From the NCBI RefSeq assembly GCF_032854445.1, contig NC_088295.1, positions 46,611,385-46,675,384 on the forward strand: a stretch of 64,000 nucleotides of DNA, in the 5' to 3' direction. The notes under the pieces were generated by a model. That model was not told the DNA's origin, did not search any database, and saw nothing but the letters and a program-made list of their open reading frames with translations. This document shows positions 1 through 64,000 of the stretch, piece by piece. The position numbers were made by a program, and so were the translations under genes. The DNA is from Liolophura sinensis. Lineage: Eukaryota; Mollusca; Polyplacophora; Chitonida; Chitonidae. Every line of letters starts with the position of its first letter. The first letter of the stretch is position 1.

Positions 1-836
1 AGCAGTGCCTCTGTGGCTAAGCGAAACTCACCAAAGGGATGCACATGGTCAAATTTTGCTTCAGATCGTATTCAAATTATCTATGAATCATACAACAAGA
101 TTCAGTTTCCATGTGGTAATTGAATTATTCGGGCAGAATGTGACATACGTTATAATGTGGAGCGGACTAAGGAATGAGGCCGCATGTAGACTCATTAAAG
201 TAATGTCTAAGGCATATTAAGTGATACCAATCAAATCGTATTAAGGGGTGACCAATCAAAGTGTATTTAGTGATGACCAATCAGAATGTCTGTTTATTTA
301 TGTCAGTCCTGACCTGTTGGGATGCTGAACTCTAATCAACCATACTCTTTTGCCATGGGCAAATTAAGTATTATACATGTACGTTTCTGATGTTGGAGTC
401 AATATACATAGCTCTTCACGTTGCCATTAGTGGATGTTTAAGTTACAATAGACGTGCAATGTTCTGCTTAGACAGGGGTGATTAATACAAACATTGTCAT
501 TTGCGAAACGAGATAAAACTTCGATGTTTGTCCATGCAGTCGACAATTTCTCCATCAACATTGATGTAATCATGTTCATATGCCAATGGCTAAATACATG
601 AATTGGACATAATATAAACGATTTGGGTTCATCAATAATTTGTTACAGATTTGGAATTTTTCTACCACATGCGCAGACACCAGTGCATATAATTAGCTCT
701 ATGCTGAGAAACTCCATCTTTACCTTGCCAACTGCGCGATGGCGATCAAAACCTTCACAGAAAATGTCCATGATTTGATTGTTAATTGAATAGGTAAAAC
801 CGTTGACACAATCAGTACAGCGTATAAAACGGTGGA
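1..836. other. Upstream flank of the GPCR gene, no gene seen
   Basis: I see no coding exon or recognisable repeat here. A TATAAAA stretch at 823-829 lies only 8 bases before the GPCR start codon, so it is too close to be an ordinary TATA box for that start. The sequence ending in AG at 819-820 could instead be a splice acceptor bringing in a non-coding 5' exon from further upstream. Confidence 0.5.
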
Positions 837-1940
837 ATGGACACTGGTGTACTTGTAAATAACTGCTCTTTCAACATCAGCAACTGTAGTACACTTCTTC
901 CAGAAGAAACGGGAATTGACTTTTTACATCTGGTTCTTTGGAAACGCATTCACGGCGTTGCTGTTTCGGTTGTGGCCATCCCGGCTAACCTTATCGTCAT
1001 CGTCTGCCTGTGGCGGGACACCAACTCTCGGGTTTCTGGCTTCTCCACCTATGCTATTTCCATCGCGTTCACCGATTTGCTCGTAGGTGTTGCTCTTACG
1101 CCGGTGTATGTGTTGAGGACCTATTGGGCTAGCTGGCCTTTAGGACTGGCGGGTTGCATTCTGTGGAGACTTGTCGACTATGGGCTGACATCCACGTCTA
1201 TTTTGCTGTTTCTAGCCATGGGCTATGACCGGTACCGCTGTGTGACAGCCCCACTCCTGTACCGCTCTCAGTTCCGGAGAAGCCGGACAACACAAATATC
1301 TATCTGTATGTGGATAGTGGGCTTTCTTCTGTGGACCCCATACATACTGCCAAAGATACTGGTTGTTAATGTCCAGTCGTTCCAAGCTAGGTGTTCTCAA
1401 TTCACGTTTGCTGTCAATGCTTTGGAAATAACCCATGTAACCGTCGTCTACTACATTCCAATGGTCATACTGATAGTAGTGAACTCCGTTTTGCTCCTGC
1501 AGTTAAAGAAAGGCATACATATGCCGAGGTTGAATACTGCAGAAACCAAGCGATACAGAGGCCAGAACCAATATGTCATATCAGCAGTAAGTGGAGTTAT
1601 CGAACTTTCGACCATGCCGTTTATACCCGAGAATACTGTAACCAGGGAAGGGAAACGTTCGGCCACGATGGAAACGAGAGCGGTGAAGAATTCTAGAAAT
1701 GCCTCCAGCTACAAGATAGTCATCATGATCGTCGTGTTCTACTCCTTTTGGTTGCCATTTTGCATCACGTGGCCTTTAAACGGATTTTGTGGCAGCTGCA
1801 TACCGGACGAAGTCGTTATAACTTTGGCAGACTTACCATACACTCAATCCGCTATTAATCCACTGATCGTGATCTTCACAAGTCACCAGATACGCACAAA
1901 GATTGCCTGTACATTTCGCCAAATACAGCAATCCACGTAG
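837..1940 (+). CDS. Intronless class A (rhodopsin-like) G-protein-coupled receptor, aminergic-like
   Basis: A single 367-residue open frame holds seven hydrophobic helices. Class A landmarks: Asn51 (1.50, in PANLIV), Asp80 (2.50), Cys107 (3.25) which can pair with Cys186 in loop 2, the DRY triplet at 131-133, Trp159 (4.50), Pro208 (5.50) and the WLP motif at 305-307 (6.48-6.50). Asp114 lies exactly 17 residues before DRY, the 3.32 position that binds the amine in aminergic receptors, and Tyr335 sits at 7.43. Three N-glycosylation sequons (Asn9, Asn13, Asn16) fit an extracellular N-terminus. Loop 3 is moderate (about 222-290) and the C-terminal tail is short. Helix 7 is unusual: after Asn341-Pro342 the NPxxY tyrosine is replaced by Val345. 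The first ATG is used and the frame is closed at 1940. By family knowledge it would signal from the plasma membrane through a heterotrimeric G protein. The ligand is unknown; muscarinic or histamine-like receptors look nearest, which is inference. Confidence 0.9.
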   Translation: MDTGVLVNNCSFNISNCSTLLPEETGIDFLHLVLWKRIHGVAVSVVAIPANLIVIVCLWRDTNSRVSGFSTYAISIAFTDLLVGVALTPVYVLRTYWASWPLGLAGCILWRLVDYGLTSTSILLFLAMGYDRYRCVTAPLLYRSQFRRSRTTQISICMWIVGFLLWTPYILPKILVVNVQSFQARCSQFTFAVNALEITHVTVVYYIPMVILIVVNSVLLLQLKKGIHMPRLNTAETKRYRGQNQYVISAVSGVIELSTMPFIPENTVTREGKRSATMETRAVKNSRNASSYKIVIMIVVFYSFWLPFCITWPLNGFCGSCIPDEVVITLADLPYTQSAINPLIVIFTSHQIRTKIACTFRQIQQST

Positions 1941-2837
1941 GGACATCGGCCGAGAATTTGAGTCAATTTGCCAATGAAATAAGATGACTGTACAATGCTT
2001 TGTAAAAAATTGCCCAGTTGAAAATAGATGATGCAACATAATTACGAACAAAAAGTTTAAAGCCTTCGGCACAATACGTACTAGGCGACCGACCGTCGTG
2101 TTATAAACTGTGCCCACTCTCGTGACGGCGATTTTGGTCATGATTCATCATGATTAGGGCGGTGTAACCTTACGATCCCATTGAGAAAGCGGGCCCAGTG
2201 TGGCGGTATACTAATATCTTAGTTTTTATTCATTCATTTATATATCTGATTGGCGTCTTAGCCCACTCAAGAATTCTTACTTTTTGTTCTTGACACTTAT
2301 ATATCAAAACCTAATAATGAAGAAGTCGAACATTTTATTGCCTGTATTTTTTTTCACATTTAATATTTTTTATTTTGGCTTTTAAATATTACAAAGTTTG
2401 GCTTGCCGTAGAAGTCTTTGCATCACCAGGTAACGTTCAAGGGTTATATGTATGACCTTTGATTCCCTTGACGCGGGTCTTTGTCACTAAAAGCAACTGT
2501 TCATGAACGCTGTCTTTTTGTATTTTGACTGTGGCAATGTTTTACTAATGCAAAGAAAAAAAAAACCTTTGGTCAAAGTCGATGTGCATGCTGTCCATAA
2601 ATACCTGGACCACATGCAACCTACAACGAGTGTTACAAGCTTATTCGGTAAATGTTGAATCAGATTGAACGAAGAATGAACCAGTATGGTTGGTATTAGA
2701 CAAGCGTTTCCTGTGGGTAAATGCGAAAGCACGAAATAACACAGAATGAATCGAAAATCGTTAAAAATCCACGTACAAATCAGTGGTGGAAGCGGGCCCT
2801 GGTCTTCTTAGTGGCACTTGCCTTCGTATCATTAGTA
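1941..2837. other. Intergenic, short SINE fragment only
   Basis: No gene is seen. A short fragment near 2228-2282 (the motif CTGATTGGCG followed by CTCAAGAATTC) matches the 3' end of the SINE called type A in this annotation. Confidence 0.4.
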
Positions 2838-3186
2838 CCGGTCCAGGTAGCACAGTTAACAGAGCATTCGCTTCGGGAGCGGTAGATCCAGGATCAATCA
2901 TTGGTCGAGTCACACCTAAGACCTTAAGGAGGAAGTTGCAACTTCCTGGCTTGGCCTTCAGCGTGAAGGGGATAGTGCAGCGACTGGTTGACTCGTATCA
3001 GTTTTATGGCTGGGGCGGTGCGGCTTACTTGCCTTCGGTAAGTCGTCTCATTGAAGCAGCACTAGATAAAAGAGAGGTCCGTCCTGCAACAAGGAGGTGC
3101 ATTACATACACCCTAAGGATTCCTTCGTCGTCATATGACTGAAAAAATGTTTAACATGACTTTAAACCCCAAGCACTCACCCACTC
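2838..3186 (+). repeat. tRNA-derived SINE, type B, forward copy
   Basis: About 350 bp. It begins with a decayed tRNA-like head (AGCGGTAGATCCAGGATCAA near 2878), continues with a body shared with 3717-4054 and 53227-53583, and ends in CAAGCACTCACCCACTCAC. The body includes ACACCTAAGACCTTAA, GACTGGTTGACTCGTA and CTGCAACAAGGAGG. Small open frames inside it are repeat translations, not genes. Confidence 0.8.
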
Positions 3187-3404
3187 ACATCATTAGTACA
3201 CACCAGCTGCGGGTTCAAGGGAATGCCCAAGGCTGAGTTGCACTCTCTTACTTGTAAGGCTAGGTTGACAATAGGAGGCCAGCGACGCTCGTGTGGCTAT
3301 TTTCACAGTATATCGCACAAGTATAGTGTGCACATCTGCTTGTCACATTATGGGGAAAGACCGCTTCGGCCTCCTAATAGAGCGTCCGCCTCGAAGTCGG
3401 GTCA

Positions 3405-3500
3405 TTCATTCATTTATTTGATTGGCGTTTAACGCCGTACTCAAGAATATTACACTTATACGACGGCAGGCAGCATTATGGAGCTGGGCGGGTTATACCG
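3405..3500 (-). repeat. SINE type A, 3'-end fragment
   Basis: The motifs TTTGATTGGCGTTTAACGCC and CTCAAGAATATTACACTTAT match the 3' end of type A SINEs read in reverse. A possible tRNA-like remnant lies just before it, at 3361-3400. Confidence 0.6.
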
Positions 3501-3716
3501 AAGACTTTAAATGTTGATGTCTCGCTGTGCGCTCAGTACTGAGAGGTTAGAGTAAGGTAACAGGACTGTTGGGCTCGGTGTCAATATGACGTGGGTGGCC
3601 TGTCTGGAGTCTTCTGCATGATACTTCAGAGGCGGTAGCATGAACTCACCCTGCCGCAACAAGACATGGTATATGTATCAAGAGCTAATGACTCCTCCTC
3701 GTCATATGCCTGAAAA

Positions 3717-4054
3717 AGTGAGTGAGTGAGTGCTTGGGGTTTAACGTCGTACTCAACAATTTTTCAGTCATATGACGACGAAGGAATCATTAGGGTGCAT
3801 GTACGTGTAATGTGCCTCCTTGTTGCAGGACGGATTTCCACCGCTCTTTTATTTAGTGCTGTTTCACTGAGACGACTTACCGAAGGCAAGTAAGCCGCCC
3901 CGCCCGAGCCATTATACTGATACAGGTCAACCAGTCGTTGCACTATCCCCTTCGTGCTGAACGCCAAGCGAGGAAGTTACAACTTCCTCTTTTAAAGTCT
4001 TAGGTGTGACTCGATCAAGGATTGATCCTGGATCTACCGGTCCCGAAGCGGACC
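3717..4054 (-). repeat. tRNA-derived SINE, type B, reverse copy
   Basis: This is the reverse complement of the 2838-3186 element. It begins with GTGAGTGAGTGAGTGCTTGG and ends at the tRNA-like head around 4010-4050. Together the two copies form an inverted pair with a spacer of about 530 bp. Confidence 0.8.
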
Positions 4055-4132
4055 CTGAAAAAGTGTCACGTACATAAATACATATGTAGCAAAGTTGTGG
4101 AAGGCAAGTGGTGTCGAGCTGTTGTTGTCACC

Positions 4133-4260
4133 ATGGTCTCACGAAACGTGAGTGCGATTTCTAGGTCCTAGACCGGGTTTGAACTCGCATCGCATATGTG
4201 CAAGAGATGGAAAGACAAACATCTTCACCACTTGGCCACGGCCCGCACTCTCATAATCAC
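4133..4260 (-). repeat. tRNA(Ser/Leu)-like SINE head or tRNA relic
   Basis: On the minus strand GGGCCGTGGCCAAGTGGTGA resembles the A box of type II tRNAs. GAGTTCAAACCC about 60 bases later resembles a B box. The arms do not fold into a clean tRNA, so this is probably a retroposed relic. A similar head occurs at 22480-22585. Confidence 0.5.
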
Positions 4261-4907
4261 ATTCTGTTGAGAGCGACGCTAAAACCTGAGACAACAAAGA
4301 AAGAAACCAGTCAAACCAGTACAACTCGTACATTGTCAGGAGGCGCCAGCTGAGATGGATAGCTACATGAAAACCACTAACCCATTATACCTTCTTACAG
4401 AGGTTTCCTGCATTACTCACTTTTGATGCTCCAGTCAATACACATGCCATTATGCATGTGTGAATTACACCTTGGCTTTACTTAGATGTGCAGATTTCCG
4501 TCAAAGTAGGAGTGTTCAGCATACACATTGTCTAGAATAAACACGAGAAAATAAAGGTAAAACTAGTGCAATCGTTTAAATAATCGATCAAAATATGATA
4601 TAACAATTCCCCAAGGAAGGGGTTGGCATTTTCCCCCTCTGATCACAACACCCCGACCAAACACCAGTCTTGGTCGATATATAGTTGTTTGGTTTTACGT
4701 AGTTCAGGACCTTACTTGGGTCAGACTCATTAAGACAATGGAACGTTATAGTCTTTGTATCATAGGAGTGAAACATCTGCTGCAGTCGGAACGGATCCAA
4801 ACAACAGGGGAGAGTATACGGCTGAGAAATCTAGTGTAGATTCCTGTCGGTAAATCCATCGTAGCCTCATCAATTAAATCAAAGCTGGGCTTTGTTTGAC
4901 ACTGCTC

Positions 4908-5962
4908 GATGCAGTGATCTTAATGACTAGACAGTTGCTGACAAAATGGTCTTAATGACTATACAGTTCCTGATACAGTGATCTCAATGGTCTTACCGCT
5001 CCTGATAACAGTGATCTTGATGGTCAGACAATTCCTGATACAAGGATCTTAACAGCCAGACAGTTCCTGATACAAGGATCTTAATGGCCAGACAGTTCCT
5101 GATACAGTGGTCTTAATGACCAGACAGTTCCTGATACAGTGGTCTTAATGACCAGACAGTTTCTGATACAGTGGTCTTAATAACTAAACAGTTCCTGATA
5201 CAGTGATCTTAATGACCAGACAGTTCCTGATACAGTGGTCTAAATGGCCAGACAGTTAATGATACAGTGATCTTAATGGCCAGACAGTTCCTGATACAGT
5301 GAACCTAATGACCAGACAGTTCCTGATACAGTGGTCTTAATGGCCAGACAGTTCCTTATACAGTGATCTTAATGACCAGACAGCTCTTGATACAGCGGTC
5401 TTAATGGCCAGACAGTTCCTGATACAGTGATCTTAATGGCCAGATAGTTCCTTATACAGTGATCTTAATGACCAGACAGCTCTTGATACAGCGGTCTTAA
5501 TGGCCAGACAGTTCCTGATACAGTGAACCTAATGACCAGACAGTTCCTGATACGGTGATCTTAATGGCCAGACAGTTCCTGATACAGTGATCTTAATGGC
5601 CAGACAGTTCCTTATACAGCGATCTTAATGACCAGACAGCTCTTGATACAGCGGTCTTAATGACCAGACAGTTCCGGATATAGTGATCTTAATGGTCTCA
5701 CAGTTCCTGATATAGTGGTCTTAATGGTCTCACAGTTCCAGATACAGCGATTTCAATGCTGTGATAATTCCTGATACAGTGGTCTTAATGGCAAGACATG
5801 CAGTTCCTGATACAATTATCCTAATGCTCTCACCTTTGATACTGTAATCCTAATGGTCAAACAGTTCCTAATACAGTTATCTTAATGTTCAGATAGTTGC
5901 TGATGCAGTTATCCCATTTGTATGACAGTTCCAGGTGACCTTAATGATCTGGCACTTTCTGT
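4908..5962. repeat. 32-bp minisatellite, about 32 copies
   Basis: The unit is 32 bp, of the form GACAGTTCCTGATACAGTGG followed by TCTTAATGACCA. It runs for about 1 kb with point variation (GATC or GGTC, GGCCA or GACCA). Copies decay at both ends. In the middle, blocks of two or three units recur together (for example the CTCTTGATACAGCGG variant), which points to multi-unit duplication. Confidence 0.95.
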
Positions 5963-6719
5963 TTGTTGTTATCGCCATAGTCAGGACTATATTAGAATCT
6001 TATGTTAAAGGGTGATGCACTGATATTTTTCAAATGATAAAATCTGCCAAGAGCGCATTATAAAGGTAAACAAGAACGCGTAATTGAGAATAGTTCAGGG
6101 GAAAAGTGGAGTGGAAACTGGATTTCTTTCAGTCTTAATACTAATGTTACGTTTTATGAAGGCGTCCATAAATTTGTGAGAGTAATTACATGGAAATTTA
6201 GTAACACAAACAAGTAGATTGAGACAAAATCTCGTGGAAAATGCTGACCATGCAGCTGTATTTGTACAGAAATACGTGAATGGTGACAAAGCTACGCTAA
6301 TTATGCATTATTTATCACTAAGAATACAGAAATGGGGCCATTAGTAAATAAATGCGAAATGGTCACTGAAATTTCAAGTTCATTGTTATCTGCTAACGGG
6401 TGATAGCTTGGATTAATCTCAGATGATACCAAAAGTGGAACTAGGCTATATTGTATCTTCATTATCTGAAGTTTAGGAATCAGTTAATGTGACTAATCTT
6501 AGGTTCGTTTTAGGACGAACGCAACTAGTTGGCAACATTGGTACTAACTCGTTTGGCGTTCAGCAGAGATTGAATATATGTTAAGTGGTCTGATGTTATA
6601 ACTGATAAGGTGTAGGGTCTGCACAGTGTTCTCGGCATGGCACTCCTGCAAGTAAGCCAGAGCAAGAAATATGTCCGCATTGGTATGACAAAAACATGGT
6701 TGTATGCCACCTTTATGTA

Positions 6720-7010
6720 TTTATTTAGTTATTCGATTGCTGTTTTACGCTTTATTCATGATTTTTTTCACTTTTCACTTATATAATGGCGGACTGAGGG
6801 TGGAGGAAACCGTATTACCTGGAGGAAACCTTCGATAGGTACCTGACGAATCGCAGCCGAATCAGCAAGAGCAAGATTCGAACACGCGACCTCATCGACT
6901 AAGGGCCTGATAGATGCAGCAAGTATCTCAGCCGGCATAAACAAAGAAACAGGAAACAAATAAAAACAGGACCAAGCCAGCAAGAACTGGATTTGAACAC
7001 TCTTCGCCAC
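6720..7010 (-). repeat. Degenerate SINE-like sequence
   Basis: TTCGATTGCTGTTTTACGCT, then CACTTATATAATGGCGGACT and GGTGGAGGAAACC, follow the order of motifs in type A SINEs but with a different tRNA-like end (GATTCGAACACGCGACCTCA near 6871). It is probably a related, older subfamily. Confidence 0.5.
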
Positions 7011-7295
7011 TGGTGGTTTTCATTCAGCAGAACCACTCTTAATTTCCCATTATATTAGTCTCATTTAAAATCGCACATGATGGACATTTTCAATTTCTGA
7101 CACTCTGCAATATTAATACTACAATACTGATTTTTTATAAACAATATAGACTCTTGCATATGTCAATGTTTTTCTCTCCTTATCAAACTCCCTTTAATAA
7201 TATAGAATCTATATTCAATATACACAGCAGTTAAATACTAATGTTTCTTTTATACGTTACTATCCGCAAAGATATATAACACTATACTAATTACA

Positions 7296-7400
7296 ACAAA
7301 TGGGTGAGAAGGTCTGCCTGCAATCGGCAGATTGTCGTGGGTTTCCCAGTTTCCTCCTGCTAATAATGCTGGCCACCGACGTATAAGTGAAATGATATAT
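7296..7400 (+). repeat. SINE type A, truncated
   Basis: Contains GAGAAGGTCTGCCTGCAATC, GTCGTGGGTTTCCCAGTTTC and TAATGCTGGCCACCGACGTA. This is the middle of the type A element, lacking the tRNA head. Confidence 0.7.
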
Positions 7401-8464
7401 GTATATAAGAAAAAAAGTTCATTACAACGTCGAATAAACAAGTTACAAATGCTATAGTATAAACCCCTTGGGGGGTTTTGTTCACTCCAGTCATAATCTG
7501 TCATCTCCGTATTTGTTAAAGTTTTTTTTTAGTTTTTTTTTATGTTCATGCATTTGTGAAATAAAAAAAATGAAATGAAAAAAAAAAAAAAAACACCACC
7601 ACCATATACCGCTAAGCCAATGTTGGTGCTGAGTGTGAGCGCTTATTGAAAAACGCAGATCAAAGGGAAACTAAGACATTTACACAATGTAAAAATGATC
7701 TCAAGAATGGAGTATGCATGCCCAGAACTGATATGATCGCATGCACAGACACACACGTGCTTTCTGTCATAATATGTATACATTGTTTCAATAATGGTTA
7801 CAATTTCCGAGCGTTTTTATTTTCTCACATAAATACGTAAATTATATGAAACATCCAATAATAATACACAAATAAAGAACTTCGAAACCAATTATAGTAC
7901 ATTAAATTAATGACCATTTCAAATACAGGGCACATGATTGTCAGCTGATGCAAAACAATTTGATTGATAAATCAAACTTTGGGCAGGCGTAGAACATTAA
8001 ATATATTAACAAACCTCGCACGGTAAACTGCACGCATGGTTAGTTCCGCGTACAAACAACAGCATGGAGGTATAATCTGCTTTCAGTTTACGACCTTGAA
8101 AGTATTGTATCACTGTTGATAGTTCTATAACCATTGATGGGTGATTCGGTGAAGGACAATTGAATTGTACTGGCATACATTTTCAAACTGTGCCAAGCGT
8201 TTAACATTTCGCTTGTATACACAGGGGTGCAAGTCGTCGTTTAGTAGTAGTAGATGGTCGAGGTGCACTTTCAATCCCAGCCGTGGACAGGGAGTTTTGC
8301 GATATACAAAATCGGAATATACACATCACGAATGTGTAAATAACGGGAAATGCTGATTTAATCTAATAGGAAAGTGTCTTTGTGGCTTAAGGTAAAAAAA
8401 AAGCCCATACTGTACCATGTGGCTTGTCCAAAATATTATTCACCTATTGTTAAAACTAACTGGA
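7401..8464. other. Intergenic, nothing recognised
   Basis: AT-rich sequence with an A-run near 7578-7593. No coding exon or repeat with a partner elsewhere in the window was seen. Confidence 0.4.
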
Positions 8465-8757
8465 GGCCACCAATGCCGTCGCTTGTTAGTTTAAGTCCAG
8501 CTCATGATGGATTCCTCTCCGGTCGCACGTGTTGAGCTCAGCGTAATGACCCAGGAGTCTGTCACCAATGCGGTCGCTGTGAGTTCAAGTCCATCTCATG
8601 CTGGCTTCCTCTACGTGGGAAGGTCTGACAGCAACCTGCGGATGGTCGTGTGTTTCCTCTGGGCCCTGCCCAGTTTCCCTCCACCATAATGCTGGCCGCT
8701 GTCATATAAGTGAAATTATAAGAGAGTACGGTGTAAAACAACAATCAAATAAAATTT
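8465..8757 (+). repeat. SINE type A, with a partial second copy at its 5' side
   Basis: A partial unit at 8465-8530 (CAATGCCGTCGCTTGTTAGT) is followed by a nearly full unit from about 8533. That unit carries GCGTAATGACCCAGGAGTCT, GCGGTCGCTGTGAGTTCAAG (B-box-like) and the A-rich 3' end CAATCAAATAAAA. This indicates insertion of one copy into or beside another. Confidence 0.8.
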
Positions 8758-9410
8758 AAAAAATAATACTAATTTACCGATCACCTTTCTAATCGTATTC
8801 CGGAGACTTAATGGCACATCTTTCATCCAGGAACTTTTTTAATTCACAATCGTTCAACTCCTCACATTTTTCCATCGTTCATCCATTTTACACAACTTGA
8901 CAAACTTGTTTCAGACGTCCATGTTACAGTAAATATAGGCTAATTTTAAAAAATAGCTGCGAAATATTTTTGACAGATCACAAAATACAGTAGGATAAAA
9001 GAACTCGAATGTTCACTGTTGTTCACACTGGAACGCATCTTAGAGTAAGTTACATGGGGATACGACAATCTCCATTTACTTTATCTGATCGTGAAGTTCA
9101 ATAGTTCGAGATTTAAATCCCTGTAATCCACTGTAATCCACAGAGATATCGACGCCAATCGGTTGCATGGGTGCAAACAGCCAGTAGACTACACTTAGAT
9201 TAGACGCATTCAAACACAAGTAACATCAATATCCAGATGCTATTGGAATACAACTCCGCAATCAAAGTGTCTAAACTACTACTCCCAATTCCCAACACGC
9301 CCTCGGTGAAGCTCATTGATATTAGTAACAAAAACTGTTATACGTTTAACCTTCTTGCATTGAGAACGGTAGACATGCGCAAACCGGCGTCCATGGGGAA
9401 AGATTCATGA

Positions 9411-12364
9411 TCACGTGTACATGAAGTAGACCGTGGCCATGCAATCCGCATTGGCCACAACTCTGACCCAGTGAGCAGTAAAACCGTCCCGGAATGAGTA
9501 GTACTCGTATGTGTCCACTGTTAGTCGCCTCATCACCTGCCAATCTTCACCTGACAGCTGACCTGAAACACAACATCCATTTTCATTTAGTTATTTATTT
9601 TCATTCATTATTTACTTACAGAGGCTCTACTGGAGATTTTTTGGAAAAAAATAAAGAAGTGCAAATCCAGAAAAATTGTTGCTATTATTTTAGAATAATC
9701 CAGATATAATAATTACCTTTCATAAAACATCTCCATCGTCTGTGCACGTCTTGCCGTTCAAAATCGGTAATAAAGTCATAAAATTTATAATGTTTGTCGC
9801 TTTGTAACGTTTTCAAATCTCAGAATCATTTTAACACTATATATAATACGGTGTATGAGTCTGAAATTTTCTGTAAACCATTAAATGTGAGCTATTGTTG
9901 CCATATATCAGATTTTGCTTGACCGATCGTTGCATCAATCCTAAAAATAAAATACTACCCACAAAACGAAAAATGGTGAGCTAAGTTTTCTAGTGGGCAC
10001 TCTTTTAACATTTCAGTCGACTACAGTACGTTCAAAACGTAATAAGTTACTTTTGAAAGAAGTATTATGGTTTTGAGATGTAAAATGAAGTACGTAAGAC
10101 CTTCGCCCAACATCTAAAAAGTCAACACACTCCATACTCTCTCGTGAAACACACATGTTACACTGTTGATATTTTCTAGAAGAGTTAAAACAATACAGTC
10201 AAGTTAAATGATGTAAAGTATGAGTCCCGACACGAATCTCAAAATATTACGCCACGTGAAGATTGCAAACAGGTTGTAGCATAGTGTTAGATTACAAGAT
10301 TTTAAAATTAACAATGCGGCACACAACACCTAAACGTCTTCATTTGATATGAAATAGCGTTAAATTACAAGATTTTCTACCTATTTTATATTATCACAAG
10401 GTCTTGTCTGTGTTTTATTTTTTGTAACACGAACATGTGTACTTCAGATTTATTTAACACATGTTTGTGTTGGGGTAACACATTACTGTGTTGAATGAAG
10501 CACAAAGTTATGTCAGATAAAATTGTTTGCGTTGTATAAATTGTCCCTGAATCTTTTTACATTTCATACTGTATTCTTTCATAAGACAAGAAATGAAGCT
10601 TCTATATTACGGCCGAAAAAATAAAAATGAAGAGGTGACGTATAGCTGAAATGATACTGCTGTTTACTGTCTAATGCAATTGTTAGAACAATACAGGGAA
10701 ATGTAAATCAGGAAAATATAAATGAAATAAATCCGTACCTGAAGTACCTGTCACGTCCACTTCTATTGTAAAATGCACTGCCTTATCAGAATGTACAATA
10801 AAATGGACGACCTTTTTGTCAAATCCAGTCATCAAAAAAGGATCCGATGGTTTCCCTTTGGTAACTCTATCTCGCCGCCAAACTGCTCCCCAACCTTGTG
10901 GCTTCCCAAAAGCCCAGAGATCATCTGTTTTGCCGAACCATAAACCAGACTGAGATTGTCCGGTAACGACATTGCTGTCAAATATACTTGACACCTGGAA
11001 AGATGGAAAATATATTAAATATCCTACTAAACATACTAAACGAAATCTATAATGATACGAACTGAATGGTTAATATTTTTAAACGATTGAATAGTTAGAG
11101 GTTTTAGACTAGTCTTCTAATATTTACACTTAGTCATTCAGAAGGATCAACTTCCTGGAAGTCGATATTTTTAAACATTTTAGCGTGATATTGGGAGCAT
11201 GTCTCTCTGCAGACTTCCTTAGAATTTACATACATTACATTTGTGCTGAGCGGTGTCTTGGAAATTGATCTTGCGATTTCGTTTTTCTTAGAGCGTCCAT
11301 TATAGTTGATGACTGGTATCGGAATGTCTGTTGGAACGCCTAGTTAGATTTGCCCGACTAAATATTAAAAGCATCGATCAGTAGCTATCAGATGCGGATA
11401 ATACTACTTGAGCAGAAAACAATATCATGCAGCAATTGACGTTCTCAACCGATATTCATCCAACATTTCGCGCGGATTAGCATGGAGTGAAGTGAATTCC
11501 TTGATTCAAATTAAATATGTATCTTTAGCGGAGGTATCCTTTGTCGGTCGTGTTAAAATCAAAACCAGGATTGAAAATTTTACCTGATTTCCACCAAGAA
11601 CCAGAAAACCCCGATATGACGTGAAATCCGGAACTATACGCAAATGTTGGCTGATAGGCCGAATGCCCCAAGTACTTCCGGCCCAACCAAGAGGAGATAA
11701 CTCATAGAACATTCCATGAGCGTCCATCAAATAGCGTTCCGTCTCCACTTCTCGTATTCTCGTCCACTCTGTCTGCCACAAATGATCATAAGCATGACTG
11801 GCTTTAGGCAAGCGGTACGTTTTCCACAACCCGCGATTTAAAGGGTCTTTTGAATCTGTGAATGTAAAACATTTTCGAAAGTTAAATTTGGGTTGGCTTC
11901 GCAGGTTTATCTTGTTTCTTTTCACGATAGAAACTGTAGACCCATGGACTAAAATCGATGATAAAGCCAATGACGGGGAAGCAACAGCAGACGTTTCCAT
12001 AGCTTATTCTTAGTCTGGCTGGAAGGAGAAATGTTTAATACAAATAAAAGAAGACCTGTAACAAATCAGAAAGCCAACTGAAAGCGTATAAAACACCGTG
12101 ACAGCGAAATTTACAAATCCCTCCATTACAGATAAAGGTACAAAATTCTGCATTTGAGTTCTACAGGTGGACAGAGAAGATTCGGTAAATAACATTCTGA
12201 ACCCGGTCCAAATGCAGATCGTCTCCAACATTTACTGGATTGCCTCTTACCCCGAGATCAACATGTACACAAACTTTCTTCCAAATCCATGCTGACGGAC
12301 AGACACACAAGTAATCCCCTTGGCAGATGCAACGAAACGTTCATAAAAAGCAATGAAGGACCGA

Positions 12365-12412
<48 letters not shown>

Positions 12413-15400
12413 CGTGCGACCGATTGATAATTTCAGGTAAGCAGGATGTTACTTCTAACCGTTTACGCACGCACGCGTTAACACGAGTGATTCATGTCTG
12501 CACTGATTCTGTCACAAACCTGACTGTGAGTCGCTAGTTTGGCCGTCGAAGACCTTGAGAATGACAGAACGATGATCCCAGCCTACAGCGTAGATCACCT
12601 GACCCAGGTTCCGCCTGCCCGTCACCTCGACAAAAGCAGTGTTCTCTAAGATGGTCCAGTCCTTTCCCGTCCCCTGCCACTCAGCCAGCCTGCCTCCGTG
12701 CTGCTCTCTGTACCGGCATTCCAAGACATAAGTACTGAGAAAGACTATGTTCCAGTTTCAAAACGCAGATAAATTTTCATGTCTTTATCTTAGAATAACA
12801 CTTGGCAAGTCTTTCGAATTGTAGCCCAAATGGTCTAAAACTATAAGCATATACATGTAAATCTCATTTCACTTTTCAGTAATTCTAGACAGTGGCGTCT
12901 AATAAATTGCAGCTAACATCACTGTATTTTTTTCACATTTACCTTCTTTTATGTGCGTATGTTTACTTTGGGTATTACGTCGTACAATTTTTCAGCCATG
13001 TGACGCTGAGGAGTCATTAGGTGTGTGTACATATGCTGTGTTTTCTTGAGTCCAAGCCGCTAAAGTGTTACCGAGGTATCATGCCGAATACACTAGACGT
13101 GACACTTCACCCAGTCACATTATACTGACACCGGACCAGCCAGTCCTGTTCACTGGCTCCAACCTCTAAGTGCTGAGCGCCAAGTGTTTGGCATGACCCA
13201 ACATGGGCTTGTTTTAATCTGATTGCATATTACATATCGCAACAACACAACATCTTGAGTAATTACAGACCAGTGACGTGTAATAAATTGCAAATAATTT
13301 ACACAATTTTAAGCATTTACAGAAATAGTTAGGATAAAATTAACCTGAGAAAGATTGACAAGAGGCCTGACTCCACCGGTGACCATTTGTCAGCTACCAC
13401 GTAAACAGTCGCCGCTGTTTCGTTTTCACTCTTTGTACGTGTTGTTTTTTTATATTATAGGAAACGGTCCATACCCAATAAGGTCATTTTCATCGAAGGT
13501 GTTGCTTGCCACCACTAGCCTGCCGTTCATCGTGTGCGCCGCTTTGAAATGAGGCTGCTGATTGAACGGTATCTTTAGTTCGTCCACAAGGTTGTATAAC
13601 TGACTGCAGTTCAGGCGAATGACGTCACATTCCCATAATGGACCGTCCATGTCTAACATGTACACCTGGCAAGTAAATGATCGATTAATTGGCCGATAGG
13701 TTGACTTTAAACAAAATAAAAATGAATAAACTTTAAGTTTGCCGATTTGGAAGTTTTGCAGTCATGTCATGGCGATTTTTATTCTGCAAGGTGTTCATCA
13801 GTACGAATTGACTCATCATTTTTATTAGAAGAGAAAACATATAAATGATGCAAAATTCATATGAAAGCCTGTGAAATATTACCTGTGAATGTGGCCTTTA
13901 ACATTTTAATTTCGATTTGTCTTTTAGGAGTAATTTTATTTATTTACTTGTATTTGATTGGTGTTTTACTCCATACTGAAGAATATTTCATTTATACGAC
14001 GGTGGCCGGCATTATGGTGGAAGAAAACCAGGCAGAGTCGGAGGAGTGGGGGGGGGACCCACGACTATCCGCCCACGCACGGCAGGAGAGGAAGCCACCA
14101 TGAGCTGTACTTGACTTCACAGCTGGACGGCAATTGTGTCAGGCTTCTGGGTTATTGCGCCGCGCTTGCACGCTTGGTAGGTATTTGAGACTATCCCCCT
14201 TGGTATGATGAAAGTATAACACAGTTATGAAGAACTGTGCTCTATATGAGATGGGATGCATGCGATGCAAGTCCCAAATTTCTGCCATGTAAAATTATAT
14301 TCAAATATAACAACCTTATATATGTCCTTTTCAACATCTTTATGATTTCTCCTCTTTTTAGTGTACATGTATACGACAGTATATTAAAATTCACGAACAC
14401 TTTGATAAATTTAACACTATTATAGAGTCTCAAAACCACAATGACTTCTGTTTTACTTCCAGCGAAATTAGGTTTTCAGTGTGATCAAGTGGGTACGAGA
14501 GGACAATTTTGATCAACGAGCAAAGGGGAACAACTCTAACAGTGCAAATAGTGGACCCGCCGCATGGTGCCAAACCACTGCAGTACACTACAACTCATAA
14601 ACAGCTGTGCCCCATTCGTGGTAATAATCAGAACACACTTCTCACACATCACAGATAAAAAATATTTTAAACTTTTGTCTGTAATTGCACTGAAAAACAT
14701 GCAAATATATATACAAAAATAAAAGAATAAAGAAAGTTCATGTAAAAAAAAAAATTACCAAGTGTCCAAGATTGGTGGTAAATTGCAACCAAAGGAATTA
14801 GAATACTGGTGTGTACGTGTAGGTGCGTTTCTGTTCTGGTTAGGGCCTTCGTTATACAAAACGGCAATAGCTTAGCACATTAAAATAGGTATGGAAGAGA
14901 ACAGCTAGAATGTCAGGCCCTGAGATATACCGTAGCTGTCTTAAACTTGAGACAGATCTTTGAGTTAAGTTTGCTTCGTGATCCCGGGGTTAGGACTTCG
15001 ATATTATACCTGAATTTCTGGAGCCTCCATGTGCTCAGCCGTGGCGGTAATCCGCACGTGCAGTAGTTGAGAGAACGTCCGGATGGTTTCCTTGCTGTCG
15101 ATGATCCATGGTCCGATGATAATCTGGCTGGTTTCCTTGTGGATCAACCGGTTGGCAAATGTGGACTGGTGAGAGGCTAACTTGGTCAACTGTAACAAAT
15201 TCAGCATCACATCACCAAGCACAGATTTAAACCACTGAATAATTGATTTATATACTTTAACTATATTATAACTATAAAATTATAACTATAACAATGATAA
15301 TAATAATATATAATATATATCCATGTAAATCCTTATATAGTAGCAAATTATACGCCCAATCATAGCTTAATCAGAATTAGGTAAATAACAAACGCAGTGA

Positions 15401-15454
15401 TAATGCGAAGCCTATTACTGTATGCTCAGTGCAGCTTTAGTCGAAGAACACTCA

Positions 15455-15542
<88 letters not shown>

Positions 15543-18500
15543 CATCCGATTGCAACTGAAATTCGAATACATATCGGTTTGTACGTATGGGAAAAAGTGG
15601 GGTCACTTTCACAAAACTTCATAAGTCATATAACATTAAAACCATGCAAAGGGACCAGGTCTCGGGGTTGCTTAGTCCACCAGCAGAATCCTACTTTCAA
15701 AATGAAGAATATAATAAAAGACTTGAGTAAAACCAGAGCAGCGGCGACATTGTCATAATTAGCAATTTACCTCAGTTAGCGTATTATTCTAACTCTTCGT
15801 GTAAATGCTTAAATATAGTAGCAAATAACACGCCCCCTAACATTAAACGTATACGTCTAACCGTATATATCTGACACACATCCCGAGTTAACATTTGACT
15901 CATCGCTCATAAAGGTCAAAAGCATGATATTTTATTGCCAGTGTGTCTAGATTTTCTGATATCTTGGCAGTAATATCGACATTTTAGTATTAAATGATTG
16001 AATTTCAGATAACTGGAATCTATTTGATGTATTTTTTTCCTTGATGTGGATTTAATGCCGCACCCATTAATATTTCACTTATACACTGTAGAGCCCGAAG
16101 CTTATCACCGCCCTTAACCACGTACCTAGCAAACCGCCTGACTTAAAACCGCAACCGAAACTGCGAAGTCCGAATTCCAGCATACGACCTTAGTCATCAA
16201 AGTGCCCAACTGCTCCTGTTACAGCAAGTTGACTGAGTCAGAAGTGTCTAGACAAAATAATGTCTACAACATTTGTCCCTTAGCTCAAGTCACAAAAGCT
16301 GAAAAATATCCTTCTATATTTTGTATCAAAACAAAAGCCGCACGAGCTATCACAATTATTATCAATATTTCATCTCTTAGCAAAGTCACAAGGGCTCTCA
16401 GATATCCATATTTTGTCTTAGCAATGCGAGACTACATCGTGACATTGTTGTCAACATATAGAATGTCACTGTTTTGGGTCAAGCCAAAAGTTCCATATTT
16501 TTTTTTTAACCATATCACGGTATTGTGACATATACATGTATTTTGTAATACCTCACCTCCCACATTATGTATGTTACATGCACATTTTGTCCTCTTAACT
16601 TCATGAGACGACATCGCGCTAAATATGTTACAAAATGTCGTAATGTGCCGTAAATAGGAATGTTAACGATATGACAGCGATAGAGTGCCGGCCTTCGATA
16701 CTTTTTCATAACATAGCCTTACATGACCAGAGCTCGTACTTTCATTTTGGAAACCACTGTCTCTTTGTACATAGAATTAAAAGGAAGATATTATGAAATA
16801 TAAATTCAATGTATGGAGATGTGGAGAGTGGGTAGAAGACATTGGATATCATGTAAAAAGATGCTATTTTAACGTCTGGTCAATCTACCCTGCGTGGCAC
16901 TTCGGTGACTTAACGTGTTTTTTATACTATAAAATGCAATGGTTCGTGTTTTCGTACTCAATTTCTTTAATAGAAAAAGGCCGTCAGAATCCAAAAATAA
17001 GTATCATAACTCTCAAAAACGCGTAACAAAAAAACTGCCTTAGCAGGACCTGGATTCGAATGTGCTATATTGTTGGCTAATAAGCCATCTGTGTTCTGCA
17101 CAATGATTCCCCTTAATCGGCTACTATCGTCTTTCTTACTACCCTTTTTTATTGACTCCGAGACTATTCGTATCTTTATAGTATTTAACCGCCCATGGTT
17201 CAGGTTAGTGACTTACTGTACACCTCAGTACCTAACCTACATGCATGGACTATATGCATATATCATCATTAACACCAAAGATCTGTTGACACGAAATCTT
17301 AAGGTGTCGCTTGTTGACCCGATTTTAAAAACAAAGACTTCCCCTGCCGTCCGATCTATGTGTATAGTTCGGACCAGACCACAACATAACGGAAATATCA
17401 GATGGTATATAATGGTTTTAGTTATGAGGTCTGTGTCCCCCCCGCAGAGCACACCATTCTTAGGTGTATTTATATAGTAGGTTGTGGTAAGCTAGTCTCA
17501 CCAGGTGTGAATATAGCTGATCTAGTCGCACAGATCTACATCTGTTCTCAACGTTTTGTCATGCTTTCCTCATCTATTTATAGAGCTCGTCTCAGCGCTC
17601 TGCGGCTCTGTGGGGATGACATTCTAACCACATTCAACTCCTTTTTCATTTTCGCCTTTTTCATATATACATATACTTTTTTTTATACAACTGGGTATTT
17701 CTCTGCGGTTATAAGAGTCACGTGATCGTACCACACTTAAATAAGTAAAAAAATATTGCGATTCCATAGATTTCTCAGATGATAACCTATTGCTCATTTA
17801 GGCATCTTAGAAGAGCAATGTCTCCTCTAGGCTGGAGATTTAAATTTTTTCATATTAAATTTAATAATTAATATTTATTATTTTATTTATTTGTTGTTTT
17901 GTTTTCTTCACATGTATATATTTCATTTCTTTATGTTTATAGAACTGGTGCTATCGTCACTATGGTATAAACTGATTTGCGTTTTTTCTCTAATTTGTCT
18001 TTGTTTCATTCAAGTTCAAATCGGTTAGCGTGCTAGCGCAGCGTAATGACCCAGGAGACCTCTCACCAATGCGGTCGCTGTGAGTTCAAGTCCAGCTCAT
18101 GCTGGCTTCCTCTCCGGCCGTACGTGGGAAGGTCTGACAGCAACTTACGGAATGTCGTGGGTTTCCTCCGGGCTCTGTCCGGTTTCCTCTTCATATGTGA
18201 AATATTCTTGAATGCTGCGTAAAACACCAATCAAATGAATGAAATAAATAAATCTTTGTTTCACTATCATGTGCTATCGGAGTTTATTTTCATAGAGTTT
18301 GCCTTCATGGTGTCTGGAACACGGGCAGTGTTTTCTTGCTATGATTGAAACCAAAGAAACTTCCTATCGCCTGTGGAAAACTCCGCGTTGTCAATTGCGT
18401 TGTGTGGATAAATGTATGTTTATATAGTTATTTATTTCTAATGCGCATTGTACATATTAACGACTGTGGTCGGATTAACGTCCATGTTTGTCTGGCTTGT

Positions 18501-18726
18501 GAGTCCTATTTCAACTTCTGTTTGTCAGAGAACCAGCGTTTAGCATTCAGTAGAGTCCAAACTGGTAACCGGCGATTGATGAACTGAAATAAACCGAGTA
18601 CTAATAGAAAATATATACCTATATCCAGCCATTGCAAAGTTTGGCCACCTTTTGCTTGAAACAGTTTTATACTCTGATTGTTCTGGACAATGCTGAAATG
18701 CTTCATAATGGCTGACAAGTCTTCAC

Positions 18727-18778
<52 letters not shown>

Positions 18779-21700
18779 TATATATATATAAACAGAAAAA
18801 AATAGCTAACATGCATTGATGTGATTAAAATCTTTGCAAGCTGTTTTTCTGACCTAGTTACAAAAAATCGGTCAGGTAGCACATATACTTGCTTTTTGGA
18901 TGTTTGCAGCCATTTGACCTTTCCGATAAACTGGAGATAAATTTGGAATTAACGGAAACGGAAATGTGTCAAAACAGAGCACAAATAAGAAAAAGTTTAT
19001 ATAAATTGACTAATTAACACTGTAGTTATAGAGCTATTAACAAAATATAGGATACCATGCATTGTATACTTTCAATGTTACTGGGAACCTCGCATGTCGA
19101 TTTGCATTATGCCTTTTAGTGGTAGTCATTCCCTTCACCAATAAGGTGTACTAGCTTGGCGCGGTGGTTTCCTCCGATATTTACCCTGTTTCCTCCGAGC
19201 TATACCCGGTTTCTTTCGGGGTCTACCTGGTTTCCTCTGACTTACAACAAGTTTCCTCTGAACTTTTCCCAGCTTTTTCCAGCTTCCTCTGAGCTCTGCC
19301 CGATTTTTTCAGAGTATATCCGGATTTCTCAGAGCTGTACCTGGTTTCCTCTGGGTTATACCCAATTTCCTCTGAACTCTACCAGAGTTCTTCCGAGCCA
19401 CATGTGTACCCGGTTTTCTTCAAGCTTCACCCTGTTTCCTCGCCAATGAACGTGATCATTCTTGAGTACACAACTCAGACAAATCATAGCACTCAGCCTT
19501 GAGATTGTCTGCACATTTGTACGCTGTATGCCTGGGGTCACTGACAGATAAAAAGATACACCTGGCTCCACACGACCAAGATATGCGGTTCACTGATACA
19601 GGCCCTATACTTAATCGTATTTCATGTATATAAATATACTTGATGTATACACACGCTAACGACAATTAGCAGATTCATAAATTTATCCTGTTTTAACAAG
19701 GGAAAACACCACTGCCTAGAAAAAATATATTTTAATGCTTTAAAACGACAAGGCTTTAAAATGTAACTTCTTGTGCAAATATGCACAAGCTGCTGTAGCA
19801 GTACTAAATATGTGCTTGGAGTATAAAACGAGATTCTACCACACTGAGAAATGCTAGGAATTTAGGAAATGCTACTATTTACGCATTTACATGGACAGTT
19901 AGAATAAAAGCCTAACTGACGTAATTTGACAAGAGGCCGTATTTCACCGGTTATTTCCCAGCCATCACACGTCAGTTTGGTGCAATGACCGAGGAGCCTC
20001 TCGCCAATGCGGTCGCTGTGAGTTCACGTCCAGCTCATGCTGGTTTCCTCTCCGGTCGTAAGGGGAAGGTCTGGCAACAACCTGCGGTTGGTTATGGGTT
20101 TTCTTCCACCATAATGCTGGCCACTATCGTGTTCGAAACATTCTTGAGTACGGTGTAAGACACCAATGAAATAAATAAATAAATACAGCGCTGAGAGAAT
20201 ATAGTCAAAGACGTACAGCATAGAGAGTAAGACCAGAGCAGAGACGATAGTGTGGCAAACCGTCACACTAGAATTACTCAAAATGCTGTGTTGTTATCAC
20301 ATTTATATGTAACATACAATCACCAGGACCAGGCCTCGGGGATGCTTAGTCGACCAGCAGAATCCTGCTACGATCTTCTGGCGATCTACTTCATAAAGGA
20401 AACAAGCTTCCTGCCTAAAAAGTATGTTCCAAGCTGAGTGAGAAAACATCGTTTCCTACTGTTACACTAGCTGATGTGCTTGTGAACTAACTCTTTGCTT
20501 TATATGAGCATAGCTATGCAGATACAGCGATGTAATATAGAAAAGAACATGAGAGTACACCACTTGGACTCACATGTTTTAGATAGGTAATGGTACCCAG
20601 CGTGTAAATCCGAGTGACCTGAGGTTATATGTGGGCGTTTATGTATCTTGTTGAATAAAATCTCCACCTTGGATATTTTAATATCTGTGATCATTTTTTT
20701 TATATTTATTTGATTGGTGTTTTACGCCGTACTCAAGAATATTTCACTTATGCGACGGCGACCAGCATTATGGAGGAAGGAAACCAGGCAGAGCCCGGGG
20801 GAAACCCACGACCATCCACAGGTTGCTGGCAGACCTTCCCACGTACAGCCGGAGGGGGAAGTCAGCATGAGCTGGACTTGAACTCACAGCGATCGCATTG
20901 GTAAGAGGCTCCTAGGTCATTACGTACGCTGCGCTAGCGCGCTAACCAACTGAGCCACGGAGGATAACAGCTGCTATAACAACAACTTATGATATAAGAT
21001 TTGTAATTCCGAGTAACCTGAGGCTAACTGAGAAACATATTTTGATTAACGGCAGCTTATAAACTGGCATCATACAAGATTTGTCTAAATCCGGGTAACC
21101 CCGAGATTATATGAGGGCCATATATGCATCGCCACGCTGTATATGGGTAGCTGTGATCAAAGATACCCGAGGTTCATATTTTCGTTGACGATGACTATCA
21201 TGGTTTGGATAGATTTTTTACGCCTAGACCATTATTTCCCTCTTCCCGGTGTCACTGTAAAACTGCTCCGACCTACTTCCTTACTATATGTACTGTTACT
21301 GTACTGCTGGCTCTTTAGTGGTTTGTGTGCAGGTTGATCTGGAAATTAGTCTTGAGATTATTGCCCTAGAACGTCCTTTATAATTGACGCTAATCTCTGT
21401 TGTGGAGCCTAGGTTAACATACTCCTGTAAAAACATTAGACAGGGACAACTGCTAACATTTTATGTCTGTTCACGTACATCTCCCAAACTATATCTCTAT
21501 AGCAATACTACAATGTCTAGCAGGTGGCAAAGTCATGTTAGTGTGTTCTGTTTTAAACCTTTTAGGTAGTATACTCTCGAAAAGCAAATGTGTACTGTTT
21601 CGTACATGAGTGTAAAAGTAGCTCACATGCAAGGTAAACAAATATGCGGTACACAATTTGGCATACCCAGATTTATATGCAATGTACACATTAACGTGCC

Positions 21701-23068
21701 TGTGTAAATTAGTTACAATTAATGTGTGTACCTTTAGTTCACACATTATAGCTTTAGAGAAAGCTATACCTGACGTAGGTTGACATTGATTTGACCATGA
21801 CCTCTAAATGCTGAATGTCAAGAGAAGACACCACGAAGTCAAGTTATTTCAAGTTATTTCTGAGATTACGCAGGGCTTTAAACCCAGTAACTGTTACCCT
21901 CAGTTAAGATAAAACAGGCCTTGATTTTATAGCTCTGATAGAAACATACTACATGCATGCGTACAATTTACTATTCATTTATATTCTATAACAAAATGAT
22001 ATACGGATTAAAGGTTGAAGAGGCCTGGGAAGTGACCACACATTTGTACCGTGCAAAATATTTTACCACAGAGTTGTCTTAAATATAGATATTTCACTGA
22101 ACTTCTCAGTGCTGTAAGAAGAAATTTTAGAAAGCCATTTCAAGTTTTACATCTTTGTATTTCAGCTGTAGATTCGAACTTGAGTTCTCTTCAGGAAGGT
22201 ACAAGATCAAAATTGCAGGTGTAATTCATGCACAACGACTTGAAAATGAGGGTATTCCCTTCTTTTGCTTTTCTCGTCAGTACATTTCTCCAGATCAAAC
22301 CACACAGTATTTTACATACACTGATTTATTTCGTAATTTCACTGCATTTTTCACTTGTGTGATGACAATCGTTTATTTATGGATTTGGGAAATCAGAGTA
22401 CAGGGTAATTCAACGACGTTGGCATGTTGCTGACGAACTTTCTCATCATATTACATATCACCCAAGGACAGCGAGTGAAGGAGAAAATCCTTCCCAGCCG
22501 GGACCGAACCCGCACCCCAAGTGTCCTAGCGCCTGAATATCATGCAAGCACTTTATGACCACTCGGCCACGACCCGTTCGTACATGTAATCTGAGACCAG
22601 CTTTTTGTATTAAAAAGGTGATTGCTAAACTATGGAGTTTGGTTTAAAAGCCCTGTTTCATCTTACCTGCATGTTTTTGTCAATGGAATAGAGACCGGTT
22701 CCATTCCCACCATCGGGCACGGACAGGTAAGTGACCATGTAAAGCTTCTCCAGCCATGGCATCAGGGCACCAATACCGCATTCGGATCTTTTGTGGGCGC
22801 TGTCGGCGAATACTGCCAGCTGAGGGAAGATCCCCTGGGATTGGCTGATGTGCTGTATGTTCACGGTTGGTCCGTAATTCGCGACGCGCCCGCGACTACA
22901 ACAGGCAGACGAATTGTCTTTTTCCACCGGTTTAGAATCGGCACTGACGCGCGTGCGCCCGGCCACGGTTTTGTATTCAGGCTTGCCTGTGTTGTGTCTA
23001 CCATCGATGATGAGTGACAATTGTAATATTAACGCTAGGGCTAAACTTCCTTCCTTGTGATAACCCAT
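9411..23068 (-). CDS. Secreted protein of an unnamed family, copy 1 (seven exons)
   Basis: Exons in gene order: 22667-23068, 15010-15189, 13475-13665, 12520-12707, 11584-11855, 10739-10994, 9411-9562. All introns are GT..AG, with phases 0,0,2,1,0,1, giving 546 residues. The N-terminus ([20 protein letters not shown]) looks like a signal peptide, followed by a variable, probably disordered stretch to about residue 95. A conserved core then starts at [11 protein letters not shown]. It is rich in aromatic, strand-like segments: [75 protein letters not shown] and, at the C-terminus, [14 protein letters not shown]. The spacing of strand pairs suggests a beta-propeller-like fold, which is inference. 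I do not recognise the family, and no catalytic motif is evident. A paralogue lies at 41173-48100 with the same intron phases. The ATG at 23068 is chosen because the signal peptide follows directly. The large first intron (7.5 kb) is full of repeats. Confidence 0.88.
12365..12412. repeat. TA microsatellite
   Basis: TA dinucleotides, interrupted once by TG, in intron 4 of the 9411-23068 gene. Confidence 0.95.
12958..13200 (-). repeat. Degenerate SINE type B
   Basis: Reverse-oriented and eroded: TCAGCCATGTGACGCTGAGG (compare the cleaner copy at 3764), CCAGTCCTG and GTGCTGAGCGCCAAGTG retain the order of the type B body. It lies in intron 3 of the secreted gene. Confidence 0.5.
13316..13470 (+). 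repeat. Dispersed repeat C, partial
   Basis: GATTGACAAGAGGCCTGACT, CCACCGGTGACCATTTGTCA and CAGTCGCCGCTG match copies near 19880, 45655 and 48424. It lies immediately 3' (gene sense) of the exon 3 donor. Confidence 0.65.
13936..14178 (-). repeat. SINE type A, near full length
   Basis: Reverse orientation, from TTTATTTACTTGTATTTGAT through CATTATGGTGGAAGAAAACC to the tRNA-like GCGCCGCGCTTGCACGCTTG. A run of nine G near 14048 is an internal expansion. It sits in intron 2 of the secreted gene. Confidence 0.8.
15459..15539. repeat. TA microsatellite, about 40 units
   Basis: An uninterrupted TA run in intron 1 of the 9411-23068 gene. The open frames of alternating Tyr and Ile across it are not genes. 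Confidence 0.98.
15599..15775 (-). repeat. Dispersed repeat C, partial
   Basis: GGACCAGGTCTCGGGGTTGC and CCAGCAGAATCCTACTT recur at 20325-20375. AAAACCAGAGCAGCGGCGAC matches, in reverse, the GTCGTCGCTGCTCTGGTTTT block at 48533. It lies in intron 1 of the secreted gene. Confidence 0.6.
15776..18022. other. Intron 1 interior, no gene seen
   Basis: A degenerate SINE-like patch may lie at 16030-16200 (AATATTTCACTTATACACTG). Otherwise I see no repeat or exon. Several short open frames here lack splice signals and family resemblance. Confidence 0.4.
18023..18250 (+). repeat. SINE type A, full length
   Basis: It runs from the tRNA-like head GTTAGCGTGCTAGCGCAGCG through GCGGTCGCTGTGAGTTCAAG and TCCTCTCCGGCCGTACGTGG to AAACACCAATCAAATGAATG. 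This is one of the cleaner copies and a good reference for the family. Confidence 0.9.
18735..18790. repeat. TA microsatellite
   Basis: A TA run with one AATA interruption near 18770, in intron 1 of the secreted gene. Confidence 0.95.
19160..19445. repeat. Degenerate tandem repeat built on a SINE-like TTTCCTC motif
   Basis: About ten units of roughly 27 bp, each with the form GGTTTCCTCTGAGCTCTACC. The core resembles the GGTTTCCTCCGGGCTCTGCC segment of type A SINEs, so the array may have grown from a SINE. The 97-residue frame it opens (repeating FPL/FT) is a by-product. Confidence 0.75.
19840..20420. repeat. Dispersed repeat C, split by a nested SINE
   Basis: The left part (ATTTACATGGACAGTTAGAA, TTTGACAAGAGGCCGTATTT) matches 48436-48500. 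The right part (AGTAAGACCAGAGCAGAGAC, GGACCAGGCCTCGGGGATGC) matches 15599-15775. A type A SINE at 19968-20192 separates them. Confidence 0.6.
19968..20192 (+). repeat. SINE type A inside repeat C
   Basis: Contains GCAATGACCGAGGAGCCTCT, GCGGTCGCTGTGAGTTCACG, CCACCATAATGCTGGCCACT and the ATAAATAAATAAAT 3' tail. Its position shows it is younger than the repeat C copy. Confidence 0.8.
20702..20965 (-). repeat. SINE type A, full length
   Basis: Reverse orientation. It starts at TTTATTTGATTGGTGTTTTA and ends with the intact tRNA-like head GCTGCGCTAGCGCGCTAACC followed by AACTGAGCCACGGAGG. This is the best-preserved head in the window. Confidence 0.92.
20966..22479. other. Intron 1 interior, nothing recognised
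   Basis: No exon or shared repeat is seen between the type A SINE and the tRNA-like relic at 22480. Confidence 0.4.
22480..22585 (-). repeat. tRNA(Ser/Leu)-like relic
   Basis: On the minus strand GGGTCGTGGCCGAGTGGTCA resembles the A box of type II tRNAs, and GTGCGGGTTCGGTCCCGGCT resembles the T-arm and B box, with a long variable region between them. There is no clean acceptor stem, so it is a pseudo-tRNA or SINE head. Confidence 0.5.
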
Positions 23069-23790
23069 GTTGTTGTCTTCAGTCCTAGCTCCTGTCCGTC
23101 TGTATACGGTATACAAAACTGGAGGGGGTTGTTACGGAATCGCCAGACTCACTTAGGAGTTCCCAACCACTGTGCACGTTCAGCACACCATTTGTTTGAA
23201 CAAACGGATCTATTTGCGACGGCCACAACTAAATTTGGACTTCATTGTCCATAAACCGTGTGGCTGTTCAACATCAACGGCGCCTTATAACAAAATTTCC
23301 GATCTGAAGAAACGTTTCACCGTTTTTGAAGTTTAACTATAGGCACTACGGGAGACTGAATCAGGTTTTCCTCACGAATATTTTCACCCTGTTCCAGCTA
23401 ATGATGCAAACGAATTCAAATCACCTTCCGTTAACGAGTACCAATATCGGCATCCTCTTCTTTGTTAATGTTTGGTGTTAATCATATGCGATACCTTTAT
23501 ATTTTCATCTTGTGCAAGCTCATGGTGCCAAACGAATTCAAATCACCTTCCGTGAACAGAATATGCAACAAGCTTATATGGCGCCTCAATATTCAGCAGA
23601 AGCCATGCAGTGTTTGAGAAAAAGTTTTATATAAGGGGGTGTACACGAAGTTTATATGTACATTCATGAAGTTCGAAAACTAATTTCTATAAAATGAACT
23701 CCAGCTGTAATAACTTTCATCTGCAATTCTCCCTATATATTTTATTGCAGTGTCGGCTTAATCCCAGCTCAGAGCAGGGCATATATAATA
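23069..23790. other. 5' flank of the minus-strand secreted gene
   Basis: This is the presumed promoter side. A near repeat is visible: AACGAATTCAAATCACCTTC occurs at about 23409 and again at about 23530. A TATATAA element occurs near 23628, but its use as a promoter is not established. Confidence 0.35.
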
Positions 23791-24021
23791 GTCAAAAAAT
23801 CTTTTAATATTAATAGAAAGTCTGTTTTATGAATGACGCTAGAATGTGTTCTGCTATTGCAACAGATTGTTCTGTTAAATATAACACAAATATGCTATGA
23901 ACTCAACATAAATATTCTATTAGATTAACGGGATATTATGTTGAATATGACAGAATACATTCTAGCATCACTCAGACAACAGATTTTCTGTTAAAATTAT
24001 CAGATGAATTTTTTTAGTGTA
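23791..24021. mobile_element. Palindromic MITE, copy 1
   Basis: The arms are inverted copies of each other: AGAAAGTCTGTTTTATGAAT on the left and AGACAACAGATTTTCTGTTA on the right. Both carry the GACGCTAGAATGTGTTCTG or ACATTCTAGCATCACTC block, and the centre is AT-rich. There is no internal coding. Related copies are at 24776, 41986 and 55951. Confidence 0.8.
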
Positions 24022-24775
24022 TGCAATCTTATATCAGCAGAAAATATCAACTGGGTGTAAGCAACATCAGAAAAACCTTGAAAACTGAATCTAAAATGTA
24101 TTTATTATTTGTGAAATAGGGAGAAGGACCGAGAAAAGTGCAATTAAAAGTTCAAATTGTAAGTTGAGCTTTATTGGCGATATTTATTACACACATGTAT
24201 AAGATGCTATAATCATACATTTATATACATTATCTTCATGTAATTTTATATAATTATGATTAACATTAAGCAGTCAAACAATTAAGCCAGCAAAAAAGGC
24301 TTTGTTTTCACCTATTTTAACCAAAGTTGGATGCGTTGCATTTAGCACATATCGAAAAAGAAAATGCTCTACCTGAATTGGAAAAGAATATTGTTCTACA
24401 GCCAAAGATCAGGGTCTGTTAAACAATGCGCACCTTCTCCTGTACTCACATGTTACTCACGTACTCACGGTCTGACGGGCACATGGACAAGTCACAGTAA
24501 AATGGCACGATGCGAGAGGAGAGCGCTAACCCTCCATGCTAAGCAAGCGAGTGGGGTCAATGTCGCGCCTTACAGCATGCTGACACAAAGGCTTGCATGC
24601 TGTTAGGGTTTTCGAAGGTATACACGCTATCATCACGGAATATGTCCGTCGTTACATACTGGAGAAACGCATGATATATTTACGGTTAATTTCGGGGGTT
24701 TTTTGGAGGGGGGGGGGGGGGGGAATACAGTTCATTTGATGTGTTACGCCGTTTGTCAACGTTATTTCCTGCAAT
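24022..24775. other. Intergenic, poly-G run
   Basis: No gene is seen. A run of about sixteen G near 24708-24723 could form unusual structures or be a sequencing weak point. Confidence 0.5.
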
Positions 24776-25015
24776 ACACTCAATCAATCAATAAATCACT
24801 GTCAAGTTTAACAAACAGTTTGTTGTCTGAGTGATGGTATTGCAACAAACTGAACAGATTATTCTGTTAAATATAACACACATGTTCTATAAGACTAACA
24901 GGATATTATGTTGAATATGACACCGTATTATGTCAGGATAACAGTATATAGATTCTAACATCACTCATACAACAGACTTTCTGTTAAAATTAACAGATTA
25001 ATGTTTTGAGTGTAG
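24776..25015. mobile_element. Palindromic MITE, copy 2
   Basis: Starts ACACTCAATC and ends in TTTTGAGTGT, inverted termini. The arms contain GTTTGTTGTCTGAGTGATGG and TCACTCATACAACAGACTTT. The central ATAACACACATGTTCTATAA is shared with copy 1. Confidence 0.82.
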
Positions 25016-27122
25016 GACTGACGCGTACGTGAAGAGGTGTCTATACAAATAACATGCAAATCTCGCCTTATATGACTTTTATGCCGAGTTTTTAGTATAC
25101 CGGTATTTCACTATAAATTTATATACTTATTTATTTACTTTAAAGTAATGTGTGCGGTATATCAGTTGGATGTTATCAAAGGTTTGATAAAAACGACATT
25201 TACTGTGCGAAGTGTATAACATATATAACGTCGCATTTCCTTGAGTTAAAGCACCTACATGAGAAAACATAGACGTGATTTAAATTTCATATACAAAGGC
25301 CGTGAATTAGGTAGACCTATCTGTAAGATGGACATCTGTATTTGTGACCGGTATAATAGAAATAAAATATACATTTATGATTAAATATGCTCTATATAGG
25401 CCTATATATAAAAGAGGGCGTAAATCATGGCTGTAATGAATTCATTTGAATGCATGTTGTTCAAACATATGCGTTAAATCTGAATTATGAAAATAGCCAT
25501 GCATATATTAAAAATCTAAACGTGATTGAAATTCTGTATGGTATCATATTTGTGAGGGGAAAACACCAAATTTGGGTTATGGGACGAAATGTGTAAACAA
25601 TACACGTGCTAATACTTTGACAGGTTTTCTGATCCGACAACGAAATGAACTACAAACCCTTATACATGTATTATTATTATTTATTTATTTTATTTTATTT
25701 TATTTTTTTTTTGTACGACCTTATTTTCCAGTAGTACCCATGGCCTATGGAAGTTGATCTTGATACTTTGTTACTGGAAAACTGTTATTTGCTGGCTTGA
25801 TAGGTTAGTTTATGATTTTTCTCAAATGAGTCTTGATTTTACCTATTCAGTTTTCGCGGCAGTGGAATCAGGTTTTTGATTGGCGTATAGACGTACAATG
25901 AATCCGTGACCAAAATGAAAATCGGACAATGAACGTTCCACTTACTGCATTTATACATAGGGCTATATGTTTCACGGTGACCTTTTCTTCTTTTACTAAT
26001 GAATGGGTAAAGCTGTAAGCTGCATACATGTGCCAGATGGCTTCACTTTAACTAAACCTTACGGGAAAGCCCGATAATACACGAGTACAGGTTAATGTTT
26101 TCTCGGTTATGTTCGACTTAACCTTATTTCCGACGAGACCCGAACTGAGGTCGCCGGGTGATTTATTGAGAGCTACACCTTGACTCAAATTCAACCAATC
26201 AGCTTGGATAATGAAACACACCCACATTGTAACCAACCAGTAACGAAGATGACGACCTTGACCTCCCAAAATCGTGTCGGTCACTGCCCGCTGACAACTT
26301 GCTAATCTGTGCAGTCATGTCCAGTGCAAACTTGTCACGTCCGGTCAGAAAAACGCCCTAACGCCAATAAGTACTGAACTGTGCTATCGGACCTCAGTTC
26401 ATATCAAGGACAAGACTAATGGTGTTAAGCCTCTTGTACGTGACGTGTTTTTTTTTGACTGAATTCACTTTATTTGTGGCTTGTGTCGTAAATCCTGGGC
26501 CGATATTGTTCACATTTCCCATTTGTTTTTTATTTTTTGTTGTTGTTTTTTTTTGTTGTTTTTTTTTTAGTTTTTTTGACTAATTTATTTTATCATAGTT
26601 CATTATGTTTTTGCTTATTTGTTGTTCATGAATGTTCCATAAACCTACACAATGCTTTATGCACCGTGTTAATGGCATAAGAATTAAATAAAAGGCACAT
26701 GTTATTTTTATATGGCTTTTATGTGGTCAGTAAGGTAACGCAAATAATTTTCAGTTTCGAGTATTTTCCCAGCTGACAGTTCTTTCGTAACAGCTGGGGA
26801 ATAACCAAGGGAGGTAAGCACGTCAGGTAGGTCGTTGTCAAGAAAATAAGCTCCGCCCCCATGCATACATTGACTCTATTTCATCAGCTGATCCTCCATC
26901 CGTCTCAGATGCTTGTCTGACTGACTGACTTTTTGGTGTTTTTCCACAGCCGCCATTGGAGCTGTGCTCAGTGTAACTCGTCATTTTAACTTTATGAATC
27001 GACCAGACGGAAGTGTTTACCGAATTTAAGCAAATCAAGGGTTGGAAACAGTGGTATATTGACTCTGTCCGGTTGAACGGAGGCGCTTCAACGGCCACAA
27101 AGAGAGCTGCCAGTGCAAGTCA
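25016..27122. promoter_or_regulatory. Intergenic, including the probable sestrin promoter region
   Basis: No gene is seen. Close to the sestrin first exon there is a GC-box-like CTCCGCCCCC at 26851-26860 and a FOXO-like TGTTTAC at 27014-27020. These are motif matches only. An in-frame TGA at 27060-27062 closes the sestrin frame upstream. Confidence 0.35.
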
Positions 27123-30100
27123 ATGTGTCGGATGTGTGCAAGAAATACAGACTCCAGCCAACTTTCGCAGGCTATGCCGGAGAAAAAGGTTAGTGATAAC
27201 GACCTTCTTTCTTTCTTTCAAAAATCTCTTTCTCTAACCGCAAGTTATAAGTTCTTTCTGTGTATTACAGTACTTCATAGGTCAGAGAGCTCTGACTGAG
27301 CTCGATAAAGTGCCGGTAATAAATTAACAGATTTGCTGCCCGGAAAAAACGGAATAGGCCTGTATGCAGATATCCATTTGTGTCAAGCTGCCTTGTTTGT
27401 CTTTGACTGGACAGTATATATCCGTGTATGAAAAATCTGTTGGAACAGGTGTTTTGGGGGTTTTTTTGCTTTTTTTTTTTTTGTTGTTTACTGGAAATAT
27501 TTTGTATGTGTCGGCCGTCACATAGGCTTCATTGTGTGATCAGTGCTTAAACCAATCCTTCGGCTTCATCGTGAGTTGCATCATTTTTATTCTGAGTATA
27601 CCGGTTCTGTAGGGACACAATCACATATGTACTTATATTTGACGTCCCGGTACTGGTACTGCACTGTATGCCTCTATCACACACACCTCAAGCCATTTCC
27701 GATTTAGACATTAGAGGTACACAAAGGCTACCATTGGGTTAATTTGGCAGTCATGATAAAGAACTGACACCTAATTGACAGTGGATAGGTCGACATGGGG
27801 GTTACTTTTTACCCATTACCAGTGGCAGTGTTGCAAATGGATTTAATATTTGACTCTCTTGTTGTAAGCATTAGGAATGTGTGGCTCCAACATACAGATC
27901 CTTGTCACCACTCCTTGGGTTTCATGTTTCATCATTTATATGATTTCTAGCCCAAGTACATACATAGGTGTTCTGGCAACTGACAGCACGTAGGCGTGCA
28001 GTAAGACACGTATGTATGCTGAACAGATTACAGCAGGCATAGCTTTTGTCAATTCAAGAAATATTGTGCTGATAAATACAATTTCGATTTGTGAACTGGG
28101 CTTAGTTTACAGCTTAAATTTGTTAGACAGTTAATGACAAAAAGTGAAATATACATGTAGTGCAAGGCCAGACAACCACATATGTATACATGTATGTTGT
28201 AATTTGACATTTTAGTGGGTATGTTCAGGATAAGAATCGTCCTAAACCTATATACATGTAATTAATGTATGCCCGGCAAGCAAATATGGGAAGCAATTAT
28301 ATTGTAATGGAAATTAGTGAGTATTTCTAAAAGTAAGTAAATGCACTCAGTTTAATCTTACCAAATTTTACATATGTGATCAAAATGGGTAGGCCTAGTA
28401 AGCCGAGAGAATCATTTTTCATATGGCTTTGAAGTATGTATTATTATTATTGATTAGTCATTGCTGGTTGATTATTTCTATTTATTTATTTGCTGTTTTA
28501 TGCCTTACTCAAGAACATGCCTTTACTTCTACAACAGCAGCTAACATTTTGGTGGAAGGAAACGATTATTTCTAATATTGTGGAAAAAGTACTTCTGTAT
28601 TTAAAGCGCTTACATTACATTTTTCAATAAAATGTTCACATCTATGTTAGTGCATTAAAAGCACCATGATGTTTTCAATGAAAAACATTGTTTTTCAATA
28701 GCTGAATTATTTTTAGTTCAGTCATCTGATTATTTTGCCTGTCTAACAAGTATAATTATTATACATCACTGGTAAGTTTTGTAAGATGCCTAAGACCTGC
28801 CCTTTTGTAAGTTATGCTTTTTGATTTTAAATTTGTTTATCCCTTTTTTCTTTTTTTTTTCAGATGAAGTTTTGTCCAGTAGATTCATTTTTGCAGAACA
28901 ATCAACTTGACTGTGTGTCGCAGATTATGGGATACCACCCACAGTACCTAGAAAGCTTCCTGAAGACTCAACAACAGCTGCTTCACGGAGATGGGCCTCT
29001 GCCATTTGATTACAGACATTACATCGGAGTAATGGTTAGTCTTCAATGTTCTATGTTAAGTCTAAGCACATGCCACAAGTTGAAGGGTGAAATACAAATT
29101 TGTGATGTTGCATTAGGAAAAGATGGTCAACCCAGTTACAGAAATTTCATGGATGGTTTTAATAACCATGATTTCTATAAATTCATATATGTCTAGACCA
29201 AAAACTGCCCAAGAAGTAGCCCTATGACAGGATGCTTTTGACAGTTATTGCCTATTCCCTAGACACCTTTATAACATTGTGTACCTTGCCTAACGAGTGA
29301 CTACTGGTTGGATGCCATGGGTCAAGCTCATTGACAGGAGACATGTGAAGCATAGGGTTAGCCAGCTACCATTTTGACAGCTGAAGCAAAAAGTTAGTTC
29401 TATTTGAACTCCATATTTTCAGCACCTAATAGTAAACATGTGAAAGAAAAGTGACATCTGGACACTCTGCTCGAATGAAATGACCTGAAAAAGGATTGCA
29501 TGGAAACTCTCTTTCATGATTTGTCACAAACTTCATGATGGCAAGATTTTTTTAAAACACCGACATCTGGAAGGGAAAAAAGAATCCAACAGGGAAAGTG
29601 AAGAAATAATTTTCATGTTATATAACTTGTTACGAGCAAATTTATTTTTTCCTGAAAATTTTTAGGCTTTGAAACACATTTTTCCAATTTTGAAAATGTA
29701 AGGGCTTTTTCTGAATTTAAATATGAATATTGGTTATGCTGTTTTGCAGGCGGCGGCCAGACATCAGTGTGACTATCTTGTGAAACAGCAGACTACAGAG
29801 TTCGTGTTAGCTGGCGGAGATGAAGCCTGGCTGAAAGGACTGGATTATATACCTCAGAAGCTGAGAAACCTGTATGAGGTCAACAAGCTGTTAGCACACA
29901 GGCCCTGGATGATAACAAAGGATCACATAGAGGTGCGTGGTTATCTCCCTTGGATGACTAAGCCCTATTAAACTAGGCTCAAAGATTATTTGATATTTTT
30001 TGAAAAGAAAAAATTATAATGAAATGAAGGGAAAAAAATGTGAAATGCGAATTAGTAGGAAGTGATCGATGGATGTATGTTGCAGTGTTATTGTTAATAG

Positions 30101-33100
30101 GAGACCAGCATATGTGTACAACCTGTCCTTGAACTGGGATATGAGACTGTGAAGGTCTTGCTGACATTTTGCATAACATCAGGTTATGACGACATTATGC
30201 AGCTTTGCCTGAATTCACACTGTTTGCAGTGAAGAGCAAAGTTAAAGACTCAGCTGAAATGCCGAAGTAATTAAAATTTCCAAGAGTTGCCTGTTAACTT
30301 CAGAATTTTGCCCTTTTGAATTTATTCAAACTGAATTAAAAGAAGTAAAAATTGCATTACAGTGTATGCATGACGATAAATTGTTACTTTGATGATCAGT
30401 TTATATAGGTTAACTCTGTGGGAGGAAAGTCAGATATGGCTTTTTAATTTTTGCGTTCCTTTAAGTCTCATAGCTTGGGCTAAAATTGAGAAATTCTGGA
30501 ATTAAGTCTAATATTAGAGTTAATGGGGAACTGAAAAATATTGATATTGATTAAGAAGTAATAATATTAAATGACATTTTTTAAATCAAATTAATAAAAG
30601 TATACATGTTTCAAATTTCTAATTCCTCTTAATTCTGACCTTTTTGGCTTATTGCTTTAATTTGGGCACCCATTATCTGGCTTGATAAATGGGGGACAAG
30701 GTTATTTCACTTGTTATTTGTAGCAGCAGGGTGGGGCCGTACCCTTATTTCACGGTATAACAGCTGGGTGGGGCCGTCCCCTTATTTCACAGTATAACAG
30801 CAGAGTGGGGGTAGGGCCCTCCCTTGCTCGGATGACTAAAGCGCAGGCTCACATTGTCACGGCGCTGGCTGCCATTATCATGCCCTTGACCAATAAAGTC
30901 ACAGCGATTGCTCCTTTGGCTACAGCTTTAACTGATGAGGTTTGTCAGGTATCTGACAAAGGGAAGTGGTATACTTCAGGCATTCGATTTCCCCTGCAAA
31001 TAAACCTGCCCATGGTCATATGAGTGCTGAGTATGGCGGAGGAAAAAACATATGAAATAAATAAATTTGTACATATGTATAAATACGGTGTAACGTATTG
31101 CCCATGTTTAACATGCGTCGTTATTGTATTTACAGAAGTTGACAAGAGGGCAGGATAACTGGTCCTTATCGGAGGTGATGCACGCTCTCATTCTGTTGGC
31201 TCACTTCCACTCGTTGTGCAGCTTTGTGTCCGGCTGTGACATCCGAGACGAGGAGATTGAAGAGACCTCAACCAGCACATCATCGAACAACAACGTACAG
31301 ATGCTCAACTGTAACAATGTACGTCTCCTGGTTGATTTTCTTGACTTTAACTCTCCATTTTGGAGCAGTGTAAATATGGTCTAATTTGTTGTTAAAGGCT
31401 ACAAGATAGTGTAAATTTATTACTTCAGTCTTTATAGGTCGAATTTGGTTGTCGGTAGCGGGTAAAGGCCATTTAGGTTAAGGTGCTTGCCTTTCAATTG
31501 CTTGGGGCACATAAGATTCGGATTCAATCCCAGCTCTCAGTGCTCAGGCTGTTTGTAGGGCCGTGGTGACCATAACTAATGGATGATGCTCAGGAGGTCT
31601 TCAGTGTAGTCTGATGTTTGCTGAAGACAACAAATCTTCCCGCCAATATGGTGTGCATATCTCTATGTCACACATAGGAAAATTTGTGCATAAGGCCACA
31701 CCCATTTAAAATGCTGGCTTACGGGAAGAATAATTTTTTTTTTTCTATGCCTGAGGAGGGTATAAAAATAAGAATAAAACTTGAATATGATGTAATTTGT
31801 GGAAAATGTGGACTGTCTGAGCAATTTTTCCCAATCAGTTACAAGATTGAGAATCCTTGAAAATTAGGAAAAATCATTAAAACCTTGAGGTCAGACAAAA
31901 TAAGAAACTGGATTTTAAGTTTTATTCTGGCTCAGTTGATTAGCGCGCTAGCGCAGCGTAATGACCCAGGAGTCTCTCACCAATGCGGTGAATTCAATGT
32001 CCAGCTCATGCTGGCTTCCTCTCCAGCCGTACGTGGGAAGGTCTATCAGCAGCCTGCAGATGGTTGTGGGTTTCCCCCGGGCTCTGCCTGGTTTCCACCA
32101 TAACGCTGGCCGCCGTCGTATAAGTACGGCGTAAAACACCAATCAAATAAATAAATAAATTAAACACAAAACAAACAAAAAAAAATTTAATGTTGCCTAA
32201 CTTGCAAAATATTGGAGGTTTACCCATGGCAGTGTGGTTCCTTCACTCAAAAAACAGACAGCCGTCTTGTAAGTGAATAATTTTAAAGTATACCATTATA
32301 CAAATCATATAAATAAATAAATGCATGTCTGTGTTCCAGAGTGCTGATGTGGGTATAGCTGCCCTGATGGAGAGGATGAAGAAGCTGACAGAAGAGAGCA
32401 AAGATCAACCCAGCCAAGAGGAGATGCTCAAGAGATTCGAGAAAGTAGAGACACAAAGTCTGGAATGTAAGAAACAGTCTCTGTGACCAATCTGTTTCAC
32501 GGTTAAGAGCTGGTCCCTCACTGACTCAATTAACTAAAGTGTTAGTCTAGCAGCAGGTTAAAGGGCCCTGATATACAGCAGTCATTTAACTAAGCTAAAA
32601 ATTAAATACTTATAAGTACATAAATTATTTGGGGTTTTTGGGTTTTTTAGTTTCTGTATATTTTTAATTTTTTAATTTTATTCTGAAATATCTGTATTGT
32701 TATCTCTGCTAAATGCATACACAAAAGAAAGTAGCAAGGATGCAGTTTTTTTTTTGGTTGCAGTCTCCAACAACTTTTTTTATTGTTCTTTTTTTTTTTC
32801 CTTCCAGTAACACTAGATGTGGCTCATCCGTCCCCGAGAGTAGAGTTGCTGAAGTATGTGGAAGACTCGGGTTTTGTGTATGAAGATTTCGCCAAGAGAG
32901 GTTGTGAGTCAGAGAAGCCTACCTTTAGAGCTCAAGATTTCTCCTGGGAAGACCATGGGTTCTCACTGGCTAACCGACTATACAGTGGCATCGGCAACCT
33001 GCTGGAAGACAAGTTCCGTGTGGCCTATAACCTGACCTATTACACGTAAGGCATTTTCTGTGTTTAAGTATTGTTTTACTCTTGTGTTTAAGGTGAGAAC

Positions 33101-35379
33101 AGTTTGCAGAAAATGATGTAAAGCTTCAAAATTTTTTTGTAACTGTGAAGTTGCATCACTATTATTAAATATTTATTTGTCATCTTTAGGAGACATCATT
33201 ATATAGTTCTATTCTGTGTTTACTTCTAGTCTTTGCTTCCCTAACATAACAAATGAGTCCTTGTTGAAATATTGAAACCACAAAAATGCTGCCTCTCAGT
33301 TTATTTGGAGTATTTTTACTTTCACGTTATCCTAAGCCTTCTGCACGGATTAACGTGAAAACATGCTGCAGTCATAAGCTCACCACGTTTCAGTCATGAA
33401 GAAATCAAGAATCAAGAGTAGATGGTTTATGTTTAAGTGTTAGGGGTTTTTGCATGGTGAAAAGTATATCAAAATGTTATATTTCGATCTTATTCTTGAA
33501 CTTAGTTTCTAACAAAGGCACAGATAAACTTTACATAATTTACGGAGACAACCCAGGTCAGACACGTATGGAGGAATGGGTCAGAATATCCATAAAGTTG
33601 AAGTATAATCCACAATATTTTCTCATTTAACACTCACAAATTTAAAACTAGAACTTATAGTCAGATGAACAATTTGCTTTAGCAGACTTTCGATTGAGCA
33701 GGAGATAAGGAATTGATTTCATCCTAATCCCGTTGATTAACACATTAATAAATTCCGTTTATTGCACAAATATGCATCATGTGAAAGGGTTGAAGTAGAT
33801 TATCATTCTTAACAGTGCATGTATATTCCGAATTCTTCAACATGAACAACTGGCCCCGACTTCCTCCTCCACAAATAACACATCACCCCGCACCCCCACC
33901 CCAACCCACCTCCCACCGTCTTCCACATACATGTCCATTGACATGCACAATCTGTTCATTGTGCTAAAACAGCTGTGGTGCTCAGCTGTCTGCTGTACAC
34001 AATAGACATGCATGTCACTAGTGTTATTGATTTACATAGTGATTGTGAATGCTGTTATGATAATATTGAATGTCATTGAATACACACAGAGTATTTAATA
34101 CACCATTAGCACCAAACACTCACTTGTTATATCAAAATAGTCTTTCACCCATCCTGAAACGTTTCTTTTAGATGAACAAGCTGTTTCTTGTTTTTTCTCG
34201 CTGCATGATCGTATGCACATTAGGACGCTACTTGCACAATCTGTCAATCATTATTTTATATCCTTGTTGTTGTGTCTTTGTTTTGAACTATGTTCTGTTA
34301 ACCCAGAACTTACTGTTATCACAGGTAGTACACTGAGTGAGTGTATCATGTCTGTGTCTTAATATACCACCTATCTGGTAATCAAGTAAATAAATAAGTG
34401 GATTGTTTTGACAGGATGGGCCATAACACAGATGTGGACACAACATCGTTCCGTAGGGCTATTTGGAATTACATCCACTGTATGTATGGTATACGCCATG
34501 ATGACTACAACTACGGTGAAGTCAACCAGCTGCTGGAGAGGAATCTAAAGGCCTACATTAAAACTGTCACATGTTACCCAGAAAGAACAACAAAGAAAGA
34601 CATTGAGAGCGTCATGAGGGAGTTTTTGCATTCTGAGAAGGTACATAAATTAATAATGCTGTCCATTCTTCAACATTATAGTTAATGTTTTGTTTAGTTT
34701 ATAAATAAGTTTTTTGATTCAAATATCAAAGGTTAATAAGACATGCAAATACTGTATTTGTCCTAAACATTTGCTCCAAAAGGTTGTTAGAGGTAAATGA
34801 AGGGCAAGAAAAATTTTCTTTTGATGTTGAAATTTTGTCTTACTAAGATCAATAGAATTCTCAGAATGGGACAAAATTGTTAGCTGTGGATGAAATTTTA
34901 GACCAAATACAGTATTCATCTTACATTTAATATTCAGCATTCTATAAGTATATACTTAGTCTAATTAGTAAATTTGTTAAAGTAATCTAGTAAACTTTCA
35001 TTAGCAGATTGCAGCTAATTAAAAAAAAAAAAAAAAAACTAATAAACACATTGTAAAAAGAGTTCATCTATCCTTTTATAACATTTATAAAATTATGGAC
35101 AGTCTTATAACTTTGTATACAAAGAAGACAATAATTGTTGATTTTTGATTCATGATTTTTCTGATTTTAGAATAAGATTGTGAAGGTAAAACATGAGTGA
35201 GAAGTTTATATTTTTTTCATCATGCTTCTCTACTGTAATCACCGTGAACATTCAAGCCTCACTCATGTTTTTGGGGGTTTTAATCATTTCAGGTCCATGT
35301 CAACCTGATGTTGTTTGAAGCGCGTCTTCAGGGAGAACTCCTGTATGCACTGCGTGCCGTGAACAACTACCTGACGTGA
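27123..35379 (+). CDS. SESN: Sestrin (leucine/stress sensor of the GATOR-TORC1 pathway)
   Basis: Exons: 27123-27188, 28864-29034, 29750-29932, 31136-31318, 32340-32466, 32808-33045, 34415-34640, 35293-35379, giving 426 residues. All are GT..AG with continuous frame. Family signatures: [79 protein letters not shown] and a C-terminus in [15 protein letters not shown]. The protein is cytosolic. By family knowledge it binds leucine in its C-terminal domain and inhibits GATOR2, and has a weak AhpD-like peroxidase fold in the N-terminal half. The leucine lid residues Thr320, Tyr321 and Thr323 (human SESN2 374, 375, 377), Arg336 (390), Glu397 (451) and the GATOR2-contact pair Asp352-Asp353 (406-407) are kept. 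Gln93 replaces the peroxidase His132, and Met390 replaces pocket Trp444. The start ATG at 27123 is one of three in-frame options (27123, 27132, 27174). Vertebrates have three sestrins; which one this corresponds to is not assignable. Confidence 0.95.
30716..30835. repeat. Short GC-rich tandem repeat in sestrin intron 3
   Basis: About three units of roughly 37 bp, each with GGGTGGGGCCGT, CCCTTATTTCAC and GTATAACAGC. Confidence 0.75.
31926..32160 (+). repeat. SINE type A, full length, in sestrin intron 4
   Basis: The head TGGCTCAGTTGATTAGCGCG is intact. It is followed by CGTAATGACCCAGGAGTCTC, CCAGCTCATGCTGGCTTCCT and the tail CAATCAAATAAATAAATAAA. It lies in the sense orientation of sestrin. 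Confidence 0.9.
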
Positions 35380-37430
35380 ACACTTGCTAACAACTGCAGT
35401 CATCTGATTTTTCTCATTGTGGGCGTTGTTGTGGTTGTACAGCATGGTAAAGACCCCTCCTAGCGGTGGTGCTACAACTACTAGCCCGGCAGGGCCAGCC
35501 GTAGTGTACAACCCATGCTGCTTTGGAGGCGGGGTCAGCTGGACATGTCAAGCCTCGTTGCTCGAGGTCTTTCTCATTATCTGTGATAAAGTGTTACTTC
35601 TGGAGGATGTTGTTTATCCGATGTGGCGCAGTCCATTTCTCTGCTTGCCCCCTCCCCCCCCTCTAAAACAGGCACTTGTCTGCCGAAACTTTACATGCAC
35701 ATTGTACAATGTACAGAGGCATTATCTGAACGCCTGAAAGTGCATAACAATTTGTGCTTTTACATTAAAAGCACTTAGTGCAGAAAAAAAGCTATTTTTT
35801 TTTTGTTTGTGTTTGAGGGGACAGTTTGTTTTTATTGTTTCATGACCTTATTCCCAATCTAGTCCGACCATGGAAATTTTTTTTTTGTTTTTTTTTTAGT
35901 GCTCTGTTTTCTACCCATCTTTAATAATAAATCCCCAATTACTATAGGTTGTTAAAACCGCCTGTTTGAGGGATCTTATATTTAGAAGAGATCTCATTTG
36001 CTGATGTTTAACTCTTGGCTTGGTCTTCTATCTTTTCCAGGTATGCTTTTATCAAGCTCAGTCCTTAAAGCTTTATATGCCTAGAGTCTTCAGACTGTTC
36101 TGAAGGTGTGATTGTCAGTAATAATGTGTTGCAAGCAGCTTTTTAATTGCATGAAAGTAGAAGATGACTGAACTTTTTGTTTTAGTATGAGTTGTAACAT
36201 GCTTTGATAAATTTGCATGGGAGATTGATCTCGAGGTTCTGCCCGGTGATTAGATGCCAGGTGTCGGAACCAAAAATTGCATTGTTGTGAATGGGTGTTT
36301 AATAACAATGATAAACAGTGCTTGTCCCTTGTTGAACTGTGATTTGTCTGATTTCCAGCGACGCTGTATACTAGCTGTGTAATAGTATTGTAGAAAGACT
36401 TGCCTCGATCTTCACAGTTCTGTTGAATGTCACCATGTTAACTTTTCAGCAATTTTGCAGTCAAACCCTGTGATGTATTTTCTGATCAGACGGGTTATTA
36501 AAATGCCACCCACCTGCTTTAAACTGTTTTTGGCATCTCACCACCTTTCTTGTAAGTTTATCACCCTTTATGACATCTTACCACAAGGGTGATTATGATC
36601 CCACAAATATTACATAAATAAAAAAAATAAAGTAAAAACATACAAAAGAGAAAAAATTAATTTTTTTTTTTTATTTTCCATATATTTGTAGCTGTCCCTA
36701 ACCTGTCTAGATTTTAATATCAAAAACCAGGTTTGGTGGATGTGTATTAGATCATATGACCTTTAACCCAATCAGTCATATCGATTGAAACCAGCCATTC
36801 CAAAGTATTGTGAAATACTCAACTAGAAGGTTCTAGGTCCGTCACGAAATATGTATGTGCATACATTGTATTATTATTTTTTCTTTGTGAGAAAAAAAAA
36901 TTGCCATTGAAGTAGAAGGCTTTCTGCTTTGTACATTTGTGTGATGGAAAATTGCCATTTTGTTGGCAATAGATGGCCATATTATTTTCCACACAGACCA
37001 TTTAGCCTGTGTATACAGTATTATTGCTTCCCTGTGTTAATGGTTCTTGTTGATGAACAGGCGTTGTGCCCAAAGGGTCCATTTAGTGTGTATGCTGATA
37101 GAAGTAGCTGCTAAAGCATAGCCAAATTCAGTGGTATATTTCTTCAAATGTCAGGGAAGTATTCAGCTGAATTTGGCATGGATGGTTCAGGCGTTTGATA
37201 GTTGCCATTGTGCCATGCACATATTGTACTATCAGTATGCAGTGCTCCTTGCGTTGTTGACCCTGTTATTGTGGTTATTTGACTACACAATTTGAATTGC
37301 TGTGAACCATCTAGCAATGAAATCTCTTGACAGCCTAACCAAGGGCTAATATTTGTGAACAACATGTTTTATTATTAAAACTTGCTCTGTTTTTTTTTAG
37401 TTTTATTTATGTATTGCAATAAATATTGAA
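35380..37430 (+). other. Probable sestrin 3' UTR
   Basis: No further exon is seen. AATAAA hexamers occur near 35926 and 37419 (TGCAATAAATATTG). The second follows an AT-rich, T-run-bearing stretch and would give a 3' UTR of about 2 kb. The end is inference. Confidence 0.35.
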
Positions 37431-37799
37431 TACTGCAGTCGTTGGTTCTTGCTGTTGGTTTTTAATTTTGATTTTAATTCTAGTTGTATTTATAGACTCA
37501 AGTAAAACCAAGAACACTTTAAGACAGTCCACACAAGAAGTGAACCAAAAGCCATACAGTGATTTAGGTAGGTAGCTGTTGGATGATTTGAAGAAAACAA
37601 AACATTAACATGTCAGACCATTAAACACATTTAAACACCATTAAAATTCTAATAAAACTCGATCTGTTCACCAGGACGTGTTTAATAGTACTTCACTGAG
37701 TTTTCTTAAAGAGAGCTACTGCATCCACTCCCCAAGCCAGGTGCTGATTTAGCACAGGCACTCCAAGTTGTCAGACAGTAGTCTGCACACTGTAGATAG

Positions 37800-37925
37800 A
37801 CCGTGCGAAACGTGAGTGATATCACAGTATATAGTCATGTACACAACAGACGAGTGATATCACAGTATATAGTCGTGTACACAGTAGGCGAGTGATATCA
37901 GTGTATGGTCGTGTACACAGTATGC
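37800..37925. repeat. Three-copy tandem repeat, about 36-38 bp
   Basis: The unit is GAGTGATATCACAGTATATA then GTCGTGTACACAGTAGGC. The third copy has lost a few bases. Confidence 0.8.
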
Positions 37926-40900
37926 CTGTATACAAATATTTATCGACATACTCGTCAGTGTACTCGGACCAGATACTGGCAGGAATAATAAATGAGCTTT
38001 GACCGATATACCAACTCTATAATTAATGCCCCGGGGGTTTAGATCAGGGTAAATTTCCACCCACATTATTAAAACCATGTGTTAAAGGATGGCAAGTTTA
38101 TTGAGGACCTATACTCCCAGTCACTGCTAAAATTCCTCTGCATTTCCAGAATCTGGGTCAATCAATACGGTGGCCTTGCATTATAGGCCGCGTGGGATGA
38201 CTGAACCTTTGGCCCGATTTATAAGGAACGGATTCTTCCGATCCTTCATCAATGAACCTAAAAGGGGAGCCGTGATTGGTCATGGTGTGACGTTACCAAA
38301 GACTAATGCCATATAAGGACTGTCCCAGACCTAAGTTATGACGGAAGATGGCATACATTTAAACAGCATCTATACATGGCATCAGGGGCACATGTATACG
38401 TACTTTTGATAGCTTACATAGACAGATTTATTTATTTATTTATTCGTAGACGACTTGGTAGAAACAAGGTACAAAAACTGAGTTCACCAACGTCATATAC
38501 AAACAAGAAAAAGTAAATTAACAATACAGAAGGTACGAAACAAAAATATAGATGAAAATGGTCAATACCCTACATATGCCAACAAAATCAGACTAGATTT
38601 TCTCAAAAGGATACATGAATAGGTACTATAAAACGAGTAGTACGGTCTTGAGGAAAATGATGAAAGAATTATTATTCTTTTTTTTTAACTTTTGAGGCAT
38701 GACTATTACATGTCTTAATAACCCCACTTATTTTATGCATATTCTCCCTCAGTGGTCAGCGCCACCGTTGACGTCGCGACAGAAGGCTACTTAATTTCCG
38801 GACTGACCGCTGGGGCGTTAGGAAAACTGTAGTTTAAGATCGCTTTCAGAAACCCCCCATCCCCCCCACACACCAAGATAAAAGCTAGGGGGCTTTTTTT
38901 TTGTACAATATATGCATGTCAGTCCACATCATATATTCCGTCTGGTATTAAGAAATAAAAACAAAGTGTTTCATGAATCCTTTAATTACAATATGTTCTG
39001 AATAAGGAAGGTTAGAACTCTTCGTCAATGAAACATACTCTCGTAAGATTTAAATCAACATTAATGCTGTTATAAAGAAATACACCGGGAGGTCAGTTCT
39101 AGAACGCTCTGCGCTATAAACAACGTTTTATGCAGAGCCTTACATGTATACAAGTAAGCCTTACGTCAAACTTTGATCGAGATGATATTATAGCCGAAAG
39201 TTCCATTACACGCAGTATAGGAACAAAAGATAAAATTACGGTATGGATAAACGTCTTTCGTATGCATATCCATCATGCAAAATAATATAAACTTTTTGCA
39301 CCATTTCAATCCGATTCATTCTTTGCTAATTTGACCATACAGGTGCTTGCTCGAGACTAAACATCAAACACCTCTCTATAAAAGTTACTATAGTCTTTTA
39401 GAAAAAAAAAAACCAGTCATCTTGCAAAGGCTTTCAGACAAATAACCTTAACATGATTCTGAATCAAAATACGTGATCTCATGCATGCACCTTTTCACGT
39501 GTGTAATAAGGTGACAATTTCTTATTAAAATGGCTGACTGACTGATTGATTGATTGACTGATTCCTTGATTTTTTATTCATCAATCTACCATATATGTCA
39601 TACAGAGGTGTACCGATATAGGACGATATATTGGCGGGAACAAAGCTCACATAGCTTGCTCTGTCCCAGCGTAGTGACACATTAATGCTGATGACTGTAA
39701 TGGCGAATAATATAATACAGATGGCAGATGACTGTTTTGTTTTTTTATCCTTACGTCTTGAAGACTTCCTCTCTTTTGTCAAACAGATATAAGACATTTA
39801 TTAACCCAAAAAATTTCCTCCAAATCACAAAACTGCTTATATGTAATAAAAGGTAATATTTAATGTGACCTTTGGTAATTAAGTCAAGGTAAATTTTTCG
39901 AATCCTTTTAGATTGATTGTTGTTTAACAAGGCTGTGGTCAAGAATTTCACACTTTCAAAATAGCGGTGCCGGGTGTATGAGTGAGAAACCGATCTTCGT
40001 CAAGTACCTGCTAATCCCTCTTGACTTAAAACAGTGAGATCTGGATTCGAACACGTGACCTCACTGATCTCTAATACTATTAGATAGGGATTACACATAG
40101 CAGGTAACTCCATAATTTTCGACTTGTATGGAGGTATATCAATTTTCAGAATGTGGACTCGCCCCGCTACAATTATAAAGACACAATATATGTGCCCATA
40201 TACCTATAGTGACAGAAAAATTATTAAGTACGATGTTAAGCCCCATGCGTAACATACACACTTTCAGAATGCAACATTTCTGGCGTACGTGTTCCCTCTC
40301 ATTTACTGTCCTTTGTCTCAACACTAATAATCCGTCACCATGAAAACATCAATGTATGATTAAAAGTCACCAATATCCTGTCGTGTGACTGTAGAAAATT
40401 ATAATCGCAATTTGTCCAAAACAATTTTCGATGAAAAAAGTACAAATGTCATATTCTTAATTTGCTGGAATTCACGCTAAACAATTATGGTGTACGTGGA
40501 TTCCCTGAACACTTTTGAATCTCCATTCCTCGTTCGTTTTCCTCACAGGTTATTTTGCTTATTTCGCCCTCTCAACCATCATGAACTTTGAGCCTAAGGC
40601 ATATTTAAAGACATGAGGTGCGTGTGATGGCAAAGGGGGAGTGTCAGCAAATCTGTAGCTGGAGTTGACCTCTGGCAGAAACTGTACACGACAGATACAC
40701 AGATCCCACTCCTGAGAAAGTTTCACTACAACCATACACTCTGCTAAAAATTGACGCCATGTTTAAGAAAGGCAGCGAACACAGACGAGCTGTATCTTTA
40801 TTTGTAGCAAGAGTTACATCCCTTACTCGTTGTTGTTTAACACATAACATGGCAGATTCTATCGCGTTTTCGTGTAATGTAGAGAGGTACAAGTCAAACG

Positions 40901-41050
40901 TACTGAGCGTGACAGAGAGATCTATATCATTATAGGCCTGCATGTACATAGGCCCAATGCGTTGGGGACAGTCTCGGTGAGTTAGACAGTGAATGTCGTT
41001 CTAACTTTAGACTGATTTGATTAAGTAGTTCCGCATTGCTATACTCAGCA
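37926..41050. other. Intergenic, no gene seen
   Basis: AT-rich, with TTTATTTATTTATT near 38430 and a repeated ACTGACTGATTGATTGATTG run near 39535. No exon or type A, B or C repeat is clear. The sequence close to 41051 is the presumed promoter side of the second secreted gene. Confidence 0.4.
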
Positions 41051-41058
41051 TATAAAAA
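41051..41058 (+). promoter_or_regulatory. Probable TATA box of the second secreted gene
   Basis: TATAAAAA, 115 bases before the chosen ATG at 41173. This spacing allows a start site about 30 bases downstream and a 5' leader of about 90 bases. Confidence 0.45.
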
Positions 41059-41172
41059 GCGTGTAGGCCGATATAGGCTAAGGTTATTTAACCGCGTGAC
41101 AGCCCGACCACTCTATCACTCTGTCACCCTGCGTTCTGTTTGGCAAGATACAGGCCTATAACAACAACGGAC

Positions 41173-44100
41173 ATGAAACTGAGTGGACTCTTGTTCCTGT
41201 TGGGAATAGCCTCCGCCGTGAGAGAGCAGAGCGTCGGTACGGCCGATGGGACCGGTGTTGATGGCAGAGTTAAGTATCGACCCGACGGAATCAAAGGACA
41301 AACCAAATCATGGCGCGGGAAAAATAAAAAATCGAGTACCGGTATGTCTCTGAACAGCCAATCTCCTCAGCCCGCTGCCTTCTTTTTCTCCAGGACGTTC
41401 GTTGACATCCCGCCCCCTCCCACGCCAAGTTCCGGTAACTCATCTATCGCCTCCATGCAGACGCCCATTCAAATAGGTGGCATATTTCCGAACTACTCCG
41501 TGCTGGCAGACACCGGCCCCAAGCGTTCGGAGTGCGGCATTGGGGCGCTAATGGCATGGGCAGATAACCTCTATCTGGTGTCCTATCTGTCCGTTCCGGA
41601 CGCGGGCAGTGGTACTGGTCTGTACGTGATTGACGGAGATAACTATCAGGTCAGTGCGATATGATTAGGTACTTTGACATCAATATGGCCACATTTACGG
41701 ACCTAACTGCCACAATTATCTGTTAAAATATGTCAGGAAGTGGGAAAGGGAAATGTTGTTTCCTCCTGAGGCCGCGGTTTCCTTGCAGGTGCATGTGTAG
41801 GCCCATCCTTATCAATCACCGTGACAGTGCGCTGCCTCCTCCCACCTTCCATCATAATGCTGGTTGCCGTCGAATAAGTGAAATATTCTTGAATACGACG
41901 GTAAACACCCATCTGATAAATAAATAAATAAATGAACACATAAATCAGAGTGAGAAATGGGATGTCGGACCAACACAAAACATGTACACTCAAGAAATAA
42001 ACCTTTCTGAGTGATGCTAGAATGTATTACGTTATAATAACATAATATTATGTCACATGCAACACAGTGTCCAGTCATTCTAATGGAATGTTTATGTTGA
42101 ATTAATGGAATATATGTGTTATATTTAACAGAACAATCTGCTGTAATAAGAGAATACATTCTACAGTAGACTTTCTGTTAAACTTAACAGATTAATTTTG
42201 TATTAGTGTATTGAGGTCAATTAGAAACGAACGAAGTGTCCGTAAAAAGTGCGAAAATTGGTCAGCGCCGCTGATGGGTGTGAAAAAGGGGTATATTGAC
42301 CCGTTAATAGCGTTGTAAAAGGGCTTTGATCATGCAGATGGAAAATGCGTTCGTTGGTGCTCATGTAGGGTGTTCAGTTTAATTCAGCCGAAATGCAGGA
42401 AATTATCTACGAGATTAAAAATATACATGCTCGGTTGTCATTAGTAAAAGCTCGGAACGGAGTAGGAATGCTTTTGAGAGGTCCCGACTCATTATGCATC
42501 AAAATGTATAACTGCGGCCATGGTTGCTTACATGAATAGCGCTAAAGACCCGTTCTCACGGTGCGATTTGTAGTACCAACTTAATACGTTGCATTCAATT
42601 TGTAGTGTTCGACAAAAACCGCATGCGACGTGTCTCGGGCATAGTGTTTTCCCCGTTTAGCTCCGTTGCTAAGGTCTGGCGTTGTTGTAGGCACATTTGT
42701 CCATGATTACCCTTTTCTGCAATTTGCATGATGTATATTCCACAGTAGATCTTGACCGAGATCGTATATAAGCAATAAACTGTTGGGTTTTAGTGAGTGT
42801 TGAAACCAGTCTCGTTTTCCCGGTAGAAGCACTTGTTTCGTCTGCTTTTTCGGACATGGCTGTAGAGAAGCCGATTGATGACGCAAAGAGGGATAACGCG
42901 TAGTGGACAAATTTGAAACGATTTGATTGGCCAGTGCATGCGATTTGTAGAATAGCGTTTTCTCCATTTCCTTTCGACTACCTCACACATCGCTGAATGC
43001 GACAAAAAGCGACAGGATTCTAGTGTTCTGACGCTTCCACTCGGTTGTATGTCACAAGTTTGTACTACTAATCGCACCATGAGAATAGGCCGTTAAGCGT
43101 CGCTGCACATATTCGCTGTTCGATGCTGTTACGTTTTATTCCGTCTTTGCATGTTGTCCATGGTTGAGTAAGCTATAGTAATCCAGAAATACGCCTACTA
43201 AGAAATGCTATATTTTCATGCCTATATCTTTTTAAAACAGACGCCGTCTTTGAGTTTTTTATTTTCGTTTTTTTCCTAACTTTCAGATGCGACGTTTGGT
43301 ATCACATCAGTCCACCTACGCCAATCGGATCATCCATAAAGAGACTAATCAAATCGTCATAGGTGCGTGGCTTATTGACCAATCCGGGAACCTGAAGACG
43401 TTTGAGGACTTATTGCACGTGCGGGTAGCAGCCACTGCCGAACATCTCACAGATCCTGCCAATAAGGTTTCCTTTATAGTTTTCTTTGCATGATAAACGT
43501 ACATGACATCACAGCAGGGTTTTCGTTTACACATTTAAATTTATTTATTTATTGATTCGTGTTTACGCCGTAATCACGAATATTTCAGGTATATAGTGGG
43601 AGGAAACCGGGAAATGCCCGGGGGAAAGCCATTACCATCCGCAGGTTGCTGATAGACCTTCCCGCGTACGATCTTGTTCTTACTGTTATGCGATGTGCTG
43701 TCTGTAATATGATAGTATAATGTATCAGTTTGAATTATTTCATTTTATTTTAGCTATTGACCGTAATATTTACTTGTATGTGCTAATATTTAAAAAATCT
43801 ATAACAATTTTAAAAAAAAATTCAGTCAATTTTCAGTCATAATTACCATTGGTTTGTAGTAGAAGTAGTAGAAGTTTTTTTCTGCCTTTTTTGAGCAAAC
43901 ATGAGGTCATTGGATTGATTTCCATGGTTTTATTTCCTCCAGGTATACATGCTCGGAATGGATGGACCGCTGTGGGAGTGTGACGTCAATAAACTGAATT
44001 GCACACAGCTTTTTGATTTGGTGAAGGAATTAGACATTCCCAGCGAAAAAGGGGAACAACCCCACTTCAAGGCCGCTCACACCCCATGGACAATCGCTTG

Positions 44101-47100
44101 GTTGTGGCCAGTAACACATTTGAACAAGCAGATTTGAAAGGGTAAGTTTGAAAATGTTAGATGCTGTATGTACATAGGTAGAATTCAAGCGTGGATAAAT
44201 CAAGTTTGTTAAGGTTAACCCTAACTGCAAACCTACGCAAAATAGCAAAAAAAAAATGATATGAAAGGTTATGATTGATTGAAGTTTTTTGTGTCAAAAA
44301 TCAGCTGTGACAATGTAATTGGCCTCAGATTTCAGTCTACACGACATAACACACAGCCACCAGGTTTCATTCTACACAACATAACACACAGTCACCAGGT
44401 TTCATTCTACACAACATAACACACAGTCACCAGGTTTCATTCTACACAACATAACACACAGTCACCAGGTTTCATTCTACACGACATAACACACAGCCAC
44501 CAGGTTTCGTTCTACACGACATAACACACAGTCACCAGGTTTCATTCTACACGACATAACACACAGCCACCAGGTTTCATTCTACACGACATAACACACA
44601 GTCACCAGGTTCATTCTACACAACATAACACACAGCCACCAGGTTTCAGTCTACACAACATAACACACAGCCACCAGGTTTCAGTCTACACAACATAATA
44701 CACAGCCACCAGGTTTCATTCTACACGACATAACACACAGTCACCAGGTTTCATTCTACACAATATAACACACAGCCATCAGATTTCAGTCTACATACAT
44801 AACACACAGTCACCAGGTTTCATTCTGCACGACATAACACACAACCACCAGGTTTCATTCTACACAACATAACACACAGCCACCAGGTTTCATTCTACAC
44901 AACATAACACACAGCCACCAGGTTTCAGTCTACACGACATAACACACAGCCACCAGGTTTCATTCTGCACGACATAACACACAGTCACCAGGTTTCATTC
45001 TACACAATATAACACACAGCCATCAGATTTCAGTCTACATACATAACACACAGTCACCAGGTTTCATTCTACACAACATAACACACAGCCATCAGATTTC
45101 AGTCTACATACATAACACACAGTCACCAGGTTTCATTCTACACAACATAACACACAGCCACCAGGTTTCAGTCTACGTGACATAGCACACAGTAAACCAT
45201 ATGTCAACCATATAATGTCGCGCTTCACCCCCGAACCTGAACCCGAGCCTGAACTGATTGAACGATTATGGATGACGGAGCTATAATGGATGCATTGTCT
45301 AGCAGCTTCGGGCGATTCAATGCATATGCATTAGAACCATGACGTGTAACGAACGTCTATATGCGTTATATACAGGGTATAGAGACTATGCATCATATAT
45401 ACATGAGAAGATGATTTCTCATCCGAGAATTTCTTCTTCGCCGACCCCACCCGCTTTACCATTCTCCGGGTTCGACAAAATTAAGTCAGCTGAACTAAAC
45501 CTTTGTCATCTTGATGGTCAGCAAGTAAACTTTCTGTGGGTAGCAGGAATGTTGCACACTAACTACATTTCTTGCTCAAATGGCATATTTTGTGCACAGT
45601 GATGGCCCAGCCGAAAGTTTCACTGCTGAGGCACCACCAGAGTTTATATATAATCCTGACTGAGGTAAATTGTCAGATTTCACCGGTTACGTGGGACCAT
45701 TTGCCAACTATCACACTGTCGTCGCTGCTCTAGTTTCACTCTCCATCCTGTAATATTTTATATTGCCCTTATTTCGTAGACACCTATAACTGCGTAAAAA
45801 TTTCAGAGAGCAGCATGGTGGTCGCCTGGCAGAATGGAAAGGACCAGGTAGTAAATGGACCATACTGGCGAGAACAGCTTTCGTTGAGGTGACCGGAAGG
45901 AGAAACTTCGGCAAAGTAATCTATGCCGTTGGCTGGGACAAACGGTCGGCCATCTTGAAAGTGTTCGATGGTGGAGACGAAGGTAAGTTAGACGGTATCT
46001 CTGAATTTGACCCACGAGGAAATAATCGTATATGTCAGAGTGGCACCATTAAAAAATGTTCATTGCAAGAAGATTCAATAGAAGATTCTTTTTATTAGGT
46101 ACAGGAAAGACATGCGGTTGAATTGTTAACACGTTGCGTCTGTCGCATAGTTCCGCACGTTTTGAAAAACTAGCCCCAAGGGAATTGTTCAGATGTTATT
46201 TATTTATTTATTTATTTACTTATTTGTTTGATTGGTGTCATATAAGTTTTATATTTTACTTATACGACGGCGACTAGCAGTATGGTGGGAGGAAACAGAG
46301 CAGAGCCCGGGTATAACCCAAGACCATCCGCAGGTTGTTAACAGACCTTCCCATGACGTTAGCAGTTAAGACCTGTATCAACTTTACTCTGGACTGGGTT
46401 TTGCACTAAAACAAGATTGGTATTAAGCCTGGCTTAACTTTTAATACACTTTTGAACAACTAGTCCAGGGGGTTTATGGTAATTGGATGCTTTCTTTCTT
46501 GGCATCGACTAAAAGTTAACACAGCTTCTTGTGTCAAACCTGGTCAATTGTAGTTTTCATCATATTTATAACAAGCTCATAAGTTTTATCCCTGTATTTG
46601 GACAGTTGCACTTCTTTTTTGTAGGCGAACCGTCCAGTTGGCAACAATGGCAAACATACCGACTTCCTAAAGCTAGCCATGCCTTTGATCACCTTTGGCA
46701 AACAGAATGGCCGAGGATACGAGAAGTGGAGACAGAACGCTACCTGATGGATGCTCACGGAATGTTCTATGAGTTGTCTCCTCTTGGTTGGGCCGGAAGT
46801 ACTTGGGGCATTCGACCAATTAGCCAACACCTTAGAGTCATACCGGATTTTGCATCTTTTAGGGGAACATTGGTTTTAGGGGGCAATCAGGTACTTGGTG
46901 CGTTATCATTTCAACATTAATGATTCAACAAGCAAAACATGGCCTAAGTCTGGTATAACTGGTATAACAGTGTTCTGCAATTAGTATTTTAATTGTGTAA
47001 TACGCATTCATTTTCCGAACTGTGAAATTATAATTTCCAGACCGGATTTAAAACGTATCAATGTAAACAAAACACTTGCTTTTGCCAACTCTGATCATGA

Positions 47101-48100
47101 CGTCTTCCGATCAAAAGAATGTTCTTGTACACCCAATAGTTATCGCTTAACAGACTTACAGGCCTAAATATTCTTAGCAACAAGTCCTTCCGTAGATAGT
47201 TTGTATAAACACACAGCGCATTGAAATTCTTTTGACTAACTGTTTGAAATTGGTCTTGCGATGACAGACCCGGGACGTCTGTTCTTTGTAAACGCTTAAC
47301 CCGTGACAACATCTGCATTTGCCGTGTCATATGTTATCTTTGCAAGTGTTTTCACCTTCATGTACATTTAACATGTTGCTTTTCTTATTATATTTTAAGG
47401 TTTCCAGTATATTTGACAACAATGTTGTCACCGGGCAATCTCAGTCCGGTATGTGGTTTGGCAAGACGGATGATCTTTGGTCATTTGGGAAACCACAAGG
47501 ATGGGGCGCTGTCTGGCGGAGGGACAATGTAACAGAAGGGGTTCCGTCCGATCCCTATCTTATGACCGGTTTTGACCATAAAGTCCTGCATCTAACAGCG
47601 CACGTGGCACACCCGGCACACCCGGGTGTAACCTTTGCCATCGAGATAGACTACACTGGAACAGCAGGTGGGTTCAGAAAAAGTGGACCTCAGTTAATGG
47701 TAGTGTATTTATTAGTCATTTCCTCCCTCACTCTGCTGTAACTCTGCTAGAGGCCCGTGGTTTACGCTGGGCACCCATGAAAATGACCTTCATCGTATAA
47801 GTGAAACATTTCAAATAAGTTAAATATTTCTCAGTTTTGGTCACAATGGGTAGTCGAGAGAACGTGTCCTGTTTGTGTGAATCAGTGGAATGACAGCACG
47901 AATTCACTTAACCCGAAGTCATCTGATATGTTTTTTCTGCAGGTCACATGTCCGGAGAGGATTGGAATGTGTTAACTCGAATAGGTGTCTATAATGGCGG
48001 ATATAATTACTACACATTTCCACCCGGATTCAGTGCTCACTGGGTCAGGGTCGTGGCTAGTGCAAACTGCACGGCAACTGCCTATTTTCATTATACATGA
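41173..48100 (+). CDS. Secreted protein of an unnamed family, copy 2 (seven exons, frameshifted)
   Basis: Exons: 41173-41649, 43287-43466, 43943-44141, 45807-45982, 46625-46890, 47400-47667, 47943-48100. All are GT..AG, with the same intron phases as the paralogue at 9411-23068. The signal peptide MKLSGLLFLLGIASAV is followed by a Lys/Gly-rich then Pro-rich linker (PPPPTPSS) and, from about residue 120, the conserved core ([96 protein letters not shown]). Exon 3 carries two extra bases within 44082-44085 (four C where the frame needs two), so as printed the frame runs into a TGA at 44136-44138. Discounting the two bases, the length is 573 residues. Every other exon and splice site is intact, so this is either an assembly indel or a very recent lesion. 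Function unknown; probably extracellular. The ATG at 41173 precedes the signal peptide directly. Confidence 0.85.
41815..41935 (+). repeat. SINE type A, 3' half
   Basis: CCACCTTCCATCATAATGCT, then GTGAAATATTCTTGAATACG and the tail ATAAATAAATAAATGAA. The tRNA head is missing. In intron 1 of copy 2. Confidence 0.75.
41986..42210. mobile_element. Palindromic MITE, copy 3
   Basis: Inverted termini ACACTCAAG and TTAGTGTA. The arms share CTGAGTGATGCTAGAATGTA and GAATACATTCTACAGTAGAC with the other copies. In intron 1 of copy 2. Confidence 0.82.
42543..43098. mobile_element. Non-autonomous DNA transposon with about 40-bp terminal inverted repeats
   Basis: The left end CTCACGGTGCGATTTGTAGT is matched in reverse at the right end by ACTACTAATCGCACCATGAG. 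Both continue into AC.AACTT. There is no open frame large enough for a transposase. The flanks do not show an unequivocal target duplication (TTAA on the right, TAAA on the left). It is unlike the MITE family in sequence and in length. Confidence 0.78.
43541..43671 (-). repeat. SINE type A, truncated
   Basis: CGTGTTTACGCCGTAATCAC, GTGGGAGGAAACCGGGAAAT and ACCATCCGCAGGTTGCTGAT, in reverse orientation, without a head. In intron 2 of copy 2. Confidence 0.75.
44082..44085 (+). other. Frameshift position in exon 3 of copy 2
   Basis: The run CACACCCCATGGAC has two bases more than the frame of the paralogue (GCACACGATGAAC on the other strand). The residues after ATG (start [12 protein letters not shown]) align with the paralogue only in the shifted frame. 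Confidence 0.85.
44327..45190. repeat. 35-bp minisatellite, about 25 copies
   Basis: The unit is CCACCAGGTTTCATTCTACA then CGACATAACACACAG. Variants (CCATCAGATTTCAGTC with a shortened CATACATAA) recur three times in the second half, giving a higher-order pattern. It lies wholly within intron 3 of copy 2. Confidence 0.95.
45655..45770 (+). repeat. Dispersed repeat C, partial
   Basis: CTGACTGAGGTAAATTGTCA, TTTCACCGGTTACGTGGGAC and CTGTCGTCGCTGCTCTAGTT match 48470-48560. It ends about 35 bases before exon 4 of copy 2. Confidence 0.65.
46197..46353 (-). repeat. SINE type A, truncated
   Basis: TTATTTGTTTGATTGGTGTC, TTATACGACGGCGACTAGCA and GCAGGTTGTTAACAGACCTT, in reverse orientation. In intron 4 of copy 2. 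Confidence 0.75.
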
Positions 48101-48423
48101 GACCAGGAACAAGCTTTTTCACATTTATCCTGTATATACGAATACCGTGTGTATATATAGCAATACTTAATCCTATAACTTTCAGTTTTCTGTTTCACTA
48201 TATTGGAATATCTTTTGATGCATGTTGGCAACTTGGGATCATGCATATTGGACGATTTGACGATTTTTCTACTGCAATACATTATAGAAATAGTCGTACA
48301 CAGACATAGACTCGATTTGGAGTCTTTCGGAAGATCCGTGTCGTTTAGAATGGTTTCAGACGGCTTGGAAGAGCATTTTTACCCTGATTTTGCTTGAGCC
48401 ATGATGCTATTGGGTGTAATTTG

Positions 48424-48560
48424 CTACTAGTTAAGCATTTACATGAACAGTTAGAATAAAACCCTAAATGAAGTAAACTGACAAGAGGCCATATTCCGCC
48501 GGTTACGTTGGCCATTTATCAAGTATCAAGCTGTCGTCGCTGCTCTGGTTTTGCTCTCTA
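48424..48560 (+). repeat. Dispersed repeat C
   Basis: The longest continuous copy: GCATTTACATGAACAGTTAG, CTGACAAGAGGCCATATTCC, GCCGGTTACGTTGGCCATTT and GTCGTCGCTGCTCTGGTTTT. It lies downstream of copy 2 and may provide an AATAAA (48447) near its 3' end. Confidence 0.65.
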
Positions 48561-49049
48561 TACTGTAGTTGTTTGTATTCTGAAAGCAAAAGGCTAACAA
48601 ATCGAGAGGGCAAAAGTATAGCCTGGAAAAAGGCAAAAGTCGCCTGGTAATCATTGCAAAGGAAGGAAAGAAAAACAACAGACTACCCTCATTCCTCAAC
48701 CCCTTTGCATATGAAACAGCAACGTTTAGTGCAATCCCTGCCAATTTTTAAATTGATTTTTAGAGACAAAACAGTATAGGTTGGATTGGCGAGATGCAGG
48801 GCGCCACAAAAAGTGTATTTTTATCAGTCAACACTGAGAAATGCCTTCAGAATATGCTTGAATAAACACCTTGCAAACATGCGAAAGAAGTTGAAGAATT
48901 ACAGTACACAGCCCAGGTCCGCATTCCCATTGGGTGGAAAAGGTTCTGTATATGGTTTGCATGTCTGATATCTGTAACCACGATTCCTTGAGACAGAAAC
49001 AAAAGATGGTAAAAAGACGCGTTTTGAAGATCGTACTCTGGATCACTGC

Positions 49050-49290
49050 TCTCTCATTAGAAATGTGGTGGGCTCGAATCCAACAAATTCTGATTTGGCT
49101 GCAGTCTAACTCGAGCAGGATTGTCAGGTATCTTTTGAAGTATTGCGGGCTCTGTGTTGTGTGTCCGGTGGTTTCCTCTGTGCTGTATATCTGGCGGTTT
49201 CCTCTGTGCTGTATGCCCGGCTTCTTCGACCTTGAACTCTCACTGCCGTCATGTAATCGAAAGGTTCTTGAACTTAAAATAGTAGAGACT
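49050..49290 (+). repeat. SINE-like sequence with a repeated TTTCCTC segment
   Basis: GTGGGCTCGAATCCAACAAA resembles a tRNA B box. GGTTTCCTCTGTGCTGTAT follows twice, and the 3' part (CTCTCACTGCCGTCATGTAA) parallels the type A 3' end. The two overlapping open frames here, one on each strand, are not convincing genes. Confidence 0.45.
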
Positions 49291-50507
49291 TTCGGCTTCG
49301 TCGCTGTGTGGTAACCATTTCGGAGGTAAGGCAAGGAGTGATTGTAGGATTGTATAATTTATATGTTATCTTACAACTCCTGATCCATCAATGACGCAGC
49401 ATTGTATTAGCATGACGGCATCCAGCTAAAAAGAGGCGGCGTAATGATTTGGGTCCGATTCCCAGAAAGCCAGTATGACCTCATGTCAAAATTTGAAATC
49501 TGATGCAAACCACTATTTTGCAACAGCAAAAATTTAACATAATCGAAATCCCCTGGCACACACTTTGGTTGTCTTACAGTGGTGTCTGTCCACATTCAGT
49601 TTCCATGAAGTGATCACAGGGCATTACATGCCGCCTCAGCAGCACCCATCTTTGTCTCTGGACCACACCATGTTACTGGAAACGTTCGTCTTATTAAGTG
49701 TCGGGCTTAATAGGGGAGTTCAGGCTCGCTAAAGGCTCTACTCTATCATGTGACTTGTCAAAATTGTAGGCATTTTTTTGTTCACATTAATTTATCGATC
49801 TCGTCGTGTCCTGGAGGTAAAAATGACACCTCTTTGCTTCAAGCACTTATTGAGTTCACAAACCTTTATAGGTGCACAATTTTCATCGTTTGTCAACTCT
49901 GTTTTTTTTCACAACTCAAAGATAGTTGCCTGAAGGTAACAAAGATAGTTGCCTAAAGGTAACATGGATTTGTTTTAAATAGAGCGATGAAAGAGTTCGA
50001 AGTCAAAGTCCCAATTGTCGTCTAATGACATTCAATTTCATGTCTTAATTTCAACATGTACAATTAACAGTTTTCGTTATATATATACATATATACCCAT
50101 CTACCTGACGAACTAATAAACATAACGATAATTAATGCTAATTTCAATACCACAGGCCTGCACAGAGTCACGCGTTCTAACGTAGCATTACTGGATCGAC
50201 TGCTGTTTAACGTCCACGATCTTGTTAGACATAGGCTATGTCCTTGTTACATGTCCGGTTTTATGAGGATGTGGACCCGTCCGCAGATATTAATTTACGT
50301 GAAATAAACTAGGCTATAGCAGTAAATAAAGGAAGTTCAACATATTCTTGACGTAACAGAGTGATTTCTTTCAGGTTATGTCATTCGTCTGTAAATCTGG
50401 TTACCGTCGTTTGTGTAAAATAATAATACAAACTAAGCGGAAAAATGCCTGTCACTGGTGGGAACCTCTCAAGAGGAATGTGAGTACAGTGAAAGTTCCA
50501 TTTACGC
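49291..50507. other. Intergenic, nothing recognised
   Basis: A 21-bp direct duplication (GATAGTTGCCTGAAGGTAAC) occurs at 49920-49962. No exon is supported. Confidence 0.4.
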
Positions 50508-50612
50508 CACGCCGCCATGTGGTGCAGCCATGCCAACATGTGGTGCAGCCGCGCCGACATGTGGTGAAGTCACGCCAACACGTGATGCAGCCATGCCAAC
50601 ACCATCTGCAAC
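50508..50612. repeat. 21-bp tandem repeat, four to five copies
   Basis: The unit is close to CAACATGTGGTGCAGCCATG plus C. Being a multiple of three it leaves frames open on both strands, which explains the PRRHVVQPCQHVV-like translation. Confidence 0.8.
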
Positions 50613-51232
50613 GGTAAGCAATTGATTATCACACGGAAATCGCCTCGTATATCGTCTTCGCTCCTTTGTGATTGATATGACAAACAAATGGCACAGTGTA
50701 TTCTTTTCAACATTTCTTCGTTTATTACAAAAGTGCATGGCTACAGCTGTATTGCAGAAAGGTGTTGCGCGTTGATATATCACACCGGAAGGACATTCAT
50801 AGCTGCATGCCGGAACATCCTCGTCGGTAATCTCCGTCTAACTTTGTAACGCACGATTTTAGCAACCCACGAGGCAGTTCCGACATGACATAAAAGAACT
50901 ATACTATACAACTAAACGTCGAGTGTGGGGTGGTGGGTCGAACTACCCTATAGGTTCCGCAGCTATGGGTAGAAATTTCTCATCATTGCAAGATATATGG
51001 CACTTCTCTTGTGTAGCTTTACAAACAGCTGGATCCGCAGTTTTATTGCACGGTACTCATACAATGAATGGCAAGTAACATGGTAGATGTTGAGGTATTA
51101 CTTATGATTGAGGTGGGAAGCATAAATGCTAATTTAAGGATTATCATGCCATAAGACGTTTTCATATCACAAAAATGAGAGTATTTCCAACAACGACATC
51201 TAAGACATGTATATATAATGGACAACTGTAGC

Positions 51233-51238
<6 letters not shown>

Positions 51239-51301
<63 letters not shown>
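51239..51301. repeat. TA microsatellite
   Basis: About 30 TA units with no interruption. Confidence 0.95.
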
Positions 51302-51485
51302 TGTAAACCTACAGTATGCTTGTAATACATTATTCAAAACTGGCCACTGTACTTATCGTTCAAGATACATATTTTATCTTCATGTGGTCGCACTGCTTAT
51401 TCTGTGTAATGAAAGGTTTTGGTAATTTCAAATTGGTCCGTTATATTTTAAGGCCTCTTAGAATCGTCAGGCCTTTGCTGAAACT

Positions 51486-51734
51486 TTGAGAAGCCCATTT
51501 AGGCAAAGTTGTACATTATCGTGTGGATGCTGGATTCTACCACAAGGCTGCAGATGCATCGGGAAAGCAGCGTCTAAAGATGGCTTTGTAAAGACGCCAA
51601 ACAGGGCAAACGTCAAGGAGGCTGCAAGACGTGCACAGAGACGTTATGCTTCTGACGGTCTTGGGGCATCTCCGGAACCCGAAGTCTTTCCATCCGCAGA
51701 CCGTCCAGCAGCCATGGCGGCCAAGCGATTCCTG
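51486..51734 (+). other. Possible first exon of an unidentified gene
   Basis: An open frame with balanced codon use (PSADRPAAMAAKRFL near its end) stops at a strong donor, CGATTCCTG followed by GTGAGAAC at 51735. The ATG at 51714 lies in a good context (GCAGCCATGG). I cannot find a matching downstream exon: the next genes on this strand are absent and the TRP gene runs the other way. No homology is recognised. It could equally be chance. Confidence 0.2.
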
Positions 51735-51860
51735 GTGAGAACATTTAGAACAACAAATAAAGGAAACGGCCGCTTTCTGTGTGCAGCATCATTTTTGTGG
51801 ATTGGGTATTGAAAAAAAGAACGCACCAAAGTGAAATTAGTTTGACGTTTGACAATTGCC

Positions 51861-52103
51861 ATGGTAAGCAAATTTCATAAAGCCCAATTTATAATTTCAT
51901 TCATTCTGCCCTCAAACAATCTAGCATTAAATCCGTTACCAGGAGTGACGACAGACTGCGTTTTCGTCGATTTAATGGATAATTCAGTTCCTGTTAACGA
52001 ATTAATCCGTAATCAGGCACAGAAAATCCGTCAGATCGACGAAAACGGAATCCGTCATAACTCAAGGGACGGATTAATTGAAGTTATTTTAGATGGTGAA
52101 TGA
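51861..52103 (+). CDS. Small open frame of unknown nature
   Basis: 80 codons from an ATG in good context (TTGCCATGG) to TGA. The last 50 residues are hydrophilic and protein-like (LMDNSVPVNELIRNQ, DGLIEVILDGE). Several AATCCGT or ATTAATCCG motifs repeat inside it. It ends 102 bases before the stop of the convergent TRP gene. It could be a lone exon, a transposon fragment or noise. I do not recognise it. Confidence 0.2.
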   Translation: MVSKFHKAQFIISFILPSNNLALNPLPGVTTDCVFVDLMDNSVPVNELIRNQAQKIRQIDENGIRHNSRDGLIEVILDGE

Positions 52104-52205
52104 ATTTCAGTCTAAATGTTGCTTGATATCTTTTCACACCATGACTGATATGAAAAAGACAAAATATACATAGAACTTAGGCTTAGCATCTATAAAATAA
52201 AATTT

Positions 52206-55200
52206 CTAGGAAATAATAAAATTGACCGTAAATGGGCAAATAAAGAAAAACTGTAAAACATCGTACTGAATGTCGAGAAGAGCATGCTCCTGCCAGGCCA
52301 GGCGCTGTAGTAAAGTGGTTTGCGTGGAGTGAGTGGAGACCGCGAGCTCCTCTACCCTCTTAAGCTTAGTATGGATGCTGTTCAAGGGAGGAGAGTCCCA
52401 TTTGGCCAGGACATCCTGGACGTCATCAAACTCTTCCATGTCAGTATACTGCTTGACTCTATAGTTCTGAAAGAGTGCACAATGAATGAGAGAAATTAAT
52501 TCAATGGGAAAAATTGATTGGTATAAACAAACGTGTCCCGTGTTGACCGTGGTGTCATCGTTTTCTGCTGTTAGGTAACCGCTACCATTAATTAGCTCGT
52601 AGTTTTACAGGTGCGCCAATACTGCAATACCGAAAGCATGCAACAGTCTTGGGGCCCATTTTGGTAGAAGTGAGTCTACATATTAACAATCTACATGTTA
52701 ACAATGCTCATTCCATTTTCTTCGTCTTTCTTTCCTGACTGCAGATTTGAAGGTGTTGTGTTATTTCTTCTTAGTGTGTGTGTGTGTGTGTTGTTTTCAT
52801 TCTTTGAACCAAGATCGGAATTATGAGCTGACAAGATTTTAAAGTCTTACAGAAAATTAGACAATCTCATTCAGAAAATCATGAATTTCGGATCTTAACT
52901 ATAGTTCCACAAGTTAAAAACCGGGTTGGCAACCGTATTGGCAACCATGTTTTAACGACTGCCTCAGCGTGGCATATTTCAAGCATTTGATGACAACTGA
53001 CCCCCATAAACACGCTGTTGATCTCCATCCGGGTCACTATCCAGGCCCTGTTCAGTTCCAGTCCACGATGAGCATCGCTCTGTATGTTCTGGTATGTATC
53101 GGACAGCTGGGCGATCAGAAGGTTCAACATTACCACGATACATAGAAACATGAATACTATTATCAAGATGACGCTCAACGGCCTGTAAAAAAAAATACAT
53201 AAAAATAAGTTACACTGGCGGCGGGACCGATCCCGATAGCTCAGTTGGTTAATACCGCGTTCAGGAGCGGTAGATCCAGGGTCAATCCTGTGTCGGGTCA
53301 CACCTAAGACCTTAAAAGAGGAAGTTGTAACTTGGCGTTCAGCATAAAGGGGGATAGTGCAACGACTGGTTGACTTGTAACAGTATAATGGCTCGGGCGG
53401 GGCGGCTTATTTGCCTTCGGTAAGTCGTCTCAGTGAAGAAGCACTAGATAAAAGACCGGTGGAAATCCGCCCTGCAACAAGGAGGCACATTACATGCACT
53501 CTAAGGACTCCTTCATCGTCATATGACGGAAAAGTTGTTAAGTACGACGTTAAACCCCAAGCACTCGCTCACTCACTCACTTACACTGGCGGCTGTAACA
53601 ATAGAATTACAAGGCCTCTCCTGGAATGTGGCTTTTATTGTGCTCACCACCATCTTGAATAACTAATAGATTTCGTATATTCTCCAATGAACTGCCTTGA
53701 TGAATCTTTCATGATATTTCTTACATGAAAGTAACAGGTTATCGGAAATGGTTCACAAAATTGTTTAACAACGAAATACAAGTTCACGACATTAACATTC
53801 GAATAACAGAGCAGTCAGTGAATCTCTGTTCTCACAAAGTTCAGTAAATTGCTTTACCAGACAACATGGAGTGTGTCTTTACACTCAAACATGGACTGTG
53901 TCTTTACACTCAGACATGGAGTGTGTCTTTACACTCAAACATGGAGTGTGCCTTTACACTCAGACATAGAGTGTGTCTTTACACTCAAACATGGAGTGTG
54001 CCTTTACACTCAAACATGGAGTGTGTCTTTACACTCAGACATGGAGTGTCTTTACACTCAAACATGAAGTTTCCCAACAAAAGTTGAATTCCAACATCAC
54101 ACTCAGTATGTTGATGATGTTTAAGAGGCACAACACTTTTGCTTTTTCTCTGAGACATGGATTTCAATTTGTAGAATGAACTTTTGGACATCTTGTTACA
54201 GTTGACTTACGGCAATTTAATGTAATCCTCTACCAGCGGCTCCGTGTCTATGAGAGTTCGAAAACCCAAAAACAAGATCCACCAGAATGTGCTGAAAGCC
54301 AGAATATCACATCACATTATTATTGTGAGAATTAATAAATATACATCTAGAGTAATGAGCTACGAGGATCACATATAGGCAGATAATGTTGTTGTGACAT
54401 ATTGCTGAGGCTGTTGTTCTTCTTGTTCTTGATTGTGCGACACCATACTCCTTACATCGCACACACAGCTCTCTACGTTCTCGTTACATCGCTGTCACAA
54501 TTAGACGAGCTTAACCCCTGGAGCCTGTGTGATGCATGTATAGACTCGTATAGAATTTTTTGCCGATCTATTATTTATTATTTACATTTATCACTAACAC
54601 TGTTTAAGATGTCTGTTAGAATCATGTTGTACATAAGAGAACAAGAGAAAGTATGTGTACGGTATATATAAAATATTATTAGAAACAAAGCTTGAGGCAG
54701 GGTTTTTTCTGATTTCTGATATCACTTCCTGCCTTACCACCGTGACCACAGTGACCTCAGCGTTGTTCAAGATTTCTGTACAAAATTTGCTAGTGCTGGC
54801 AGTGATGCAAAGCGAACTTAGGCACACGCGCTGTAAGGAGTATGGCGCGGTACATATTTGAAGTCCGCATGCGTCTCAGCTTGTAACCGCACATTGGTCT
54901 TTTTTTTTTTTGACATCAATAATCAAGCACAGCAAGGAGAAAAAAGATGCATCCAAAGGCTCTACCCCGTGTGTTTCCGGGGTGAAAAGAATTGGATAAC
55001 TTTTACCGCCTAATGGCGACTCGAATCAAAGGAATGGCCATTATTCTTTAAATTTGTGTACCACATAACCAATTTCCCCATAACACCGGGCATGGAAACT
55101 ACCCTTCTTAGGCCCTAATTACTTAAGGCGATCAGAGTTTTCCACAGGCCTCACCTATCAAGACAAGTTTGGCGTAAAAGGCGACTAACCTTGAGCTCTC

Positions 55201-58200
55201 CCACGCGGACTCGGGGAACAAAGTAGGCTCATTCGGGTCGCTGGCATTCCTGTAAATAAATGTTTCAAATATATTTTTAACATGTAAGGGCATTTATAAG
55301 TACTATATTATATTTTATTTTCGAATCATAAATGATTTCTGTTTAGTTGATTTTAAAAGCATCTGGTTTCCCTTATGTTCTGATTTTGTGTTTTCATCAC
55401 TTTCAAACTGAATAACATCGTGCCTGTTTATTATAAACTCGAATGTATGTCCCTTGTGACGTCACACGATCACTGCTTTGTGTTTTTGCCATATTTCACT
55501 GAGGAGCGTATTGGGTGCTAGAGACGCGATATCTTGTTTCTGGTTTCTCTTATGTGTTCTTGCAAGAGTTACCCTCGTCCGAAATAATTACGGTTGTATT
55601 ATTTCTTGTCTGTTCTTTTGAGTACATGTATATGTATAATTGGGTACTACAGCGCTTGCATTTATTTGATTTATTTTATTTGATTGCTGTTTTACGCCAT
55701 ACTCAAGAATATTTCACTTATACGACGGCGGCCCGCATTATGGGTGGAGGAAACCGGGCAGAGCCCGGAGGAAAGCCACGACCATCCGCAGGTTACTGGC
55801 AGACCTTCCCACTTACGGCCGGGGAGGAAGCCAGCATGCAGCGCTTGTATGATGTGTACATGTGGAAGCAAGGTATCAAACTGACCGTCCTTCCTTTCTA
55901 CAGAGCAGATTTATATAGGGGGTTGTAAGAGATTTTTTCACTATGGAACAACACTCAAGAAGTTACTCTCTTAAATTTAACAGAAAGCCCGTTGTCTGAG
56001 TGATGCTACAATGTATTCTGTTACTATAACACACACTACGTCATAAACAACATAGAAAATGTACATGTTATATTATAGCAGAAGAATCCGCTGCAATAAC
56101 AGTATACATTCTAGCGTCACTCAAACTGTCTGTTATAATGGACAGATTAATTTTTGCGTGAAGTATTGAACATAAGATCTGGACATAAAGGAAGTAATTT
56201 ATTTGTGCACACTCTTTCACATTATGTGGACCTTAATAGTCATTTTGAACTCCTACCTTTGTTGCCCGCTGACTTTCAAAGAGTTATCCCCCCTTAGTGC
56301 CAGAACAAAGGCCCCGCTAAAAGCCAGCAATATTATAACGAAGAACATCATAAACTGGACAATATCGTAAGACAGCACTCTCCAGAGAATGTGGGTGTAA
56401 GCACCGGTTTGCCTACAAGATGAAATATACGGACTTTGACCTAAATTTATTTATTTACTTATATGATTGTTGCTTAACTCCATACTCAAGAATTTTAATG
56501 AAACCGGAGTGGCCGTTTGCTGACAATTGATGCAAATGAACGACTTTTGCTCGTCAGCATATTTAAACATTTAATTACAACAATTAATCAAGTTTTCATT
56601 TCAGATCAACACTCTGCGACATACGTAAAGAGAATAATTCCCTTCCAATGCGAACTATATTAATGTGGTCAAGTGACCCAAAATTCGGCCAATACTAAGT
56701 TGATCATTATTCATGTTCTATGCAGGTTTTAGAAAGGTGTATTGAGGTTTGTTTCGAAAGTAGGAGTTGAAGCACCAAACCTAATATTCAAAAACATTTC
56801 TTTGCCTATAACAATGCGGGTTATTGAACGAAATTTTGCTGCCACTTCCCTCAATGACGTACCTGAATATAATAGAGTATTTAAAAATTTTGAAAGTCCA
56901 CAGCATAAAACCGACGGAGAAGACATGCCACTGGGCTTGTTGGTAAGTGAATCTCAACGGTAACACGGCCAGGATAAGAATAGTCGAGCTCATGTCAAGC
57001 CAGTTAAAGAGGTCTTTCCAATACTGCAGCCTGTGTCTGGAAATATCAAAATATGTAGCGTCAAATACACGTCCCAAGCCAATGCCAGAAAGGCGACGTA
57101 ACTCCGTTGGTTAGAACGTAAAATTACCACAGTATTGTGTTTGGTTAAATATGATCACCTCGGGCTTCATGCCGTCTGGATACCGTTGATAAAATATTAC
57201 GAAAAGTTTGAGATATTCCAGTTTGTGTTCATATTTCTAAATATACAACAGCCACTGCACAAATGTGAACGAGTAAGGAATGCAGTTAGCTTTTTACATT
57301 GTGCCGTGATAAACGTCAAAACGATATACACGTGTGTCGGCGTTCTGCACGAGATACACGCGTTTCGACGTTCTGCACGATATGCACGGGAATCGAGTTG
57401 AGGGTGCATTTCGAATTCTACATTCAGACTTCATGTTAATCAGTTTCTATACATTTCACAGATTATAACCGGTCCGTGTGATGGGCTCTAAGATCTCAGT
57501 GATGTTGACAAACGTGAGATGTGAGGTTCAAGAAGAACGTTAGCATACATAACACCTTTTTTCTTTGGTTCTCACATCGGTGAAACAGTTATATCTGAAA
57601 ACTATTCATCTAGGTGGAAACTCACAAGGCCTTTCGTATCACGTGAGCTTCCCCTGGTTAAAAACAGTTTCAACCTGAGCGAACCAAAGAAAAATACAAA
57701 ACAAAAAAGTGTTGATAATACAAACCTCCTAAACTGATTGAGCTCCAATAAGAAGGTGAAAGCAACCGACGAGTAGGCGATGACCTCAAAGACGCCGCGT
57801 GATATTTGTAAGGGCGAGTCGTACACCATGGGGTCGGGCACGCTGGAGACAACCACAGCAGAGTACACCAAGGAAAAGAGGGTCAATAGGTAAAACGTGG
57901 CCGACAATCTGCCGAAGTAAAGCGAGAAGAATGGCTGATGCTCGGACTGACAAGGATTCATATATGTAAAATGGAGGAGAATGGATGATTGTCGGGCTGA
58001 CAAGGATTCACATGAATAAATATGTAGCTCACGTACGTGATATTTAATGATGCTTCTTATGAATTGCTGACGGGTTAAAATATTGATGAATTGAATGACC
58101 TTTGTCTCAATTTCATTATATGTTTGGTATTTAAGCTGTACTCGTATGAGGGCGGTGTATGGTCGGAGGACAATATAGTGCCCAGAGTTAACCATCGATG

Positions 58201-61200
58201 TTCGCTAAGTATCTGACAAACGTCCTGACTTAAAGCCGTTGTCGAGAGCTGGATTCGAACTCATGATTTTACTGTACCTAATCGCAACGAACCAGTGCTT
58301 CAACTACCTGAGCACTCCTTTGTTTTTAATCCCTGTTCATTACACACTGACTCGGCAAACCATATTATTGGGAGTGTGACTCAAATGTGAAAACATAAAG
58401 GTAAATTAGCTTAAAAAGAAAGTCAGATAAACCACAGCATCAACGTGTTGACTAGTATCTGGTCACACGTGACACTTTTACCTCAGTAAGTCGTCAGTAT
58501 AACGTTCCAAAGGTCGATGGTTTACACTGGGTACTCTTGATTTCTCCACCCATTATGTATCGGCCGCCACAATTTAAGGGCCACTCGTTAAACGACATTC
58601 AAATAAATAAATCAGTCAGGATTTTGTTTGACATTCTGGTCGTTCGGACAAAACTTATGATCGATATTACTAGTTTGAAGGTTGATTCAATGATTGATTT
58701 GACCGACTGATTGGCTGCACTTACAAGAAACGAAACTTCATGTGATCTTTCCATCTTTTCCGCACAAGCAGTCGCACAGCCTCGTGGTAGATAATGGTCT
58801 GTTAAAAAGGGAAAAAATACAGGAGTCGTTTATTACGCCGATAAGTCATGCAAGAAAAGATGATTTTCTTATGAATGAAATGGTGGTTTCATTTGACATT
58901 ACCGTCGATTTTAATATGATTTACATTAAAGCACAACCATCTGGTAACGATTGAAGAAAGTGCCGCCATGATTATATTACTTTCCAATTTTAAAAGTCTT
59001 GGTGTGACCCAGAATCGATCCCATATCTCTTGACTTCGAGGTGGACGTTTAAACGATTAGATCACCAAAGCGGTGAGCAGTTGTTAATGTACGATATCTT
59101 ATTTCTACTGCTGTTAATTTAGGACCTTACTTCTACTGTGGGTAATATGGTGCCTTATTTTCACTACTAGTAATCTGCTACATTATTTCCGTTGTTGATA
59201 ATGTACTACCTTATTTCCACTGTTGGTAATGTGGTATAGCACAGATTTAGCTCCCCTGTCAAACCGATGATGTGAGGGTGGTCTCCCATGCGAGTCAGAC
59301 TCCAGCACATTATAGTAGACTTTGGCTTTCCCTCTGTGTCCATGACGATCTATCATGCAGTTCATAAGAGACATCATTGTCTCCTAGCGACAAAAGGCAG
59401 ACATGATTTTATTTATTACTGAAAAAACTGTAGGTCAACTGAAGTTGTGAAAAGTAAAGAGACAACATAACCGGGCATTCTGGAAGAATTTCATTCTAAC
59501 TTGGTATATGTCCCATACCGGATTGAGCTGTCAGAATAATACAATTACAGACGAAAAAAATGGGTCATCATTTTTGCAAAATGCATAGAATTGCCGAAAA
59601 CTCCAACTGGATCTGTAATTTGCCAAGGTGAAGCCATGTACCAAGTTGTAGTTCAGTATGGTGAACCGCCATTACAATCAAGCGTTTTGAAAAATGTCCT
59701 GAAAACTGTTTTATGACCGACTGACGAACTGACTGACTGATAACGAAGAGACAGACGGGGTGTTAACGTTAAAGTCGCTCTTTCCATGATCCTCAAGGGA
59801 ACTATAAAATCCAAAGTTTTTTTTTAGTAAAAGCGATTATAATAAAATTTTGGGCTTATAAGCTGATTTATTCTTTGATAGATTTATATGCAGTTTTAAA
59901 GCATAACGCAATACAAGATTTTATTCGTTCGAAAAAACTTTCATGAGAAATTTGACAGAGTGACTGACCTCCATGTTTTTCCTCAGTAACGTTTCACAGC
60001 TGAATTCTGCTGGAGTATCACCATCAGCCAGAAATAATGACCGGACACTGAAGCAGAAACAGGATTATCAACGTTAGCCAGAAATAATGACTGGACTCTG
60101 AAACAGAATAAGTCTCCATGGAGACTGGAGTATAACTGTCATCCAGAAATAATGACCGGACAATGAAACAAAATAAGTCTCCATGGACACTGGTGTATAA
60201 TCGTCAGCCAGAAATAATGACCGGACAATGAAACAAAATAAGTCTCCATGGAGATTGGAGTATAACCGTCATCCAAAAATAATGACCGGACAATGAAACA
60301 AAATAAGTCTCCATGGACACTGGTGTATAATCGTCAGCCAGAAATAATGACCGGACAATGAAACAGAATAAGTCTCCATAGAAACGGGAGTATGACCGTC
60401 AGCCAGAAAAAGGCTTTACACTGAAACAGAACGAAACAGTCTACACAGAAACGTGTGTAACCGTTAGTCAAGTGAAAGTCTTCCTAAACTCTTTCCCACT
60501 ATCTCCGTCAGTGAGAAAAAATGACCGGATACTGAAACACAATAAATTTGTCTCCATGGAAGCATATAGAGTATCACCGCCAGACAGAAATGATGAATTG
60601 GCGCTGATACATAATAATCCAGTCCCTGGAGTGACACCATTTTCATGAAACTTCCCGTCTCATTTTTCAGTTGTCTAAGCGGGGTAAGGCTGAAAAGATG
60701 CACTTGTTAGAATGCATACATGAACTCCCCCAAAAGACCTTGTGACTGCTGCTACAAGTAGGCGAAATACTCAGGAGGTCACCTGTTGTCACAAAATAAA
60801 ATGAAATCAGAAACTTCATTCATGTCTAAACATTGTTTCAGTTGTCAAGGTCTTCTGGAAGAAAGCTGCGTTAACGTTACAGACATAGGCTTTTTCTGCA
60901 TGTAAAACTTTCGTTAACTATAGTTTTTTAATTTATTAATGTACTCATCTGATGGGATGAGTGGTTTAAATCAGTCCATTATGGACCAATGCATCCATGA
61001 TCATGACCGTCATCATCATCATCATCATCATCATCATCGCCATCATCACGATCGTCATCATGGTCGTAATCATCATCACCATTATTACCATCATCGTTAT
61101 CGCTATCATCACGATCGTCATCATTGTGGTAATCATCACCATTATTACCATCATCGTTATCGCCATCATCACGATCGTCATCATTGTCGTAATTATCACC

Positions 61201-63687
61201 ATTATTAATACCATCATTATCATCATCGTTATCGTCATCATCATTAAGTATATTTTATTAGTTGCCAAATCGTGTTTCTCATTCATAAAAACCATTTCAA
61301 AGCAACATCACATCCTGAAAGACCCTCCAAACTTTTCGTGAGTTTGTTTTTGATCTGTGACCAACTGTAAAAGAATTTCATCGCATTCATTGTCTGCCTT
61401 ACATCGGAGTCATTTCGCTGCCAGTTTGTCGGATTACTTCGATTCTATCCGAGTCTGTTCACGTGACTCCAAGACAAGTTGTGATTTGTCAGTGTTGTGA
61501 CATCATCAGGCGTATTATATTCGCTATATAGACTATCCTGGTTCTGCCCAGTAAGTGAGTAACAGTAGCAGTCAAAGAAACCTTATTTTTACTTATTAAT
61601 TTATTTACTTATTGATATGATTGTTGTTTAACGATCGTTAAATTGTTTATCTGAAGGATCAGTACGATGACGGACAGTTAATGTGTTGTTGTTTTCAATA
61701 CCTCTTGTCAGGATCACACTATTGCAGAAGTTCAGGCTGAAGCGATGCACATTTGTCTGTTGAAATCACGAGTTTTTTTACAATTATATGCAGGAGAATG
61801 TTTTGGCAATTAGATTGGGTTCATCACAAGGTGGGACAAAACACTTGGATTAATCTGGACAAAATGATTTGATATGAAAAAGCTTGAATACATGTATCAT
61901 ACCTAAAAGGCATAGCCTGGACTTGTCTATCTTTCACACCAGTCAGTCAGAATCGATTCTGTATGCCTTTAAGACAATGGTTGTACTGAATTTTAAAACT
62001 TCTTTCCGAGTGGCATGCATTGTTTGAACTATAGTGCACCACCATGGAGTTGAATATAATGCTGAAATAAGCCCTTAGTTTCAAAGGTGGAGGAAACTAA
62101 AGGACCGGGAATAAGTTACTGAAGAACCTTCACACGACTTATGTACAGATTTACACACACGATGTGTATTAGGCCCATTAACAGTGAGGGCGAGGGAATA
62201 AAATTATATAAAATATTCTTACTCTTTATTGGACATGTATTCTAACAGCATCGCTCCGATCTGATCGTTGGAGTTTTTGACCGCGAATGATAGCGGCCTC
62301 ATCCGTTTCCGATCTTTGACGTTGGGAAGGGCGTCGTTCTCCAGCAGACGACGGCAGACGTCCACTAGATTCCGCTTGGCGGCGTGATGAAGTGGAGTCT
62401 GCATGTGGCTATCACAAACAGACGGATTCGCTCCTCGGTGAAGTAAGATATTTGTAAAGAGATCTAGCTGTAAAGCGATGGAAAAGAATGGCAAATGGAA
62501 CCGAATGGAAAATGGTAAAGAACAGAACACTAGAATTATCACATATGGCTCATTCTTCCAAAAAGTCTTGCGCCGGCTCTGGCGAAACAAAACAGTTCTT
62601 CAGAATATAAGGAAAAGTGATAATAAATTTGCAGCACTAGAAAAAGAAAACTTAAATAATAAACACAGTAAAGAAGCAACCTTAAATCTGCTGTATAAGA
62701 AAAGCTCCAGATTATATAGAGATACAGAGAGAGATTTTACAGCGATGAGAAGTTCAAAATACGTTTACTGTTTAGCGTCTTCTTAGAAAAGAAAACCAGT
62801 ACGGCGTTAAACACCAATCAAATAAATATATATATAGAAAAGAAAACAAATATGGGGTGGGCATAAAAAATGGGCCGTACTTTGATGCTGCATTGCTCCA
62901 ATATCCTTTGTTCAAACGCTTTCAAACTTTAGACATTCAAATGACACGATTTTGTTAATTTACTGACCAATTTTCAAGGTCATAGTTTGAGTGTACACAA
63001 GGATAAAATGAAAACATAGCCTCAGAAATGCACGTTCTGGTAACTCACATTGCATCACCTGTCAGGTGTCATGACTGGAGTGCACGCTGCACCTGTGTGA
63101 CACGTGCCAATCAAGTGTCGTCTGGAAAAATTGACTGGCTCTAGTGTCAGAGAAACCCTTCTGCCAGATAGGCACAAATTTTGCTGAATCAAGATGGTTT
63201 TCTCTGCGGCGGACAAGGAATTGATCACCTTTTCAAGTAAAACGAGGTAGACCATCATTTTGAAATGTCCGGAACATGCGTTTTTGACTCCATTTTGATT
63301 TTGGTCCCGTGAACAGAAATCTTAAGTGGTGAAATTAAAATTTGGGTCTGTATACTTAGGACGTAATGGATTTTGAGTGAATAAATTTTTAGAAGCTGAC
63401 GTAAGAGGGTTTCGGAGATATTGAGTGTTAAAGTACGGAACATTTTTTTATGCCCACCCGATACATATATACTTCTTCCATAAAATCCTTCCTGATCTTT
63501 TTCATAATCCTTAAGCATATTTTGATAAATTAATTTGACTGACCTTTTGAGTTGAGAGACTTTCTTGAGAGAGGACAAATAAGAGGGCTTGATCTTCTCC
63601 ACCTTTCGCTGCCACCATGCGATCGATCATGACACGAACTTCCGCCTCGCGCTTTCCTATCACGTATTCCCGCGTTTTCCTGACAAC
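52206..63687 (-). CDS. Ankyrin-repeat TRP cation channel, 3' part (TRPA-like)
   Basis: Exons in gene order: 63544-63687, 62223-62467, 59969-60047, 59210-59383, 58725-58798, 57726-57908, 56863-57036, 56257-56412, 55190-55249, 54211-54291, 53002-53182, 52206-52466. This gives 603 residues with continuous frame; the start lies beyond base 64000. Order: ankyrin repeats (TPLHHAAKRNLVDVCRRLL), a linker with MNCMIDRHGH, the pre-S1 helix (HEAVRLLVRKRW), S1 (LLSATFYLLTLFSLVYSAVV), S2 (FEVIAYSSVAFTFLL), S3 (LFNWLDMSSTILILAV), S4, S5 (VQFMMFFVIILLAFSGAFV), pore helix and filter (WWILFLGFRTLIDTEPLVE), S6 (FLCIVVMLNLLIAQLSDTYQ), then a TRP-like helix (NRAWIVTRMEINS) and a short coiled coil before the stop at 52206. 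It is a plasma-membrane cation channel. Ankyrin repeats plus this S6 fit the TRPA/TRPN/TRPV side of the family. TRPA-like is the best guess; gating stimulus unknown. The 59210 donor is the least certain boundary. Confidence 0.9.
53227..53583 (+). repeat. tRNA-derived SINE, type B, best copy
   Basis: The head GATCCCGATAGCTCAGTTGG keeps a near-perfect tRNA A box. GGTAGATCCAGGGTCAATCC is B-box-like, and the body continues to the tail CCCAAGCACTCGCTCACTCA. It sits in the intron between the pore exon and the S6 exon of the TRP gene, antisense to it. Confidence 0.9.
53864..54067. repeat. 25-bp minisatellite, about eight copies
   Basis: The unit is ACATGGAGTGTGTCTTTACA then CTCAA, with one shortened copy. 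25 is not a multiple of three, yet all three forward frames stay open across the array. In the TRP intron. Confidence 0.92.
55655..55838 (-). repeat. SINE type A, truncated
   Basis: GCATTTATTTGATTTATTTT, CGCATTATGGGTGGAGGAAA and CATCCGCAGGTTACTGGCAG, in reverse orientation. The tRNA head is replaced by unrelated sequence after AGGAAGCCAGCATG. Confidence 0.8.
55951..56162. mobile_element. Palindromic MITE, copy 4
   Basis: Begins ACACTCAAGAAG and ends in TTTTTGCGTG. The arms share TGTCTGAGTGATGCTACAAT and ATACATTCTAGCGTCACTCA with the other copies. In the TRP intron between the S5 exon and the following exon. Confidence 0.82.
57922..58020. repeat. Tandem duplication, two copies of about 50 bp
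   Basis: AGAATGGCTGATGCTCGGAC and ACTGACAAGGATTCATATAT recur as AGAATGGATGATTGTCGGGC and GCTGACAAGGATTCACATGA. It lies just upstream (gene sense) of the S1 exon acceptor. Confidence 0.8.
58200..58320 (-). repeat. tRNA-like SINE head relic
   Basis: AGCTGGATTCGAACTCATGA is a B box in reverse, and ACTACCTGAGCACTCC near 58302 resembles the tRNA 5' end. It is related to the 6720-7010 and 40040 patches. A 3'-like remnant (CAAATAAATAAAT) is at 58596. Confidence 0.4.
59090..59228. repeat. Degenerate tandem repeat, about 30 bp, overlapping a TRP exon end
   Basis: Four to five units of the form ACCTTATTTCCACTGTTGGT followed by AATGTGGT. The high-coordinate unit contains the last codons and donor of the TRP exon 59210-59383. 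Confidence 0.7.
60028..60640. repeat. About 65-bp minisatellite containing a TRP exon boundary
   Basis: Units contain CCAGAAATAATGACCGGACA, ATGAAACAAAATAAGTCTCC and ATGGAGACTGGAGTATAAC. The CAGCCAGAAATAATGACCGG block, with the flanking GGAGTATCACCA, is the 5' end of the TRP exon 59969-60047 on the other strand. The array continues from that exon into the adjoining intron and decays by about 60640. Confidence 0.85.
60995..61250. repeat. CAT-rich microsatellite with 60-bp higher-order units
   Basis: CATCATCAT runs and variants (CACGATCGTCATCATTG, ACCATTATTACCATCATCGT) repeat at about 60 bp. The His-rich and Ile/Met-rich frames here are not genes. In the TRP intron after the ankyrin exon. Confidence 0.95.
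62795..62832 (+). repeat. SINE type A, terminal fragment
   Basis: GTACGGCGTTAAACACCAAT then CAAATAAATATATATAT: only the last 35 bases of the element remain. In the TRP intron. Confidence 0.6.
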
Positions 63688-64000
63688 CTGGTTCAAAGCA
63701 ATTTCACAAGTAGAGAACTTAACCATTGAATTAATTATACGCATTTGACATATGCAACATTTGTTTTGGAGAACACAGGCCTTTAAGACGACACAGGCTA
63801 AAGTTTTGGTGGGAAGAACACTGTAACTTGAACGGTTTTTGGCTTCCTATCAGTGTTAAAACAGATATGGACAAAGTAGTGTTTAGTTGTAGTTATTTTG
63901 TCGTTTTACACTTCCTTGCAGCAAATGTTCAAAGAGTTGCAGTTTTTTTTATTTGATTTTGATTTATTCACCAGAACATTTTAACAAAGCAAATTATACA
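63688..64000. other. TRP intron, window edge
   Basis: No further TRP exon is seen, so the remaining 5' exons lie beyond the window. If the acceptor were earlier than 63687, the exon could extend a few codons further (the frame is open to about 63744). Confidence 0.5.

Follow-up and report, generated by a model that had tools for sequence, protein, structure and literature searches.

Two predicted secreted-protein genes of an unnamed family in the chiton Liolophura sinensis and their relatives in Planctomycetota and Verrucomicrobiota

Two genes on opposite strands of a chromosome of the chiton Liolophura sinensis code for similar, apparently secreted proteins, which raises the question to what family they belong and how they came to reside in an animal. 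They were analysed in a stretch of 64,000 nucleotides, here called the window, to which all coordinates refer. The minus gene (9411-23068) was rebuilt from the raw sequence and found to be intact, with seven coding exons specifying 546 amino acids and six introns, GT-AG in 6/6, in phases 0,0,2,1,0,1. Coding exon 1 (22667..23068) holds a putative signal peptide, an unconserved linker and the start of the core (blade 1), exon 2 (15010..15189, 180 nt) the invariant residues R148, H151, R180 and H187, and exon 3 (13475..13665) the likewise invariant H233, K235 and N249. Exon 4 (12520..12707) is followed by exon 5 (11584..11855) with the TEWxRIR and DAHGMFYEL blocks (E350, W351, R353, D397), exon 6 (10739..10994) with the [10 protein letters not shown] block and exon 7 (9411..9562) with the end of a C-terminal strand-rich domain and the stop codon.

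The plus gene (41173-48100) also consists of seven exons, located at 41173..41649, 43287..43466 (180 nt), 43943..44141, 45807..45982, 46625..46890, 47400..47667 and 47943..48100 (with the stop codon), and its six GT-AG introns lie in places homologous to those of the minus gene. Exon 3 measures 199 nt versus 191 nt in the minus gene; as assembled, its reading frame is shifted near 44083, in a short C run, and an unbroken frame hits a stop within the exon. No stop was found in the remainder of exon 3 or in the next four exons, and the frameshift is the sole lesion across the seven exons, with splice sites intact. The initial annotation had correctly recognised two seven-exon genes on opposite strands with a second exon of 180 nt in each. 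Its description of common intron positions and phases stands for the positions, which are homologous and all GT-AG, but the phases of the plus gene match those of the minus gene only when the frame is restarted past the lesion in exon 3. Both N-termini resemble signal peptides, as judged by eye, and the linkers behind these putative signal peptides align poorly, in keeping with the earlier view that they are unrelated. Intron 3 of the plus gene contains a minisatellite (44296-45132) whose period is about 35 bases, in 17 overlapping register copies.

Across a core of about 470 residues the minus and plus proteins are 71% identical, and they share the block [20 protein letters not shown] letter for letter, as first reported. 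A degenerate DNA pattern of 26 bases, covering a portion of this block, matched exactly twice in the window, with 0 matches expected (100 shuffles). Over 462 codons of the two genes, synonymous differences were saturated (pS 0.81) with a pN of 0.184, which indicates that both proteins have been under constraint. The only inverted DNA similarity remaining in 9000-48500, at a minimum of 120 nt, is that of exon 5 (246 nt, 80%). Together with the saturated pS this makes the duplication an old one, and a recent duplication of the pair is rejected.

The surroundings of the pair are those of an animal. Between the two genes, and not part of the system, three exon-bearing stretches on the plus strand (28831..31384) represent part of a sestrin gene; joined, they match sestrin-2 with an E-value of 2.6e-47, so that the proposed position of sestrin, flanked by the pair, is correct. 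A single-exon reading frame for a rhodopsin-type GPCR lies at 837-1937 (Pfam 7tm_1, E 2.2e-31), and Ion_trans and ankyrin-repeat exons were found on the minus strand at 52882-62599, resembling, in our reading, a TRP-type channel gene. The window belongs to a 609-Mb assembly of 632 contigs. With its GT-AG introns and its sestrin, GPCR, ion-channel and ankyrin neighbours in an assembly of this size, the intron-bearing pair resides in an animal chromosome. Elsewhere in the window, peptide fragments that resemble one another turn up in the open frames of either strand near 8.5, 18.1, 20.0, 20.8, 32.0 and 55.8 kb in the manner of a dispersed repeat, and long TA-type simple repeats (IYIYIY frames) occur near 12.4, 15.5, 18.7 and 51.2 kb.

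Searches of Pfam, NCBIfam, PHROGs and PDB sequences gave no match above cut-off, in line with the earlier failure to match the core to a named domain. In Pfam this holds for the animal protein as well as for five bacterial members. The matches that appeared were weak, namely DUF4335 (E 0.12) and two archaeal SAM-hydrolase chains (E 0.44), and those of the bacterial members were sub-threshold. In the literature search, no title or abstract was recognised as describing the family.

Bacterial homologues, which the initial annotation had proposed to look for, were found. These full-length, intronless relatives in Planctomycetota and Verrucomicrobiota are 45-56% identical to the animal proteins and are reported here as new. 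A scan of prokaryotic genomes yielded 12 relatives among 43 candidate stretches, all full-length and without introns, with 45-49% identity in the best segment; by their record titles, 11 belong to groups of Planctomycetota (Phycisphaerae, Phycisphaerales, Brocadiaceae or Planctomycetota) and one to Verrucomicrobia. By profile search, matches were present in 25 of the 294 genomes drawn from the Planctomycetota (the phylum of locus L010), in 46/240 from the Verrucomicrobiota (the phylum of L008) and in 37/248 from the class of L001, the last draw overlapping with the 294 Planctomycetota genomes. One relative was detected in 72,556 plasmid records, on a plasmid of Spirosoma oryzicola. There were none in 50,697 phage records, nor in three scans of viral contigs (57, 1 and 47 candidate stretches), and a viral or phage origin was therefore rejected. 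All relatives found in the collections searched (prokaryotic genomes, plasmids, phages and viral contigs) are bacterial.

Three architectures were assigned by hmmsearch of the loci. The single-core form, to which the animal proteins are alike, has about 465-530 residues. In the extended form, of about 900 residues, the core is preceded by an N-terminal extension, and the double-core form (about 800-1000 residues) has a second copy of the core's C-terminal half (model positions ~240-450). Single and double forms occur together in the Verrucomicrobia genome of L008. The extension is M14 carboxypeptidase-like in L003, of which the N-terminal 434 amino acids match metallo-carboxypeptidase 3k2k (E 3.1e-10), and in L004, which scored 22.2 bits against Pfam M14 (cut-off 21.6). 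The core is thus fused behind such a domain in some Planctomycetota (L003:6684-7985, L004:535-1770). Likeness to M14 carboxypeptidases is limited to the extension of these bacterial members; neither the animal proteins nor the bacterial single-core form has this domain.

A first tree was built from 71 rows, comprising 69 of 88 bacterial loci and the animal pair, after 16 duplicate or partial and three split matches had been dropped. The label M14 in the trees denotes an N-terminal extension of >400 residues only, kinship to M14 being established for L003 and L004. With a support of 100, 42 single-core, extended and animal rows were split from 29 double-core rows, and from the branch lengths we place the midpoint of the tree between the single and double forms, away from the animals. 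A second tree of 42 rows, used also for the AU test, left out 23 double-core and six extended rows. Here the animal pair (100/100) joins L078 (94/83) and then 18 single-core rows (92/85). A topology that keeps the bacterial single-core and extended rows in one group, with the animals excluded from it, costs 4.9 log units with a p-AU of 0.25, so the nesting of the pair among bacterial rows is not significant. Identity between animal and bacterial single-core rows has a median of 49.6% (45.0-56.0, 80 pairs). Bacterial single-core rows compared with one another have a median of 53.4% (44.5-93.8, 780 pairs), a range that contains the animal-bacterial values, and 150 of these 780 pairs are no closer than the animal-bacterial pairs.

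The simplest reading of these data is probably a transfer from bacteria to an ancestor of the animal, followed by intron gain and duplication, which the AU result (p 0.25) falls short of proving formally. The home of the family would be in Planctomycetota and Verrucomicrobiota, and an ancestor of Liolophura sinensis would have received the gene from them in its single-core form. The addition of a signal peptide and of six introns would have followed, and then, long ago, the duplication. According to PMC11311677, GH32 genes were repeatedly acquired by invertebrates from bacteria and received introns later; by analogy, GH32 is a parallel for the evolutionary route of the animal pair.

With regard to protein structure, a first fold model had a pLDDT of 61.4, and a second model, for which exon pieces from the window were added, reached a mean pLDDT of 70.8 and a pTM of 0.65, with residues 253-311 below 50. 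The second model aligns to YncE and WD40 propellers, which we take to be seven-bladed, and seven blade-end motifs run across the core at residues 125, 161, 203, 263, 306, 367 and 427 of the minus protein. The fold is probably a seven-bladed beta-propeller, followed by a C-terminal strand-rich domain. The beta-propeller suggested earlier is supported by a propeller-like model and by the motifs, but the model is partial and does not secure the number of blades or the pocket. All 71 cores compared, both animal copies included, agree in 17 invariant charged or aromatic residues, among them Y114, R148, H151, R180, H187, E96, E350 and D397, and the earlier remark that the core has no catalytic motif is consequently unlikely to hold. 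R79, H82, R111, H118, H164 and K166 of the second model, corresponding to R148, H151, R180, H187, H233 and K235 of the minus protein, are positioned at or beside the strand ends of successive blades. A ring of invariant His, Arg, Lys and Glu residues contributed by successive blades would make up the active pocket, on one of the propeller's faces, if the geometry is as predicted.

Gene neighbourhoods were assessed for 21 bacterial loci (L001, L002, L003, L008, L010, L013 and L089-L103), with 40 chosen neighbours scanned against Pfam; the neighbours of L013 were taken from its annotation, and L091, L094, L095, L099, L101 and L102 lay outside the Pfam scan. A carbohydrate-type gene was nearby in 11/21 loci, a raw count from the 40 neighbours without a random-gene control. 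These genes are a sulfatase (L003, L008, L097), GH130, GH63-like and GH36 genes (L001), GH2 (L089, L103), a heparinase II/III-like gene (L090), a SASA esterase (L002), carbohydrate-binding domains (L093, L100) and SusC/SusD (L013). A regulator of the LacI, IclR or AraC type was located at most two genes away in nine of the 21 (L001, L089, L090, L093, L094, L096, L097, L100 and L103), again a raw count without a random-gene control, in which four regulators were assigned by clustering with a Pfam-tested one. GH2 directly follows the family gene in L089, with a divergent LacI before it, and in L097 a sulfatase follows and a LacI precedes. IclR is found directly before the family gene in L001, L093 and L094, while L103 displays one row of GH2, an AraC-type regulator, a sodium-solute symporter and the family gene. 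On the Spirosoma oryzicola plasmid, a more distant, double-core member (L013:11917-14397) is placed directly after genes for a TonB receptor (SusC) and RagB/SusD; a GH130 gene is situated about 6.5 kb beyond it. L010 and L092 had no carbohydrate-type gene or sugar-type regulator among the neighbours scanned.

The closest mechanistic parallel, by analogy, is offered by the polysaccharide lyase families PL24, PL25 and PL42 (former GH145), for example LOR_107, PLSV_3936 and FoRham1. According to PMC8377490, these are seven-bladed propellers that act on acidic sugars (uronates) by His/Arg/Tyr catalysis in a pocket on one face, and FoRham1 is assigned to Pfam BNR_4 (PF15892). The family described here likewise combines a predicted propeller with invariant His, Arg and Tyr residues (H151, H187, R148, R180 and Y114). 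Membership is not claimed because the sequence profile is not matched: BNR_4, the PL42 profile, had no match in the animal protein or the five bacterial members, and the three lyase families share no sequence match with the family. The two His residues are spaced differently (151/187 here versus 85/105, 146/167 and 123/143 in the propeller lyases), and the family differs further by its C-terminal strand-rich domain and its double-core form. None of the three lyase families was among the structure-search matches listed (Foldseek, VIA-align), which is no proof of difference.

GH43 and GH32 enzymes, with a five-bladed propeller and a beta-sandwich, likewise have a propeller followed by a strand-rich C-terminal domain, and they supply many of the top Foldseek matches (best E 3.8e-8; best GH43 match in another search 4.2e-8). 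Since the TM-scores are 0.22-0.30 and the rmsd 13-20 A, these matches are not superpositions. The GH32 and GH43 Pfam profiles gave no match above cut-off, the better, second model aligns instead to YncE and WD40 propellers, and an assignment to GH43/GH32 by fold was rejected. E96, E350 and D397 are invariant and may be set beside the three catalytic carboxylates of GH43/GH32. Virginiamycin B (streptogramin B) lyase showed at most 10% identity and was tied with dozens of unrelated propellers; the fold alone is common.

The best-supported explanation is probably that the proteins are secreted enzymes with an extracellular glycan as substrate, with catalysis suggested by the conserved residues. 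They would cleave an acidic or sulfated polysaccharide, a substrate type favoured by the many invariant His/Arg/Lys residues and by the nearby sulfatase and heparinase-like genes. Propellers also occur widely among binding proteins, and animals use secreted propeller lectins. The animal proteins could then be non-catalytic, lectin-like or matrix propellers that bind a glycan or other ligand through the invariant residues; sugar-linked propellers do include binding proteins and sensors, and the BT4663/BT3049/BT4673 sensor ectodomains and BtuG appear in the Foldseek and VIA-align lists. We consider this quite improbable: such a density of E, H, R, K and D kept over a large divergence is more typical of an active site, and the genes of several bacterial members are arranged with those of degradative enzymes much as in an operon, or follow a sugar-type regulator of their own.

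Two further alternatives concern the history of the pair. The gene could be ancient and vertically inherited in eukaryotes, or bacteria could have acquired it from them, and the AU result together with the long residence implied by six introns and saturated synonymous divergence is compatible with either. Both are unlikely in view of the large and diverse bacterial family, with its single-core, double-core and N-terminally extended members; moreover, the animal pair sits on one side of the single/double split, as near to single-core bacteria as some of those are to each other, and the tree midpoint does not fall at the animals. A somewhat more plausible, yet doubtful, possibility is that the minus copy alone works, the plus copy being on its way to becoming a pseudogene. 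Its frameshift speaks for this; the rest of the gene is free of lesions, the sequence after the lesion is no less conserved than that before it (pN 0.162 vs 0.226), and indels in base runs are a common type of assembly error. On the whole we lean, with some reserve, towards a secreted propeller enzyme that acts on glycans and belongs to an unnamed family; the animal lineage would have acquired its gene from bacteria, and the gene would then have gained introns and been duplicated.

The initial suggestion of a possible new extracellular family is supported in part, the supposed lack of a catalytic motif being the exception. More tentatively, the sequences could represent a new family of carbohydrate-active enzymes, propeller lyases or hydrolases that come in single-core, double-core and carboxypeptidase-fused versions in Planctomycetota and Verrucomicrobiota; animals would have domesticated one of these versions as an enzyme secreted for digestion or matrix remodelling. 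The locus is of more interest than first stated because an anonymous animal gene pair is now tied to bacterial genes of an unnamed family that lie in settings of sugar degradation. If the reading is true, it would put a name to a gene family missing from the annotation libraries searched and would provide a test case with clear bacterial relatives, plausible substrates from the sulfatase and lyase-like neighbours and few invariant residues to mutate. It would also add one more likely glycan-degrading family to those that animals acquired from bacteria.
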